Assembly: GCA_015179125.1 (NCBI GenBank)
Contig: WHVA01000303.1
Location: forward strand, 1-64,000
DNA: 64,000 nt
DNA from: Gautieria morchelliformis
Taxonomy: Eukaryota > Basidiomycota > Agaricomycetes > Gomphales > Gomphaceae
Direction of reading: 5' to 3'
Made by a program: the position numbers and the translations under genes. Under the pieces are notes generated by a model. That model was not told where the DNA came from and searched no databases. It saw nothing but the letters and a program-made list of their open reading frames with translations. This document shows, one piece after another, positions 1 to 64,000 of the stretch. Positions within the stretch are counted from its first letter, which is position 1. Every line of letters begins with the position of its first letter.

Positions 1-1460
1 TGTTGTCATTAATTTTTAGCCAATTCAGAGAAATCTATTGATATCTATTTTTTAAACTATACAGGATATATGTATATACATATAAAATAAAATACAAAAA
101 GGGATAAAAAGGGAGAATTATTGCAAGAATGACAGAAAAAAAAAACACCAGATGCAGTAATGTTGAGCAGGAAAGGTGGGAGGCAATGAGAGGAGCAACC
201 TGGGCTGAAAAGAAGTCAAAAGAGGTCAAAAAAGAGAAAATTACAGGAAGAAACACCACAGATAGAAGCTGATCCTAATAAATATCAAAACAACATAAAT
301 ATGATAGCAAGATACACACCAGATGCAGCAATGGCAGACAGGCAAGGTGGGAGGCACTGAGAGGAACCTGGGCTGAAAAGAAGGCCAACAGAGAATAAAA
401 AAGCGAAAATTATTGGAAGAAATGACAGATATGATAAGGAAAAAAACACACCAGAGGCAGTAATGATGGCCAAGAAAGGTGGGAAGCAATGAGAGGAGCA
501 ACATAGGCTGAAAACCAGTCAAAAAAGGTTAAAAAGCGAAAATGATTGCAAGAAATACCAGGGAGAGAAGCTGATCCTAATAAATATCAAAACAACATAA
601 ATATGATAGGAAGAGACACACCAGAAGCAGCAATGGCAGATAGGCAAGGTGGGAGGCACTGAGGGGAGGAACATGGGTTGAAAAGAAGGCAAAAAGGGTA
701 TAAAAAAGCGAAAATTATTGGAAGAAATGATAGATATGATAGGAAAAAACACACCAGAGCCAGTAATGACCATCAAGAAAGGTGGGAGGCAATGAGATGA
801 GCAACATAGGCTGAAAAGGAGTCAAACAGAGATTAAAAAAAGCGAAAATTATAGCAAGAAATAGCAATATTGAGAGAAGCTGATTCTAATAAATGTCAAA
901 ACAAAACAAATATGATAGCAAGACACACACCAGATGCAGCAATGGCAGACAGGAAAGGTGGGAAGCACTGAGAGGAGGAACCTGGGCTGAAAAGATGGCA
1001 AAAAGAGGATAAAAAAGCGAAAATTATTAGAAGAAATGACAGATATGATAAAGAAAGAACACACAGGAGGCAGTAGTGATGACCAAGACAGGTGGGAGGC
1101 AATGAGAGGAGCAACCTAAGCTGAAAAGAAGTCAAAAAGAGATTAAAAAAGCGAAAATTATAGAAGAAATAGCAATATTTACCATGGAGAGAAGCTGATT
1201 CTAATAAATATCAAACCAGGATAGCAAGACACACCAGATGCAGCAATATCAGACAGGCAAGGTGAGAGGCATTGAGAGAGGTGGCTGAAAAGAAGACAAA
1301 AAGAGGATAAAAAAGCAAAAATTATTGGAAGAAATGATAGATATTACAGGAAAAAAACACACCAGAGCCAGTAATGACCATCAAGAAAGGTGGGAGGCAA
1401 TGAGAGGAGCAGCCTAGGGTGAAAAGAAGTCAAAAGAGGATAAAAAAGCGAAAATATTAA
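1..1460. repeat. Tandem ~150-bp units with a ~300-bp higher-order period
   Basis: A unit containing ACACACCAGA-GCAGcAATG, GGTGGGAGGCAnTGAGAGGAGcAACcTGGGCTGAAAAG (shown in parts) and AAAAAAGCGAAAATTATTG recurs about every 150 bp. Alternate units are more alike, for example those near 303, 605 and 914. Units are diverged by substitutions and small indels. Open frames across this stretch are Phe/Leu/Ser-rich on the minus strand and look like by-products of the repeat, not genes. Confidence 0.8.
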
Positions 1461-1955
1461 CAATATTTACCTGAGGGGACTGTAGAGAGACAGAGAGCCC
1501 CAGTAAGACACAGAAAGAGCCACACAGAGAAAGCCAGTAGCAGACACAGAGAGAGCCAGGCAGAGAGCCAGACAGAGAGCCAGACAGAGAGACAGCCAGC
1601 AACAGACAGAGATCCAGCAGCATAGACAGAGAGCCAGCAGCAGACAGACAGATCCAGCAGGCACAGAGACAGTGGGCAGGGGAGCCAGAGGTTGCCAGCA
1701 GTTGAGCCAGAGGAAATGGCAGCAGGAGGGTCGAGGGAAGGTGGGTGCGCGCGCGCAGCAACGTTGGACGCGAACCGGTCACGTGACCAGGAGCGCTGTT
1801 GGTCGCTCGCGGCTGCGCCGCTCGCATTCAAACTCCGCCATAGTGCGTGGTTTGTTTGCGTCTTAGTCAGGATTATGTCAGGCTTATGTCAGCAGAGCGT
1901 GCTGTTTTCATATAGTGAGCCCACAACCGCCCCCCCTAGAACTTTATACTATAGA
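1..1955 (-). mobile_element. Helitron H1, 5' part (3' end lies left of the window)
   Basis: Read on the minus strand, the element starts with TCTATAGTATAAAG at 1955. The host sequence TGTCCGTAATT follows at 1956. The paralogous uninterrupted copy near 27,689 reads CTTGACGA then TGTCCGTAATT, so the junction sits exactly between A and T, as known for Helitrons. The element holds ~150-bp tandem repeats, AG-rich short repeats at 1500-1680, and a GGTCACGTGACC palindrome at 1777-1788. No coding region for Rep or helicase is seen in the visible part. The same repeat unit recurs in the helicase-bearing Helitron at 60.2-60.8 kb, so the two are probably the same family. Confidence 0.82.
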
Positions 1956-2160
1956 TGTCCGTAATTGGCCTGAGGCTAGGGGGCGGAACATTGACGAATT
2001 CAAAGGTAAATTTGAAGCAAACAACATTTACTTCCTAAACGAACTGAAGGAGGTGACGGCTGATGTGCTCATGGCCAACATCGGGATGTCATGGGGTGAC
2101 GCGAATTTCATCAAAGGAGCGGCTAGAAAGGCTATAAGGAAGCTTGCTAAGAAGGTGTGA
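1956..2160 (+). pseudogene. Truncated duplicate of the last exon of the SAM-like gene
   Basis: This is nearly identical to 27,689-27,894, the end of the SAM-like gene. It encodes the same C-terminal peptide from VRNWPEARG to IRKLAKKV and the same stop codon. Helitron H1 has replaced everything upstream, so there is no promoter or start. The 3' flank and the adjoining kinase gene are duplicated along with it. Only scattered substitutions separate the copies (for example I against V in NNIYF/NNVYF), so the duplication is fairly recent. The SAM-like label rests on size and helical look only. Confidence 0.8.
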
Positions 2161-2468
2161 GAGGGAGGGAGGCAAGCAGAATTATGCCGGTAGGACACAA
2201 TAATTAGATTTACTATATACATCAAAAAGAACAATTTAGAGAATTATGGATATTTGAGATCAGCGGCCTTAGTACCGTCTGAGGCAGCGCACGGCACATT
2301 ATTGGTATTTAACCTTGAGGCTGCTACCACCAACACACCGCAAGAATGTAGATGGTTCACTTGTCACATGACTTGTCTGCATGTTGACAACAGCTCTGCC
2401 TCTCAGACTCGCACAACATAGTTCTTTACTTGTTGTCTGCCTCTAATTCTCGATATTTGTTATTCCAG

Positions 2469-3092
2469 ATGCCATCAACACCGCCCCCATCTCTCAAGCT
2501 TCCGTTGATGACGAGCACACCATATAGCGCCAGTTCCAGTAAATCTCATGAATCACACATTCGGACCCAGGATGATTTGAAAAAGCTGATGAAGGGCGAG
2601 TTCTCCGGTGCAATATTCGAGAGTAATTCTCTGCTTGAAGAGCGCTGTCGGGCAGATCAAAAAATTGTCGACGCTGTCCTATCCAAACTGAAACCTGGCG
2701 TGTTCTGGGACAGCCCAACTGACACTTTCAAGGAATGGCCCAGCCGCACTGGTCCAGAAAGCGCTCATTATGCGCCGTTGGAGTGGTTACTCAACAAGAT
2801 TCTGTCCATCTCCTCCCAAAAGCTGCCGAATGGCAATATCCACCGAGGTCTTCAGTTTTACGTGAACAGTCAGGAAATGGCTGAAGGACTTGACACAGAC
2901 TCCCTCCTAAAACCAGACCTTGTTGGTTGTCAGTCTGTTGGTGAGAGCCAAGGCTCAAAGCCGAAGCTCTCATGGAACGAGGCTGAAATTTGCGTAGAGG
3001 TGAAGAATAACTGGCCTGGTTTGATCCTGCAGTCAAGCACGTACACGCGCTGTATGTTCACACACCGATTGGATAGACTCTTCGTGCAGTAA
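2469..3092 (+). pseudogene. Truncated duplicate of the FunK1-type kinase gene (N-terminal part)
   Basis: The ATG at 2469 follows a pyrimidine tract and CAG, as in the full copy at 28,203. About 205 codons match that copy, including the FunK1-like stretch with KPDLVG and EICVEVKNNWPG. The frame is uninterrupted here, whereas the full-length copy has two single-base deletions in the same interval. Homology stops abruptly after CTTCGT at 3085. The frame then runs two codons into foreign sequence to a stop. The catalytic HRD-containing half is missing, so no kinase activity is expected. Confidence 0.8.
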
Positions 3093-4085
3093 ACAAAATG
3101 ACTTTTAAGTACAATTGGCACTGCTCATCAGTGTCCAATCACTGCTTAGAAGTTCAAATTATAAATATATAAGTCACTGGTATCAAGTGCTAGTATACAC
3201 TGCTGTAGGAGCTGAAAAAAGGATACTATCCGGGCGGCGGGAACAAGGGCAACGTTTGGTTGTACTCGAGGTAGCGAAAGGCACGAAGCAGATGGTAGGA
3301 CGTCGGGTACGCAGCCAAACACTGCGACAAGGGGCACCGTAAGTCTGAGTGAAGACGTGACTTACTTGTGAAAATGACATGAGGGCGGAATGGAGGACAT
3401 TGAGACGTGCTGTAGGAGGATAAATACGAAGTGGCATTGGCAAAGGTTGGTTCGTCTGCATTGCCAGTCGGTGAGTTGGGGATTTCAATCATCGTGAATT
3501 GGTCTGTATTAGTGAGAGATGCACAGACCCAGCTTACGAAAAACCATGCCGGGAATGGGGGAAAGACACGCACACCAAGTTAGTTTGGTCTGCAATTCTC
3601 TTTCACTTGAGATGTTTTGCCAGCATTGCCAGTTGGCAAAACGCGGCTTTCTTTCAATCGTTGCCAGTGTTGGTGAGGGCAGCGTCGTGCTTACAATCAG
3701 ACGCCACGGGACGGAGCACTAGTGCCACGATCGGGGGCTGGGTGTGGACGAAACAGGGTGGGGCGCAGATGGACACGCGAGTGTACGGCGGGGCCGACAG
3801 CTGGTGAGTCTCAGCGGTGAATGTTAGATAACAGCACTTACCTGAGAGTGGGAGCGAGTGGTGACGAGGTTCCTCGTGGAAGTCGATGGTGCACCAAGGG
3901 CCGCCACTTGGCGCTGGGTGCAAGCGATGTCCGATGGGACGTGTTGAACCACGGTGCCATGCGTTGTGTGACAACGCGCAGCAGCGTGCGGTCCCGATCG
4001 AGGGTGGGTGCGAGTGCTGCAAATGGTAATTGCCAGCGTGGACTGCCGAAAGTCAGCGGCCGGTGATGCCAGGCGGCCCCAGGCC
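3093..4085. other. No recognisable gene
   Basis: This is a G-rich stretch with scattered short open frames on both strands. None shows a recognisable domain, intron pattern or codon regularity. I saw no terminal repeats or polyA-like ends. It begins where homology to the FunK1 copy stops and runs up to a Helitron 5'-end remnant, so it is probably decayed host or transposon DNA. Confidence 0.5.
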
Positions 4086-4226
4086 CGGTGAACCGTGTAT
4101 TACTGCTTGGCTGCGCTGCTCGCGTTTAAACTCCGAAAATTACATAATAGGCCCACAACCGCTGACCTAAAAGCTGACATAACATTATTTGTCAGGATTT
4201 TGTCAGCGGTGCGTGCTGTTTTCATA
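4086..4226 (-). mobile_element. Helitron 5'-end remnant (H2)
   Basis: The stretch has the subterminal signature seen at the other Helitron 5' ends here: GGCTGCGCTGCTCGCG, GCCCACAACCGC, a GACATAACATTATTTGTCAG block and a GTGCTGTTTTCATA end. No matching CTAG 3' terminus was found to its left before the kinase fragment. It is directly followed by the 3' end of the next Helitron, so H3 appears to have inserted at its border. Confidence 0.55.
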
Positions 4227-4889
4227 CTAGGTGGATACCCACGCTTCGCGCAGGGGTGTAGGTCAAACGCATCAGCAAGGTCAAATGCCTTGGGTAAACC
4301 AAACTTGGGATAAGTCAAACACATTCAGATAAGAAAATTTCATTCAGATAAGTAAAACTCATCTTATTGATTGAAAGTAGCTCTAAGTAACACATTGAGG
4401 TAGGTAATGTTATGACCATGCTGCTTGACCAACTCTGGTACCTCTGCACCTCCTCTGACACTATCCTGCAATGTCCACACTTTGACCTTTTGATCCCCTT
4501 GTTCTTTACTATTCACATACTTCCCCTTTTGACTCTATTCACCGGCCTTCCCTACTTGACCCTTAGCATAGCAAGTCCAGAGCATCAGGAGATCCATCTG
4601 TTCCACTATCAATTAGACCCACATTCCCCCTGTTCTTTTGCCTATTGATTGTTCTTAGTTCTACCCGGCACCCCCTTGTAGTTCCTCTTGTTCCGTATTA
4701 GTTACGTACTCCATTTATCCTAGTCGCTTTTGCTTGCACTGGAATTGCTTACCTCTACCTTCTGACATGTTGTCTCAGCTCTTTGTATAAAACCCAGTCA
4801 TGTGTGCCTCTGTTCTGCAATCAGATAATTGACTTTGATATGTGACTCCCTTTGCACTGTTTCCTGTTCTTACCACAGCAAGTACTTGC

Positions 4890-5890
4890 AAGGCCTCTGT
4901 CTCATGTCCCCAAGTACAGTGTGCATGGCGTGTCCCACATGCATAGCATGTCCCTGGTTTGTAGCATGTCCCCAAACATAGCATGTCCCTAAATTATAGC
5001 ATGTGTGTCCCCCATGCATAGCATATCCACATGTGTAGCATGTCCCTACATGTATTGTGTGTAGCATCTCCCTCAAGTATAGTGTGCAAAGTGTGTCCCC
5101 AATGCATAACATCTCCCCCAAGTATAGTGTGCATAGCATGTCCTTTGTTTGTAGCATGTCCCCCAAGTATAGCATGTGTAGAATGTCCCTTGTTTGTAGT
5201 GTTTTCCCCTGTAGTGCGTCCCTTGTTCGTACCGTGTCCCCCAAGCATAGTGTGTCCCCACATGCAGCATGTCCCCAAGTACAGTGTGTGTGGCATGTCC
5301 CACATGCATAACATATCCCTCAAGTATTTTGTGTGTAGCATGTCCCTGGTTTGTAGCATGTCCCCAAACATAGCGTGTCCCTAAATTATAGCATGTGTGT
5401 CCCCCATGCATAGCATATCCACATGTGTAGCATGTCCCTACATGTATTGTGTGTAGCATCTCCCTCAAGTATAGTGTGCAAAGTGTGTCCCCCATGCATA
5501 ACATGTCCCCCAAGGATAGCACGTATAGAATGTCCCTTGTTTTTCCCCATGCATAGTGTGCGTAGTGTGTCTCTTGTTTGTACCGTGTCCCCCAATCATA
5601 GTGTATCCCACCATATAGTGTGCACATCCCCATACATAGTGTGTGTGTGCCCATGCATAGCATGCTTGTCCCCATGCATAACATGTGTGTCTCTACGCAT
5701 AACATGCATGTCCCCAAGCATAGCATGTGTGTCCCCATGCACAACATGCATGTCTCCATGCATAACATGCATGTCTTCATGCCTAACATGCATGTCTCCA
5801 TGCATAACATATGTGTCTCCATGCATAGCATGCGTGTCCCCATGCATAGTGTGTGTAGCATGTCCCAATGGCATGTGTAGCATATCCCAA
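4890..5890. repeat. CATG-rich minisatellite inside Helitron H3
   Basis: Units of about 17-22 bp such as AGCATGTCCCCAAGTATAG and CATGCATAGCATGTGTGTCC repeat for a kilobase. A larger internal duplication (near 4975-5110 and 5385-5510) is visible. Several frames stay open on both strands because of the short regular unit. The Cys/Met-rich peptides read from it are not supported as proteins. Confidence 0.8.
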
Positions 5891-6769
5891 GGGCCTCAAA
5901 GTGAAGCAAGCAGAGGCTGTTACTTATCATTAACTTTTCACAAACTCAGGGACATGTATCAATATCTATTTTGTGACATATACCGACATAAATAAAATAG
6001 TAAAGGAAGCCATATTTAAGCAGCTGCTGTCATTAATTTTAGTGAAGTCAGGATTATCTATTTTTTGAAAAATGTCAACACAAATGTCCAGTACATTTAA
6101 GCTGAAGTTGTTATTAATTTTAGCAGAGTCAAGATTATCTATTTTTCGAAAAAAGTTTCCTCTAAAATTAATCACAATAGATTCTGCTTTTAAATGTGGT
6201 TTGTTTTATTGTTTTATTTACTGTAAAGCTGCTTACCAGGCACTCCTCTCTGGCTAATACTGGTGGCTGGCTTACTATGGCTTTGGCTGGGCTCTGGGTT
6301 TCTCTGTCAGTCTCTGGGCTTCTCTGGCTTGGGCTGGGCATTAATAACAGCTTCTGCTTCAATGTACTGTACTTTTTTGACATTTTTTCACAAATAGATG
6401 TCAATAAATTATCCTGACTTTGTGAAAATTGACAACAGCTCCAGCTTAAATGTACAGTGCATTTTTTTGACATCAATTTTCGACAAAAACCTGAAAAATA
6501 TTGATATTAAAATACATTTTTTTCAGCAGTTATTTAAATCAATTTTCGAAAAAAATCACAAAAATCTAATGCACATGTGACAATACTATATGATGAAAAA
6601 AAAAGGAACCAATAAAATTACCCACACAAATAAAATAAAATACATGGCAATGCATTAAAAAAGAGAGATTACCTACCAATAGCCAGGCAGCCAAGCCAAT
6701 AGATAGCCAGCCAACCAAATCAATGGACAGCCAGCCAGCTGAAGGAGGAGACACCAGAGAGCGCAGCAG

Positions 6770-6905
6770 ACAGCAGACAGCGCAGCAGACAGCAGACAGA
6801 GCAGAGAGCAAACACAGCAGACACAGCAGACACAGCAGACACAGCAGACACAGCAGACACAGCAGACACAGCAGAGAGCACACAGCAGACATAGCAGACA
6901 GCAGA
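6770..6905. repeat. 9-bp ACACAGCAG tandem repeat
   Basis: Perfect or near-perfect ACACAGCAG units occur around 6810-6870, flanked by looser AGCAGACAG copies. The length is a multiple of three, which gives Cys/Val-Leu-rich or Arg-His-Ser-rich open frames on both strands. It sits in the subterminal 5' part of H3, where H1 has AG-rich repeats and H4 and H6 have CAGAGACAC repeats. Confidence 0.8.
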
Positions 6906-7612
6906 GGGAGGAATTGCCAGTCAGGCAGATTCCTGTCATTCCATTCTACCGAACTGCCTTTATATACCGCCCGCGCGTGTTGTGCACGGACCACGCGCGA
7001 ACAGGTCACGTGACCGCGGACGCTGCTGCGCAGCGTTCATTGCTCGCGGCTGCGCCGCTCACCACTGACCTAATTTTTATGTAACATTATTTGTCAGCAG
7101 TGCGCCCACAACCCACCGAGGCACTTTCATATAGTGTAACTAGGTGGGTACCCGCGCTTCGCACGGGGGTGTAGGTCAAACGCCTTGGTAAGGTCAAATG
7201 CATCAGTAAGGTCAAGTGAATCAGTAATGTTAAGTGCATTGGGGTAAATAGGATCATGCAAAATATATCCCTGTTCATATAGTATCTATCATGAATCATG
7301 TATGCACCCATGGAACAGCCGAACATGCAGAGCTCTCTCTTGACCTCTGGGATGCCATCCCAGCGACTCTAGACATGAAAGTGGTAATGGTCTTGACTGA
7401 ATCATCAGAGATTATAAGATTGCACCTATTGTCATAATCCACAGGTTTCAAGCTTGTGCATTGTCAAATAGATCCAATAGTGATCTTGGGGATCCTGAAT
7501 TTTGACAATGTGGTTATTTCGATATGCCAGCTGATCCTCCGGTAACACTCTCGCAGAACCAGAAACAATACCAAAATCAGAAATGGGGGAAGACCCAAAG
7601 TGCAGTTGGATA

Positions 7613-8415
7613 GTATGTCCTCACACATAATGTGTCCTCACAGGTAGCGTGTCCCCACACGTAATGTGTCCTCACTGGTAGGTAGCGTGTCCTCACAGGT
7701 AGCGTGTCCTCACAGGCAGCGTGTCCTGTGTCCCGAGACATAATGTGTTCTCACTGGTAGGTAGCGTGCCCTCACACGTAACATGTCCCCACACATAACG
7801 TGTCCTCACAGGCAGCCTGTCCCCAAATGTAACGTGTCCTCACAGGCGGCATGTCCTGTGTCCCCACATGTAACGTGTCCTCACAGGTAGCATGTCCTCA
7901 AACGTCACGTGTCCTCACATGTAATGTGTCCTCACAGGCAGCATGTCCTCACACGTAACATGTCCTCACAGGTAGCATGTCCTCACAGGTAGCGTGTCCC
8001 CACATGTAACGTGTCCTCACAGGTAGCGTGTCCCCACACGTAATGTGTCCCCACAGGTAGCGTGTCCCCACAGGTAGCGTGTCCTCACAGGTAGCATGTC
8101 CCCACAGGTAGCGTGTCCCCACAGGTAGCGTGTCCCCACAGGTAGCATGTCCCCACACATAATGTGTCCCCACAGGTAGCGTGTCCCCACAGGTAGCGTG
8201 TCCTCACAGGTAGCATGTCCCCACACGTAATGTGTCCCCACCGGTAGCGTGTCCCCACTGGTAGCGTGTCCTCACAGGTAACGTGTCCCCACACATAACA
8301 TGTCCCACACATAACCTGTCCTCACAGGTAGCATGTCCTCACACGTAACATGTCCTCACATGTAATGTGTCCCCACAGGTAGCGTGTCCTCACACGTAAC
8401 ATGTCCTCACACATC
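7613..8415. repeat. 17-bp minisatellite (GTGTCCTCACAGGTAGC)
   Basis: Dozens of 17-bp units alternate between ACAGGTAGC, ACACGTAAT and ACATGTAAC variants. A shorter array of the same unit is at 61,440-61,580 in H6. Spacing is regular but there are no unique spacers, so it is not a CRISPR-like array. Open frames through it (for example GDTLPVGTRYLWGHATC) follow from repeat arithmetic. Confidence 0.85.
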
Positions 8416-9157
8416 TCAGGGACATGTATCAGTATCTATTTTGTGACATATATAGACATAAATAAAATAGCAAAAGAAACCACATTTAACCAGCTGTTGT
8501 CATTAATTTTAGCAAAGCCTGGATAATTTATTGATATCTACCTTTTGAAAAAATGTCAAAAAATGTACAGTACATTTAACCTGAAGCTGGTATTAATTTT
8601 AGCAAAGTCAGGATAATTCATTGATATCTGTATTTATTTTTCAAAAAAAGATTTAAAAAAACACACTACATTAAAACAGAAGTTGTTATCAACTTAAGCA
8701 AAGTCAGTATAAGTTATTGATATCCATTTGCGAAAAAATGTCAAAAAAATTTACAGGATAGTTAAGGTGGCTGTTATTGCAGTTAGCAAGTTAGATTTAT
8801 TGATGTTTATTTGCGAAAAAATATCGAAAAATGTACAGGATATGTAAGTTGGCTATTGTTAAGGTTAGCAAGTTAGGTTTGTTGATAGCTATTTGCGAAA
8901 AAATATTGAAAAAATATACAGGCCATTGAAGCAGAAGCTGGTGTCAATTCACAGCCAAAGGCAGAGAAGCCCAGAGACACCCAGAGACACACACAAAGAC
9001 ACCCAGAGCCCAGCCAAAGCAATAGTAAGCCCACCAGTACAGCCAGAACACATGAAGACACCAGTGGGGAGCGCGGTGCTGCAGCATCGCTCTCTTTATA
9101 CTGAGCGAAGGGTCGTGCACGGACCACCCTCGCGTATGGTCGCGACGAACGCGAACG

Positions 9158-9169
9158 GGTCACGTGACC
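9158..9169. promoter_or_regulatory. GGTCACGTGACC palindrome (E-box core), one of four in Helitron 5' regions
   Basis: The perfect 12-bp palindrome lies about 200 bp inside the 5' end of H4. Identical copies occur at 1777-1788 (H1), 7004-7015 (H3) and 62,251-62,262 (H6), each just ahead of a CGCTGCTG-type GC-rich block. CACGTG is the core bound by bHLH factors in fungi. A role as promoter element or transposase-accessory site is inference. Confidence 0.5.
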
Positions 9170-9405
9170 TGGGACGCTGCTGCGCAGCGTCAATGGTCTG
9201 GCCTGGGCCAGGGGCCTAGGGCTCGCGGCTGCGCCGCTCGCTCCGCTGACCTAATTTTTACATAACATTATTAGTCAGTGGCGCCCACAACCCACCGTGC
9301 TCGTTTAATTTAATACTTAGAAGTGAGGCCCACAACCGCCCCCCTAGAACTTTATACTATATACTTGCTGCTTGTCCGACAACAGGACTCCATGTACGGC
9401 TGGCT

Positions 9406-9479
9406 GGAAGTCCACGCTTCAATTTTCGATTTCCACAAGCTAAAACTAGACGCCATGGCACCAAAGAAGCATCAACAAC
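9406..9479 (+). repeat. Inverted copy of the leader and first codons of the integrase-like gene (left arm)
   Basis: About 74 bp from GGAAGTCCACGCTTC to the codons for MAPKKHQQ match the reverse complement of 15,651-15,723 with only two or three mismatches in the leader. Weaker similarity extends about 20 bp further out. The arms therefore give two unrelated converging genes, the alpha-kinase and the integrase-like gene, the same 5' leader and the same first eight residues. Confidence 0.8.
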
Positions 9480-11979
9480 CTCTTACCGCGTTTCATCTAG
9501 TGCATGGACCGCGCAGAGTATGTGTCATGGTCGTTGGCACTGAGTATAAAGCATGGTATATTTCCCTTGTCTTACTAGTATCTCCCATGCCAGACCATGG
9601 CCTCCACACTGACAACGTCACTCCATGTGGCAGGCACGATAACGAGCACGATGGCTGTCAGACGACGTTCCGGAGAAGCTTGAAAAAAATCTCCTGTGCA
9701 AGAAATGTGTCGTGCTTCAAGCACCGATGTCTGACATGGACAAGGAGCATATTATGGTTTGTGGTTCACAGTTCACCACACGTCTGCTTACTAGCTAGAA
9801 TAGAATTTGACACAGTGTAAGGACTGCGGCATCTATGGAACGCGTGTTACAAGCCCCTGGGGTACTTGTAAGGCCAAAAGTAAGCCATTAATTCTTTGTT
9901 CATTGCACATAGTTCAGCACAACATGTTATTTAGCTCTTGAGATCGAAGGGTTGGTCGACGTTGACAAAATGGCCCTTTCCAATGATCGGGCAGTACAGA
10001 TGGCAAAGCACGTTCGCAAGGACAGTTATAACGCTAGCTTATCACCCAAGAAAAATCAACCTGGTGCTACTACTAACGAGAAAGAGTTGGATGATATTAG
10101 GAGCGGCCTTGGAAAGGCCAGGTGGACCATCATCTACGAGATCCGTATCGGAGGGAAACTTAGTCCGGAGCTTGGGAGCACATCTCTAACGTTTACAGGA
10201 AGTCAGACCATGCAAGGTACATAAAACTTTATTACAATTTAACTCATTTGTAATTGTTTACAGAGGTTCTCCGAGCTGCTGTGGCACAAATCAGTCCCCA
10301 GTGGACAGGCCGTCTCAGCCACATGTTTGACCTTCATGTGTGCGTGTCTCCCCTAACACTCACATAGTTAAATAACGGTTCTACAGTGATGATTGCGAGC
10401 TCCAGTTTCGTGGCAAAAAGTTATTCAAAGAACAAAGTCATCTCTTCCTCTCCATCCAGAAATTCTATGACACCTATGCAAAGGGTGCTGATCGTGCTTA
10501 CTTCTTAACTACTACGAAAGAAGCTACTCGGCTTACTAAAGGCACTTTCATGTGTCTTGAAGTCTTCGTGAACGAAAACAAAGTAAGCCTTTGTTTGCAT
10601 GCGGCTCTGATTGTGTACTAACACACTACCATAGTATTTGACACGGACTAGTGTTGACAATGAGGATTCCGATGGTTTTCTGTCTCTGCCTTTACGGTCC
10701 AGCAAGTCACAAGCAGGTGGAGCCCGCGGTGGAAAAAGGATGACCAGTGAACGGCCCTCTAAAAACCTTGGGGTAATGTCCTATTTACTACTTAACAACT
10801 ATGTTAACTTAGCATTGCATAGTTCTGCAGAGCGAGTTTCTTGAATCTGAACTTAGTATCCTCTCCACACCACCAATGGCAGACATTGACATCAGGTTTA
10901 CAAAAACAACATGTGTAGTTGATAAACGTACCAAATTTCCGAAGATTACCGAACACGTTGAAATAATCCAAGGTAAAATAAGCTCAAAGGAAGTGGTTCT
11001 TGCGGCTGCAGACAGGGGAAGGTCAAAAGAATTGTTTACAGTTTGCATTCAAATCCTCCCTGTCTATCATTATATCATGGATACTAATGTTAATCACAGC
11101 TTTCTATTAACGATGAAATCTTCGCAGCAAAGAAATTCATCAAACATGGTCTCACTTCTCCACCTTATAATGCTTTATTATTTGAGTTGGCATGCGTAGC
11201 ACGCCTTGCCTCATTTGTTCAGGATTTTTTCGAAGAGATTCGTTCTAGCGGTGCTGAAGTTGAAGGTATGCTGACAACTAATTATTTGCCATTGTCCTTC
11301 ATCTGCCATTTGCATAGTATTCACTGTCACAGATGCCTTTATTATTCGCTATGAAAATGAAACCGATCCTACAGTTGACCAGACATACCTCGTTGAACCA
11401 ATGCGATCTTCTACTGCTACTACAAAATTCACTGGTACGCTTACAAACCGAGAAGCAATTGGCAAACGGGAAGCAGGCGTCATGGCTTTTGCGCATTGGG
11501 TCCTTCAGAATACAGCGGGAAAGTTTTTGTTTGTGGATCTGCAAGGTATGAAGTGTCTGTCTTCAAACTAGTATGTCACTGACCGAATTGCGGCTGACCT
11601 AGGTACTATCACAGAGCGTGATGGTGATGGAATACTTATGCTATTTGATCTGATGTCTCACTCATATACCCAGTGAGTCACTTCAATCTACTGTGATATA
11701 TATCTAACTTCATATTGTAGAACATCCTGTGCAGGCGATCATGGCCCGAAAGGCATATATGCTTTCTTAGGATCGCATATCTGTACGACGGTTTGCAAGG
11801 CAATGAAATTAATCAGCCTTCCAGAGTTATGCACAATTCTGCAGCGGAACATAGATGATCACGCATATGAAGATCAGATAGCACAGGAGCACGGTTTGGC
11901 AGTTGATGAGTACCCTGGAGACCGAGAACAGTTACAGCGAGAGGGGTTTCTCCAGCCTCCCACTATTGAAACTACTTAG
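9455..11979 (+). CDS. Alpha-type protein kinase, multi-exon
   Basis: This probably phosphorylates proteins with an atypical alpha-kinase (MHCK/eEF2K-like) domain. The ATG at 9455 opens MAPKKHQQ. Cys pairs follow in later short exons (LLCKKCVV near 9700, CKDCGIYG and WGTCKAK near 9820-9880), suggesting an N-terminal zinc site. The middle exons (10,260-10,800) lack a recognised domain. The kinase part lies in exons from about 10,830: GTLTNREAIGKREAG, FLFVDLQG (11,530), the glycine-rich GDHGPKGIYAF and the zinc-binding SHICTTVCKAMKL (11,780), which are alpha-kinase hallmarks. The stop is at 11,977-11,979. About ten short GT-AG introns are needed and exact borders are not all resolved. No inactivating change was noticed. 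Basidiomycetes often have expanded alpha-kinase families. Confidence 0.72.
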
Positions 11980-12945
11980 ATCAATGTGTGCTACCGGTAT
12001 AGAGCAACAAGATATTTGAATTAGACTTTTTTAATTTTAATTTTTTAATTTTTTTTTTTATATCCAATTATGTCTTTTGGGGCCGTGCCCTATGTAAGAC
12101 AATGCATACAAAGGTTCCGTCAACATGATTGTTCTGTCTAATCTATTTTATCTATCTCCACATGCGCTGAATTAGACTTTGTTTTTAATTCTACATATTA
12201 GTTGCCCGCTCAGTACTAATGTGATCAACAACCGCAGTAAACACATCCCATGCCGTAGCTAAGATGATGCTAGGCCTTTTAGATTAAGGTGTCAATTAGT
12301 GCCTTTTAACAAGTAGAATCTATTGCTCAGTGATTGAAACCACTGCGTTCGCCCCTCTTCTATGTGCTGACTAAGCCTTTCGAGGCGCGTCCAGCACTGA
12401 TGAATGAGAGTCACGTGACCGCGTCGACAGAAGAACGGTGTCAATCCAAGGGATAGTCAAATCAAAAGCGTTCGCTTTTAAGGTAGTATAGAGTAAACAG
12501 TGATAGTAGACTCTTGACGAAGATTTGGAATAAACTATCAAAGTCTGAGCTCTGTAGCTATCAAACAAGACTACAGTAATTTCAGGAGGCAGAATAATCA
12601 ATTCTGGATAATTTCGTTCATACATTTGTACTAGCTATTTATACTATATTGATAGTAACTACTAGTGTTCAAGATATTGGATGGATGGGTTGAAAAACTA
12701 CTTTGTAACTAAGGGGTGACTAATTTATAGTCATAAAGTCATGGGGTGATGGGGATGGTGTTAGGATTGTCTGGGCTTTGGAATAGAGATATGTACCTAT
12801 TATACAAAGCCCCTGTCCACATGATGTTAAGATAGTAATCAGTCAGACGTGTCATGGGATTCAAATAGAAAAATGGATCTGAGTCTACTCTGCCCAGCAT
12901 ATATGCTGGGCTTGGAGATGGGGCCGCTGTCTCTGTGCCCTTCCT
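11980..12945. other. Intergenic, AT-rich; no gene seen
   Basis: This holds the 3' flank of the alpha-kinase gene, with a T-rich run near 12,030-12,060 that could serve transcription termination. A TCACGTGACC site lies at 12,411-12,420. Short open frames here have no recognisable domain. Confidence 0.5.
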
Positions 12946-13676
12946 GTAGTGTTGTTTACAGTTCAGCTTGAATTGATCCATACCAGTTCAGTTCCAGTTC
13001 AGTTCATTGAGCTGAACTGGTATTTGAACCGAACCTGGAACTGGCATCCTCTCCATTCCTTAGATCGGTCTGAATCGATCATGAACCGGTTCTGAACCGG
13101 TTCAATACTATTATATATCTAAATGATTTATTTTTTAATTCTACTAATATTTGGCTACTTTAAGGTCATATTTATTTATTTTTGACATCTAACTAACTAA
13201 ATAAAAAGGGGAATGACTCCTGCAAGGGCAGGAGTCGTTGTGTGAAGTGAGCAAACAGTGCGGCCTTATAAAGACCGCGCTGTTTTCAAGTCACGTGACC
13301 AGCGAATGTCGCTGTTTCGTTGACCATTGCAGGTCACATGACTTGCAAATATCAACAAACAGCGCAGTCTACATAAGGCCGCGCTGTTTTCTCACTCCAC
13401 ACAACGACTCCTGCCCTTGCAGGAGTCATTCCCCTTTTAATTTAGTTAGTTAGACGTCAAAAATAAATGAATATGACCTTAAAGTAGCCAAATATTAGTA
13501 GAATTAAAAAATAACTCATTTAGAGTTAAACCGGTATTGAACTGGTTCAGAACTGGCTCAGGACCGGTTCATGAGCTGAACTGGTACATGAGCTGAGCTG
13601 GAGCTGGGTCATGACCCAAAACCATGAACCGGTTTGTGAACTGAATTGAACTGAACTGAACTATAAACAACACTAC
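12946..13676. mobile_element. Foldback/MITE-like hairpin element with 6-bp target duplication
   Basis: The 731-bp element is almost wholly self-complementary. It begins GTAGTGTTGTTTACAG and ends with the reverse complement (CTATAAACAACACTAC). Nested features mirror each other: GAACTGGTTC-like repeats, a block around TTTGGCTACTTTAAGG, GGAATGACTCCTGC and the pair near 13,255-13,395 containing CGCGCTGTTTTC. CTTCCT flanks both ends (12,940-12,945 and 13,677-13,682). The unpaired centre is only a few tens of bases and includes TCACGTGACC at 13,291-13,300. No coding capacity is seen. The superfamily cannot be assigned. Confidence 0.8.
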
Positions 13677-14027
13677 CTTCCTGTGGGGCAGCTGATTGAG
13701 TATGTATACTGCAGGTGACTTTCTCAGGTCGCTCCACAGCACCCTGTACTCCTGCGCAGTCTATTGTTCTCTGCGGCGTTTGGTGCCCGCACCCCTCGGT
13801 GCCTATGGCCTGGCGCCTGTTGACATCATGGCCGATGCCATCACTCGATAGGCGCGCCGTCCCTGATCGACTGCACGTGGTCGACGCTCGAACTCCTGTA
13901 CATTACCCAATCTATGAGTAATATAGCATGTCATAAATTCGTGTGATCGTCGTCTGCGCCGACGTCTATCATAAATGTAATTTCTGTTTCTTTTTGTTTT
14001 TTTTCTTTTGTTTTCTTTCTTCCTTTA

Positions 14028-15674
14028 TTAGTTTCTTTTTATATATAAACGATTTGAAATGAAATAATTGCGTTTATCACAACAAGGCCGTCCGAGAGCA
14101 AGCCAAGTGTTGTCGGCTTCAGCTTGAAACTCACAGGAAACAAACCGCAAAGCGGCCTCATGTCCCTCATCCCCACCATAAGCTTCTCGTAAATGGTCTA
14201 CCAGTTCAGGACGTACGTGGATTGAGCAATCACGTGCAGTAGTTGACACACTTGTTGGAACGAGAAGTGCGTTGCGTGGGGATGTTCCGGATGCATTCAG
14301 TTTGCCCTTCTGATAAGGGATATGGTGTGAATTCCAGTAATCACGGAAGCGATCAAGGCGGTCTTGAACTAGCGGTGGCCAAAGCCAATCGAAGACATCG
14401 CTGTTACAAGGTGAGTAAATTACTTACTGTGTTCTGCAATTACTTACATGTGAATTCCATCATTAGGGTGGAATATCCCTCTGTCACAGCCAAGAGAAAG
14501 GACGTGGTGAATGCTATGGCCTTCACCATTGCGCTTCCACCGCCAAAAACTTTCTATTGGCGTATTATGGACACTACGCAGACGCATACCACTTGGCCAT
14601 TTTTCAAGGGAAAATTCAGGAGCCGCATCCATCCTGAACGGTATCAACATATCAAAATATATAATAAATGATGCAGCCGAGCTACTAACCGTAATGTCTC
14701 CTGGATATGAAGCATCTCTCCCGTCTCCGTTCCCATGTCCGTTACATCAGTAATAGCAATACGATCTAGGTAAACTGTGAGTGCACAAGAATGAAATGAA
14801 GCCAAAGCAATCTTACAGTCCATTTCTTCAATAACGTCAAGTTTAACATGCGCAATTGCACGAGCAAGCCGAACACTTGGCATGACAACAAGCCTAACAA
14901 GGTAACTTGACCACTCATCCTTTCCACCATAGATAGGGAGTCCAATTGGTCCCATTCCAAGTGCCTGTCCACCGAGCTTTTCGTGCCCATCCCAATGGAA
15001 CTTATGGAACGGTCCAACTGCCAAAAGCGGCTTTCGCTTGATTTTCCGGCTTTCCACAAACCTGTATTCAAATTCTTCATTAAAATGGTCATGGAGAATC
15101 TTCCTACACTCGCGGCTGGGACAGCTTCTTAATATCATAACATGAGGATCATAAAAGAGATCATACCGCGATATATGTATGCCTTGTTCCGCTAGCCTTT
15201 GTTTTACTTGCCCAACACCCCACAAGCCCATAATATCATTTTCCTTCACATTAATCACTGCTTGTGACATATCGAGTTCATCGAGTTCATTCTTGCGGAC
15301 AGTCGAGTTGCTAAGCCGCTTGCGCAATTGATATAGAACACTTCGCCTGCACATTGTCAGAATAACAATTTTGAGTAAAACCAAATGCCACATACTTTAT
15401 CTTAAGACCAAACTTTGCCTCAAGTCGTGCGAGCTGGTCAGGTGCAGGCAAACTTTCACGGGTATTGGTCAAATTCGGCTCGAAGCTCGTTGTCTGGAGG
15501 GTCTGTTGGTGTTGAATATTAGATTAGGCTAAAGCTACCATTCTTCATTACTCACAGAGCTTGTCCCCATACTGGTTTTTACCTGCGATGTTGGGCATTG
15601 GCGGGCGCAATGGATCACGGATGCACGAGCGCTTTCTGAGCTTGAACGCGTTGTTGATGCTTCTTTGGTGCCAT
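14028..15674 (-). CDS. Integrase-like DDE protein (retroviral-integrase fold), multi-exon
   Basis: The gene belongs to a family common in Agaricomycete genomes that resembles integrase catalytic cores. The ATG at 15,674 opens MAPKKHQQ. The large exon (about 15,390-14,700) has FHWDGHEKLGG with the first Asp, then VTDMGTETG with the second. After an intron the next exon (14,650-14,465) has NTPIESFWRW with the catalytic Glu. The last exon (about 14,410-14,028) has FDWLWPPLVQDRL and a C-terminal tail. All three acidic residues are present, so the fold may be intact. The first exon to second exon join (15,380-15,590) is uncertain. It could be a domesticated transposase or part of a mobile unit bounded by the inverted leader. 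Confidence 0.68.
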
Positions 15675-15737
15675 GGCGTCTAGTTTTAGCTTATAGAAAT
15701 CGAAAATTGAAGCGTGGACTTCCGGCCACCGTACTCC

Positions 15738-16956
15738 ATGTTACCACCTGCGAATATCGAAAGCGGCTTCTTCTACTTCAAATGCCCTCAAACCAACGAG
15801 GATTTGCAGAGTTTCTGTGACAGGCTACGGGCGTATAAATATGCTTCCTTGAAGGCCCCTCTTCAACCCGGTCACGTCCTCGTCGTAACTAACTACATGA
15901 GATCTTATCATGATCCGCCGTCCCCGGGAACCCGCGAACTTCCTCCACTCATACGGAAAGGCACAGGGCATGTCATGACCATGCCCGAGCTGCTGTTGGA
16001 AGCGCCCATTCGGGTCGGCGAAGAATTGTGGTCTCAAGTCTGGAAGGGCACAATGACCTCAGGGGATCTGCCCGATATGCCACCCGCACCGGTGGCTGTC
16101 AAACTGTTTCAAGAAAGTTTTTTCACAAACGTCCCAACAATTTATGATTTCTGGGGTGGGTTGGATTATGTTGAGTGGGTTCCTGGTGCGCGACTGGCCG
16201 CTCATGAGGCTTGGGCATATGAACGGATGAGAGCCTTACAGGGCGAGTACTTCACAATCGCCGTATCAGTCATGTACGGCTTAATCCATGGTTGGTTCTA
16301 CAGGCCGTGGGGTGCCGTGGTCTTATGGCTTTTGCAAGGTATGTTCTATCTTCTCATCGCAGAGAGGTTCATAAACAGCTGCAGTGTGTTCTTCCAAATG
16401 GAGAACGGATGTTTGGACATGTTATGGAATTTGTCGATGGTCCTACCGTGGACATGAAGACTGCGGATGAACTCGGGCTAGATGACACCGGCATCTTCAA
16501 CCTGGTAGAGTACATCTGGCTGCGTCCTTTACATCGCACTGATAGCATCTCATCTCAGGCCGATTCGCTTCTTATGACAATGCATGAAATGCATGAATGT
16601 GGGATTATCCATGCGGACGTAAAGGAGGACAATGTCATCATCCTTTTTGACCCTTCCAACCAACACTGCGACGGTGTGCTACTGGATTTTGCCGTGTGCT
16701 CAGCGCCCGCTCCCGGATCACCATTCTGGACGGGACTCATGATTAAGAGGGACATACTAAGGTGGGCAGATTGTTCATGCGATCACAATAATATTCACCA
16801 TTGACTTTGTGTATTAGCATAGGTATCCTACTTGAAAAGTTGGGAGCAGAGGAACGTGCCATACCCTGGCTTCAATTCCGTTTGCAGAGCAACCACCCCT
16901 ATGTTGGCGTTTTGGCCGACCTCGATCGCATAAATTGGCTACGGCCATCACCCTAA
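15738..16956 (+). CDS. Protein-kinase-like protein with HxD but altered DFG
   Basis: The start at 15,738 (MLPPANIE) lies head to head with the integrase-like gene, 64 bp apart. The N-terminal ~200 residues include VAVKLFQES, a likely VAIK lysine motif. Later exons give LPNGERMFGHVMEFVDG, IIHADVKEDNVI (catalytic loop) and LLDFAVCS, where the DFG glycine is replaced by Ala. The C-terminal exon is GILLEKLGAEE to the stop at 16,954-16,956. Introns fit near 16,341-16,380 and 16,760-16,815. The join near 16,240-16,290 does not keep frame with any simple GT-AG intron I could find, so a frameshift there is possible. It could be an active kinase or a pseudokinase. Confidence 0.6.
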
Positions 16957-17243
16957 CGAATGCCTCCCTCTCACCGACGACTCGCGCACTGCACTCATCC
17001 TTCCAATAGAATTCTTACTCGGTATTCAGGCCGAACACACGCTCATCTAGAACTAACCGTGCTAAGCTACATTCTCCAAAATTGATAATTATACCCGTTA
17101 CCAAAGATACAGTGTATGCGATACTATATTCTAGAGTCCATCCCTATCCCCACAGATCCACATCTTGAGGGCGTTCCATACTTACTAAAAAATGTTTGCA
17201 CGGCGTCCTAATGTGCATCCGCGTCCTTGTATCCATATTGTAC

Positions 17244-18010
17244 CTATAAGCACAGCTTGAGCACCAAACCAGTTTCACAAACCGCGCCACTCACCAACTC
17301 CCCCACCCCGTCGCTCCAGTCCTCTACCCGTCTCTTCGCCACCAAACTCATCGTGCTCCCACTCGTCCCCACAAACCCAACTCCCAAACTTTGCGTTACT
17401 GCATCCACCAGCGGCACATACCACTTCCCATATCGCTCCTCTGTCCGCTCCGCCACATGATCCGTGCGGCGCCATCCCAGCGCGCTCACCTCCGCCCACC
17501 ACTCTGCGGAGGTCTCGTCACTGGTGACGAGGACGTGGTGCGGGGGGATGGAGAGGGAACGGTCAGACAGCACTGCGGAGATGGAGGCGACGCGGCGGGC
17601 ATAAGCAGAGAGTGGCGCAAAGCATTCGTCGATGGGGGTGTCCCCGCATGTATTCTTGAAATCACCGTGGCGGACGTGCACTGCGATGTACTATGGGCGG
17701 ACACGCAAATCAGATAAACAGGAACAAGTGTAAGTGAGAAGGTGAAAGGACGGAATACAGCGATTAGGACTCACGCGCGGCACCTCCTCCCCTTCTTCCA
17801 CTCCAAGCGCCCGTTGTATGTACCCCACCGCGACCCTTTCGAGGCGTTTCTCCCACCTTGCATGCCTCCCCACCTCAATCCATGCCGGGCTCCATTCCTC
17901 CCACCACTCTTCGTTGTCCTGCACACCAACGTAGTACATGAAGTCAAAGCAGAGGAGGTGCTCATCAGGGTCGAGGCACTGGACCTGTTTGCAGCGCGCG
18001 AAGCCACCAT
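17244..18010 (-). pseudogene. C-terminal part of a GDP-fucose O-fucosyltransferase-like protein
   Basis: Two exons are visible on the minus strand, with an intron at about 17,691-17,775 (donor GTGAGT, acceptor CCATAG). The first covers QCLDPDEHLLCF, EEWWEEWSPAWIEV and VAVGYIQRALGV. The second covers YIAVHVRHGDF (the HxRxGDF nucleotide-sugar motif), LVTSDE, GWRRTDH, WYVPLVDAV and FVGTSGSTMS. This is the order of the fungal O-fucosyltransferase-like family. In-frame stops appear just upstream of 18,013, and the usual N-terminal membrane segment and first Rossmann half are absent. I call it 5'-truncated unless an exon further upstream was missed. Confidence 0.65.
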
Positions 18011-20117
18011 TGAGTAGTCGGTATCAATTATCTAATCACCCAAAAAGGACCACGGCGTCCAAAGTTTTAGAGTTGCGACGAATTTAGATGACCAGCTCGT
18101 GCGAGGGCCAGTCAGCCCACGGATGGGAAAGGCCCACATACTCGATCAGTTACTGTAAGCAATTGTGTTCCAGGCATCGAGCCCTTGAACGAGTCTTATC
18201 GGGATTCGATCAATTTTTCAAGCGCTCATCACGACTATAAGTATTACATGGTCGTCAATTTTCCTTCGGTCCCTCTCCTCTTTCACCCGGTAAGATATTT
18301 AGGAATCACAGGCAACAAACAGTCCATCTGACGCCACTGACTTCGATGCGCTGACTTCTGTGTTGATTCCAATAGTCAAGAACCAAGAACGCTCGCTCCA
18401 TAGGTGATGTCGACTGCAGGACGCTGGGAAGCCCATTCTCTGTCCCGTGGTGTTTCAGAATGAGGACACTGTACGATGTCGCGAGCGGCATCGCAAAGGC
18501 TTCCGGTCTGTCCACCAATATGGATCATAATGTGCCCTCTTCGCATTGATCATATCATGCCTGTTTCTACGTCCAACTACTATCTTCTCGGGCCTTCTCG
18601 GCCAGACCCGCACTTGTTCAGCTGACGAACTTGTGAAGCCGTTATTTATACTTTCAGGGCTAGCTGGCGTTGACCCTGGCGTTTGAATCGTTTCACATTT
18701 CCTCAGCCGAACTCTCCTCCTTTCCCTTCGCACCATATGAATGGCGATCATCTCTTATCTATATCACGACGCATGACCCAGACTCGACACCTATGAGTGC
18801 TGCACGGTAATGTCTCCACATATAGACTTGAAGCTGGGGATCCAGGCCTGGATTGCAAGCAGCGGCACTTGCCTTAGCGCATCAGGATGTTTATTGGATC
18901 CTTCGCACTTCATGGCTGTATCAAACTGTACCCTTCCTGGGTACACCACGGCGACGTAGCAGGCATTTGAGGATCCGTATCATGAGCAATACCTCCGTCT
19001 CCGTCTATCAATACTCAGGACTCAAGAGCGTTCTCATGAGCCAGAGTTCAGTGACAGCTGTTGCTGAGCACATCTTATGTCTGAAGGAGGTTCACAAAGC
19101 ACCTCTCTTCTGCGATGCGCAGCAATCGGGAACAACTATACACGGCTTGTTGTTTCTGTGGCATAGATCAAGTCTCAGGCTAGGTGTGTGTGCTGTAGAA
19201 GAGCTAGAAGGTACAGAGAGGGCGACTTGCACGATGCAGCATTTCTTGTTTCTTACTCGACAGAGTAACGCTTCCGGCCGTCAGAGCGGCTGGTTCCTCC
19301 CCTCTAGCCATGGCTAAAAAGTTCACGTAATGGACTAGCATGATCAGCGTCACGGCCGTTCCATGAAGGTGTTTCCCTAGTGGTCGATAATACTCTTTCT
19401 TTCTGAGGATGAATCATCGTGGTCAATGTTTCACTCTCCCGCAGTGATGTTGACAACTGGCCATGGTATGGTAGCTCTGCAGGACAGGACGATTTACATC
19501 AAGTCAGATAAGACTCGCGATATCAGCGTTATTGTCATTGGACGAGACAGGCCAATCATGATCGATTGATCATCCAAGTACCTGCCACGGGGGATGTTAT
19601 TTAACTGCATCGGAGACAATGAGGAATACAAATAAAAGAGGTGGGCAAGTACTGTAGTCCTATGCTGTCACTTGGCGCTTATACGGTATATTTTACTGTT
19701 GCGCTCTAATTGTCCAACCCAACGTCCAGTACCCAGTGTCCAACACTATGAAATCTATTCCTAGTCACTGAATACCAATCTTGGCCTGAGTACGCCTTAC
19801 AGAATTACATAAAGGGAAACCCGAGAAACGCACAGTACTGTGTAGCATACAGTACTTCCTTACATCGCATTCAGTAGCTGGTGTAATAAGCAGCGAAAAT
19901 CCCAGTCCATCCATGCCTCATGAGGTCCAACCAATAAAGAAAAGATCCTCTGTGATGACAACGTGATATCAAGGGGGAGCCGCAGGAAGGCTACCTTCCC
20001 CGACCGCAGGCGATAGCTGGGTGAGAGCGGCAGCCTGTGGTCCGTTGGTGGCCTTCAGCATACTACCGTAACCGTCAGCTCCTTCCGGGTCTGTACAACT
20101 ATGTATCTCGCGATAGC
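18011..20117. other. No confident gene
   Basis: Several open frames of 70-155 codons occur, the longest at 18,853-19,317 (+), but none shows a domain, signal peptide or family motif. A TATA-like run and a ~50-nt AT-rich block occur near 19,600-19,700. I see no terminal repeats. This may be the shared upstream and downstream flank of the neighbouring host genes. Confidence 0.4.
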
Positions 20118-22375
20118 TCACTTTGCAATGGCGCCTTCGTCTACCGGCGGAGAGGCTCCTGTACCGATTATCGTCTTGTGTCCGAAACTTGGCACGCCAT
20201 CATTCGTGAGAACGAACAGAAAGGCCGGTCCAGGTGGGTAGAGCATTGCGTTCGGAGGGGCCTGTATACTAAGGCTTTTGCGATCGCTAGAGAGCGTCGC
20301 AACCAGGTGAACAAGACGCTGACTCATCTGCGCAGCGTGCGTCGAGAACCCGAGGTCCATCAGCGATACTAAACGACAAACGCCATGTTAGTCGGGAGAT
20401 GTACATTCCGAAGATATACATGCACCCGTGACACCGGTCGCAGATGAAGGAATAGTAACTTGTAGTGTGAATGTCGTCCCAAAATTGATTGTGCCTGGTA
20501 AGCCAGTGTACGTGGGTCGCGGAAGCGTTAGGTACGATGGCGAAAGCCACTCGACTCTATACTCTGTGGCATATTTTGTCGTAGTGACGTCTTGGTTCGG
20601 GTTTGATCCAGCTATCATTATCGTGCCGTTTGGCGTCAATGTTGCTGAGGAGTGATACATCCGCGCGATATCTGACGTCGGAAGATCTGCCTGAGAAAAC
20701 CGACTTCCTGTTGGGGCTGCGGGGTTGTAGAGCAAACCCTGGAACGCTGGGTTATCGGCATTCGACTGCCCAACCAGATCTTTGAACTACGTTCGAGATT
20801 AATGCTTGTGGCGACAGCGAAGGGCGCTGACGTACATTCCCGAACCCAGCCGCACCACTATGGGCACCGTTGACAAAAAGGACCCTCCCGTCGGGGAGCA
20901 GGAGGGCATTTGGCATAATTCTGGGCTGCGGCATGGTTTCAACCTGCCAGCCTGCCGCAATGCCTGCTGCGTTAAGTACAATACGGACGCATTGTTTGGA
21001 TGCTGGAAATTGCGTCGTGAACGTCGAAGTTGATGCTGTGTCAGACAGAGTGGATCCACCGCAAATGAGAACCTCTGGTGTATAGCCGGTTGCGGGTGAC
21101 AAGGGGAGAAGGACAGCCCCGGCGGAGTAGGGTGAACTAGGGTTGAGTCTACGTCACATATAACTACCAAATCCGCTGCATTGTACTTACGTCACACGTA
21201 CTCCGTTGGGTATATTAGGGAGCCTCGTTTCAACGTTTGTTCTCCAATTGAATATCATAGATTGTGTGTTCGCAACAATGAAGATATTTCCGTCGGGAAG
21301 TCCAAACATTAAAGGAAATTGGTTTGCTTGGAGTGTATCTTTTAAAAACTTTTATGGTGTCAGTTGTACGAGATGGAGCTTGATAACCAGGAATCAAGTA
21401 CCTGGCTAGGGATTTGAATACCATTGTAGCCATGAATATTCTTTGGGGGATAGAACTCATACGTTGGATTGTTAAGACTTAGGGTGTTGGTGTAACTATT
21501 CCGGGCATAAATTAATTAGGTACGTTGAAATTGTTATCGGTTCCTTACCCTCCTCCCACTTGACCACCAAAAACCATGACAGATCCATCGTCCAACCTCA
21601 AAGCACTTGGATACCACCTATCTGAGGTGAGGCGAACGCGTGCAGGGTTCTCGAATACGTCACAGTTTCCCGTGTTACAAGGGGTGAACAAGCGAATACC
21701 CTGCAAACCGGTAATCGGATCACCTAAACGGCGTTAACTTTTTTTTTCAAAAAAAAAAGTCATGATCTCAGAAATGACCAATCGGCTTCGCACCTGTCAA
21801 GGTGACTGGGTATCCCCCTGAAGAAACATGGTCACAATCTCCATGATGCTTGACATAGTACAATACTTGCCGGTATTCACGAATGTCCCATTGGATACGA
21901 AGGCACCTTGGAGAGTAGATGATCAGATTTCCATCTCACAATACCGTCAAGCACCCACCAGCAGCACAGAAGGTATTGGTTACAGGGTTGAGAACTCGCA
22001 CTGTGTCTGTGGTGATGTCATATTCTGCGCCCCAGGCCAGTGTGCCGTTGTGAGCATGTAGGGGGTTATGCTCAACCTGCAACGCCATTTCAGATCAGCA
22101 TATTAGACGAAGAGCGGGTTAATTCGACGTGCCCTGTCATATATGAGCGCTTTGGTGTCTGATACGATAGCAATCTCCAGGCCTGCTATCCCAGTGGTCC
22201 TACAAGCACATGTCATGTAGAAACCCGAAGGTACAGTGACGGAGGGCGATATCTACCCATGCTGGGATAGGGACCAAGGGCCTGACACAAAGTTAGACGT
22301 GACAGCCCCTGACGCAACGACAGATATTGTGTATATCAGTGATGTTAGCAGCGTAGAACGATGGAATGCCCTCAT
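20118..22375 (-). CDS. Glyoxal-oxidase-type copper radical oxidase, secreted
   Basis: This likely oxidises small aldehydes such as glyoxal or methylglyoxal to acids, giving H2O2 for extracellular lignin attack. The ATG at 22,375 starts a hydrophobic signal peptide ([20 protein letters not shown]). After short introns come [26 protein letters not shown], the catalytic Cys in NPVTNTFC (near 21,970), the partner Tyr in RWYPSAL (near 21,610), [22 protein letters not shown], the axial Tyr-His in IARMYHSS (near 20,655) and the copper His in GFSTHAAQM (near 20,350). The C-terminal domain ends at the stop at 20,118. All four copper/radical positions are present. At least six short introns interrupt it. 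Earlier N-terminal WSC domains, found in some relatives, are absent. Confidence 0.82.
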
Positions 22376-22712
22376 AATAAGCCACGTGTCGAGGAGGGGT
22401 GTGACTTGACTCTGGATGGGTACGACTGCAATCTCCTATATATACAGCTCGAGGAGAATGTATAGTGCCATACTGCAGGGCGGTGCCAGGGATGCAGGGA
22501 TACTCGGTAAATTAATCGATCACGTACATTGGCTGAAGACTGACCCATGCTCAACGTCGGTCAACGGTGCCCGGCGGGCCCACACGTGCAGTGCAGTTCG
22601 AATCACCGCGGTAATTATAAGAAATGGACCAACTCTGCAAAGAACCAGTCTGGCCTAATAATTAATCTCTGTCAGTTTTCTCAGCCCAAACGCCTCAGGC
22701 TCCACTGGTGGG

Positions 22713-24107
22713 TAGGGATGCACACCGTCCGTATTACGGCCACGGCCGTATAATGTACGGCGAGTTGACGGATACGGCAGACCGTATGCCGTCCGTATCC
22801 TCCCTCCGACGGTACGGTACGGGTACCGTACAGTACCGTACCGTCCATATTACGGTTGACGGTTGTATTATAGCATTGTAAATGTAGATACAAGATCTAA
22901 TCATGGTATGTTAACGACGTACTGCAGCTCTGCACTGAGCGCATTCAAGATGAAGCTTTTTTTGCTGACCATTAGAACTTTGATGGTTTCAGGCTGAAGC
23001 CTTGCACGTCGCAATGAGATTGTGTCACGACCTCCTGAGAAAACTCGCTCAACGGCGACGGCAGATCCTAGGATAGTCACAATGTCAGCCCTAAAAACTC
23101 CAATAACAGCATAGTACGCAACCGGGGATACAGAGAATGTCCCGAGCAAGCAAAAACAAGTTGGGGAATTGAGCACGGCGACCCATCCACCAATGGATTG
23201 GATTGCAAGCCTCGAAATCCTCTTGAGGAAGCTTGAAGAATTCATCGAGTTCATGGATCACTGCCTTGGCCTTCCGCTGAAAGCACGATGTAAAATTCTT
23301 TGGAGGGGAGTGAGGAGGGGCTGAAGCTTCAGCTGATGGACCAGGCACAGGATCAGTCACTTGCAAAGACGCAGAGTTTTTGCCCGCATAATGGGCCTCA
23401 TAGTATTCATACAGATTTTTTTTGATGATTCGAGATGTTCAGAAAGCGACTCGTCGCCTGCATAATCAAGCTCCATCCCTTCATCAGCAATCTAGGTGGA
23501 GCAGGTGAGTAGGGAATAGGTAGATGTAACGAGAAACACACTTCGTGATTTGGAATCACACATTTGACTCGGATTCTGAGCTTAATACATCACCAGAGCT
23601 CGAGTCTGAGAAGTCACGATCTTCATCATCGTCCTCGTCCTCAACCTCTTCTTGCATGGTCTTCTTGGGTTGCTTGTGTTTGCGCTTCTGCTGACGATGC
23701 AGATTCGGGCGTTTCGTAGGACGGCCATCTTCATCCAGCCCTTCCTTTTCAATTAATGCTGCCATATTTTTCCCTCGGTTTGCTTGCTTGGGTTCTGTGT
23801 AGTGACGTGAGTACGTGAAATAGTACATAGTACACTTGGTAGGTGTGGATGGCGGACTCACTTGGCACTTGAGTAGGACACGACATCGAGGAGCTGAAGC
23901 TGAAATAGAGCTGAAATTGAAACAGTAGTGCATGCCGTATATCGCCGTACATACCGTATACGGCCATACAAATACGGCATCATACGGCATCAAACCGTAC
24001 CGTATACCGTACCGTCGGCACAGAGCACAGACCCTCGACGGTACGGGTGCCGTGGCTGTAATACGGCACCGTACAGCCGTGGATGTACGGCATGGTGTGC
24101 ATCCCTA
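22713..24107 (-). mobile_element. Deleted hAT element, 1395 bp, 8-bp target duplication
   Basis: The ends are TAGGGATGCACACC and its reverse complement, flanked by CTGGTGGG at 22,705-22,712 and 24,108-24,115. The 8-bp duplication and TAGGG ends fit hAT. Both subterminal regions (22,725-22,860 and 23,930-24,090) are crowded with CCGTA/TACGG half-sites, likely transposase-binding sites. Only the two ends of a transposase gene remain, so the element is non-autonomous. Confidence 0.92.
22901..23830 (-). pseudogene. hAT transposase remnant (N-terminal acidic part and C-terminal dimerisation domain)
   Basis: The C-terminal part (23,370-22,950) has EFFKLPQEDFE, NPIHWWMGRRAQFPNLF, LARDILCIPG and, after a frame change, AVAVERVFSGGRDTISLRR, which is the hAT dimerisation (hATC) signature. 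A separate upstream piece (23,830-23,570) has MAALIEKEGLDEDGRPTKR and a long acidic Ser/Asp/Glu run. The DDE core between them is missing. A frame shift separates PG from AVAVERV. No function is expected. Confidence 0.8.
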
Positions 24108-24616
24108 CTGGTGGGTTACTCCATGACCCAACACAGATGCATCAGTGTCTCAACAAGCGACCCTGGTAGTTCATTCAAATAAGAAGCGATAGCAATTGAT
24201 GTCCTGACAGAGTGTTACTGATGTGAGACTCAGCAGAAGCTAGTCCAGCCATGTCGAGGAAGGATGTGGCTCAATCAGCGCCACTTTGCGTTTTACCATG
24301 ACCAACGGAAATGCTGAAAAGGCTTGAAGGTCATATTGGATTCCAAGCATGAAAAGCATTAAAGTGTTTAGGCAACAAATTGCCACACCATCAGCTTTCA
24401 CTCTCGGGAAGGAGCGTGTGTCACTCATATCAGTCGGGAGCACAAAAGCAGCATTTCACGCAAGGTGAGTCTGCCTGTACAGTGTGGTTGAGCCTTACGT
24501 AAATCGATACAACGTGAAGCTGGTCCAATCATTAATCAAGGCCCAGGCAATTCCTCAGTGTCTATGTCCTCGAGGTGTCAGTGCTCGACATTTCTTAAAA
24601 TCACATTACACCTGTT

Positions 24617-25210
24617 TGCAGTACCTAAGGCGCGCGTCGGATTTGCTTCCGTTTTAGCGCGCAAACTTTGAACAACGATATCTTGCTTGATATCGCTCCG
24701 ATTCGCTTGAAATTTCATATCTGAAGCTATGTGGACCATAGCTAGGGCATAGAACTAAAAAATCCGAATAAAACAAGCATTTTTTATTTTGCATTTTGGG
24801 TGCTGAGGGGGGAACAATGTCAAGCTTAGCTTACTGTATGTAGTTCAATGCAGGTTTTAATTTTGTTTGCTACTTTGTACTAATGGTGAGAACCCACTAC
24901 AGGAGAATCTCCAGAAGAGGGTGTCATAGGATTGGAGAGGAAGGGCTTAGCTTCTTCTGACATTGGATCAGTGAGATCTGACGGTAGGCGTTCATTCTTG
25001 ATGTCGGATTTCCTCCTGTGTAGCATAAGCCCCGAAATCTTTGATCCCTTCCGCACCGAGTGCCAACGCACCATAAGGCAACTTCGCCGATCCTGACACG
25101 TTCTTGAGCTCGGAAACCACGGGGGCGCACGCGTATGCGGTGGGGTGAGGGGCGCGGAGGTGCTGGGATGGGCGAGCTGGTATAGGAGGGCGGGGTGGTG
25201 GGGGAGTGGG
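24617..25210. repeat. Left arm of a ~600-bp inverted repeat (partner 32,640-33,238)
   Basis: From TTGCAGTAcCTAAGG at 24,617 the sequence is a close reverse complement of the right arm down to GTATCTAAGGCGCGCG at 33,238. The match covers TTTGCTTCCGTTTTAGCGCG, the TTGCTTGATATCGCTCC block, GGGGGGAACAATGTCAAGC and a short coding piece (GALALGAEGIKDFGAYAT). The inner ends run into GGGTGC hexanucleotide repeats in both arms. About 7.4 kb of genes lies between. No clean target duplication was found outside. Confidence 0.85.
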
Positions 25211-25870
25211 CGGCGGCGGGTGCGGGTGCGGGTGCGGGTGCAGGTGCAGGTGCGGGTCAGGTGCGGGTGCGGGTGCAGGTGCGGGTGCGGGTGCGGGTGC
25301 AGGTACGGGTGCGGGTGCAAGTACGGGTGCAGATGCGGGTGCAGGGATGGGTTGGGCGGCAACGCGAAGGACGCGGGGGCGGAGGTGGGCGAGCTGGTGT
25401 AGGAGGACGGGGTGGTGGGGAAGCGGGCGGTGGCGGGTGCGGGTGCGGGTGCAGGTGCAGGTACGGGCGCAGGTGCGGGGACGGGTGCGGGTGCAGGTAC
25501 GGGTGCGGGTGCAGGTACGGGTGCAGATGCAGGTGCAGGTGCGGGTGCAGGTGCGGGTGCGGGTGCAGGGACGGGTTGGGCGGTGATGTGAAGGATGCGG
25601 GGGCGGAGGTGGGTGAGCTGGTGTAGGAGGATGGGGTGGTGGGGAAGCGGGCGGCGGCGGGTGCGGGTGCGGGTGCAGGTGCAGGTACGGGCGCAGGTGC
25701 GGGGACGGGTTGGGCGACGACGCGAAGGACGCTGGGGGCGCATGCGTGCGCGGCGGGGTGAGGGGCGCGGAGGTGCTGGGGTGGGCGAGCTGGTGCAGGA
25801 GGACAGGGTGGTGGGGGAACGGGCGGCGGCGGGTGCGGGTGCAGGTACGTGTGCCCTGGGACACGAATGT
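25155..25870. repeat. GGTGCG/GGTGCA hexanucleotide array (Pro/Ala-coding)
   Basis: The array is a run of GCGGGTGCGGGTGCAGGT-type hexamers in three blocks, separated by near-identical ~100-bp spacers (GTGGTGGGGAAGCGGGCGG and similar). The unit is a multiple of three, so five or six frames stay open: PAPAPV on the minus strand, GAGAGT and RVRVQV on the plus strand. The minus frame continues into PVVSELKNVSG and ALALGAEGIKDFGAY, also present in the right arm. It could therefore be a low-complexity part of a decayed gene. Confidence 0.8.
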
Positions 25871-26209
25871 GCCTGGGCCGTGGCGCTCTGCGGGAGTTGA
25901 GTGGTCAGACACCCTGGTATGAGGAATACGGGCCGGGATACTCACAGAAGTTGGCCACTGGGGTTATGGGGGAGTTGACAGGGAGCTGCTGGTACTTGAC
26001 GGTGAGCCTGTGGAGCTAAGCGAAAAGGCGCGATTGAAGAACAGGGTCAGCGGATGCTTCGAAGCCCGGGGCAAGTTCATATGGAAGACGAGTGCCGAAC
26101 CAAGAGAGGCTGAAGTGTCTGTGGTGCGTGGTGTTGTCATGGTGCAGCGCGGCAAGCCGCCTATTATGAATCGGCATAACCCGACCAAGTTCGACTTGCC
26201 TTACCAACA

Positions 26210-27894
26210 ATGGGAAATAACAAAAATAAAAGACAGCCCCCCACCAAGTCAACACGAGCAACGAAAAAGGTCAAAGAACCTCCAGAGGAACTGTTACATG
26301 ACATAGCGGGAATTCAGGGCAAAGGTCGGTTTATAGATAATGATGCTATTTCAAGCTCACCAGTTATTTAGAATCTGTTCAAACTACTAGCACTTTTCGA
26401 CCACAACGTCAGGCGGCAAAAAAAGTAACTTTTGAAGACTTAGAATCTGAGTCAGGGTCTTCATATGAGGAGAGACCCAGCCGGCTCAAAGTGCATCCGA
26501 GTCCGAAGCCGAGCCCAACGACCCTAATCGAGACTCAGAGTCTGAAGAGTTAGTAGAGGTGGCAGTTCCCAAACAGGTAAAGGATATTGATGAACCTGGT
26601 ATGCCATCATATTTTTCATTTATAATTTGATGCTCATTTCACGGCCTAGTAATTATCTTGCGTGTTCCGGACGGCACTGAAGCCGAAGGGTTTGTTGAGC
26701 GTGTGAAGCTTCCTGCCAATGTCAGTTACAAGAAGGTCGAGGAACGTATCTTCAAAGCGATAGGGTGCTATCAAACAGTGAAAAAGATGCCGCACCTAGC
26801 TTACCGGCTCAAAGGTGTGCGAGATAAACACCTTTCGAAACTGGCAAAAGAAGAGGACTGGGACAACCTCAAGGATGATGTGAAGGGCGCTCAGGCAAGG
26901 AAGAAAAAGGGCGATGCCAGTGGCGTGGAAGTAGACATCGTTCTGGATGAAAGTGTACGTGTGCGTGTGACTTCGCATGGCAGCCGCATCTGATATTATA
27001 AGAATTATAGTACATCGCATCGCTTCGCCATACACTTTCCAGGAAAAGGGACAAAACTGTGACAAATGCAGCTGGCAGGGGCAAAAAGAAGAAAGCTCGT
27101 ATTCAGGACTTGAACGCCGATTCTGACACTGAAGGATCTGAGATCGAAGAGCATGGCCTACCGACAAAACGGGAAAGGGATTTCATGGAGGCGTTGAAGG
27201 CAGAGTATTCAAACTGTGGCAAACCGGCATGTGCTTCAAAAGTCTGCAAACTGAATAAGAACGGAGAGCACACGCATTTATCATGGTGCCAACTCCAGTC
27301 CTGGGTAACAGCCTTGGTGAGTACAACCTTTGCATTTATATGTATTACTCGCTGCTAATAATGCGAATTTAGGTTTCTAACATTCACGGGGTCACTCTGA
27401 AAGTTCCTCCAAACAACGCTCACTTCGAAGATTTCCATTATCGCAAAGACTCCATTCAAAAAGAGAAGACCGATGAAGGGTCAACGGCGAACCTGCCCGG
27501 CGCTGCATTGGGTCTTCAAGGATCATTTCCTATGATGATGTTCCCACCAATTGACTATCGAATGTTTGCTCAGAACATGGTCCTGAACCGCCCTGTTACT
27601 CCAGTCAATCCTGACAAGAGACCGGAACAGTTGACCCCTGCGACTCCCGGTGACATCGCTTACCCAAGCATCGAAGAGTTTCTTGACGATGTCCGTAATT
27701 GGCCTGAGGCTAGGGGGCGGAACATTGACGAATTCAAAGGTAAATTTGAAGCAAACAATGTTTACTTCCTAAACGAACTGAAGGAGGTGACGGCTGATGT
27801 GCTCATGGCCAACATCGGGATGTCATGGGGTGACGCGAATTTCATCAAAGGAGCGGCTAGAAAGGCTATAAGGAAGCTTGCTAAGAAGGTGTGA
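26210..27894 (+). pseudogene. SAM-like-domain protein, five exons, one apparent frameshift
   Basis: The proposed exons are 26,210-26,324, 26,372-26,598, 26,650-26,954, 27,011-27,316 and 27,373-27,894; all introns are 47-56 nt with GT-AG. The protein starts MGNNKNKRQPP and has a basic/acidic low-complexity N-terminus, then VIILRVPDGTEAEGF, a Cys pair (CGKPACASKVCKL) and a C-terminal helical domain (VRNWPEARGRNIDEFKGKF to KLAKKV) that resembles a SAM domain. Exons 3-5 join in frame. In exon 2 the frame shifts by one near 26,475 (GAGGAGAGACCC), which a single missing base would explain. Function is unknown; the layout suggests a nuclear regulatory protein. The kinase gene follows in the same orientation 308 bp on. 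Confidence 0.65.
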
Positions 27895-28202
27895 GAGGGA
27901 GGGAGGCAAGCAGAATTATGCCAGTAGGACACAATAATTAGATTTACTATATACATCAAAAAGAACAATTTAGAGAATTATGGATATTTGAGATCGGCGG
28001 CCTTAGTACCGTCTGAGGCAGCGCACGGCACATTATTGGTATTTAACCTTGAGGCCGCTACCACCAACACACCGCAAGAATGTAGATGGTTCACTTGTCA
28101 CGTGACTTGTCCGCATGTTGACAACAGCTCTGCCTCTCAGACTCGCACAACATAGTTCTTTACTTGTTGTCTGCCTCTAATTCTCGATATTTGTTATTCC
28201 AG

Positions 28203-30510
28203 ATGCCATCAACACCGCCCCAATCTCTCAAGCTTCCGTTGATGACGAGCACACCATATAGCGCCAGTTCCAGTAAATCTCATGAATCACACATTCGGAC
28301 CCAGGATGATTTGAAAAAGCTGATGAAGGGCGAGTTCTCCGGTGCGATATTCGAGAGTAATTCTCTGCTTGAAGAGCGCTGTCGGGCGGATCAAAAAATT
28401 GTCGACGCTGTCCTATCCAAACTGAAACCTGGCGTGTTCTGGGACAGCCCAACCGAACTTTCAAGGAATGGCCCAGCCGCACTGGTCCAGAAAGCGCTCA
28501 TTATGCGCCGTTGGAGTGGTTACTCAACCAGATTCTGTCCATCTCCTCCCAAAAGCTGCCGAATGGCAATATCCACCGAGGTCTTCAGTTTTACGTGAAC
28601 GGTCGGGAAATGGCTGAAGGACTTGACACAGACTCCCCCCTAAAACCAGACCTTGTTGGTTGTCAGTCTGTTGGTGAGAGCCGAGGCTCGAAGCCGAAGT
28701 TCTCATGGAACGAGGCTGAAATTTGCGTAGAGGTGAAGAAAACTGGCCTGGTTTGATCCTGCAGTCAAGCACGTACGCGCGCTGTATGTTCACACACCGA
28801 TTGGATAGACTCTTCGTCACTGTTATCCATTTCAACAACGCAATGATGGGGGTGCGCTTCGGATTTTATTCTCGCATGGGTCTGGTTGTTACGCCGGAAC
28901 TTGACCTCTCGAAGGAGGGAGGCTTTAAAGGATTTGTCCGCGGAGTGGTTGGGATTAATTCTTGGACCGACACAAACCACGCTGGAATCGATACTACTCG
29001 TACCATCACAGACATTGCGATTCCCGAGAGGGGTATATTCAAGATTTCGAAAACACTTTGTGACCGACATTGCGTTCGCGGACGAGCAACGCGTGTGTAT
29101 CTTTTGGTCAAGAAGGGTGCGTTTTGACGTTTAGAGATCTGGGCCAGTAGTTAACAATTGGGTTTGAAGATGCAACCGCCACCGATGGTTCTCCCGCTCA
29201 ACCTTCGTCCACTCACCGGTATAACTTACGAAGTCACCAACCCCCGCGTTCTCAGCCTGGAAAAGAGACTGACGGTCGAGAACCCTTGAGGTTGAAGGGA
29301 GGCATATCTTTTCTCTTGCCGGACACTGTCATTCTGAAAGATTCATGGCCATTGAAAACCCATAACGAAGAAGGCACAATGTTTGGAGCGTTATCGGGCG
29401 GATTTGGACTGCCAGACATCCTTGTCTCATACCCTGTCGAGGACGGAATGGATAAGCTCATACCTGATGACGCAACGTATTGGCCCGTGTGTGCGCCAGA
29501 GCCATACGCCGGGGTTAGGCCTGACGAACGAATACATATGCGATCTGTTTTTGAGACCCGAGGGACGTCACTGCGAGCTGCACAAAGTCCTCGATTGCTC
29601 GTGCGTTGCATAGTGCACGCCATGTTGGGTATGTGAACGAAGAGGGCATCGGACATGATTTACCTATAATGGTGATCGACAGGGCATTTTGGGCTGTTTA
29701 AGAACGGCTGGTTGCACCGCGACGTAAGCGTCGGGAACGTCATGCTGATGGATGAAGCTGAGCGGCCGCCTGTGGCAGAGTACGTACCGTCTTTCACATC
29801 AGTCCTTTTGTTTTTTTATGTTTGCTTCAGTTTTGCCATGACTCGGAAGTTACTAGATGTGTGGGATTCATATGCGATGGGGACCAGGCGATTCGTTGGA
29901 TGGATCAGAAGCGGGAATTAGCAAAGCATCGCTCGGTGGGCTTTAGTTGCTGTGTGCGGCTTGTGATTTACATGGTTCTAGGGTACGCTGCCTTTCATGT
30001 CTCAGGCGCTGATTGTTGCTTGGGACTCTGGAACGCAAGTGTGCACCAAGTAATTGATGACCTGGAGTCGTTTATATGGGTTTTATTTTGGTCGATTCTG
30101 GAGATTCTGGAGACCAAGGGGGCACTCGGGCGACTAGAACAGAATTACCGTCAAACAATGCTCTCCGACGAGTTACCTGTGTTACAAGCTAGGGGAAGTT
30201 TCCTTGATAGGTTAAAGCAACAGGATGCCGCGAAAAACTTCTCCAGGGCTTCAAGCCATTCTCCAAACTCTTGATTCAATAGTTAACGCTTTCTCGGGAG
30301 ACTGCTCTGGAATGGCTGACACCAGACTTCGTTAAGGTGAACGCCGATGAGTACACTTTACAGGCCACCAAGCCATACAGGCAGTATGTAACGATTGGGC
30401 TTGAATCTCTTTCAGACCTGCCAGAGAGTTGGGATTATGTTAATGAGGGGGAAATGACAGGTGAAGAGAGAGTCGAGGAGGGGGAAATGACAGGTGAAGA
30501 GAGAGGATGA
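28203..30510 (+). pseudogene. FunK1-type fungal protein kinase, full length but twice frameshifted
   Basis: FunK1 kinases are a large basidiomycete group with unknown substrates. Visible blocks in order: KPDLVG and EICVEVK (N-terminal lobe, near 28,640-28,740), RCMFTHRLDRLFV, LHRDVSVGNVMLMDE (catalytic loop, near 29,715), GFICDGDQAIRWM and KHRS (near 29,865), an intron, then HQVIDDLESFIWVLFWSIL (near 30,045). A late exon from about 30,282 encodes ALEWLTPDF and ends at 30,510 after a duplicated EEGEMTGEER. Relative to the truncated copy at 2469, one base is missing near 28,453 and another near 28,740, so the reading frame is lost twice. Several introns are inferred between 29,130 and 29,930. 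Confidence 0.72.
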
Positions 30511-30725
30511 GCTGGGAAAGACCACATGTAATGCATATAATATTATGAGATCCTGTAGCCACTGTAGGAATTATCACAATACTACGATACTCGACGCACG
30601 TAATTGGCCAATGAGTACTTTTTGCACTACTAAGTGTTGTTTACCAATATCATCCATCACATTGCAGATAATTTTCAACATTCTGACAACAAAAAAATTA
30701 CATTACAGTAAGTAGTACAACTGCA

Positions 30726-31931
30726 CTACAGATAGCCACAGTCCTTCATCCACCCTCGTGCATGTCTGCGTGTAATCCGATCCAGTGCCTCGTAGAGAAA
30801 CATGAATAGCTCAGCCCTCTCCTTACTTGCAACACATGCACGGAACTCGGCACCATGACGTCTGAGGTGAGCTTTGATGAAGGAGAATGATTCTTCGATC
30901 GGGTTGAGATCGGGTGAGTACGGCGGAAGATACATCAGTTTGATTCCTCTGCAAATGCAAGATTAGACACTAGTGAAAACAGTTTATAATGGTAAAAACC
31001 TTTGGGCACATAAGAGTGAGACCTCAGGTATGTGGTGAATGGCGCAGTTATCCATAACAAGAACGCTCTGTGGTGCCGGGTAAGGGTTCATTACCTCTAA
31101 AAGGCCCTTCAGAAACCCAAGGAACTCTGGACCGTCGTATGCCCCTAATTTGATATTGCTATAGATGATTCCATCTTGTGAGAGCGCCGGAAGGATTGAA
31201 AATCTGAGTGGATATTAGCGATACAATAATGGAGGCCCGTGCACAAATCGTTACCTTTCGCCCCTTTGGAAACGTGCTCGCACTCGAGGCCTACATCCCT
31301 TGTAAGCCCATCCCATTAGTCTATACGTTGTGCGAAGGTCAATTGCGCTTTCATCTGTGAAAACCAAACGGTCCGGTGGTTCACTACCAATACGAAACTG
31401 GAAAGCAGTCTGCGAGGCTTCACAGCGCTCTGCGGCTGCCCATGAAAGCTGGGTTGGAGACAAATATAAAGGTTGTCATTCTTCGAGGATTTAATGACTC
31501 ACTTTCTTTCTTTGCAAGCCAAGATGTCAAAGCGTCCTCCAGACAGTTGATATACTTACTAAAATACCATGCTGCACCTCTAGCTCTTCGACAAGCTCAT
31601 CGAGGTAAAGATCGGGCGAGCATTCAAGAAGCGCAAGAAGAAACTGTTATAAAATAAAATAAGCTACAGCTAAACACAGACATGAATTACTTACTTCACT
31701 CTGAGCTTAGGTCATTTTTGACCCATGAGATAGCCGCTTTGGCTCTGCCACGACGTCTCCAACATCCCGCCAGAGTTTGATTGTGCGTTGAACTACACAT
31801 AGTGACATATCGAGGTCAATTGCAATATCGGTTGATTTCTTGTTGAGCTTGAATTTTTGGTGTATAACGCGATCCCGCAGATCCTTGCTGTACATGTGAT
31901 GAACAGGTTTAGGGTTGCCAGGGCGAGGCAT
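30726..31931 (-). pseudogene. Tc1/mariner (IS630-type) transposase with a premature stop
   Basis: The start at 31,931 (MPRPGNPKPVHHMYSKDLR) leads into a helix-turn-helix with STDIAIDLDMS. A middle part has YLDELVEELE and STVWRTL followed by TGA where the family has a charged residue; CGA to TGA is the likely change. The DDE core is intact in pieces: LVFTDESAID (first Asp), SVLVMDNCAIHH (second) and LPPYSPDLNPIEESFS (Glu). Introns fit at about 31,202-31,253 and 30,953-31,001. No inverted terminal repeats or TA duplication were identified. Confidence 0.8.
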
Positions 31932-32189
31932 ATGAGCGATGGTGTGGGTAGTACATACAAGGAGAACGGAAGTTCCCGAAACACACACCCTGACCAAGAA
32001 TTCTATGACATGAATCGTGCGACAGCATTTGCACCCTTACTCCCAATGCTGAACCCCAACTCAAGTGTAATTTTCAGGTGTCGAATGGCCACTATCCTGT
32101 TTTTATTGGTGAGTTTGCTACTTATGCTTACTTTACATCCTCGCTGAAAGGGCTGTCACGCGTCCCAACTACAAGTCCACCATTGTGAC

Positions 32190-32866
32190 TTGAAGCGCCC
32201 CTTCTACTCGTACAAGCACGAGCAGTTCCTTCCTGTCGTCCACCCGCACCCCAACCGACCGCGGCTCCATCACTCCTACCGTCAACACCCTCGCGATGAC
32301 CACCGCCACGTCCTGCGCCTCCACGCGCTACCGCAACACCAACCGCGGCGACGCCCTCGCACGCCTCGAGGGCCGCCAGCCCAGTCGTGTCACGTCCGCG
32401 CTCCCGTCCCTCTACCGGCTGCCATTTGGGCCGGTATCCCCCATGTCCCCTGCGTGGAGTCCCCTGGGTGTCAAGGTGTGTCGATGCCCCCGCACCCTGC
32501 TAACCGTATGCCCAGTCTCCTCACGATGAGCTCCGTGTCGTCCGTGCTGCAATCGCACCCGCACCTGCACCCGTACCTGCACCCGTACCTGCACCCGCAC
32601 CCGCACCTGCACCCGCACCCACCCGCACCCACACCCACCGCCGCCCGCTCCCCCACCACCCCGTCCTCCTATACCAGCTCGCCCACCCCAGCACCTCCGC
32701 GCCCGTCACCCCACCGCATACATGTGCGCCCCCGCGGTTTCCGAGCTCAAGAACGTGTCAGGATGGGCGAAGTTGCCTTATGGTGCATTGGCACTCGGTG
32801 CGGAAGGGATCAAAGATTTCGGGGCTTATGCTACACAGGAGGAAATCCGACATCGAGAATGAACGC
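32190..32866 (+). pseudogene. Ser/Thr- and Pro-rich protein fragment adjoining the right inverted arm
   Basis: One frame has TPTVNTLAMTTATSC and NRGDALARLEGRQPS, a short motif seen in basidiomycete hypothetical proteins. It then runs through PAPAPV-coding hexamers (32,550-32,645) to SELKNVSGWAKLPYG, GALALGAEGIKDFGAY and a stop near 32,866. The last part matches the minus-strand frame in the left arm. Continuous translation needs at least one intron or frame change. The function is not recognised. Confidence 0.4.
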
Positions 32867-33238
32867 CTACCGTCAGATCTCACTGATCCAATGTCAGAAG
32901 AAGCTAAGCCCTTCCTCTTCAATCCTATGATACCCTCTTCTGGAGATTCTCCTGTAGTGGGTTCTCACCATTAGTAAAAAGTAGCAAACAAAATTAAAAC
33001 CTGCATTGAACTACATACAGTAAGCTAAGCTTGACATTGTTCCCCCCTCAGCACCCAAAATGCAAAATAAAAAATGCTTGTTTTATTCGGATTTTTTAGT
33101 TCTATGCCCTAGCTATGGTCCACATAGCTTCAGATATGAAATTTCAAGCGAATCGGAGCGATATCAAGCAAGATATCGTTGTTCGAAGTTTGCGCGCTAA
33201 AACGGAAGCAAATCCGACGCGCGCCTTAGATACTGCAA
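32640..33238. repeat. Right arm of the ~600-bp inverted repeat (partner 24,617-25,210)
   Basis: This is the reverse complement of the left arm and ends GCGCGCCTTAGATACTGCAAG at its outer border. Identity is high through the AAAATGCTTGTTTTATTCGG and CAAGCAAGATATCGTTG blocks. The two arms differ by few substitutions, so they were copied or homogenised recently. Confidence 0.85.
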
Positions 33239-33466
33239 GTAATGAGTTCACCTTGACTACCAACTTGCAAACTAGAAAAGCTCTTCAAGTTACCGATTCG
33301 GAGGCTAATTCAGCTCTGGAACATGCAACAAGATTCTATACCGTGTGATAATAAAAGTATCGCTGTACGCCATTTGACCAGTGCCGGCATGAAACGTTAG
33401 AATACACGAAAGATGATTAGGAATTTGCGAACGTCACTCGCTATTACACTCGTTAGATAAAGTATG

Positions 33467-33997
33467 TCAATATTCAAACCTCCAAGTCAAACAATTAACA
33501 CAACATTTTATATATAAGAAGCCCGAGCGCAGAGCCGGTGGAATGATGATGTCACGGTGACCCGATGGACCGTCGCTCTTGTTCCTGGCCGCCTTTATGT
33601 GCAAAAGGAGGTCGCACGCCATGGTCTCTGCACACAACGCATAGAGAGCATCTATACGAACGTCTTCCTTCTTGTTGTTGTTGGTGATGTAGCAGGGAAC
33701 CTTGGAGTCTTTCCTAACGTTCACGTATATGTTGTCGAAGTATGTCAATGGTGCATAGCAATCCCGGGCTACACAGTTGCTAAACTCTTCGAAAGACGCG
33801 GCGTCCCTTTGATACCCTTTTGCTCGTGTGTAGTCTCTGTTCATAAGTCTAAGTGTGCATCTGTCCTCTACGCCTAGGGTTCTGTCATAAGCAGCCGCTG
33901 AAGCGCTGACGGCTGTCTCCTCTAGGCACAGCTTTATAGCTAAAGTCGAGGTAGTTCTTGGAGGTGAGCTCGGCAACAGGAAGGGCTTGTCTAACAA
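33467..33997 (-). CDS. Unknown 176-codon ORF in the virus-like relic
   Basis: This is an intronless open frame just downstream of the RPB2-like C-terminus on the same strand. Its first ~17 codons lie inside a perfect inverted repeat, so the true start may be later. It has mixed composition without low complexity, for example CTLRLMNRDYTRAK, YFDNIYVNVRKDSKVPCY and ALYALCAETMACDLLLH. No family is recognised. Its intactness stands out, since every larger neighbour in the relic is interrupted. Confidence 0.4.
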   Translation of the reverse strand: MLDKPFLLPSSPPRTTSTLAIKLCLEETAVSASAAAYDRTLGVEDRCTLRLMNRDYTRAKGYQRDAASFEEFSNCVARDCYAPLTYFDNIYVNVRKDSKVPCYITNNNKKEDVRIDALYALCAETMACDLLLHIKAARNKSDGPSGHRDIIIPPALRSGFLYIKCCVNCLTWRFEY

Positions 33998-34051
33998 ACG
34001 TCGGCCTTCCTGTTGCCGAGCTCACCTCCAAGAACTACCTCGACTTTAGCT
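33938..34051. repeat. Perfect 47-bp inverted repeat with 20-bp spacer
   Basis: 33,938-33,984 is an exact reverse complement of 34,005-34,051, with spacer GCTTGTCTAACAAACGTCGG. The right arm is the 3' end of the RPB2-like frame. The left arm is an inverted copy that forms the start of the next open frame. Absence of any mismatch in old, decayed surroundings points to a recent inverted duplication, gene conversion or an assembly artefact. Confidence 0.95.
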
Positions 34052-34230
34052 TTGGTGACGGAGTGGTATAGGGCGCTTCCCAGGTTCTCTATGACAGTCT
34101 CCAAAGGAAGCGTGAAGGATGTCTTTGTTGTGGGTTCTTTGCACGAGCACATTGGAGCAAGCAAATGACACACGTCACACACGTCTATCACAGAGATGCC
34201 AGACCGGGCTCTTAACTCGTCTGTAGACCT

Positions 34231-36158
34231 CAAAAATACCGCGATGCGGGGAAAACGGCCATGGCCGTTTAGCCATGGCCGTTCGATTAGTAATGTGATC
34301 ACGTGACCTACGGGCCAAATAGTTACCGAGCACCAACACCCCACATGTACACCTTATGTACCATGAGACTAAAACATTACATCACGTGCGAGTCACAGTA
34401 TACGTCCACAACACGTCCACAACCACCTCGAGCTTGCTGCGTGCTGCAGCAACCCCCACGCGTCCCTACGTGCCCCAGAGCGTGTTAACTTGGGTAAGTC
34501 AATGCCACGACTTCCCACCTTCAAGACATATATAAGACTCGAAGTCTCTCCAGCTCCAGACGCCATGGACCGCAGTAGTTCTATCTTCTCTCCTCCCTCT
34601 ATCGACCCCGAACCACCACCACCCTTGTTGTACAACATCGACGCCTCTCTCATTCCTAAACCACCACTGCCCCACACCATGCCCCTGTTTGTTGATATGC
34701 ACAACTCCAGTCCTCTTATCGAGGAACAGCACAACTCACCTTCGATATGAGTGTGCGTGAGACAGTATCGTGCTTGGTTACTTTCTAGTGGGATCTTGCA
34801 GTCATGGACGCCACAACATGGGTGTCCGAGACTGATGCCATCGGAGACGACAGATCGGTACACTCCCACAAAGTTTCCTTCGTCATCCTTGATGTGCTTT
34901 GTACAGAGGTTGCATGCGTGATTCCAGGCCGGTTGACCCATCCCTGCCATAGCGATGTTACGCGCCGTAATGGCAATATGCTATCGAGCAGCTTGGGTCG
35001 GCGCCTTATGGGGAACCTGTAAGATGGACTCACGGTAATGGTGCCATTCAAGAAGGGAGTAAATGATGAAGGCCTCCCCTACAAGCTCGTAATCGAGCTG
35101 TAGGCTCACGGGCCAATCCTGTGGTAGCGCCGTGGACCATGGAAGCCGCAGGATTTCCTCATTGTATCCGCGAGCGCAGTTGAGCGTGGAGTTCCTGACC
35201 ACAGCGATGGGTGAGCAAGAAAACATATCACTTAGAATGAAACTTACCAGCCCATGTGCATTTGTGTGGCAAATCGTTCGCAAAGGTCAGTCTCCAGAAG
35301 AAATGCGGCGTGACTTGGATGGCATTGGGGAAAGATCTAATATCCGGTGCATAATACACACGGACATTATCCTTGACGTATGAATGGTAGTGGTAGCGAG
35401 TACAGCAGCCTAGGGTAGATGAATTAGCAGGAAGATCGATAGGAGGTCGACAGACACTTACCACGGCAGTATGTCGACGACGTGGTGATGGGAATAGGAC
35501 CGTATGAGCGAGTGAACAACGTGGCTCTATACGTCCTAATCTCGCGAAGTTCGGGTCCTTCGCCTGATTTCCGTCGCTGCGGGTTGTTCGGACACTGCAG
35601 CTGGATGCAGATGCGGACTGGAGGCAGAAAGTCATACATGCCTAGAATAGATGCACTTCATGAGTAAAAAAATTATAAGATGCTCAGAGGATGCAGATTA
35701 CTCACGAACACACACTTGGGCTCCATGCTGAAGAAATAACGGGAGAAGAACACACGGATTGATGATTAGGTGGTGAGCATCGTCCCATGCAATGTGGCGC
35801 AATGCGGTCCAGCAGAGACGTGCTATTCCATCTTCCACATCAAGAGCCAGTTGCAGGAACTCGTGAATGGGAAGGGGCAATCCATCGGGGGCCGTTGTAG
35901 CAGTTGACAGCTGAGTGAATTGTATCTTGGGCTTAAAGTGTCGCAGAAGTGTGATATAAAGTATTATTTTGTCATGGGGAACGTCTAACAGCTCTGGGAT
36001 TACACGACACGCGTTGTAGACGTGTGCTAGAGACATTCGACGATGGACGTTATGTTTAGGAGGGTTACCTAATGTAGACCACAAGGACCCCTAATGGCCA
36101 TGCCGTTTGGCCATGGCTAAACGGCCATGGCCATTTTCCCCGTAGCTGGGTATTCCTC
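34231..36158 (-). mobile_element. TIR element with KDZ-associated CxC5-CxC6 gene, 8-bp target duplication
   Basis: GTAGACCT stands on both sides (34,223-34,230 and 36,159-36,166). The inverted ends share GGGGAAAAnGGCCATGGCC and GTTTAGCCATGGCC, with AATACC nearer the border. An 8-bp duplication suits KDZ/Zisupton-type or hAT-type elements. The cargo gene carries cysteine clusters known from KDZ transposases, but no DDE core is seen, so this is probably a non-autonomous derivative. The insertion splits the RPB2-like frame. Confidence 0.8.
34393..36084 (-). CDS. CxC5/CxC6 cysteine-cluster protein (KDZ-associated)
   Basis: These cysteine clusters accompany KDZ transposases in basidiomycetes and probably bind zinc and DNA. 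The first exon (36,084-35,700) is MSLAHVYNACRVIPELL to NPCVLLPLFLQHGAQVC. The next (35,640-35,440) has CIQLQCPNNPQR and ATLFTRSYGPIP, then after an intron YCRG-CCTRYHYHSYV and VRVYYAPD, the CxC5 pattern. From about 34,950 come HACNLCTKHIKDDEGN, VVSDGISLGHPCCGVHDC and RYCLTHTH, the CxC6 pattern. At least four short introns are needed. After 34,740 the frame loses similarity, so the C-terminal transposase part is absent or cut off. Confidence 0.65.
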
Positions 36159-36270
36159 GTAGACCTTAGCAACCCAGACTCTTCGGCAGCGTATGTGCTC
36201 ATCTCGTCCAGCCGTATAGCGCCTCCTCCAGAGCGTCCTTTCTCTGAGCTAATCTTGTGTGGAGACAAAA

Positions 36271-36642
36271 GACCATGGACACTTTCATAACGACACTACG
36301 TTTTCCCTTAGGCCGTGTTTTGTGCTTGGTCTCGACGACATTTTTGAGTACTTGTCTCAAGAGCTAGAGTTCAGTATTAGCCGCGGTCTTCTCTGGGATC
36401 CCGTTGGCCTGCACGTGCTCAAGAAGACAAACTGTACATGGGTGTACAACGGTGTCCCTATAACAGATTCCCGAATGAACAATTGTCTCAGTCATGTGGC
36501 GCATGTATGCGAAGGCCCTATCTCGTTATACTCGTGGCACGCACATGGAGAGGCTGCACGACGGCCAACAGATCACCTTTCCCACAAAGTGTACATAGCC
36601 CTTGGAAACAACAAGCATGACTGGATGTGTATAGCGCACTAG
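36271..36642 (+). CDS. Unknown ORF in the virus-like relic
   Basis: The frame is open for about 124 codons and starts only a few bases from the upstream edge of the RPB2-like piece on the other strand. It contains VLGLDDIFEYLSQELEF and WDPVGLHVLKKTNCTW. No in-frame ATG occurs near its beginning, so the start is unclear or lost. No introns or domain are recognised. The 3' end is followed within 60 bp by the next small ORF once element A is discounted, a gene spacing typical of compact genomes. Confidence 0.35.
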   Translation, partial: DHGHFHNDTTFSLRPCFVLGLDDIFEYLSQELEFSISRGLLWDPVGLHVLKKTNCTWVYNGVPITDSRMNNCLSHVAHVCEGPISLYSWHAHGEAARRPTDHLSHKVYIALGNNKHDWMCIAH

Positions 36643-36694
36643 TACACACGGCAAGCAAGCTTGCTCAAAACACCTACTCTCTATACCGTACAAT

Positions 36695-38813
36695 CACTGC
36701 GTTCAAGGGGTTGATTTCTAAACGCTAGAATGTCTCTGAAAGACCCTATGTACATACCTGTCAAGGCCGTAGACAGAGCGGCTCTCTAGAACTCCGAATA
36801 GGAGTGAACCAAACTTTACGGAAAATAAAGAACTGACTACTCAAGAGTCAGACAAGCCACATCCTCGGATTCTTGAACAGGGTTCCATTTGAAGCTACAT
36901 GGAACTTTGAAATTCACTAGCTAGTTGGACTATCCAGAGGTCAAGGAGCCCCGCGTGTGCACCTGTCCCAGCCTGTTCGAAAACATACCTAGCTTTGAAT
37001 CATTCTGTATACCAACGGATATAGTATATATTAATTGTTCTGAATACTAACAGATATAATAAATATTTATTAAATATTAATAGCACAGTTGCTTTTCCTG
37101 AAATAAGTTGGCCGATACCTACCGATCCACGCTAGTACAGGAAGAACCTTGGGACCCACCACCATGGATCCTTGCCATTCCGCCCCAAGGGGAGCGATGG
37201 GTATATAAATCGCCCGTGGGCCTCGTTTGTCGACCAGAAGCGATCTTAATGAAGAAGAAGCCGCTGCCAGCGCCAGTGTGAATACGGTGGGTGAAAGGGC
37301 CGGTAATGTGGATGAGCAGTAGCTGAAGCGACATGGGAGGGAGAATGCGGGCAGGATGCATGGTGGAAGCAAACATGGGGGAATAGGACCTGGTGCAGCC
37401 CCGGAGGGTGTTGGTCAAACAAATGTTCCCGCACAACCAGTACTAGATCCGAGACTATCTGGAGGCCCTGAAAGCAGGCAAGTCCGCCCATCAGTAACTA
37501 CAGCGATGGTGTAGCAGAGGGCAGAAACTGACCTTGAACTATCCGCGTGATCATGAGTGTGGCGTATGAATGGCAGAAGCTCCCTGCGAGTGAACAACCT
37601 GCAGCAACTATTGCAGATATCAGATAAATCGGGCGTTGTCCAACACGAGCTGAGATAGGCGACCAGATAATTGGCATGATGCCTAGGAATATGATCGGAA
37701 CCGAACTTTGACATAAAGAAGGTGTGAAGTGCGGGGATGATCATATGGACTATAACTAAAACTCACGTAGTAAAAGCAGCGGTGTTCAGATTAACCCCAA
37801 ATTCCCTGGAGAGGTCCATGAACGCAGGGATAGTGGCTGCATTGGAAGCGTCAGTGGCGACTTATGAATAGACAGGTGCTGAAAATACCGGCGGACATGG
37901 TGCCTTGCATGGTGTGCACGGCTACTATCCCAAGCAGAATGTTCTTGCGCCATCTACCAATAGTCTCTATAACACTCACTTGTACGTCTAGATTCACTCA
38001 CATTGGCCAATTAAGAGGATCCGCTGGCGAGCGCGATGGAATAGGCTCCAGGGTAAAACTGTCAGGCTGCAGAGAAGAGTTTTTGCTGGCTTCATGCGTT
38101 AAAATGAGAGAAAGAGTCAATCTGGTGAGATACATCAGGGGAAGTAATGCAACGACGGTAAGAAGCATGTGCAAAGATATTGTGCCGTGGGAACGACCAA
38201 CTCACGACTGCGCTGCAGGGTTTAGATCTGATGAGATTCAAGCTCTGGCATGCGATTTTCATGTGTAGAATGAGGACATGAAGAGTCCCTAGAACCCAAT
38301 AGAGGTGTCGTAGACCTCGGCAGCTCATAGCTCATCGTGGCGGAAGGCAAGACACGAAGACGCGTCGTATGTTTGGGTGTGTTTGCCTAGGTCGCGTACT
38401 TTACAACCTGTAGATAAAATGCTAGCTATATGCGAAGCTGCCACGTCGCGACTCTCATACGAAAGGCTTAGGGAAGAAACATCATTAAGTACCCAAGTGA
38501 AATAATCAAGACTTCTCTAAGTCAAAACCACCTGCTCATGGCTACCCCAGGCCGTAACAGGTCGGGAATTTCGATACCCTAGCGAGGTTGACTATTCAGA
38601 CCCGAGATTCGTCCACATTGGCCTACTTATAGGTCTTCCCGGGAATCCATATTCCGGGACTGTTCGTAAAGTTGAAAAGGGGTGTATGTATCCCCTACTC
38701 GGGGTATTCTAAGGTCGCAATAGACTGTCTATTTGTCGTTGCCTGAATAGGTGTGCCGCACAGGGACATTCGGCAACATTCCATTGTCAGATATTACCGC
38801 TCTAAACGCAGTG
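36695..38813. mobile_element. Element A: non-autonomous Plavaka/CACTA carrying an MFS fragment
   Basis: It starts CACTGCGTTCA and ends TAAACGCAGTG, with AAT duplicated at 36,692-36,694 and 38,814-38,816. The left ~800 bp and right ~430 bp match the ends of element B (48,023-48,810 and 55,190-55,627) in the same orientation, so A uses B's type of transposase. The middle is unrelated to B and encodes transporter exons. Short CACTG ends with a 3-bp duplication are diagnostic of the CACTA superfamily. Confidence 0.88.
37450..38330 (-). pseudogene. Captured MFS transporter fragment inside element A
   Basis: On the minus strand one sees RWRKNILLGIVAVHTMQG, then ATIPAFMDLSREFGVN, an intron with GTGAGT, and LGIMPIIWSPISARVGQRP followed by LISAIVAAGCSLAGSFCH and LMITRIVQG. 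This is the first half of a drug-H+-antiporter-type MFS protein: the loop after helix 2 with R-x-G-x-RP and helices 3-4. Introns are retained, so the capture was from genomic DNA. Later transmembrane helices are missing, so no transport function is expected. Confidence 0.72.
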
Positions 38814-39204
38814 AATGAGTAACTATAGCCACGTGCACATTGGACATAGACTCTACCCCTCGTGTCGATACAAACCTCATATCCAAAGCATGTATCTCTT
38901 TAGCCGAAGAATATCCACACACGAGCTACAAGGCATCCTTCAAAGAGCTAGCAAGAGGGCGAATCACTGTGGGTAGTCAACCCAATGAATCCTATTGGGT
39001 GGACCCACTGAGGATTCAGTATATAAACCATTATAGCTAGTGTAAATACCAATAGAGAGTATATGTTGGCTGATATTATATCAAGTCCTATAATAATTAT
39101 TATCATCTCATAATTTAAGCGCTGAAAAACTAACTTTTCCAAAAGTGGCAGCTAATTAGTCGGAACATGTGACCTGGCAAGTGTTCCGATGCAATCTCTC
39201 CCTC

Positions 39205-40273
39205 ATGCCCGCCGACGCGTCCAAGAAACGTCTGCTGCTGGCGACCCTCGTTCCCTACGTTCTCAACGTCCAATCGACTCTCAACTCGCTCCCTGAGGAG
39301 CAAGACTCACGGTTACGGTCAATTGGTGCAGCACACACACTGTCTCTCGGGGATCGCCCCTTCAAGCCGCAACCAGAGATAGGGGGACATCGGATCACAG
39401 AGGACTACTTGGAGGGGCTGAGTGAGGCAGAGTGTGTCTGGAGGTTTAGGTGAGTTCCTTGGCCCTTGATGTTTGTGGACTTACCAGCTGATGCACATCA
39501 GGTTTTCATTGCAGGAGCTCTCTCATCTCAGCAACTTGCTAGAGCTCCCAGGACCGTTGATCACCCGATCTGGGTACCGCGCAACAGCTCTCGAGTCCCT
39601 GGCACTTCTCTGTGCATGGCTCCGGAGTCCTGAGGATCTCTGGTCGCTGGCAACCAAGTACGCACGGCCGCAGCTGGCCATCTCTCAGATCGTGAATGAA
39701 ACAGCTAGTTTCATCAATTCACGGTGGGGCCACCTGTTGGATTGGGATCACGAGGGCCTGCTCAGTCCGGCCAACTTACGCATGTATGCCGATGCCCTCC
39801 ATGCATTCGGCGCTCCCACCCACTCTGTTTTCGGAATTATCGATTGTACGATAAGACAAACCTGCCGCCCTGGAACTAACCAAGATTTGGTTTACACAGG
39901 CTATAAAAAATGCCATGGTATGAAGTTTCAAGGGATCGTTGTGCCGAATGGGCTGATCACGCACCTCGCTGGCCCTTTCCAGGCCCCCCAGAACGACAGT
40001 GGGGTTCTTAAGGAGAGTGGACTACTCGACAAGATCAAGAGCCTGGCGATCCAGCCAGGGTCCACCCCCGACGATCCCCCAGAGCACCGTTTCTTTCAGG
40101 TGTATGGGGACTTGGCCTATTCGGTCAGCCCCTACCTCCTGAGTCCATTCAGTGGCGGGGACACCTTGACACGGGAAGAGCATGCGTGGAATACAGCAAT
40201 GGGGGGTGTACATATCTCAGTCGAACACGGTTTTGGACTCATCTTGCAAGATTGGCCCTATCTCCACTGCTAG
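39205..40273 (+). CDS. PIF/Harbinger DDE transposase
   Basis: It cuts and pastes the element, acting with the Myb-like partner. The ATG at 39,205 (MPADASKKRLLL) is followed by one ~45-nt intron (GTGAGT at about 39,450 to CAG near 39,499). The second exon has the DDE_Tnp_4-type core: IIDCTIRQTCRPG (first Asp), QVYGDLAYSVSPYLLSPF (second Asp) and MGGVHISVEHGFG (Glu). The total is about 340 residues, somewhat short for the family. The conserved region after the Glu is brief and ends ILQDWPYLHC, so a further exon or a small C-terminal loss is possible. Confidence 0.82.
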
Positions 40274-40429
40274 TGGAAGCACAAGATCCTCGGCAATCCA
40301 TGCGGCTTGCTATATCGAGTGGCAGTCCTACTCACCAATGCGCGGGCCTGTCTTGTGCCCAATCAAACGTCCAAACGATACGGATGTCCCCCGCCACCGA
40401 TCGAGGCGTATTTCCATGGAGGTGACTTC

Positions 40430-40765
40430 TGATGGATGGACAAGGCGCGTTCTGGCGCATAGAGAAGGCGCGTTCTGACGCATAGAGAAGGGGGTTCTGA
40501 TGCGTGGAGAAGGCGCGTTCTGACACGTCAGAATGCTTGATGTTCTTGAATTGTGTGGAACAAGATGAAAAACAGTTAAAAGCAATTTATTATGTGCCAA
40601 AAAAAATTTTTTTTAAAAACAATTTACTCTGTGCCAAAAAAAAAGAATTTATTCTGTGCCAAAAAAAACAATTAAAAAGAATTTATTCTGTGCCAAAAAA
40701 ACAATTAAAATGAATTTATTCTGTGCCAAAAAAAACAAGCAATTCATTCTGTGCCCAAAAAACAA
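40430..40765. repeat. Two short tandem arrays in the Harbinger
   Basis: At 40,435-40,530 units of GCGCGTTCTGACGCATAGAG recur three or four times. At 40,575-40,760 six or so ~30-bp units pair AATTTATTCTGTGCC with a run of 6-9 A. They lie between the convergent genes, where they might serve as transcription end signals for both. Confidence 0.75.
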
Positions 40766-40775
40766 ACCCCTGAGT

Positions 40776-41794
40776 TTACTTAAGTAACCCCTCCCTGATG
40801 ATATCCAGGAGCGCAGTGGCTGTCCTTTCCTGGATGGCCAGAGCCCTGTCCTGCCGTTCCAGAAGGCTTGCATGGAAAGTTTCCATCGCCTTCTCCCTCT
40901 GCTCCTCCCGCTCCTCACTTTTCTCAAGTATCCTGGCCACCCTTGCCGTTTCACGCGCTCCATGGACGCGACTCACGCTCGTGAGTCGTGTCCTCTTGTT
41001 GCTCTCGGTGCTGGAAACACCAGGCTCATTGTCCTCATCCACCTGATTTTCCTTGCCGCTATCATCAGCTCGGGATGATCGCGTGCGCTTCGCCTTCGCA
41101 TGACCCTTCATCATATTCATGCGCATCGATTCCCCGGATGTACGTGACACGTTCTGTGCCTGCATGATGCGTGTAATTAGTGTGTAACATAGAAACAGGA
41201 AAAAAAAAAAAAGTTACCTCCTTAGTGTGCTCTTTCAGTTCCTCGAGCGTATCCCTGGCCTGGATCTTCAAGTGCTGAACAGCGTCCAGTTTGCCACACA
41301 GTCCTGCAAAGGTGACTGGGTCTTGCTCCAGCACTCTCCCCAGTGGTGACCGCGCGGAATGTTTTTTCCCCCCCTATACAGATCAGCAGCATCGACAGTG
41401 AGACTTGGTAAACACGTACCTCTACCCATGTAAGCATAGAGGACACCTTGTTCTTCAAGGTGTCCACCTCCCGGTTCTGGCAGAACCCCTTCTCTTGCAC
41501 CAGTGTGGCAATTTCTCTCCACTTCTCACCAATCTTCATGCGCGGCGCCATGTACGGGTTGACAGCCAACACGGTGGCTAAGAGGTGGTCGAGATCACGC
41601 ATGGTGAACTCTTCACGCGTCTTGCGTGCTTTTGGCACCAGGGGCAGTTCATTGCTGGAGGGAGGGGTGGAGGGGTGAGCCGAGGTGGGGGTGCTAGATG
41701 GCCGTGATTGGTTGGCGGTATCCTTGAGAAGCACGGGATCTATCACAGCATCAGCAAGGAGACCATAGAATGACGAGGGAGGGATAGGGTCCAT
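40776..41794 (-). CDS. Myb/SANT-like partner protein of the Harbinger
   Basis: The start MDPIPPSSFYGLLADAV at 41,794 leads, after a Ser/Pro/Thr-rich stretch, to FTMRDLDHLLATVLAVNP, GEKWREIATLVQEKGFC and REVDTLKNKVSSMLTW, a trihelix of Myb/SANT type known as the DNA-binding helper of PIF/Harbinger transposases. An intron of about 60 nt with a pyrimidine tract separates this from VAKLDAVQHLKIQARDTLEELKE-like helix (positions near 41,300) and a last exon (41,165-40,776) with a basic patch and a Glu/Arg-rich coiled coil ending LLDIIREGLLK. Likely nuclear. Confidence 0.72.
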
Positions 41795-42239
41795 TGCAAT
41801 GAGCGCGTGTGGTGGGCACAAGTGGACACGTTATACTTAGTAAATTCACACAATAAATTCATAATTTGCATCATCGCCGGAATCGGCCGAAGCTAATAAT
41901 TCATAATAATTCTTACCAACATATACTCTCTATTAGAACCCGTTGAAAATTCAATGAATTGGTTTCAGTGGAAAAAGTTTCATTTCAATGAGTTGGTTTC
42001 AGGGGTTGACTCATGTGTATTCAGGGATCCTACAACAGACGACCAATGGATTGAACGAGGCATTTCAATTCAACGACCACTGGGTTCCCATGAAATAGTC
42101 ACTTACAACCCCATGGTTCTATCACCACATTTCAGAGATGCAGCAACTGAATGCCCCATTATTTCAAGTCATAAATCAATATATACAAGGGAAAATACAG
42201 ATGAAACATAAGGTGAAAATCACTGAAATACCGCTTTTC

Positions 42240-43500
42240 AATCCATGAAACCTGGGAACGGTGTGCATCTGTGCTTGGCGATGCAAGACATGAGAGCAAT
42301 CCAAGACACAAGAAAAAGTAGATGACCTGCATAACAGCTGGTACCAAAAGGAAAAACAGAATCAGTCGCGGGTAGCAACCCCCACCATCGGCCGCACGCA
42401 CCTGACTCATGCTCAATGATCGCTACCTTGGGGGATTCCGCCAGCTCCCACGCCGCATCCAATTCTCCGGCACAACGTGTCCGAGTCCACAATCAGGATA
42501 AGCTCACCCACACGTATGGCGCACCCGTTCGCTGCCCACGGCATCCACCGCCGCCCGATCTCCTCAAACGTCTCCTCGACCGCCAGGTGCAGTGTGCGCT
42601 CCTCGAGGTCGAGCCTCACATCCGCAGCCGTCAGCGCACTGCTCGACGTCGTCGTCGTGAGCGTGGTCGCGCCTGAGCGTGCCGAGTTCGAGCTCGTGTC
42701 CACACCCGCACCCGCCGCGGCGATAGGCTTTCACAGAAAGTACACAGGGGATGGGTCGAGCGAACGCCCAACTCACCATCTATGCGCCATTCTCGCGTGG
42801 ATGACTGAGTGGGTGGCGAAAGATTGGAGGGAAGCCGTGACGGTGGGTCGAGTGATTTCGAGGTAAGATCGCCGAAACCACTTGACGGGGGCGGCGTCAG
42901 CGTCCCAGGCACTCTATCCCCAACTACTGTTGAAGGTGACATTGAGTAGTGGGTGGTATCCATGCAAACATTTGGGGGTATCGAACTGAACCTTGTACTC
43001 GCCATCGCCTTGCCGCAATTATCACAAACGGTGGGACGGCCTTTAAGACTTTTCACCACACGACCCTCCCGCATACCACGGCGGCAAAACACATTGATCA
43101 TACCCTTTTTTGCACCCCTTATCCCATTCCTATATATTGCGCCGTTCTTTCCCTCCCTTACCAGCTCACATCCACAATCCAACACCGCTCTCATACCATC
43201 GTTTCCGAGACGACCCATCCCATACACGGTCTCGCTAGCGGAATTTTCACTCTCGGTTTCTTCTGAATCAGGCGCAGGAGTCGGAGGTCAAGGCCGGAGC
43301 CTCGGTTTAGGATGCGGCTGTTCTCGTCGGAAATGGGGCTTGATCGATGAATGAGCAGGGTTCTGTTTAACGGCCAACGGCGCTGGGGCGGAGCCTGACG
43401 AAAAAGTCGTGGTGAACGAAGGCTGGGACGTGAAGAAGGAACCAGACGCACGTGCACGGACGCTGAACAGCGACTTCAGCCTATGTCGACACTGTACTGG
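42240..43500 (-). pseudogene. Captured GT2 glycosyltransferase fragment and Ser/Pro-rich piece in element D
   Basis: The segment 42,700-42,400 has WMPWAANGCAIRVGELILI followed by VDSDT, the Asp-Ser-Asp sugar-nucleotide motif of GT2 (Cps1-like) polysaccharide synthases. After a frame change comes AAWELAESPKVAIIEHESG. The order matches this family, but the N-terminal membrane part and the catalytic QxxRW end are missing. The upstream part (43,230-42,800) has MINVFCRRGMREGR and CDNCGKAMAST and may come from a second gene. Introns or frameshifts break the pieces. GC content is higher than in the element's AT-rich ends. Confidence 0.62.
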
Positions 43501-45478
43501 ATTCCGCTTCTGTACCATGGTGTCACCCTCCTTGCCCTCTTCCTTTTCACAGCCTCAATCGGTCTCTCTATCAAATCGTGCGACAGCTTCCGCCACGAAG
43601 AACAGCTGGGACAGCTACCTGGTGCGGTGGTGGAGAACCTGGGATCACTCAGGTTGCGGCTGAGCGTGCAGGCGATCCAGTAACCATGCAGGAGGGATCA
43701 ATCTCGCATGTGCGGTCAGGCTGAGTTCAAGACTCTGCCCAACCAGGACACGGGTGTAAGGAGAAGAGTGGGAGAAGAATACTACGTGCGCTACGACGAG
43801 GCGAGTTGAGGGGCTGACCGTGGTGGCAATGGCGAGAGCGAAGGATGAAGAGTGCGCATACATTCGTTCTTGCATTAGTCAGCCAGGTTGTACTCCGACT
43901 CGTCCTGTGCCTTTCGCCTTCCGCCGGAAATCGATTATCTTGCCTACTAGGTATTAGCGCAACTCGTGATCATACCCCAGCCACTTGCACTAGTTGGATC
44001 ATGATTAGATAAAAAAAAAATCTCATTCATCATTTGGACTTTGCAATTTTTCCTGTACCTAAATTTCAGTACAAGTTGGTACTGTAATTTAGCTGTAGTG
44101 CAAGTGGAACTGAAATATAGCGCTTATTCTTTCTATACTTAGTGCTGTATCTCAAAAGCAGTTGTCACTTGGGGCCACAGTAGCATTCCGGCACCTCAAG
44201 CATGGAAATTCATTGATACATATATGGAAACTTCAGTATATTTGCCCAGAAATATATATATTAATTCACTGGATTTCACTGAGTGCCATGAGCTATCTTG
44301 AAAATTTTTAAGTGTGCGAACAACGGCAATCCAGGCCCTCAAGCACTGAAATTCTCATGATAATTACATTGAGTATGTAGTTCCTATGGCATGGAAACTA
44401 AGTGACAAGGCCACTGAAAATTCTACTGGTCCAACCACTTGAATAATTTCATTGGTTTTTTCTAGGAAACCCGGTAAGCTCAAATTTCATTGGTTTGTTT
44501 CAATGGGGGCTGTTTCAATGATGTACCCACTGAAAACAGAAACCCCGTGGGTAAACTCACTAGGTTTCAATGGATTCGCTATCCACAGTGGAATACGTCT
44601 TCAAGGCAAGCTTCCCCAGACGTTGTAGACAGCATTGCTTGCCTAAAGGACACAGGCTACGACAGGGTATGTTGGAGAGGCGTATGCGTTGGTCTCCAAC
44701 ACTGCATGCCAACCACTTTAGACTGTTGAGAGCGTCTCTCCCTGAAGAGTCTTCTGCTGAGCCTGCACATAGGGCAGACACACTGAACGAGAGGTTCTCT
44801 ATGTTTATGAATCCGATGTCCTAGGTGCTATGCCGAACGTGTTCAGAATTCTCTTGCTCTTTTAAAAGCAGTGGAGCTATCAGTCTTTGTATCTTTAGTT
44901 CCAAAGCTCACCTAGGCCAGGGACATAGAACTTCTCTATGAGAGTCCTAATGTCTACGCCCAAGGCTGGTGTGATAAGGGAAGAGAATGCTTTAGTAAGT
45001 GCATCAACGACTACGTAGGGTCCATAGGATACTCTCGTTTGCATGTCTACGTTGTCACAGTCCACATGTATTTCTTTTGCATGTTCGTCTATATACACGT
45101 ACCTAAGTGAGCGTCCCTTTCGCATTTGTTTAGAAACCATCCATATGGGAAGACAAACCCCAGCCTCAGACGAAACCCCGCTCTGTGCCATGTTTATGGT
45201 CTCCGTTATGACAGAGGATGCTAATACAAAGCCTTCCTCTTTGTGTATGTAGCATTTAAGAAGCACAGGAATAAGCTGCTCAACAGACCATCTAACCAGC
45301 CCTAGCCTGTCCATGCCACGTCGGCTTGATATTCCTCTTATCATAAGGCTATTGTCTTCTCTAAGTCCACAATACATCTTCTTCTTCATTAGCAAAAGCG
45401 ACGTGTACGTGTCCTCTTTGCTAGTTTCCATGTTCATTCGTCCAAAGGGTGTAAACGCTAGTACAGAGCACTGTGGAT

Positions 45479-47913
45479 AGTGGAACCATTGAAAACATAT
45501 AGGCCGACCCACTGGATTTCAATTTTCATGGCTTACAGCACCCAATGAAAAACCCACTGAAAAATTTTCAGTAAATATGTTCACTGAAATTATCACTGGA
45601 GTATTTTAGGTGGTTTAGGCATTGAAAATTTCAATGATATTTTAATGACATTTCAGTGTAACATGCACTGGTAATTTACATGCCCAACCTCATGAAATTT
45701 CAGTGAACAAGGCATGGGAACTCCAGGATATAGTCACAGAAAAAAAAGGAAGTAACACCAATGAAAAGTCCGCAAAAACTTGACTGAAAATCCGTGCGGT
45801 CGGCCGGGAAAATAATGGATGAGGAACGCTGGATGTCGTTGAGTCGGTAGGTGAAATTCCGTGACTGGGCATTGAATATAGGGGAGAGAGGATGTGATAA
45901 TGGCACTGAAAACACCATGGTAAGGAATGAAAATCAACTGATAACTCACAATACTAACCAGCTCTGTCCTACACCTAGCCTCGAGCCCATTCGACACCAC
46001 ATCCCTAGCAACATCTCCGTCAAGTGGCTCACTCTTGATGTTTGCACAAGTTCAAATGAGGATGTACGTAGCGGGGTGCTCCAGTCCAATCGCACACGAC
46101 GCAGGCAGAGTGCGAACCACAATGAAGTCAAGCTGCCTATAGGACACATTCTGGGACGCGCCTTCTATGGCGGGCATTTTTCTCTATGAGATGGATGGGA
46201 GAATCTGACGCAGCAATTCATTATCGTAGGTTCGCTGTGGTAACAAGAACATGATTATATAATCACGTGACATTTCGTTTACCTTCTTACTGCCACGACC
46301 ACCCATGGATGGTACACGCTGGCAACCTGTCTCTGGTTTCCAGATCCACACCAACCTCACCCATTGTGGTGGGTATAAGTTGCTTGCTATGTTCTCATGC
46401 TGTTTTCTCCGCCGTGCCAACGTTGCTTTTATTTTTTGTCCTTGTGTGTATGCGGTGGGCGGTTTCTGTGGCGCGTTTCTGCTCTGTCTCGCACTTACGC
46501 TTGATTGCCAGCACGTGCGGTGCGGGATGTTGGGACTGCGGACTGACGAAGTGACGATGACATGACGCAGCCATTCGGGTTGGTGCTGCATAAGGTGTCG
46601 AGCGTGTATGAGTGGTGTCCATTTTTGTCCACTGTCGGTGAGTCGTCGTGTTTTTGTTTTTTTTTCCCGATGCTGTAAACTTACTATATGCGTCTTGTGA
46701 TGTACTCGTTTGGCTTCGAGGCGGCGTGGAAGCGCTACGGCGTCGAGGCGGGGGACATCTTCACAACGGTGCGTGGGGTGGATGGGATGGGCTGGTTGGA
46801 CTAATGCGCATCTTTCTCTCTCGTTAGTGTCTGCAAGCCGCAACCGCAGTCGTGAAGCATTTGATCGGCATGCATGCGCCACTGGAGATCCTGCGATATG
46901 CGCTCGACTGCTTCTTCGTGATGGGTGAGTTCTGCGCGTGTTCCTGCTCAAGGTGCGTTGGCTGCCATTTTTTTTTCTGCGGGTGTTCTGAATGATGTTG
47001 TTGTGGATGCTGCACCCCAAGTTCGCGGCCTTGTTGGACATGGAGCAGCACGCACGCATTGTGGCACTCGTCATGCGCTTCATCTAGGTGCTCTTGTCAC
47101 CCGCGGCATTGGTCAACGAGACGCACACCCCGAAGCTGTATGCAAAGTTCCTGCACTGGTAGCTGCAGTATTTCTTGGTGGCCATTCCCCAACAACAGTC
47201 CACCACCGCACCCACACCAGGTCTGCGTCAGCCACCCTGCGCCATGACGCCATGCGCCCCGGACACGTCTCTCACGGAGCGCTATCCGCACGCCACGCTC
47301 GCGGCCGCCTTCCCCGACCCACCGGACGCTGGAATACAGTGGTATCTCCGTAGAAATTCAATGACTTGGCAGGTATTTTACATCTTATATGCCTGTTATT
47401 ACTAGAATATCATCCAGAAATAGACTGCTATTTCACTATATTTCATTGGATCTTCCACTGGCTTTGGGTGCCCAAGTCACAGAAAATCTGCCTTCTAGCT
47501 CAGGCTCTAACAAATGAAAAACAGCAAAGAAATCACGGGAATGTGGGGAGCCACCCATGGGTATTTCCACTCTTGTTACGCTGAGTTATTGGTGTATTTG
47601 AGCCGACATTCCGTGATTACCCCATGAAACCTCGGTGATAACTCATTATAGTGTCCATGATATAAACACTGAATTTGTATGATATTACTACTTAAATCCA
47701 ATGATTTAAACATGGAAATACCATAATAACTCACTGAAATTACATGATATGCACACTGAAATAAACTCACGGGTATGAACACTTTTCCACTGAAAACAAT
47801 TCAGTGGCTTTATCTCAGAAACTCAGTGGATTATGCACAGAACGCAGTGATTTAGCCACTGAAATTTCAATGGTTGAAACTAAAGGTTTTCAGTGGTTCC
47901 GCTATCCACAGTG
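45479..47913. mobile_element. Element C: Pack-type relative of D, 4-bp target duplication
   Basis: The ends are CACTGTGGATAG and CTATCCACAGTG, with AGAG on both sides (45,475-45,478 and 47,914-47,917). Subterminal CACTGAAA-like repeats match D. The interior (46,260-47,350) is GC-richer and holds fragments of a fungal transcription factor. No transposase is seen. It splits the DNA polymerase relic between the motif C piece and the KKxY piece, in frame. Confidence 0.85.
46560..47190 (+). pseudogene. Captured fungal transcription-factor fragment inside element C
   Basis: Exon-like pieces read TQPFGLVLHKVSSVYEW, YSFGFEAAWKRYGVEAGD, CLQAATAVVKHLIG and LRYALDCFFVM, then FAALLDMEQHARIVALVM and HTPKLYAKFLHW. 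These fit the C-terminal part of a Zn2Cys6-type factor (fungal-specific trans domain tail) by pattern; the match is from memory of family style and is moderate. Donor GTGCGT and acceptor GTTAG borders of small introns are preserved. The zinc cluster and the start are missing and a stop interrupts near 47,085. Confidence 0.45.
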
Positions 47914-48508
47914 AGAGCTAAGGACGAAGAGGCCCTGGGATACCCGCTCTCTGGTAGTGTAGCCGTTTAGCTTTTGTCTGCCTGGACGAACAAAGCAGGA
48001 GTCCGTGCCTCCCCCCAAGACTCACTGCGTTCAAGGGGTCAATTTTTAAATGCTAGAATGTCTCTGAATGGGTCTATGTACATACCTGTCAAGGCCATAG
48101 ACAGAGCGGCTGTCTAGAACTCCGAATAGGAGCGAACCGAACTTTACGGAAAATAAGGAACTGACTGCTCAAGAGTCAGACAGGCCGCATCCTCGGATTC
48201 TTGAACAGGGTTCCATTTGAGGCTACATGGAACTTTGGAAACAACTGGCTAGTTGAGCTATCCAGAGGTCAAGGAGCCCCGCGTGGGGATCTGTCCCAGC
48301 CTGTTCGAAAACATACCTAGCTTCAAATCGTTCTATATACCAACGGATATAGGATATATTAAATTTTCTGAATAATAACAGATATAGTATATATTAAATA
48401 TTAATATTACAGCACCTTTTCCTGAAATAGCAGCCATTTGGCCGATACCTACCGATCCGCACTAGTACAGAAAGAAACACCTAGCTTGGAACCTACCACG
48501 ATGGATCC

Positions 48509-50753
48509 TTGGCCATTCCCCCCCGAGAGGAGCAATGGGTATATACAATGCCTGTGGGCCTCGTTCAATGTCGACCAGAAGCATTAAATGAAAAGGAAGC
48601 CGCTGCCAGCGCAAATATGGTGGGTGAAAGCACCGGTAATGCGGATGAGCCGCAGCCGAAGCAACATCGTGAGGGAGAGAATGCAGGCAGGATGCGTGGA
48701 GGAAGAAATCGTGCAGTGATCGGATGTGGTGCCACCCCTGGTCAAATGAAGGTTCGTGCACGACAAGATCACAGACTATCTGGAGGCCCTGAAAGCATGT
48801 AAGTCCGGCCCTTCATTTCACCATTGCAAGTGACTCACGTATTCTTGCAGCCCAGCTCGACCGCCTCTTGAACACAGTCAGACCAATATTCCCAGACCCT
48901 AGATTGACTAGGGCTGACGAGCGTCATGGGGTAACTAGCGTCAGTGCGGGCAGGTAAACTGTCAATACACCTTGGAGAGACTTGCTGGAAGAGACTTACC
49001 ACTTCCAGCCGATATTCCACTCCATTTCACACACGCTCGGTACCTGCGCAGCCCACTTCGAGTCGCTCCATCTCATGTTCATCAAGTCCTGACCTTGATC
49101 TGGCGTCAGTCACGAGTCAGGCACGCCAAGGTCGTGTACACCTACCTTCTGAGCCTTGCAAGGACTCGGGCCCTACCCCTTCTAGCAATGATTCCCAGAT
49201 TGAGCAGGGTGTAGGTCCTGATGGTATCCTCCTTGACAAAATATCACAACTTATCAATGTCGGCTTCAAAACCGGAATAAGGGAACTTGGCGAAAACTTA
49301 CGCAAGGAGCTTGGGGTTGACGGCAAGGCACCAGGCAACCCCGATGATCCTCGCTCAGCATCCGTGTCCTCTGTTCGCAATGAACTGCTGTCCCGTCGTG
49401 GCCGCACAAGGATACTGGTTCGACCTATGAAGTGCAAGAGGACGAGCAGCACTGATGACGGGGGAGATGATGGTAACTCCGACGAAGAACTTAACCAAGA
49501 TGTTCATAGAGTTTTCATCCCAATGCATGTGGCGACAAGTACTAGAGCGAAACTGACTGAGCAGGAGCTTACTATTAGACACGATCTTCAGGTACGTGGC
49601 AATGATTTTCTGTGCAGTATTATTTCAACTCGCCTCCAATTGCGGCAGAATGTCCTGCGCAGTCAGATGCGTAAATGTCTTGGCGTGAAGGTTACTGACC
49701 GTTTGCCGGGACCGCTTGCTGAGGGGGATGAACCTCGTGTCATTGACGCTGAGACCGGAGAGACTGCACTCGATGTGGCTTTTGCCGAGAAGGTCAATCA
49801 TGCGACGAATTCCCTTTTCTGAGGCGTGTAGTAGAGCTTGTTCACGCAAACAGCAAAGTAAGTCAGAGTCATTTCATTAAAGCGTAGTACACTCATCTCA
49901 TACGAGCTAGGATGAGCTGACTTTTCCAGTGAGCTTATTGGATGCGGACATGCAAGTATCACGCTCTGTCCTACTTGAGCTTGCCAAGACATCATTTGTG
50001 GGACTGCAGTCAACCTACAAGACTCAGGTTGATGACAAAGCTGCGAGCCGGCGATTGAAGAATGAACAGCGAAACCGTTGGCGCGAGCGACGGGGACAAG
50101 TTATTCTTTGGATGACACACTTGAAATTGATCCACTCTCACTTTTAGAAGAAAGACTGGCGTCTCCAGGCAGTTAACACTTTTACTGATAAGTACGGGGT
50201 GGATCCGACGCCGCTCCTGGTGCAAGATTACATGTCTGATGAGGCTTCTGGTCCGGACATCAACTCGGATGGGGAGATTCCCACAGAGGACAAGGATATT
50301 TGGAAACGCCGCATTATGAATTACGGCGGACTCGAGGGGAAGCTTGAAGACCACCGGGTGCTTGAGATAGTCAGGCCCAAATGGAGAGACGAGGCAGTAG
50401 GTATATTCTGTTACAACTGTCTCTCCATTGATCAATTTTGGGCATAGACCTCAGAAATTTACCATGAATTATCCAAGATCCACATGACTAGCCTTTCAGC
50501 CAAGAGTCGTCAGCAAATCCTGTTCCATCGTGTACAGACAAATCGAAGTATGGACAAACCGACAATGATGGCACCTTATAATTTCATGATCGACGAGCAT
50601 TGGTTCAAGACGAAGCGAGCCTGGAAGTACAAAAGAGAGACGGAAGACTGGGGTCACTACGGTGATGACCACACGCCGCCTGGATTCTCCATGCCCGATG
50701 GATTGAGGCTGTTGCAGATGGACGAGGAGAATGACGCACAAGGTTTGCCCTGA
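48509..50753 (+). CDS. Unknown accessory protein of the Plavaka element
   Basis: Several exons are needed. The start is uncertain (48,509-48,600); its first ~300 bp lie in the left end shared with element A. Recognisable landmarks are ISQLINVGFKTGIRELGENL, LRSQMRKCLGVKVTDRLPG, QDYMSDEASGPD, WKRRIMNYGG, VLEIVRPKWRDEA and RVQTNRSMDKP, ending DAQGLP at 50,753. The MSDE-x and RPxWR phrases recall uncharacterised basidiomycete proteins found near transposons. The central part has a basic patch (RPMKCKRTSS) beside an acidic run, fitting DNA or protein binding. No catalytic motif is seen. Confidence 0.5.
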
Positions 50754-50964
50754 GGCAGTATCAGGCGTCAACCCTTCGATATCTTGCCCGTTCACAGAGG
50801 TGTCCGATTCCTGGTCTCTTGTTCACTTTGCTGTCACATGCTGTTCACAACCTGTATCACCACATAAATTTCCATGTATAACCATGGTAGTTAACAAATA
50901 ACATCTTGTACGCGGAAGCAGTGCCGGTTTAAGATACAGAACATTGCTTCATTGATTGATTAGC

Positions 50965-53900
50965 TTAACGTGGCATCATAGACAATAATCTCACTTTCTC
51001 AGGGCTGATGGTCAGCCATAACTTGGGCTTGTGGTCATGGAAGGTTAGCCGCGCCAGGTGACACCGGATCCATGTCATCGGAATGAGTGTTGGTGGCACG
51101 GTTGGACCTCGCGGCATGTACCTGTCGTATTCAGACACGACGACATCGTGTTCTGGGCTGAAGAGACAACAATCCAGGAGATTCTGTGAACAGCATCACA
51201 GGACAAAAATACTTACAATAATAGCCAATTATTAATAGTCACTGGTGACGCCGAAGTAGTTTTGAGCCAGCGCATCTCAGCAAACATTGTGGATCCATAT
51301 CCTCGCTGTGTATGTTCAAAGACATCCAACACCTCACCATGGTAACTCTTGCCAAATATGTCGACCTTGACGAGTGCTGAGCAGGGAGACTGGGATAGAG
51401 CTTGGCGGATAGGGACAATGCGGCGGCCGCCCCGGAGAATATGAGCATAAAATGTAGCACCTTCTACCAGGATGTTTGAGCGACGAGATACACCGACCTC
51501 AGTTGGATACCACACACGTTCGCCAGGTATTTCGTTGTAGTAGGTGTGCAACTGGGCACGCATGGTGCTACTGACGACTGCGTGCTTGATGATAGGGCCG
51601 CGTGTGATAATATCACGCCTTAACGCTTAATGAATAGTTGTTCATTGTCGTAAAGGCTTAATGAATTCTGGTACTCACAATCATCAACCATCTCTTGGTG
51701 AATGATGCCCTGGTCATGATCTGTGCTTGTTGCAACCTCGACCGTTCCCCGCGCCTTCTTCTAACATGTGAGATGCGAGAAGACGCAAGAGGGAATTTTG
51801 GATTCCGCGTAGAGATGTTACATAGCGTAGCTAGGTGCCATGTAGTCAGTATGAAGACTGGAGAAGAAGCCAGGGTGCTCACGAGATCATGAACTTGGAG
51901 ATCCCGCTCCCATTCGCGAACCATGGTTTTCTCGAGCTGACCGTTTCCCCAGTTGTTCAACTTGAAATTTTTGAGAATTTTGTTAAGGCGCTCTCCGAGG
52001 AAGCACCAGAAGCCGTACACTGGGCCGTAATCTCGAATCTGAGCAGCAGTGTGCGTGGTGAAGTGGTGATTTGGCATCATAGCCCCCACACCATACAGCT
52101 AGCATGCAGTGTCAATGGATAATATCTAGAGCTAAGTGACTATTGACTCACTTCCTTGAATCCCGCAAGATAATCCAGCAGTAAGGAATGCGCATGGTCG
52201 ATGTCATCGTTCGTCAACGCCTCGGACGTGAATATCTTGATTGATGTTGCTAATCTGAGGAACAAGATATCTTCCCCCTGGTGCATTCTCTGCTGCGGCT
52301 TTTTGGGTGGCGGTGGTGCTTCTTCCACAGGGCGCTTGCCTTTCTTTTTCTTTTGTGTTTCGGCGTGCGATGGGTGTAATGGATCAGTTGTGATTGCCTT
52401 TAACTCTGCCTGTTGTGCTCGATACTTATCACCATGCTTCTTTTCCCATTCCGCCAGATTTTTGTGCCAGCTGTTAGTTTTCTTAGTGAGTTCATGTAGC
52501 TGTGGTTTCAAAAACTTCTCCCAGATTAACGGAATCTTTGTTACCATTGAGATGAGCGACTGTGAATGGTATGATCATGTGAACCTTACTGTTAATACCC
52601 CAAAGATAGTGGCAAGTGCCTTGTAATTATCTGCTGATAGACTGCCACCTGCTGGCTCACCGACCTGGGGATTTAGGCGTCCTATGAATGGTGGAAACTC
52701 GAACTACCAAGCATAGATATCATGAACAGCACCGTTTCAATTGACAAATGGGACTCACTTCAGATTTGTGAATTTCCTCAAGTTCACGAGGTGTTTTATC
52801 GGTTGAGGCCTGCAGCGCCGAGTTCCCTTTGATCCATATTCCATACCATTGTGTTTTGACGAGTCCTGAGTTTTGAATCAATATATATATATGTGAATGA
52901 AGAGATACATACCCATGAGCAAATTGTGCATGGTATCAATGAGTGTCATTCGAACTGGATCGAAATATGGCAGGTGTGCGCACTCGAACCATCGCACACC
53001 CTTGTCCTTGAAGAAGGCTTCTCGTTCTTCTCCTTTGAGTTCTCTCCACTCCGCAGCCCTTTGCCGATGTTGCTCCCCATCCCGCAAAGGACATTCTAAA
53101 ATAAGTATTATTTGGCTCTAGGTTGTCGCACCACATACCTCCTCGTAAGGCTTCATCGGAGAAGAGATGTGCTTGATTCACATGGCATTTTGTGCAGGGT
53201 GCCTCCGCGTGATTTTTGTCGGCAAACCCAGCAAGTTTGACCATTGCCGGGTGGTCAGCTACAATTCCAACGAGAACTACACGCACCAGACGACCTAGAT
53301 ATCATTCCGTTAAGAAACCAAATATAACTAATGAGTAATTACATACCGTCAGGGCACAAAGGAGTCCAGACAGTGATTCCCTCGTAGAAAAGTCGTATGA
53401 GGTCATCGACTACCATCGACATCGGGTGCTGAAGCTGTTCCCCCGATGGCTCTTTTGGTCCTGGAGTCATGAACGATACCAAGAGCGTGTCGGCCTGGTA
53501 TCTAATGGATATAATCAGTACAAAGGCTGAAATGATAACATAAATAGGAACATAACTTAAACCTGGACCTAGGTTTGCAACACACCAGGACGCTATGCCA
53601 GACGAATGCCAGGCTCCTGTTTCTGCCTGCATAATACCGAACCTAGACAGTTAAATCAACCAAATGAAAAAAAAAAGAGATCATTAAATATACCAGTCGA
53701 GCCCCAGCGTCACACCTAGCCGTAGTTCACCATCGTCATCATGGCTGAAAAACGGCTTACCGTCTGGACCGAGGATCGTATTCCATATCACGCCGTCCAT
53801 GATGTCACGATACACACCATGTTCTCGAGGTAATGTCTTCCAAACTTCACACTCCTTTTCCATACCCTCACGTGCAACGAAGTCAGCAATAAGTGACGAT

Positions 53901-55012
53901 AAAGGACGAAATGGCGCTGATATGACAGGAACGGGTTTCTTTGGCTTTGGCTTTGGCTTGTTCTTCCGAATTTGGCTTGAACGGTCAAGCAGTGCTTGTG
54001 AGGCGGGGCTTGGACTAACTCGGGGGTAAAGGCCCTGCTCGCAAATCGAGCATTGTGCATTGCATGCTTCATCTGGATGTGCAACTGCTGGTGTAAAGGT
54101 ACGGCATGTAGGACAGACTGCCATCGTAATGAATCGCTCCTGTATGCTCAGTCGAGCAAGGGTGGTATTCAGAGTAGTTGGCATGTTATCATCAGAAGGG
54201 ATGAGGAATAGTGCAATGAAAATTTTGCGCATGCAGAAGAGAATCAGTGAGCATGCTTGGAATGAGACATGGTGGTGTGTGTGTAGCAGCAGCACAAACA
54301 ATAAAATGAGCCATATGTACCATTTCTGATGGGCCCAGTCATATGTTTCCGCTGCTGGAACATGAGGTGGCGGCAGTGGAAACCGATGAACAATGTCGGG
54401 CATATCTATTATTGGGGCCGAACCAGCATGTGGCATGGTTCTCGGACCAACATCATCATCTTGGCCGAGCTCGTCCTGTTCTATGTCATCGAGGTCAAAG
54501 TTGTCCGTGTCACCATCATGCAAGGTAAAAGTCCAGTGTTCATGAGGTAATGGTTGTGGTACCAGTGGCTCAGGGACAACGTCAGTCGTTGGGTTCTCAA
54601 CCAGATCTATATATGGATCTGGATCTGAATCTTGATCGACGTCAGCTAAGGAGAACTCATCCATAGGGTAATCGTAGTGGTTTTATTCACGCAGCTCCGG
54701 GCTGACATCCAGTCGTGGAAATTGAAATGTGTTAGGTACTGGAATATCCATGTCAAGGAAGGGGTCCGGAATGGCCTGACGCGAGGAGGATGCCATGCTG
54801 AAGCCTCGAGCTCGACCTGATATCGCAGACTGTATCTGTGTTCCTCGGCCTCTCCGTGTGATACCAGTGCTCCGAGGTACTGCACGGCCTCTTCCCCTGG
54901 TGATGTAGCCCCAAGAGGAATTTGAAGAACCGAGATCCGAAGAGCCTCGATAGCCGCGTTTATGTGGGTTCCCGCGATTGCCAGAGGGGGGTGCCTGTTG
55001 TTGAGAGGCCAT
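50965..55012 (-). CDS. Plavaka/Tnp2-type transposase, multi-exon
   Basis: It mobilises CACTG-ended elements. Start MASQQQAPPSGNRGN at 55,012. The next exons have PTCRTFTPAVAHPDEACNAQ (zinc-like Cys), FRPLSSLIADFVAREGME, ELRLGVTLGLDW (53,700), PGPKEPSGEQLQHPMSMVVD (53,440), LVGIVADHPAMVKLAGF with CTKCH (53,230), RWFECAHLPYFDPVRMTLID with MHNLLMG (52,930), and MMPNHHFTTHTAAQIRDYGP with LNKILKNFKLNNWGNG (52,030). The last exon runs through YMPRGPTVPPTLIPM to the stop at 50,965. The order is that of Agaricomycete Plavaka transposases, and motifs are present from end to end. About nine introns; no disabling change was noticed. Confidence 0.8.
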
Positions 55013-56076
55013 ATTTGCAGGCTAGCACACTATCCAGTCAAGTAAGTTATTTATCCATGCTGTTCTATTGACCCCAACGAGAATTACATTACCGATCAAG
55101 GGAGATCAAAGATGAGGCACACAGTTATCTAGTGTCCTCTGGTGAATGTAGAGATCCACGTAAGTGATCAACTGGATAGCAGCTGCTGTGTGGTTGTCGT
55201 GGTTGGAGGGTAAGATGCGAAGCTGCTTCGTCTCACTAGCTTGACTCTACATCTCATACGATAAGCTTAAGTCAGAAACGCATATATAATTGCCCAACTA
55301 GTGAGAGATTAATCAAGACTAGTAGCTTCTCTGAGTCAAAACCACTGCTCGTGGCTATCCCAGGCCGTAACTGATCGGGAATCCCGATACCCTCGCGAGG
55401 TTGACTATTCAGATGCGAGGTTAGACCTGCATGGGCACACTTACGGGTCTGCCCAGGAATCCAGATTCCGGGGCTGTTCGTACAGTTGAAAAGGGCCGTA
55501 TATATTATCTACTCAGAGTATTCTAAGGTTGCAATATACAGTCTATCTGTTGTTGCCCGAATAGGTGTACTGCCCATGGACATTTGGCAATGTTCCATTT
55601 TCAAATATTACCGCTCTAAATGCAGTGACTCGTAGCCCTAGGGCAGAGAATACACATTCGGCAACCGTTATCAACCATCGACCTATCCCCGTTATGGAGG
55701 ATGCACATCTTGGACTATACAAGCGAGAGCCCGAGAACCCAAGAGTACCATAAAGGCTGTTGGTCAGAATCTTCAAGGCAAGCGAGTATGTAGGGTTTGT
55801 CTTCTTTACTCTAAGACGCGTGCCTATACGCCGGGACCTCTTTCTTAGACACGTTAGGAGGGTTTCTGTCTGTGTTTCCTGCCTATAGCGTTACCGACAC
55901 ACGATTAGAAAGCGACTATAGACCCCCCACAAACGACAGTATAAAGAACTAGCCAATAGACCCATGCTTCGCACCGGGTTATTTAGGGTTAACATTGCAC
56001 ATGGGTAGTTAATAGAATCAAAGAATTATTTGGTGAAATGCAACTACATACATTAAATACAAATGGAAATACATAT

Positions 56077-58247
56077 TTAATCAGGCTTCAGCAACACTTC
56101 TTTGTATACAATATTAGAAGTTTTGTTCCCCTCCCCTAAAAGAATATGGACTCTGTTCCAATTAGTGCCTCTTGACACTGCAACATACAACTGTCCATGT
56201 GAAAATACCACGTATCGCAAGTCTATGCCTACCGTGCCAAGAGACTGCCCTTGAGACTTGTTGATAGTCATGGCAAAGGCCAGCCTGACAGGAAACTGGC
56301 GACGCTGGAGCTCAAATGGCAATTGGTCTGAGGTGGGTGTCACTGTAATCCTAGGGATAAATGCAGTCTCTCCTGCAAATGGTCCTGAAATGATCCTCAC
56401 AAAGAGTACCCTGTTGGTCATATTGATGAGACGCAACCTTGTACCATTGCAGAGTCCACGACCAAGGTCAATATTCTGAAGAAGCATGAGTACCACTCCA
56501 GGTTTAAGCCTGAGTTGAGATGGAGGAAGCCCACCCATGTTGAGTGAGTTGAGATACTCCACAGGATACACATTGCCCTCTTCATTTCCTTTGACTGAGT
56601 CTGCACTGGGATAGAGATGCTCCTCCCCAGGGAATACATTCAGCACCTCAGCATTAATCTCATCCATTTCCATATTGCGAGGGCAAAGGATGGCACGTTC
56701 CAAAAAGTATTTGTCTTGGAGTGCCTCCCCAGTACCAATGTTAGGATAGATAGCTGCAATGAGATCTGACACCTGTGGTCCACAGATCATGTGCTGAGGA
56801 AGTGTCAATGAATTGTCCAAAGGGAGATCCTTTCCCTGACCAATATCAGAGAGCCACTGAGCAAATTGTTCACTCTGGGGATCATGAGGGTCAACTCGCA
56901 TATTTTGAGTAAGATGGAGGACCTTGACATGATGCCACAAAGGAGATCTTTGGATAGAAGCACCCACAATCTCCTCCTTGTTACCTCGAGGAACGACAGG
57001 CAGAGTTTGCTGGAAATCTCCACCCCAAGCCACAGTAATACCACCAAATGGACGATCTGGACGCTCTAGGACATCCCTGCAGGTTCTGTCGACAGCTTCA
57101 ACTACATGACGATGCTGCATAGGCACCTCATCCCATATGATCAAATGGACCTGCTTGAGAAGTTCTGCCAATGGTGAGCCTCTTTTGATGTCACATAGAG
57201 AACCCTCATGAATCAGAATTGGAATCTTGAGCATAGCATGTGATGTTCTGCCCCCAATCAGAAGCAATGCTGCAATTCCTGAAGATGCAATGCATAGGAC
57301 AATAAGACCCCTTCCTCTGATAGAATGAGCCAGGGTGTTCCAGGTAAAAGTTTTGCCTGTACCACCAGGGCCATTGACAAAGAACAGAAGACCCTCTCCA
57401 TTTATGGCTGAAAGGAGGATCTCATCATGGACACGCCTCTGTTCTGCATTAAGCTTGTCAATATTGGTGGCGGCTTTTTCCAGCTCTGTAGCTGGGTCAT
57501 AGTCCCGCTGCTCAGCTATCCAACGGTTCCCTACCAATCCCTCCCAGTGCCCCATTATCTGTGGCATATCTGGGAACTCATCCAGAGACTTCCCCCCCTG
57601 ACGTATGATCTTGTCAATGAGAAAGAGACCAAAGTCATAGATTTGATCATTGGTAGGATGGTGAATGCCATGCCTATTTTGAAGTTGATACTCCAGGTCA
57701 TCACAAATACGCCCCTGAAACTCCTCCCAGATTTGAGCAGGCCGAGCAGGGTTACACCGAAGGAGAATAGTGACAAATAACCTCCTGAGCTGGAAACCTG
57801 TTTGTATATGTGCAGCCTCCTGAAGACACTGTGTCCACTCTGAATCATCTTCTAACAGGCCCCTTGCCAGGCATGCAGCCTTGTAAGTAGGACAAAGGTC
57901 ACCATCAAATGATCTAAGCTCCTCAAATGACGTTGCACCTCTGACAACTGTAAGGAGGGTTCGCAAGTAAAAGCGCTCTCCAGAGGCTGGACTTGCAAAA
58001 TGAAGGCGACCGAGACTGAAACCCCGCTGGCGAGGTTGCCACCGCTTGGCTCGCTTTTTCCAAACATAGTGCTCAGGAAATTCCACACATAGAGTAGTTT
58101 ACGCGCCTCAGGATATCTGTCATTGGCTTCAAAATAGGCCATGAGCATGGTCTTAGCATCCGCTGCCCTCTGCAAAGCCATGCCTGGATCGATATGAGGA
58201 TCAAATATCACATTGTGCTGGCCTGGCAAATGGACTGGAAGTGCCAT
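56077..58247 (-). pseudogene. Helitron PIF1-type helicase domain
   Basis: This would unwind donor DNA during rolling-circle transposition. From 58,247 the frame gives LPVHLPGQHNVIFDPH and MLMAYFEAND. A frameshift near 58,085 precedes FPEHYVWKKRAKRWQPRQRG, which opens a 669-codon uninterrupted helicase: NGPGGTGKTFTWNTLA (Walker A), LIIWDEVPMQHRHVVEAVD (Walker B), GGITVAWGGDFQQTLPVVPR, LTQNMRVDP, MTINKSQGQSLG and VVFSHGQLYVAVSRGTNW. It is close to full helicase length. The HUH Rep domain that should precede it is absent, so with the frameshift the protein cannot be complete. Confidence 0.88.
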
Positions 58248-58262
58248 GCCTGTTTTGGCTGA

Positions 58263-59127
58263 CCAAAAGAGTCTTTAGTGGTTCTGGAGGTTCCATCAAC
58301 AATTCAAGGTGTATCTGGCCCTTTGAGCAACATATACCAAATTTGGGCTCAGCAATGGTAGAGTCAGACAGACGCTCTGCCTTCCAATGCCATGCTTTAC
58401 ATTTTGGACATTTGTCATCCATAGCACCAAGGTCATGAGGTGCAATCTGTTGTTCAATCAAAGGGCGACGTGCTAGCGGAAGGGTTCTTAAAGGCATTGG
58501 TGGAGGCGGTGGAAGTGGAGGGGGCTGAGGAGGAGCAGGTGGATGCAGAGGGTGTGGAGGCACAGGGGGCACAGGGGCAACAGGAGGCACAGGTTGTTGT
58601 GGAGCAGGCTGATGAGGCAGTGGAAGTGGAGGGGCCCGAGGATGAGCAGGTGGATGTGGAGGCTGTGGAAGCACAGGTCGTTGTGGTGCAGGCTGCTGCT
58701 GGAGTGGCATTTGATTTGGGAGAGGTTCAGGGTTTGGATTCAATGCCTGTGCACGTCGTCGTGGCCGTCCTCGTTGTGGCAGAGGCATAGGATTGATATT
58801 AGCAGCCTGGGCCTGCAACAGAGCTACAGCTGCAGAGCCTATAGGGACAGGAGGAGGAGGTGCTGCCTGGGCCTGTCTTTGACGCACAGGTGCAAGAGGC
58901 ATATCAGCTAACTGTTCCTGTATGGCACGTACAGCATCCCGAGGACTTAGATCAGGTGGAATGGCATTTGAAGGTCCAGCCACAGGAGGCCAAGGAATTG
59001 CATTGTCCTGAGGGAGTAGAGGTCGAGGAAATGGCTGAGGAGGTGGAGGGTCAGGATTTTGAAGACGTTCTTCAGCTGCAGCGAGAACGCTATCCCGACG
59101 ACGCATAGAAGGGGACGTCATTGGCAA
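58263..59127 (-). CDS. Helitron protein N-terminal region (Pro-rich, zinc-like motif)
   Basis: The frame opens MTSPSMRRRDSVLAAAEE. About 200 residues of Pro/Ala/Gln-rich sequence follow, then HDLGAMDDKCPKCKAWHW and FGICCSKGQIHLELL, the Cys pattern that begins Helitron Rep/helicase proteins. The similarity ends at EPLKTLLVSQ, where the reading frame meets sequence from just before the helicase domain in another frame. The central Helitron-like and HUH part has been removed by deletion at about 58,260-58,280. Confidence 0.75.
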
Positions 59128-60169
59128 CCGCCGCTGACGCTCCAGAGCATGCTCCTCCTGCCTATCACGCTCTGGTTTAGAGGGCTCCCTTGAATTACAG
59201 TCAGTTTCAAATCAAGCCAATATATATATATATAATATAAAGGATACTCACATTTTCACAATGACTGTAGCTCACGGCCAACAATAGGGGATACCAGGGA
59301 GGCAGTCAATGTCCACCTAAACCGTCTAAACCTAATGTGTGCCACCAAACCAATCCCAGTTCACAGGCACACTGGCTATCAGAGTTATAACTCTGGCCGG
59401 AATCAAACTGCAATGCAAACTCCCACTGCACAATCCAACCAACCAACCACCCAACCAAACAAATCCACCACAGATACCAGTGAGGTGGTCAATCCACCTC
59501 AATCCAATGTGCACCACCAAACCAATCCTAGTCCACAGACCATACTGGAGTTGTAACTCTGGCCAGAATCAAACTGCAATGCAGTAGAGTATGCCAGTCC
59601 ACGATACAACCGACTGACCACGCCAACTGCTCTAGGAAGGTCAGAGATTAGCACAGCACAGAGCACGCCAAAAACCAAGGAGAGAATCTAAAACATTAGC
59701 TTGAAAATCCAACATATGCATTGTAAAACCTTACCAAATAGCTGCAGGGCTTTACTGAAAGAAATAGCAAATCAGTCAGGGACCAAGCCCAAATAGGCCC
59801 CAAAAAGGCAAAGTTCCATGAGAATAAGACCATACCTAAGGAATGACAGACTGAAGAACAGATCTGGCATAAAGAAGTCAAATTGTGGCTGAAAAAGCGA
59901 TATAAAACAACAAAAAATACCAGAAGGAAACAACTATAATTACCAGATGGATTGCAGATATAAATACTTAAAATAGCAAATACAGTAGCATAACACTCAC
60001 CAGAATGGGGGAGCAATAGCCAGGTAGGATGGGCAGTAGTTACAGGACCAAAGTCAACTGCAAAGAGCCTAAAAAATGCCAAAAAAAGCGAAAATATAAG
60101 AAATAAAAACATGACAAAAATAAAGAAAGGCAGATACAGTAGCATAAAACTGACCTGCAATGGCAGACA
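59128..60169. other. Helitron 5' region without a gene
   Basis: It contains CCAACCAACCACCCAACC-like repeats near 59,430 and two diverged ~170-bp copies (59,330-59,410 and 59,510-59,590) with TTATAACTCTGGCC-like cores. The rest is AT-rich spacer. No coding sequence is supported. Confidence 0.6.
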
Positions 60170-60790
60170 GGAGGGAGGCAGTGAGAGGAGAAACCTGGGG
60201 TGAAAAAAGGTCAAAAAAAGCGAAAATAAATGAAGAAATAACAATAAAAAAAGGCCAAAAAAGCGAAAATTAATGGAAAGGAAGACACACCAAGGGCAGG
60301 GATGACAGCCAGGAATGGATGGAGGCAAGGAGAGGAGAAACCTGGGGTGAAAAAAAGTCAAAAAAAGCGAAAATAAATGAAGAAATAACAATAATAAAAA
60401 AAGGCCAAAAAAGCGAAAATTAATGGAAAGGAAAACACACCAGGGGCAGGGACAGCAGCCAGGAATGAATGGAGGCAAGGAGAGGAGAAACCTGGGGTGA
60501 AAAAAAGTCAAAAAAAGCGAAAATAAATGAATAAATAACAATAATAAAAAAAGGCCAAAAAAGCGAAAATTAATGGAAAAGAAGACACACCAGGGGCAGG
60601 GACAGCAGCCAGGAATGGATGGAGGCAAGGAGAGGAGAAACCTGGGGTGAAAAAAAAAGTCAAAAAAGCGAAAATAAATGAAGAAATAACAATAATAAAA
60701 AACGGCCAAAAAAGCGAAAATTAATGGAAAAGAAGACACACCAGGGCCAGGGATGACAGCCAGGAATGGATGGAGGCAAGGAGAGACAGG
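60170..60790. repeat. Four ~150-bp tandem repeats in Helitron H5
   Basis: Unit starts are visible at GAAGACACACCA near 60,281, 60,431, 60,581 and 60,732, a period of 150 bp, or 50 codons. Units share GGCCAAAAAAGCGAAAATTA and GGAGAGGAGAAACCTGGGG blocks. A 374-codon minus-strand frame stays open because the period is divisible by three. Confidence 0.9.
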
Positions 60791-60971
60791 CAGGAGGCAG
60801 AGACAGCCCGTAGCAGACACAGAGGAGGCCAGTAGCAGACAGAGAGAGAGCAGGCTGCGCAGCTAGGAACGGCGCTCGCGGCTGCGCCGCTCGCGTTCAA
60901 ACTCAGCAAATTACGTAACATTATTACGTAAAACACCCACAACTACCCCTCCAGCAACTTTATACTATAGA

Positions 60972-62420
60972 CTAGGTGGGTACCCGCGCTTCACGCGGGG
61001 GTGCAGGTCAAGCGCCTTGGTAAGGTCAAATGCATCAGTAAGGTCAAGTGAATCAGTAAGGTCAAGTGCATTGGGGTAAATAGCATCATGCAAAATATAT
61101 CCCTGATCATATAGTATCATGAATCATGTATGCACCCATGGAACAGCCAAACATGCAGAGCTCTCTCTCGACCTCTGGGATGGGCCTCCCAGCGACTCTA
61201 GACATGAAAGTGGTAATAGTCTTGACTGAATCATCAGAGATTATAAGATTGCGCCTATTGTCATTATCCAAAGGTTTCAAAGCTTGTGCATTGTGAAATA
61301 GATCCAATAGTGATCTTGGGGATCCTGAATTTTGACAATGTGGTTATATCGATATGCCAGCTGATCCTCCAGTGACACTCTCACAGAACCAGAAACAATA
61401 CCAAAATCAGAAATGGGGGAAGACCCAAAGTGCAGTTGGATAGCATGTCCTCACACGTAATGTGTCCTCACAGGTAGCATGTCCCCACATGTAACATGTC
61501 CTCACAGGTTGCATGTCCCCATACGTAACGTGTCCCCACAGGTAATAGTGTGTCCCCACAGGTAGCGTGTCCTCACACATATCAGGGACATGTATCAGTA
61601 TCTATTTTGTGACATATATAAAATAGGAAAAGAAACCACATTTAAGCAGCTGTTGTCATTAATTTTAGCAAAGTCAGGATAATTTATTGATATCTATATT
61701 TATTTTTTGAAAAAGATAATAAAAAAACACACTACATTAAAACAGAAGTTGTTATTAACTATAGCAAAGTCAGAATAAGTTATTGATATCTATTTGCGAA
61801 AAAATATCAAAAAAATGTACAGGATATTTAAGTTGGCTGTTATTAAGGGTAGGAAGTTAGATTTATTGCTTTCTATTTGCGAAAAAATATCAAAAAAATG
61901 TACAGGATATTTAAGTTGGCTATTATTAAGGTTAGCAAGTTAGGTGTATTGATAGCAATTTGCGAAAAAAATATCAAAAAATATACAGGACATTGAAGCA
62001 GAAGCTGGTGTCAATTCACAGCCAAAGAAGCCCAGAGACACACAGAAAGACACCCAGAGACACACAGAGACACACAGAATGACACCCAGAGACACACAGA
62101 AAGACACCAAGAGCCCAGCCAAAGCAGTAGTAAGCCCACCACAGCCAGAACACAGGAGGACACCAGTGGGGAGTGCGGTTCTGCAGCATCGCTCTCTTTA
62201 TACCAAGCGAAGGGTCGTGCACGGACCAACCTCGCGTATGGTCGCCAACAGGTCACGTGACCTGGAACGCTGCTGTGCAGCGTTTGTAACTCGTGGCTGT
62301 CGCTTGCCGCTGACCTAAACAGACCGGGGGGCTCGCGGCTGCGCCGCTCGCGCGCTCCGCTGACAGACCAAGCATTGGTCAGCAGCGCCCACAACCCACT
62401 GAGCGCGTTTAACTCTTAGA
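60972..62420 (-). mobile_element. Helitron H6 (non-autonomous)
   Basis: The 3' CTAG at 60,972 directly abuts the 5' TC of H5; its hairpin is CCCGCGTGAAGCGCGGG. The 5' end, TCTAAGAGTTAAACG on the minus strand, is at 62,420. The content parallels H4 (7140-9363) nearly throughout: the same 3' half, a shortened 17-bp minisatellite at 61,440-61,580, TTTGCGAAAAAATATC repeats, CAGAGACAC repeats and GGTCACGTGACC at 62,251. It is a shorter relative of H4. Confidence 0.82.
61440..61580. repeat. Short 17-bp minisatellite in Helitron H6
   Basis: About eight units of the GTGTCCTCACAGGTAGC type, against nearly fifty in the related H4. This shows that the array expands or contracts between element copies. 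Confidence 0.85.
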
Positions 62421-63917
62421 CTAGGTGGATACCCGCGCTTCGCGCGGGGGTGCAAGTCAAACACCTCGGTAAGGTCAAATGCATCAGCAAGGTCAAACGC
62501 CTTGGGTAAATCAAACTTGGGATAAGTCAAACACATTTGGATAAGAAATTTTCTTTCAGATAAGTAAAATGCATCTTATTGATTGACAGTAGCTCTAAGT
62601 AACACATCAAGGTAGGTAATGTTATGACCATGCTGCTTGACCAACTCTGGTACCTCCATGCCTCCTCTGGCTCTATTCCGCAATGTCCACACTTTGACCT
62701 TTTGATCCCCTTGTTCTTTACTATTCACATACTTCCCCTTTTGACTCTATTCACCGGCGTTCCCTACTTGACCCTTAGCATAGCAAGTCCGGAGCATCAG
62801 GAGATCCATTTGTTCCACTATCAATGTTATGACTGTTCCCCTCAACCATCTCCGCCATATCCGCATATCCTCCGCACCACCTCTGCACTGCCTCTGCACC
62901 ACCTCCGACTCTATTCCACAACATCCACACCATCCGAAACCCTCTACCTCGACCCTTGTGATTTCAGTACCCCTGGCCACCTCCAGATACCGGCCCCCAT
63001 ACTCGACCCTGAACACAGCAAGATACCATTTCCGTAATTCTGTTTCTTCCGAGGCCTATTGTACTTACTTGCCTTGTTCTTTGCCATTGTACTTACCCTA
63101 CCCTGCACCCCCCTTGTCATCCCATTGTTCCGCATTAGTTACTTGCCCCGCATGTCTATCCGATTCCTGCACTCTCCAGAATTTGCTTAGTACCATACCA
63201 TTACCTGTTGCTTCAGCTCTTTGTATAAAACCCCCTCATGTATGTCTCCATTCCTGCAATCAGATAATCAACTTCGATATGTGATTCCCTTCGCACTGTC
63301 TCCTGTTCTTAGCACAGCGAGTTTTGCTAGTCTTGTCTCCTTCCGCTCTCGACCCTCTGTCCTCCGCCTCTTCCGACCTTTGTTCTCCGACCCTCGAACC
63401 TTGACTCTCAGTACTCTGTTCCCGACTTCTGCCTTCTCCGATATCCGCAAGTCAATCCCGAAATACTTAGGATGGTAGTTCATCAGGGGCACAACACATA
63501 AGTTGAAGCCGTTGTCCTTTCCAGTTCCGACCTCTGTGAATTCCAATACGTAACAATCAATTAGACACACATTCCCCTTGTTCTTTTGCCTATTGATTGT
63601 TCTTAGTTCCACCCGGCACCCCCTTGTAGTTCCTCTTGTTCCGTATTAGTTACTTACTCCATTTATCCTAGTTACTTTTGCTTGCACTGGAATTGCTTAC
63701 CTCTACCTTCTGACATGTTGTCTCAGCTCTTTGTATAAAACCCAGTCATGTGTGCCTCTATTCTGCAATCAGATAATTGACTTTGATATGTGACTCCCTT
63801 TGCACTGTTTCCTATTCTTACCACAGCAAGTACTTGCAAGGCCTTTGTCTCTCTGACCTCTGCCTTCCAACTCGATTTCTGATATCCCATTTAACTCAAT
63901 TCTTGACCCCTTACCTC
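62421..63917 (-). mobile_element. Helitron H7 (non-autonomous)
   Basis: The 3' CTAG at 62,421 abuts the 5' TC of H6; the hairpin CCCGCGCGAAGCGCGGG is perfect. Its interior matches H3 (4227-4880), including TTGATCCCCTTGTTCTTTAC and TTTGTATAAAACCC. It contains two diverged copies of that block (about 62,620-63,300 and 63,560-63,870). No clear 5' terminus is seen before H8, so H8 may have inserted inside it. Confidence 0.7.
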
Positions 63918-64000
63918 TAGGTGGATACCCATGCTTCACACGGGGGTGTAGGTCAAACGCATTGGGTAAATCAAACTTGGGATAAGTAAAACACATCTCA
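63918..64000 (-). mobile_element. Helitron H8, 3' end only (continues past the window)
   Basis: CTAGGTGGATACCC and the hairpin partner CGGGGGTGTAGG mark a further Helitron 3' end on the minus strand at 63,918, followed by the GGTCAAACGC block shared by all members. The remainder lies beyond the window. Confidence 0.75.

What the first reader, a model, noticed from the sequence alone, without database searches (positions are those of the whole stretch)
33430..55948. A shredded dsDNA-virus-like (or linear-plasmid) genome fragment hidden under nested transposons
Seen: after discounting five insertions with matching target duplications (GTAGACCT, AAT, GAAT, AGAG, ACT), about 2.8 kb of compact, intronless sequence remains. 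It carries an unknown ORF, an RPB2-like C-terminus, two small ORFs and a family B DNA polymerase, with frames continuous across the removed sites. Known: a family B polymerase plus its own multi-subunit RNA polymerase is typical of NCLDV giant viruses and of cytoplasmic killer-type linear plasmids. Inference: an endogenised member of such a group in a mushroom-forming fungus. I know of no described equivalent.
Basis: partly seen in the sequence, partly recalled or inferred. Interest (0 to 1): 0.95.

Follow-up and report, generated by a model that had tools for sequence, protein, structure and literature searches.

The report
Wrecked DNA-virus-like element in mushroom genome
A fungal chromosome holds the broken remains of what looks like an unknown double-stranded DNA virus or plasmid, cut up by later jumping genes; if confirmed, it would give a way to look for such elements in mushroom-forming fungi.

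Summary
The anatomy holds up. Five insertions with target duplications and similar inverted ends split about 2.75 kb of older sequence. Three pieces are one family B DNA polymerase: they match consecutive stretches, 258-323, 324-357 and 360-448, of P0001, an annotated Gautieria morchelliformis protein. The "unknown ORF" matches P0001's N-terminal part (41% over 51 aa), so the two genes recur together. The polymerase forms a supported clade with two environmental proteins; its deeper place, nuclear or viral, is unresolved. It is not of the killer-plasmid type. The RPB2 claim is plausible, unproven: one piece scores best in the window, but shuffles and decoys come close or higher. The polymerase has lost a catalytic aspartate and both genes look truncated. 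No capsid, ATPase or primase matched in the ORFs scanned, which are part of those present. Best reading: a dead remnant of an undescribed dsDNA virus or plasmid of mushrooms. The window's own genome could not be searched.

The parts
55628..55948 (-). PolB piece 1 (motif B); its upstream side ends at the presumed Helitron border near 55948
   Evidence: Pfam PF00136 8.2e-10 for ORF 55543-55890; 91% over 66 aa to P0001 258-323; profile hit 55627-55818, 88.7
47914..48022 (-). PolB piece 2 (motif C; reads GGGTDS where P0001-P0003 have GGDTDS, so a catalytic Asp is lost)
   Evidence: 65% over 34 aa to P0001 324-357; profile 37.7; translations
44591..45468 (-). PolB piece 3, open frame down to the stop at 44895, plus about 300 nt without an assigned gene
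   Evidence: 69% over 90 aa to P0001 360-448; profile 58.2
38814..38964 (.). short piece of the old sequence, no assigned gene
   Evidence: lies between two inserts with duplications
36167..36694 (-). piece with a possible RPB2 stretch at 36200-36354, in more than one frame, and a plus-strand open frame 36253-36642 without a family match
   Evidence: best RPB2-profile score of the window, 27.6, but near shuffles and decoys; no Pfam match for the plus frame
33994..34230 (-). possible RPB2 C-terminus (CDVC..CSC cysteines, by eye)
   Evidence: no RPB2 family match; profile hit 34105-34287 needs 57 nt of the insert
33467..33970 (-). ORF-X, unknown family shared with the N-terminal part of P0001
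   Evidence: 41% over 51 aa, E 5e-12 for that one comparison; profile of P0001 1-255 scores 54.1 here, next best in the window 24.4, shuffle maximum 25.0
34231..36158 (.). insert, 8-bp duplication GTAGACCT, inverted ends (hAT-like by duplication length, recalled; no transposase identified)
36695..38813 (.). insert, AAT duplication, CACTG..CAGTG ends; shares sequence with the 48023-55627 insert
38965..44590 (.). insert, GAAT duplication, CACTGTGG ends, DDE_Tnp_4 transposase at 39470-40273
45469..47913 (.). insert, AGAG duplication, ends like those of the GAAT insert
48023..55627 (-). insert, ACT duplication, CACTA-like by its ends (recalled), tnp2 transposase match below cut-off (E 0.09)
55949..59211 (-). 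presumed Helitron with Pif1 helicase (56077-58098); far end not found
   Evidence: Pfam PIF1 6e-75; 3' border inferred by eye, hairpin no better than shuffles (z -1.04)

Best explanation
The pieces are the degraded remnant of a foreign double-stranded DNA element (virus or plasmid) that became part of the nuclear genome of a mushroom-forming fungus, probably near Gautieria. In life it would have copied its DNA with its own family B polymerase of the kind that is not protein-primed and, if the RPB2 reading holds, transcribed its genes with its own multi-subunit RNA polymerase (both inferred). After integration it lost parts of both genes and a catalytic residue, and took five DNA transposons and probably a Helitron. 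It is dead here. A related copy with PolB and ORF-X together is annotated in Gautieria morchelliformis.
For: Inserts and duplications. PolB family. The Gautieria protein carries both ORF-X and PolB. Clade of P0001, P0002 and P0003 at 99/98, in the best tree apart from pol alpha and from pol delta with L017. P0001's PolB part gets 115 and 110 bits with P0002 and P0003, against 43.0 for P0001's best solved structure, 7uy7, and 42.3 for pol alpha. Frames of 190, 184 and 87 codons still open (chance per frame 0.0003, 0.0004 and 0.02, not corrected for the many frames).
Against: No capsid, packaging ATPase or primase matched in the ORFs scanned (75 of 96 ORFs of 95 aa or more outside 33400-59200; selected ORFs inside). 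RPB2 is near decoys and shuffles. AU tests do not reject the clade grouping with pol alpha (p 0.446), with pol delta and L017 (0.385) or with L017 (0.24), and the backbone of the tree is weak (56/86). P0002 and P0003 have no known host and their contigs could not be fetched.
Confidence: 0.68

Rival explanations
1. A decayed copy of the fungus's own nuclear polymerase genes (pol alpha and an RNA polymerase second-largest subunit).
For: Solved structures nearest to P0001 are 7uy7 ('DNA polymerase', recalled as a ciliate pol alpha, E 2.4e-10) and pol alpha (3.6e-10); holding P0001-P0003 with pol alpha costs only 1.5 log units, p 0.446.
Against: P0001 is far nearer to P0002 and P0003; P0001 with pol alpha but without P0002 and P0003 costs 14.7 log units, though p is 0.088, not under 0.05; P0003's best solved matches are 774-aa polymerases (107 bits, recalled as archaeal), with 7uy7 at 59.4 and pol alpha at 49-52. 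A fungal pol alpha copy should be much closer to the known ones (inference).
Confidence: 0.12
2. A remnant of a true giant virus (NCLDV), as found in basal fungi.
For: PolB plus RPB2 is a common pair there (recalled); a 1.5-Mb asfarvirus-like region is known in Rhizophagus (PMC10640383, abstract and introduction seen). AU does not reject a group with L017 (0.24).
Against: L017, taken for an NCLDV by the look of its genes (not tested), scores 259 bits with pol delta, while delta is not among the 60 matches listed for P0003; L017 gets 23 bits with P0001's PolB, though 54.0 and 46.7 with P0002 and P0003; no close relative in 5 IMG/VR scans; no other hallmark gene matched.
Confidence: 0.2
3. Gene pieces carried in by transposons (Helitron or CACTA capture) and not an integrated element.
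For: Dense transposons, with a Pif1-bearing element next to PolB.
Against: The pieces lie outside the five insert borders and are interrupted by them; PolB and ORF-X also sit together in Gautieria.
Confidence: 0.07

Closest known systems
Gautieria morchelliformis JB92DRAFT_3119488 (P0001, hypothetical protein, 451 aa)
   Same: PolB 91% over 66 aa, 65% over 34 aa, 69% over 90 aa; ORF-X 41% over 51 aa
   Different: PolB frame not broken by inserts in the predicted protein; ORF-X before PolB in one gene model, whereas here PolB comes before ORF-X on the same strand
Environmental PolBs P0002 (495 aa) and P0003 (654 aa)
   Same: Same PolB clade, 99/98, GGDTDSCFV motif
   Different: 40% and 34% identity to P0001; host, genome and neighbours unknown
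Yeast cytoplasmic linear virus-like elements (pGKL)
   Same: Fungal elements with their own DNA polymerase and putative RNA polymerase subunits (PMC6831550, passages seen)
   Different: Their DNA polymerase gene also codes for a terminal protein; here PolB matches PF00136, with PF03175 below cut-off
Endogenous Nucleocytoviricota region in Rhizophagus irregularis (1.5 Mb)
   Same: dsDNA viral genes in a fungal chromosome (PMC10640383, abstract and introduction seen)
   Different: Basal fungus, asfarvirus-like and very large; no such relation shown here

Membership tests
Yeast killer-type linear plasmids (VLEs) | Protein-primed family B polymerase (PF03175 type, recalled) with terminal protein | tested here: not met
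   P0001, P0002 and P0003 match PF00136 at 7.3e-17, 4.7e-34 and 4.8e-36; PF03175 only at 0.27, 0.0021 and 0.016, below its cut-off
Yeast killer-type linear plasmids (VLEs) | Own RNA polymerase subunits | tested here: inconclusive
   RPB2-like stretch near decoys and shuffles
Nucleocytoviricota | PolB grouping with NCLDV polymerases | tested here: inconclusive
   Not grouped with L017 in the best tree, but AU p 0.24; a single row, named an NCLDV by eye
Nucleocytoviricota | Major capsid protein, packaging ATPase, primase-helicase | tested here: inconclusive
   No such Pfam match among the ORFs scanned (a part of the window's ORFs, frames with breaks not covered); so short a fragment could lack them
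Nucleocytoviricota | Multi-subunit RNA polymerase genes | tested here: inconclusive
Mirusviricota | HK97-type capsid with PolB and RNA polymerase (recalled) | not tested
   No mirusvirus reference was at hand
Host nuclear B-family polymerases | Groups with pol alpha, delta, epsilon or zeta | tested here: inconclusive
   Best tree separates it from alpha and delta, with a weak backbone; AU does not reject alpha (0.446) or delta with L017 (0.385); epsilon and zeta not tested
Family B DNA polymerase | Motif B, motif C and following palm/thumb stretch, in order | tested here: met
   one catalytic Asp replaced in the window

The most novel reading that the evidence does not exclude
P0001, the window's element, P0002 and P0003 belong to an undescribed lineage of dsDNA viruses or plasmids, at home in mushroom-forming fungi, with their own replicative PolB, a companion gene family (ORF-X) for which no other relative was found, and probably their own RNA polymerase.
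Probability: 0.43. Interest if true: 0.85.

Novelty: new variant of a known kind. Interest (0 to 1): 0.6.

Why it matters
A 2023 paper states that no dsDNA virus of fungi had been identified; it names polymerase genes in basal fungi, an asfarvirus-like region in Rhizophagus, and nucleocytovirus genomes from crustal fluids whose hosts may be Ascomycota (PMC10640383, abstract and introduction seen). A PolB-bearing element in Agaricomycete chromosomes, with relatives in environmental data, would extend that to mushrooms and give two probes (PolB and ORF-X) with which the living element could be sought.

Tried and rejected
Adenovirus fibre head as the identity of ORF-X: one weak PDB hit (E 0.06), not among the 60 matches listed for P0001; dropped. 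AlphaFold models of P0003 and P0001: mean pLDDT 36.8 and 31.2, useless, so no fold search was made. IMG/VR scans: 6 of 8 found no relative; one search gave 27 loci of 21-30% identity (L011 and L012 look like phages and L017 like an NCLDV by eye; none was tested); one search fetched RPB2 references. ORF-X found nothing among 68 protein candidates, nor did P0001's first 208 residues in phage records. The RPB2 test looked strong at first (two best hits near each other and in order), and was weakened by decoy profiles reaching 35.1 and 27.5, by stricter penalties, and by scoring the pieces without the insert. For the tree, 8 of 31 candidate loci were left out: L021, L025 and L027 as copies of other rows, L011 as split, and L008, L015, L026 and L028 for weak or no match to P0001's PolB.

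Full report
Anatomy. The window is transposon-rich DNA with fungal-type kinase matches, a Pif1 helicase of a presumed Helitron and a DDE transposase. Between 33.4 and 55.9 kb, five inserts each sit between copies of a short duplication and have similar inverted ends: 34231-36158 (GTAGACCT, 22 of 30 end bases alike), 36695-38813 (AAT, 19 of 30), 38965-44590 (GAAT, 24 of 30), 45469-47913 (AGAG, 27 of 30) and 48023-55627 (ACT, 19 of 30). The two with CACTG ends share sequence (85.5% over 697 nt, 83.6% over 304 nt). The six stretches left over add up to about 2.75 kb. Names such as hAT and CACTA rest on duplication length and end bases (recalled).

DNA polymerase. Minus-strand ORFs 55543-55890 and 44895-45518 match DNA_pol_B (8.2e-10, and 0.02, which is below the cut-off). 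A protein search with the first piece found 1 hit among 17 candidates: P0001, an annotated hypothetical protein of Gautieria morchelliformis, E 7.5e-20. The three pieces fall on consecutive stretches of P0001: 258-323 (91%), 324-357 (65%) and 360-448 (69%). This shows, with the pieces kept apart, that two inserts interrupt one polymerase gene. In the middle piece the motif reads GGGTDS where P0001, P0002 and P0003 have GGDTDS, so one catalytic aspartate is gone. A PolB profile (P0003 and P0002) scores these three places at 88.7, 58.2 and 37.7; the next best in the window is 32.5, and one shuffle of both strands reaches 33.0. Matches begin at residue 386 of the 654-aa P0003, so the N-terminal part is missing or lies beyond the Helitron.

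ORF-X. The ORF at 33467-34021 has no family match and no hit among 68 protein candidates, but residues 100-150 match P0001 126-176 at 41%, E 5e-12 for that one comparison. A profile of P0001 1-255 scores 54.1 here; next best in the window 24.4, shuffle maximum 25.0. PolB and ORF-X thus occur together in two different copies, which argues that they belong to one element. In P0001 ORF-X comes before PolB; in the window PolB comes before ORF-X on the same strand.

RNA polymerase subunit. The RPB2 claim was tested on pieces. Neither 36164-36295 nor 33994-34230 matches RPB2 in Pfam, NCBIfam or the PDB at E up to 10. A profile of 12 RPB2 C-termini (yeast, L032-L042), with frameshifts allowed and loose penalties, ranks 36153-36354 and 34105-34287 first and second of both strands (27.8 and 24.6; 12 shuffled strands reach 23.8); a longer profile puts the same two first (28.7 and 26.8). 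Against this: 60 further shuffled strands reach 26.1; with stricter penalties the first place scores 21.2 and 3 of 12 shuffled strands score more; of 8 reversed or column-permuted decoy profiles run on the real window, one reaches 27.5 and one 35.1, the latter on satellite repeats; and without the insert's bases the second hit does not stand (best of that piece 20.2, elsewhere). The motifs (GRSGGGAIRLDEM, CDVC..CSC) look right by eye. I hold RPB2 at about 0.6. If it is RPB2, only its last part is present, in more than one frame.

Relationship. A search with P0001's PolB part gave 4 proteins of 906 candidates: P0001 itself, P0002 (1.3e-27), P0003 (4.1e-26) and P0004 (3.9e-11). In a tree of 32 polymerase cores P0001, P0002 and P0003 form a clade (99/98); two pol alpha-type rows are a separate clade (100/99), and pol delta groups with L017 (96/88), which I take for an NCLDV by its genes; the backbone is weak (56/86). 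The deeper place is open: AU p 0.446 with pol alpha, 0.385 with delta and L017, 0.24 with L017; P0001 with pol alpha but without P0002 and P0003, 0.088. P0003's best solved match gets 107 bits (8s84, recalled as archaeal), 7uy7 59.4, pol alpha 49-52. The PF03175 type of killer plasmids is not met. P0004 groups with 591-596-aa PolBs of IMG/VR contigs L010, L012 and L016, of which L012 looks like a phage by eye. Prokaryotic plasmid and phage records match P0003 only at 21-28% identity among the rows listed.

Other hallmark genes. Pfam scans of 75 of the 96 ORFs of 95 aa or more outside 33400-59200 gave kinases, hAT dimerisation, and weak glyoxal oxidase and mediator matches, no viral hallmark; selected ORFs inside the region gave none either. 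ORFs with frame breaks and many ORFs inside the inserts were not covered. The window's genome could not be searched, so nothing is said about other loci.

Literature. Ten searches of open-licence PMC papers, judged from titles and starts of abstracts, listed no description of such an element in Basidiomycota. [quoted passage not shown] PMC6831550 (passages seen) describes yeast linear elements whose polymerase genes also code for a terminal protein, with putative RNA polymerase subunits.

Verdict. Real, and more than chance: a dead, truncated remnant of a PolB-bearing element with a relative in Gautieria. A foreign origin is the best reading but not proven; virus or plasmid, and whether it had its own RNA polymerase, are open. 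In checking I lowered the main confidence from 0.70 to 0.68 and the novel case from 0.45 to 0.43, since the nuclear rival is less excluded and the RPB2 controls are weaker than first written.

Noticed in passing
33938-33984 and 34005-34051: Perfect 47-bp inverted repeat with a 20-nt spacer between the RPB2-like stretch and ORF-X (DNA fold z -18.5). Perfect arms in a decayed region suggest a recent fold-back copy; origin unexplained.
   Followed up: partly
36253-36642: 129-aa plus-strand open frame inside the remnant, no Pfam match.
   Followed up: partly
24616-25234 and 32620-33238: 619-nt inverted repeat, 97% complementary, next to GC-rich arrays.
   Followed up: no
1954-2253 with 27688-27987, and 2724-3007 with 28457-28740: Near-identical direct copies (99% and 98%) 25.7 kb apart, perhaps a recent transposon pair.
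   Followed up: no
7591-8367 and 5614-5865: Satellite arrays of 17- and 21-nt units; the 5.6-kb array attracts decoy profile hits.
   Followed up: no
L032 3001-3435: A record titled as an Acholeplasmatales MAG encodes an RPB2 stretch 62% identical to the yeast query: probably a eukaryotic contig binned with a bacterium.
   Followed up: no
33467-34021: ORF-X has a weak PDB hit to an adenovirus fibre head (E 0.06), not listed for P0001.
   Followed up: partly
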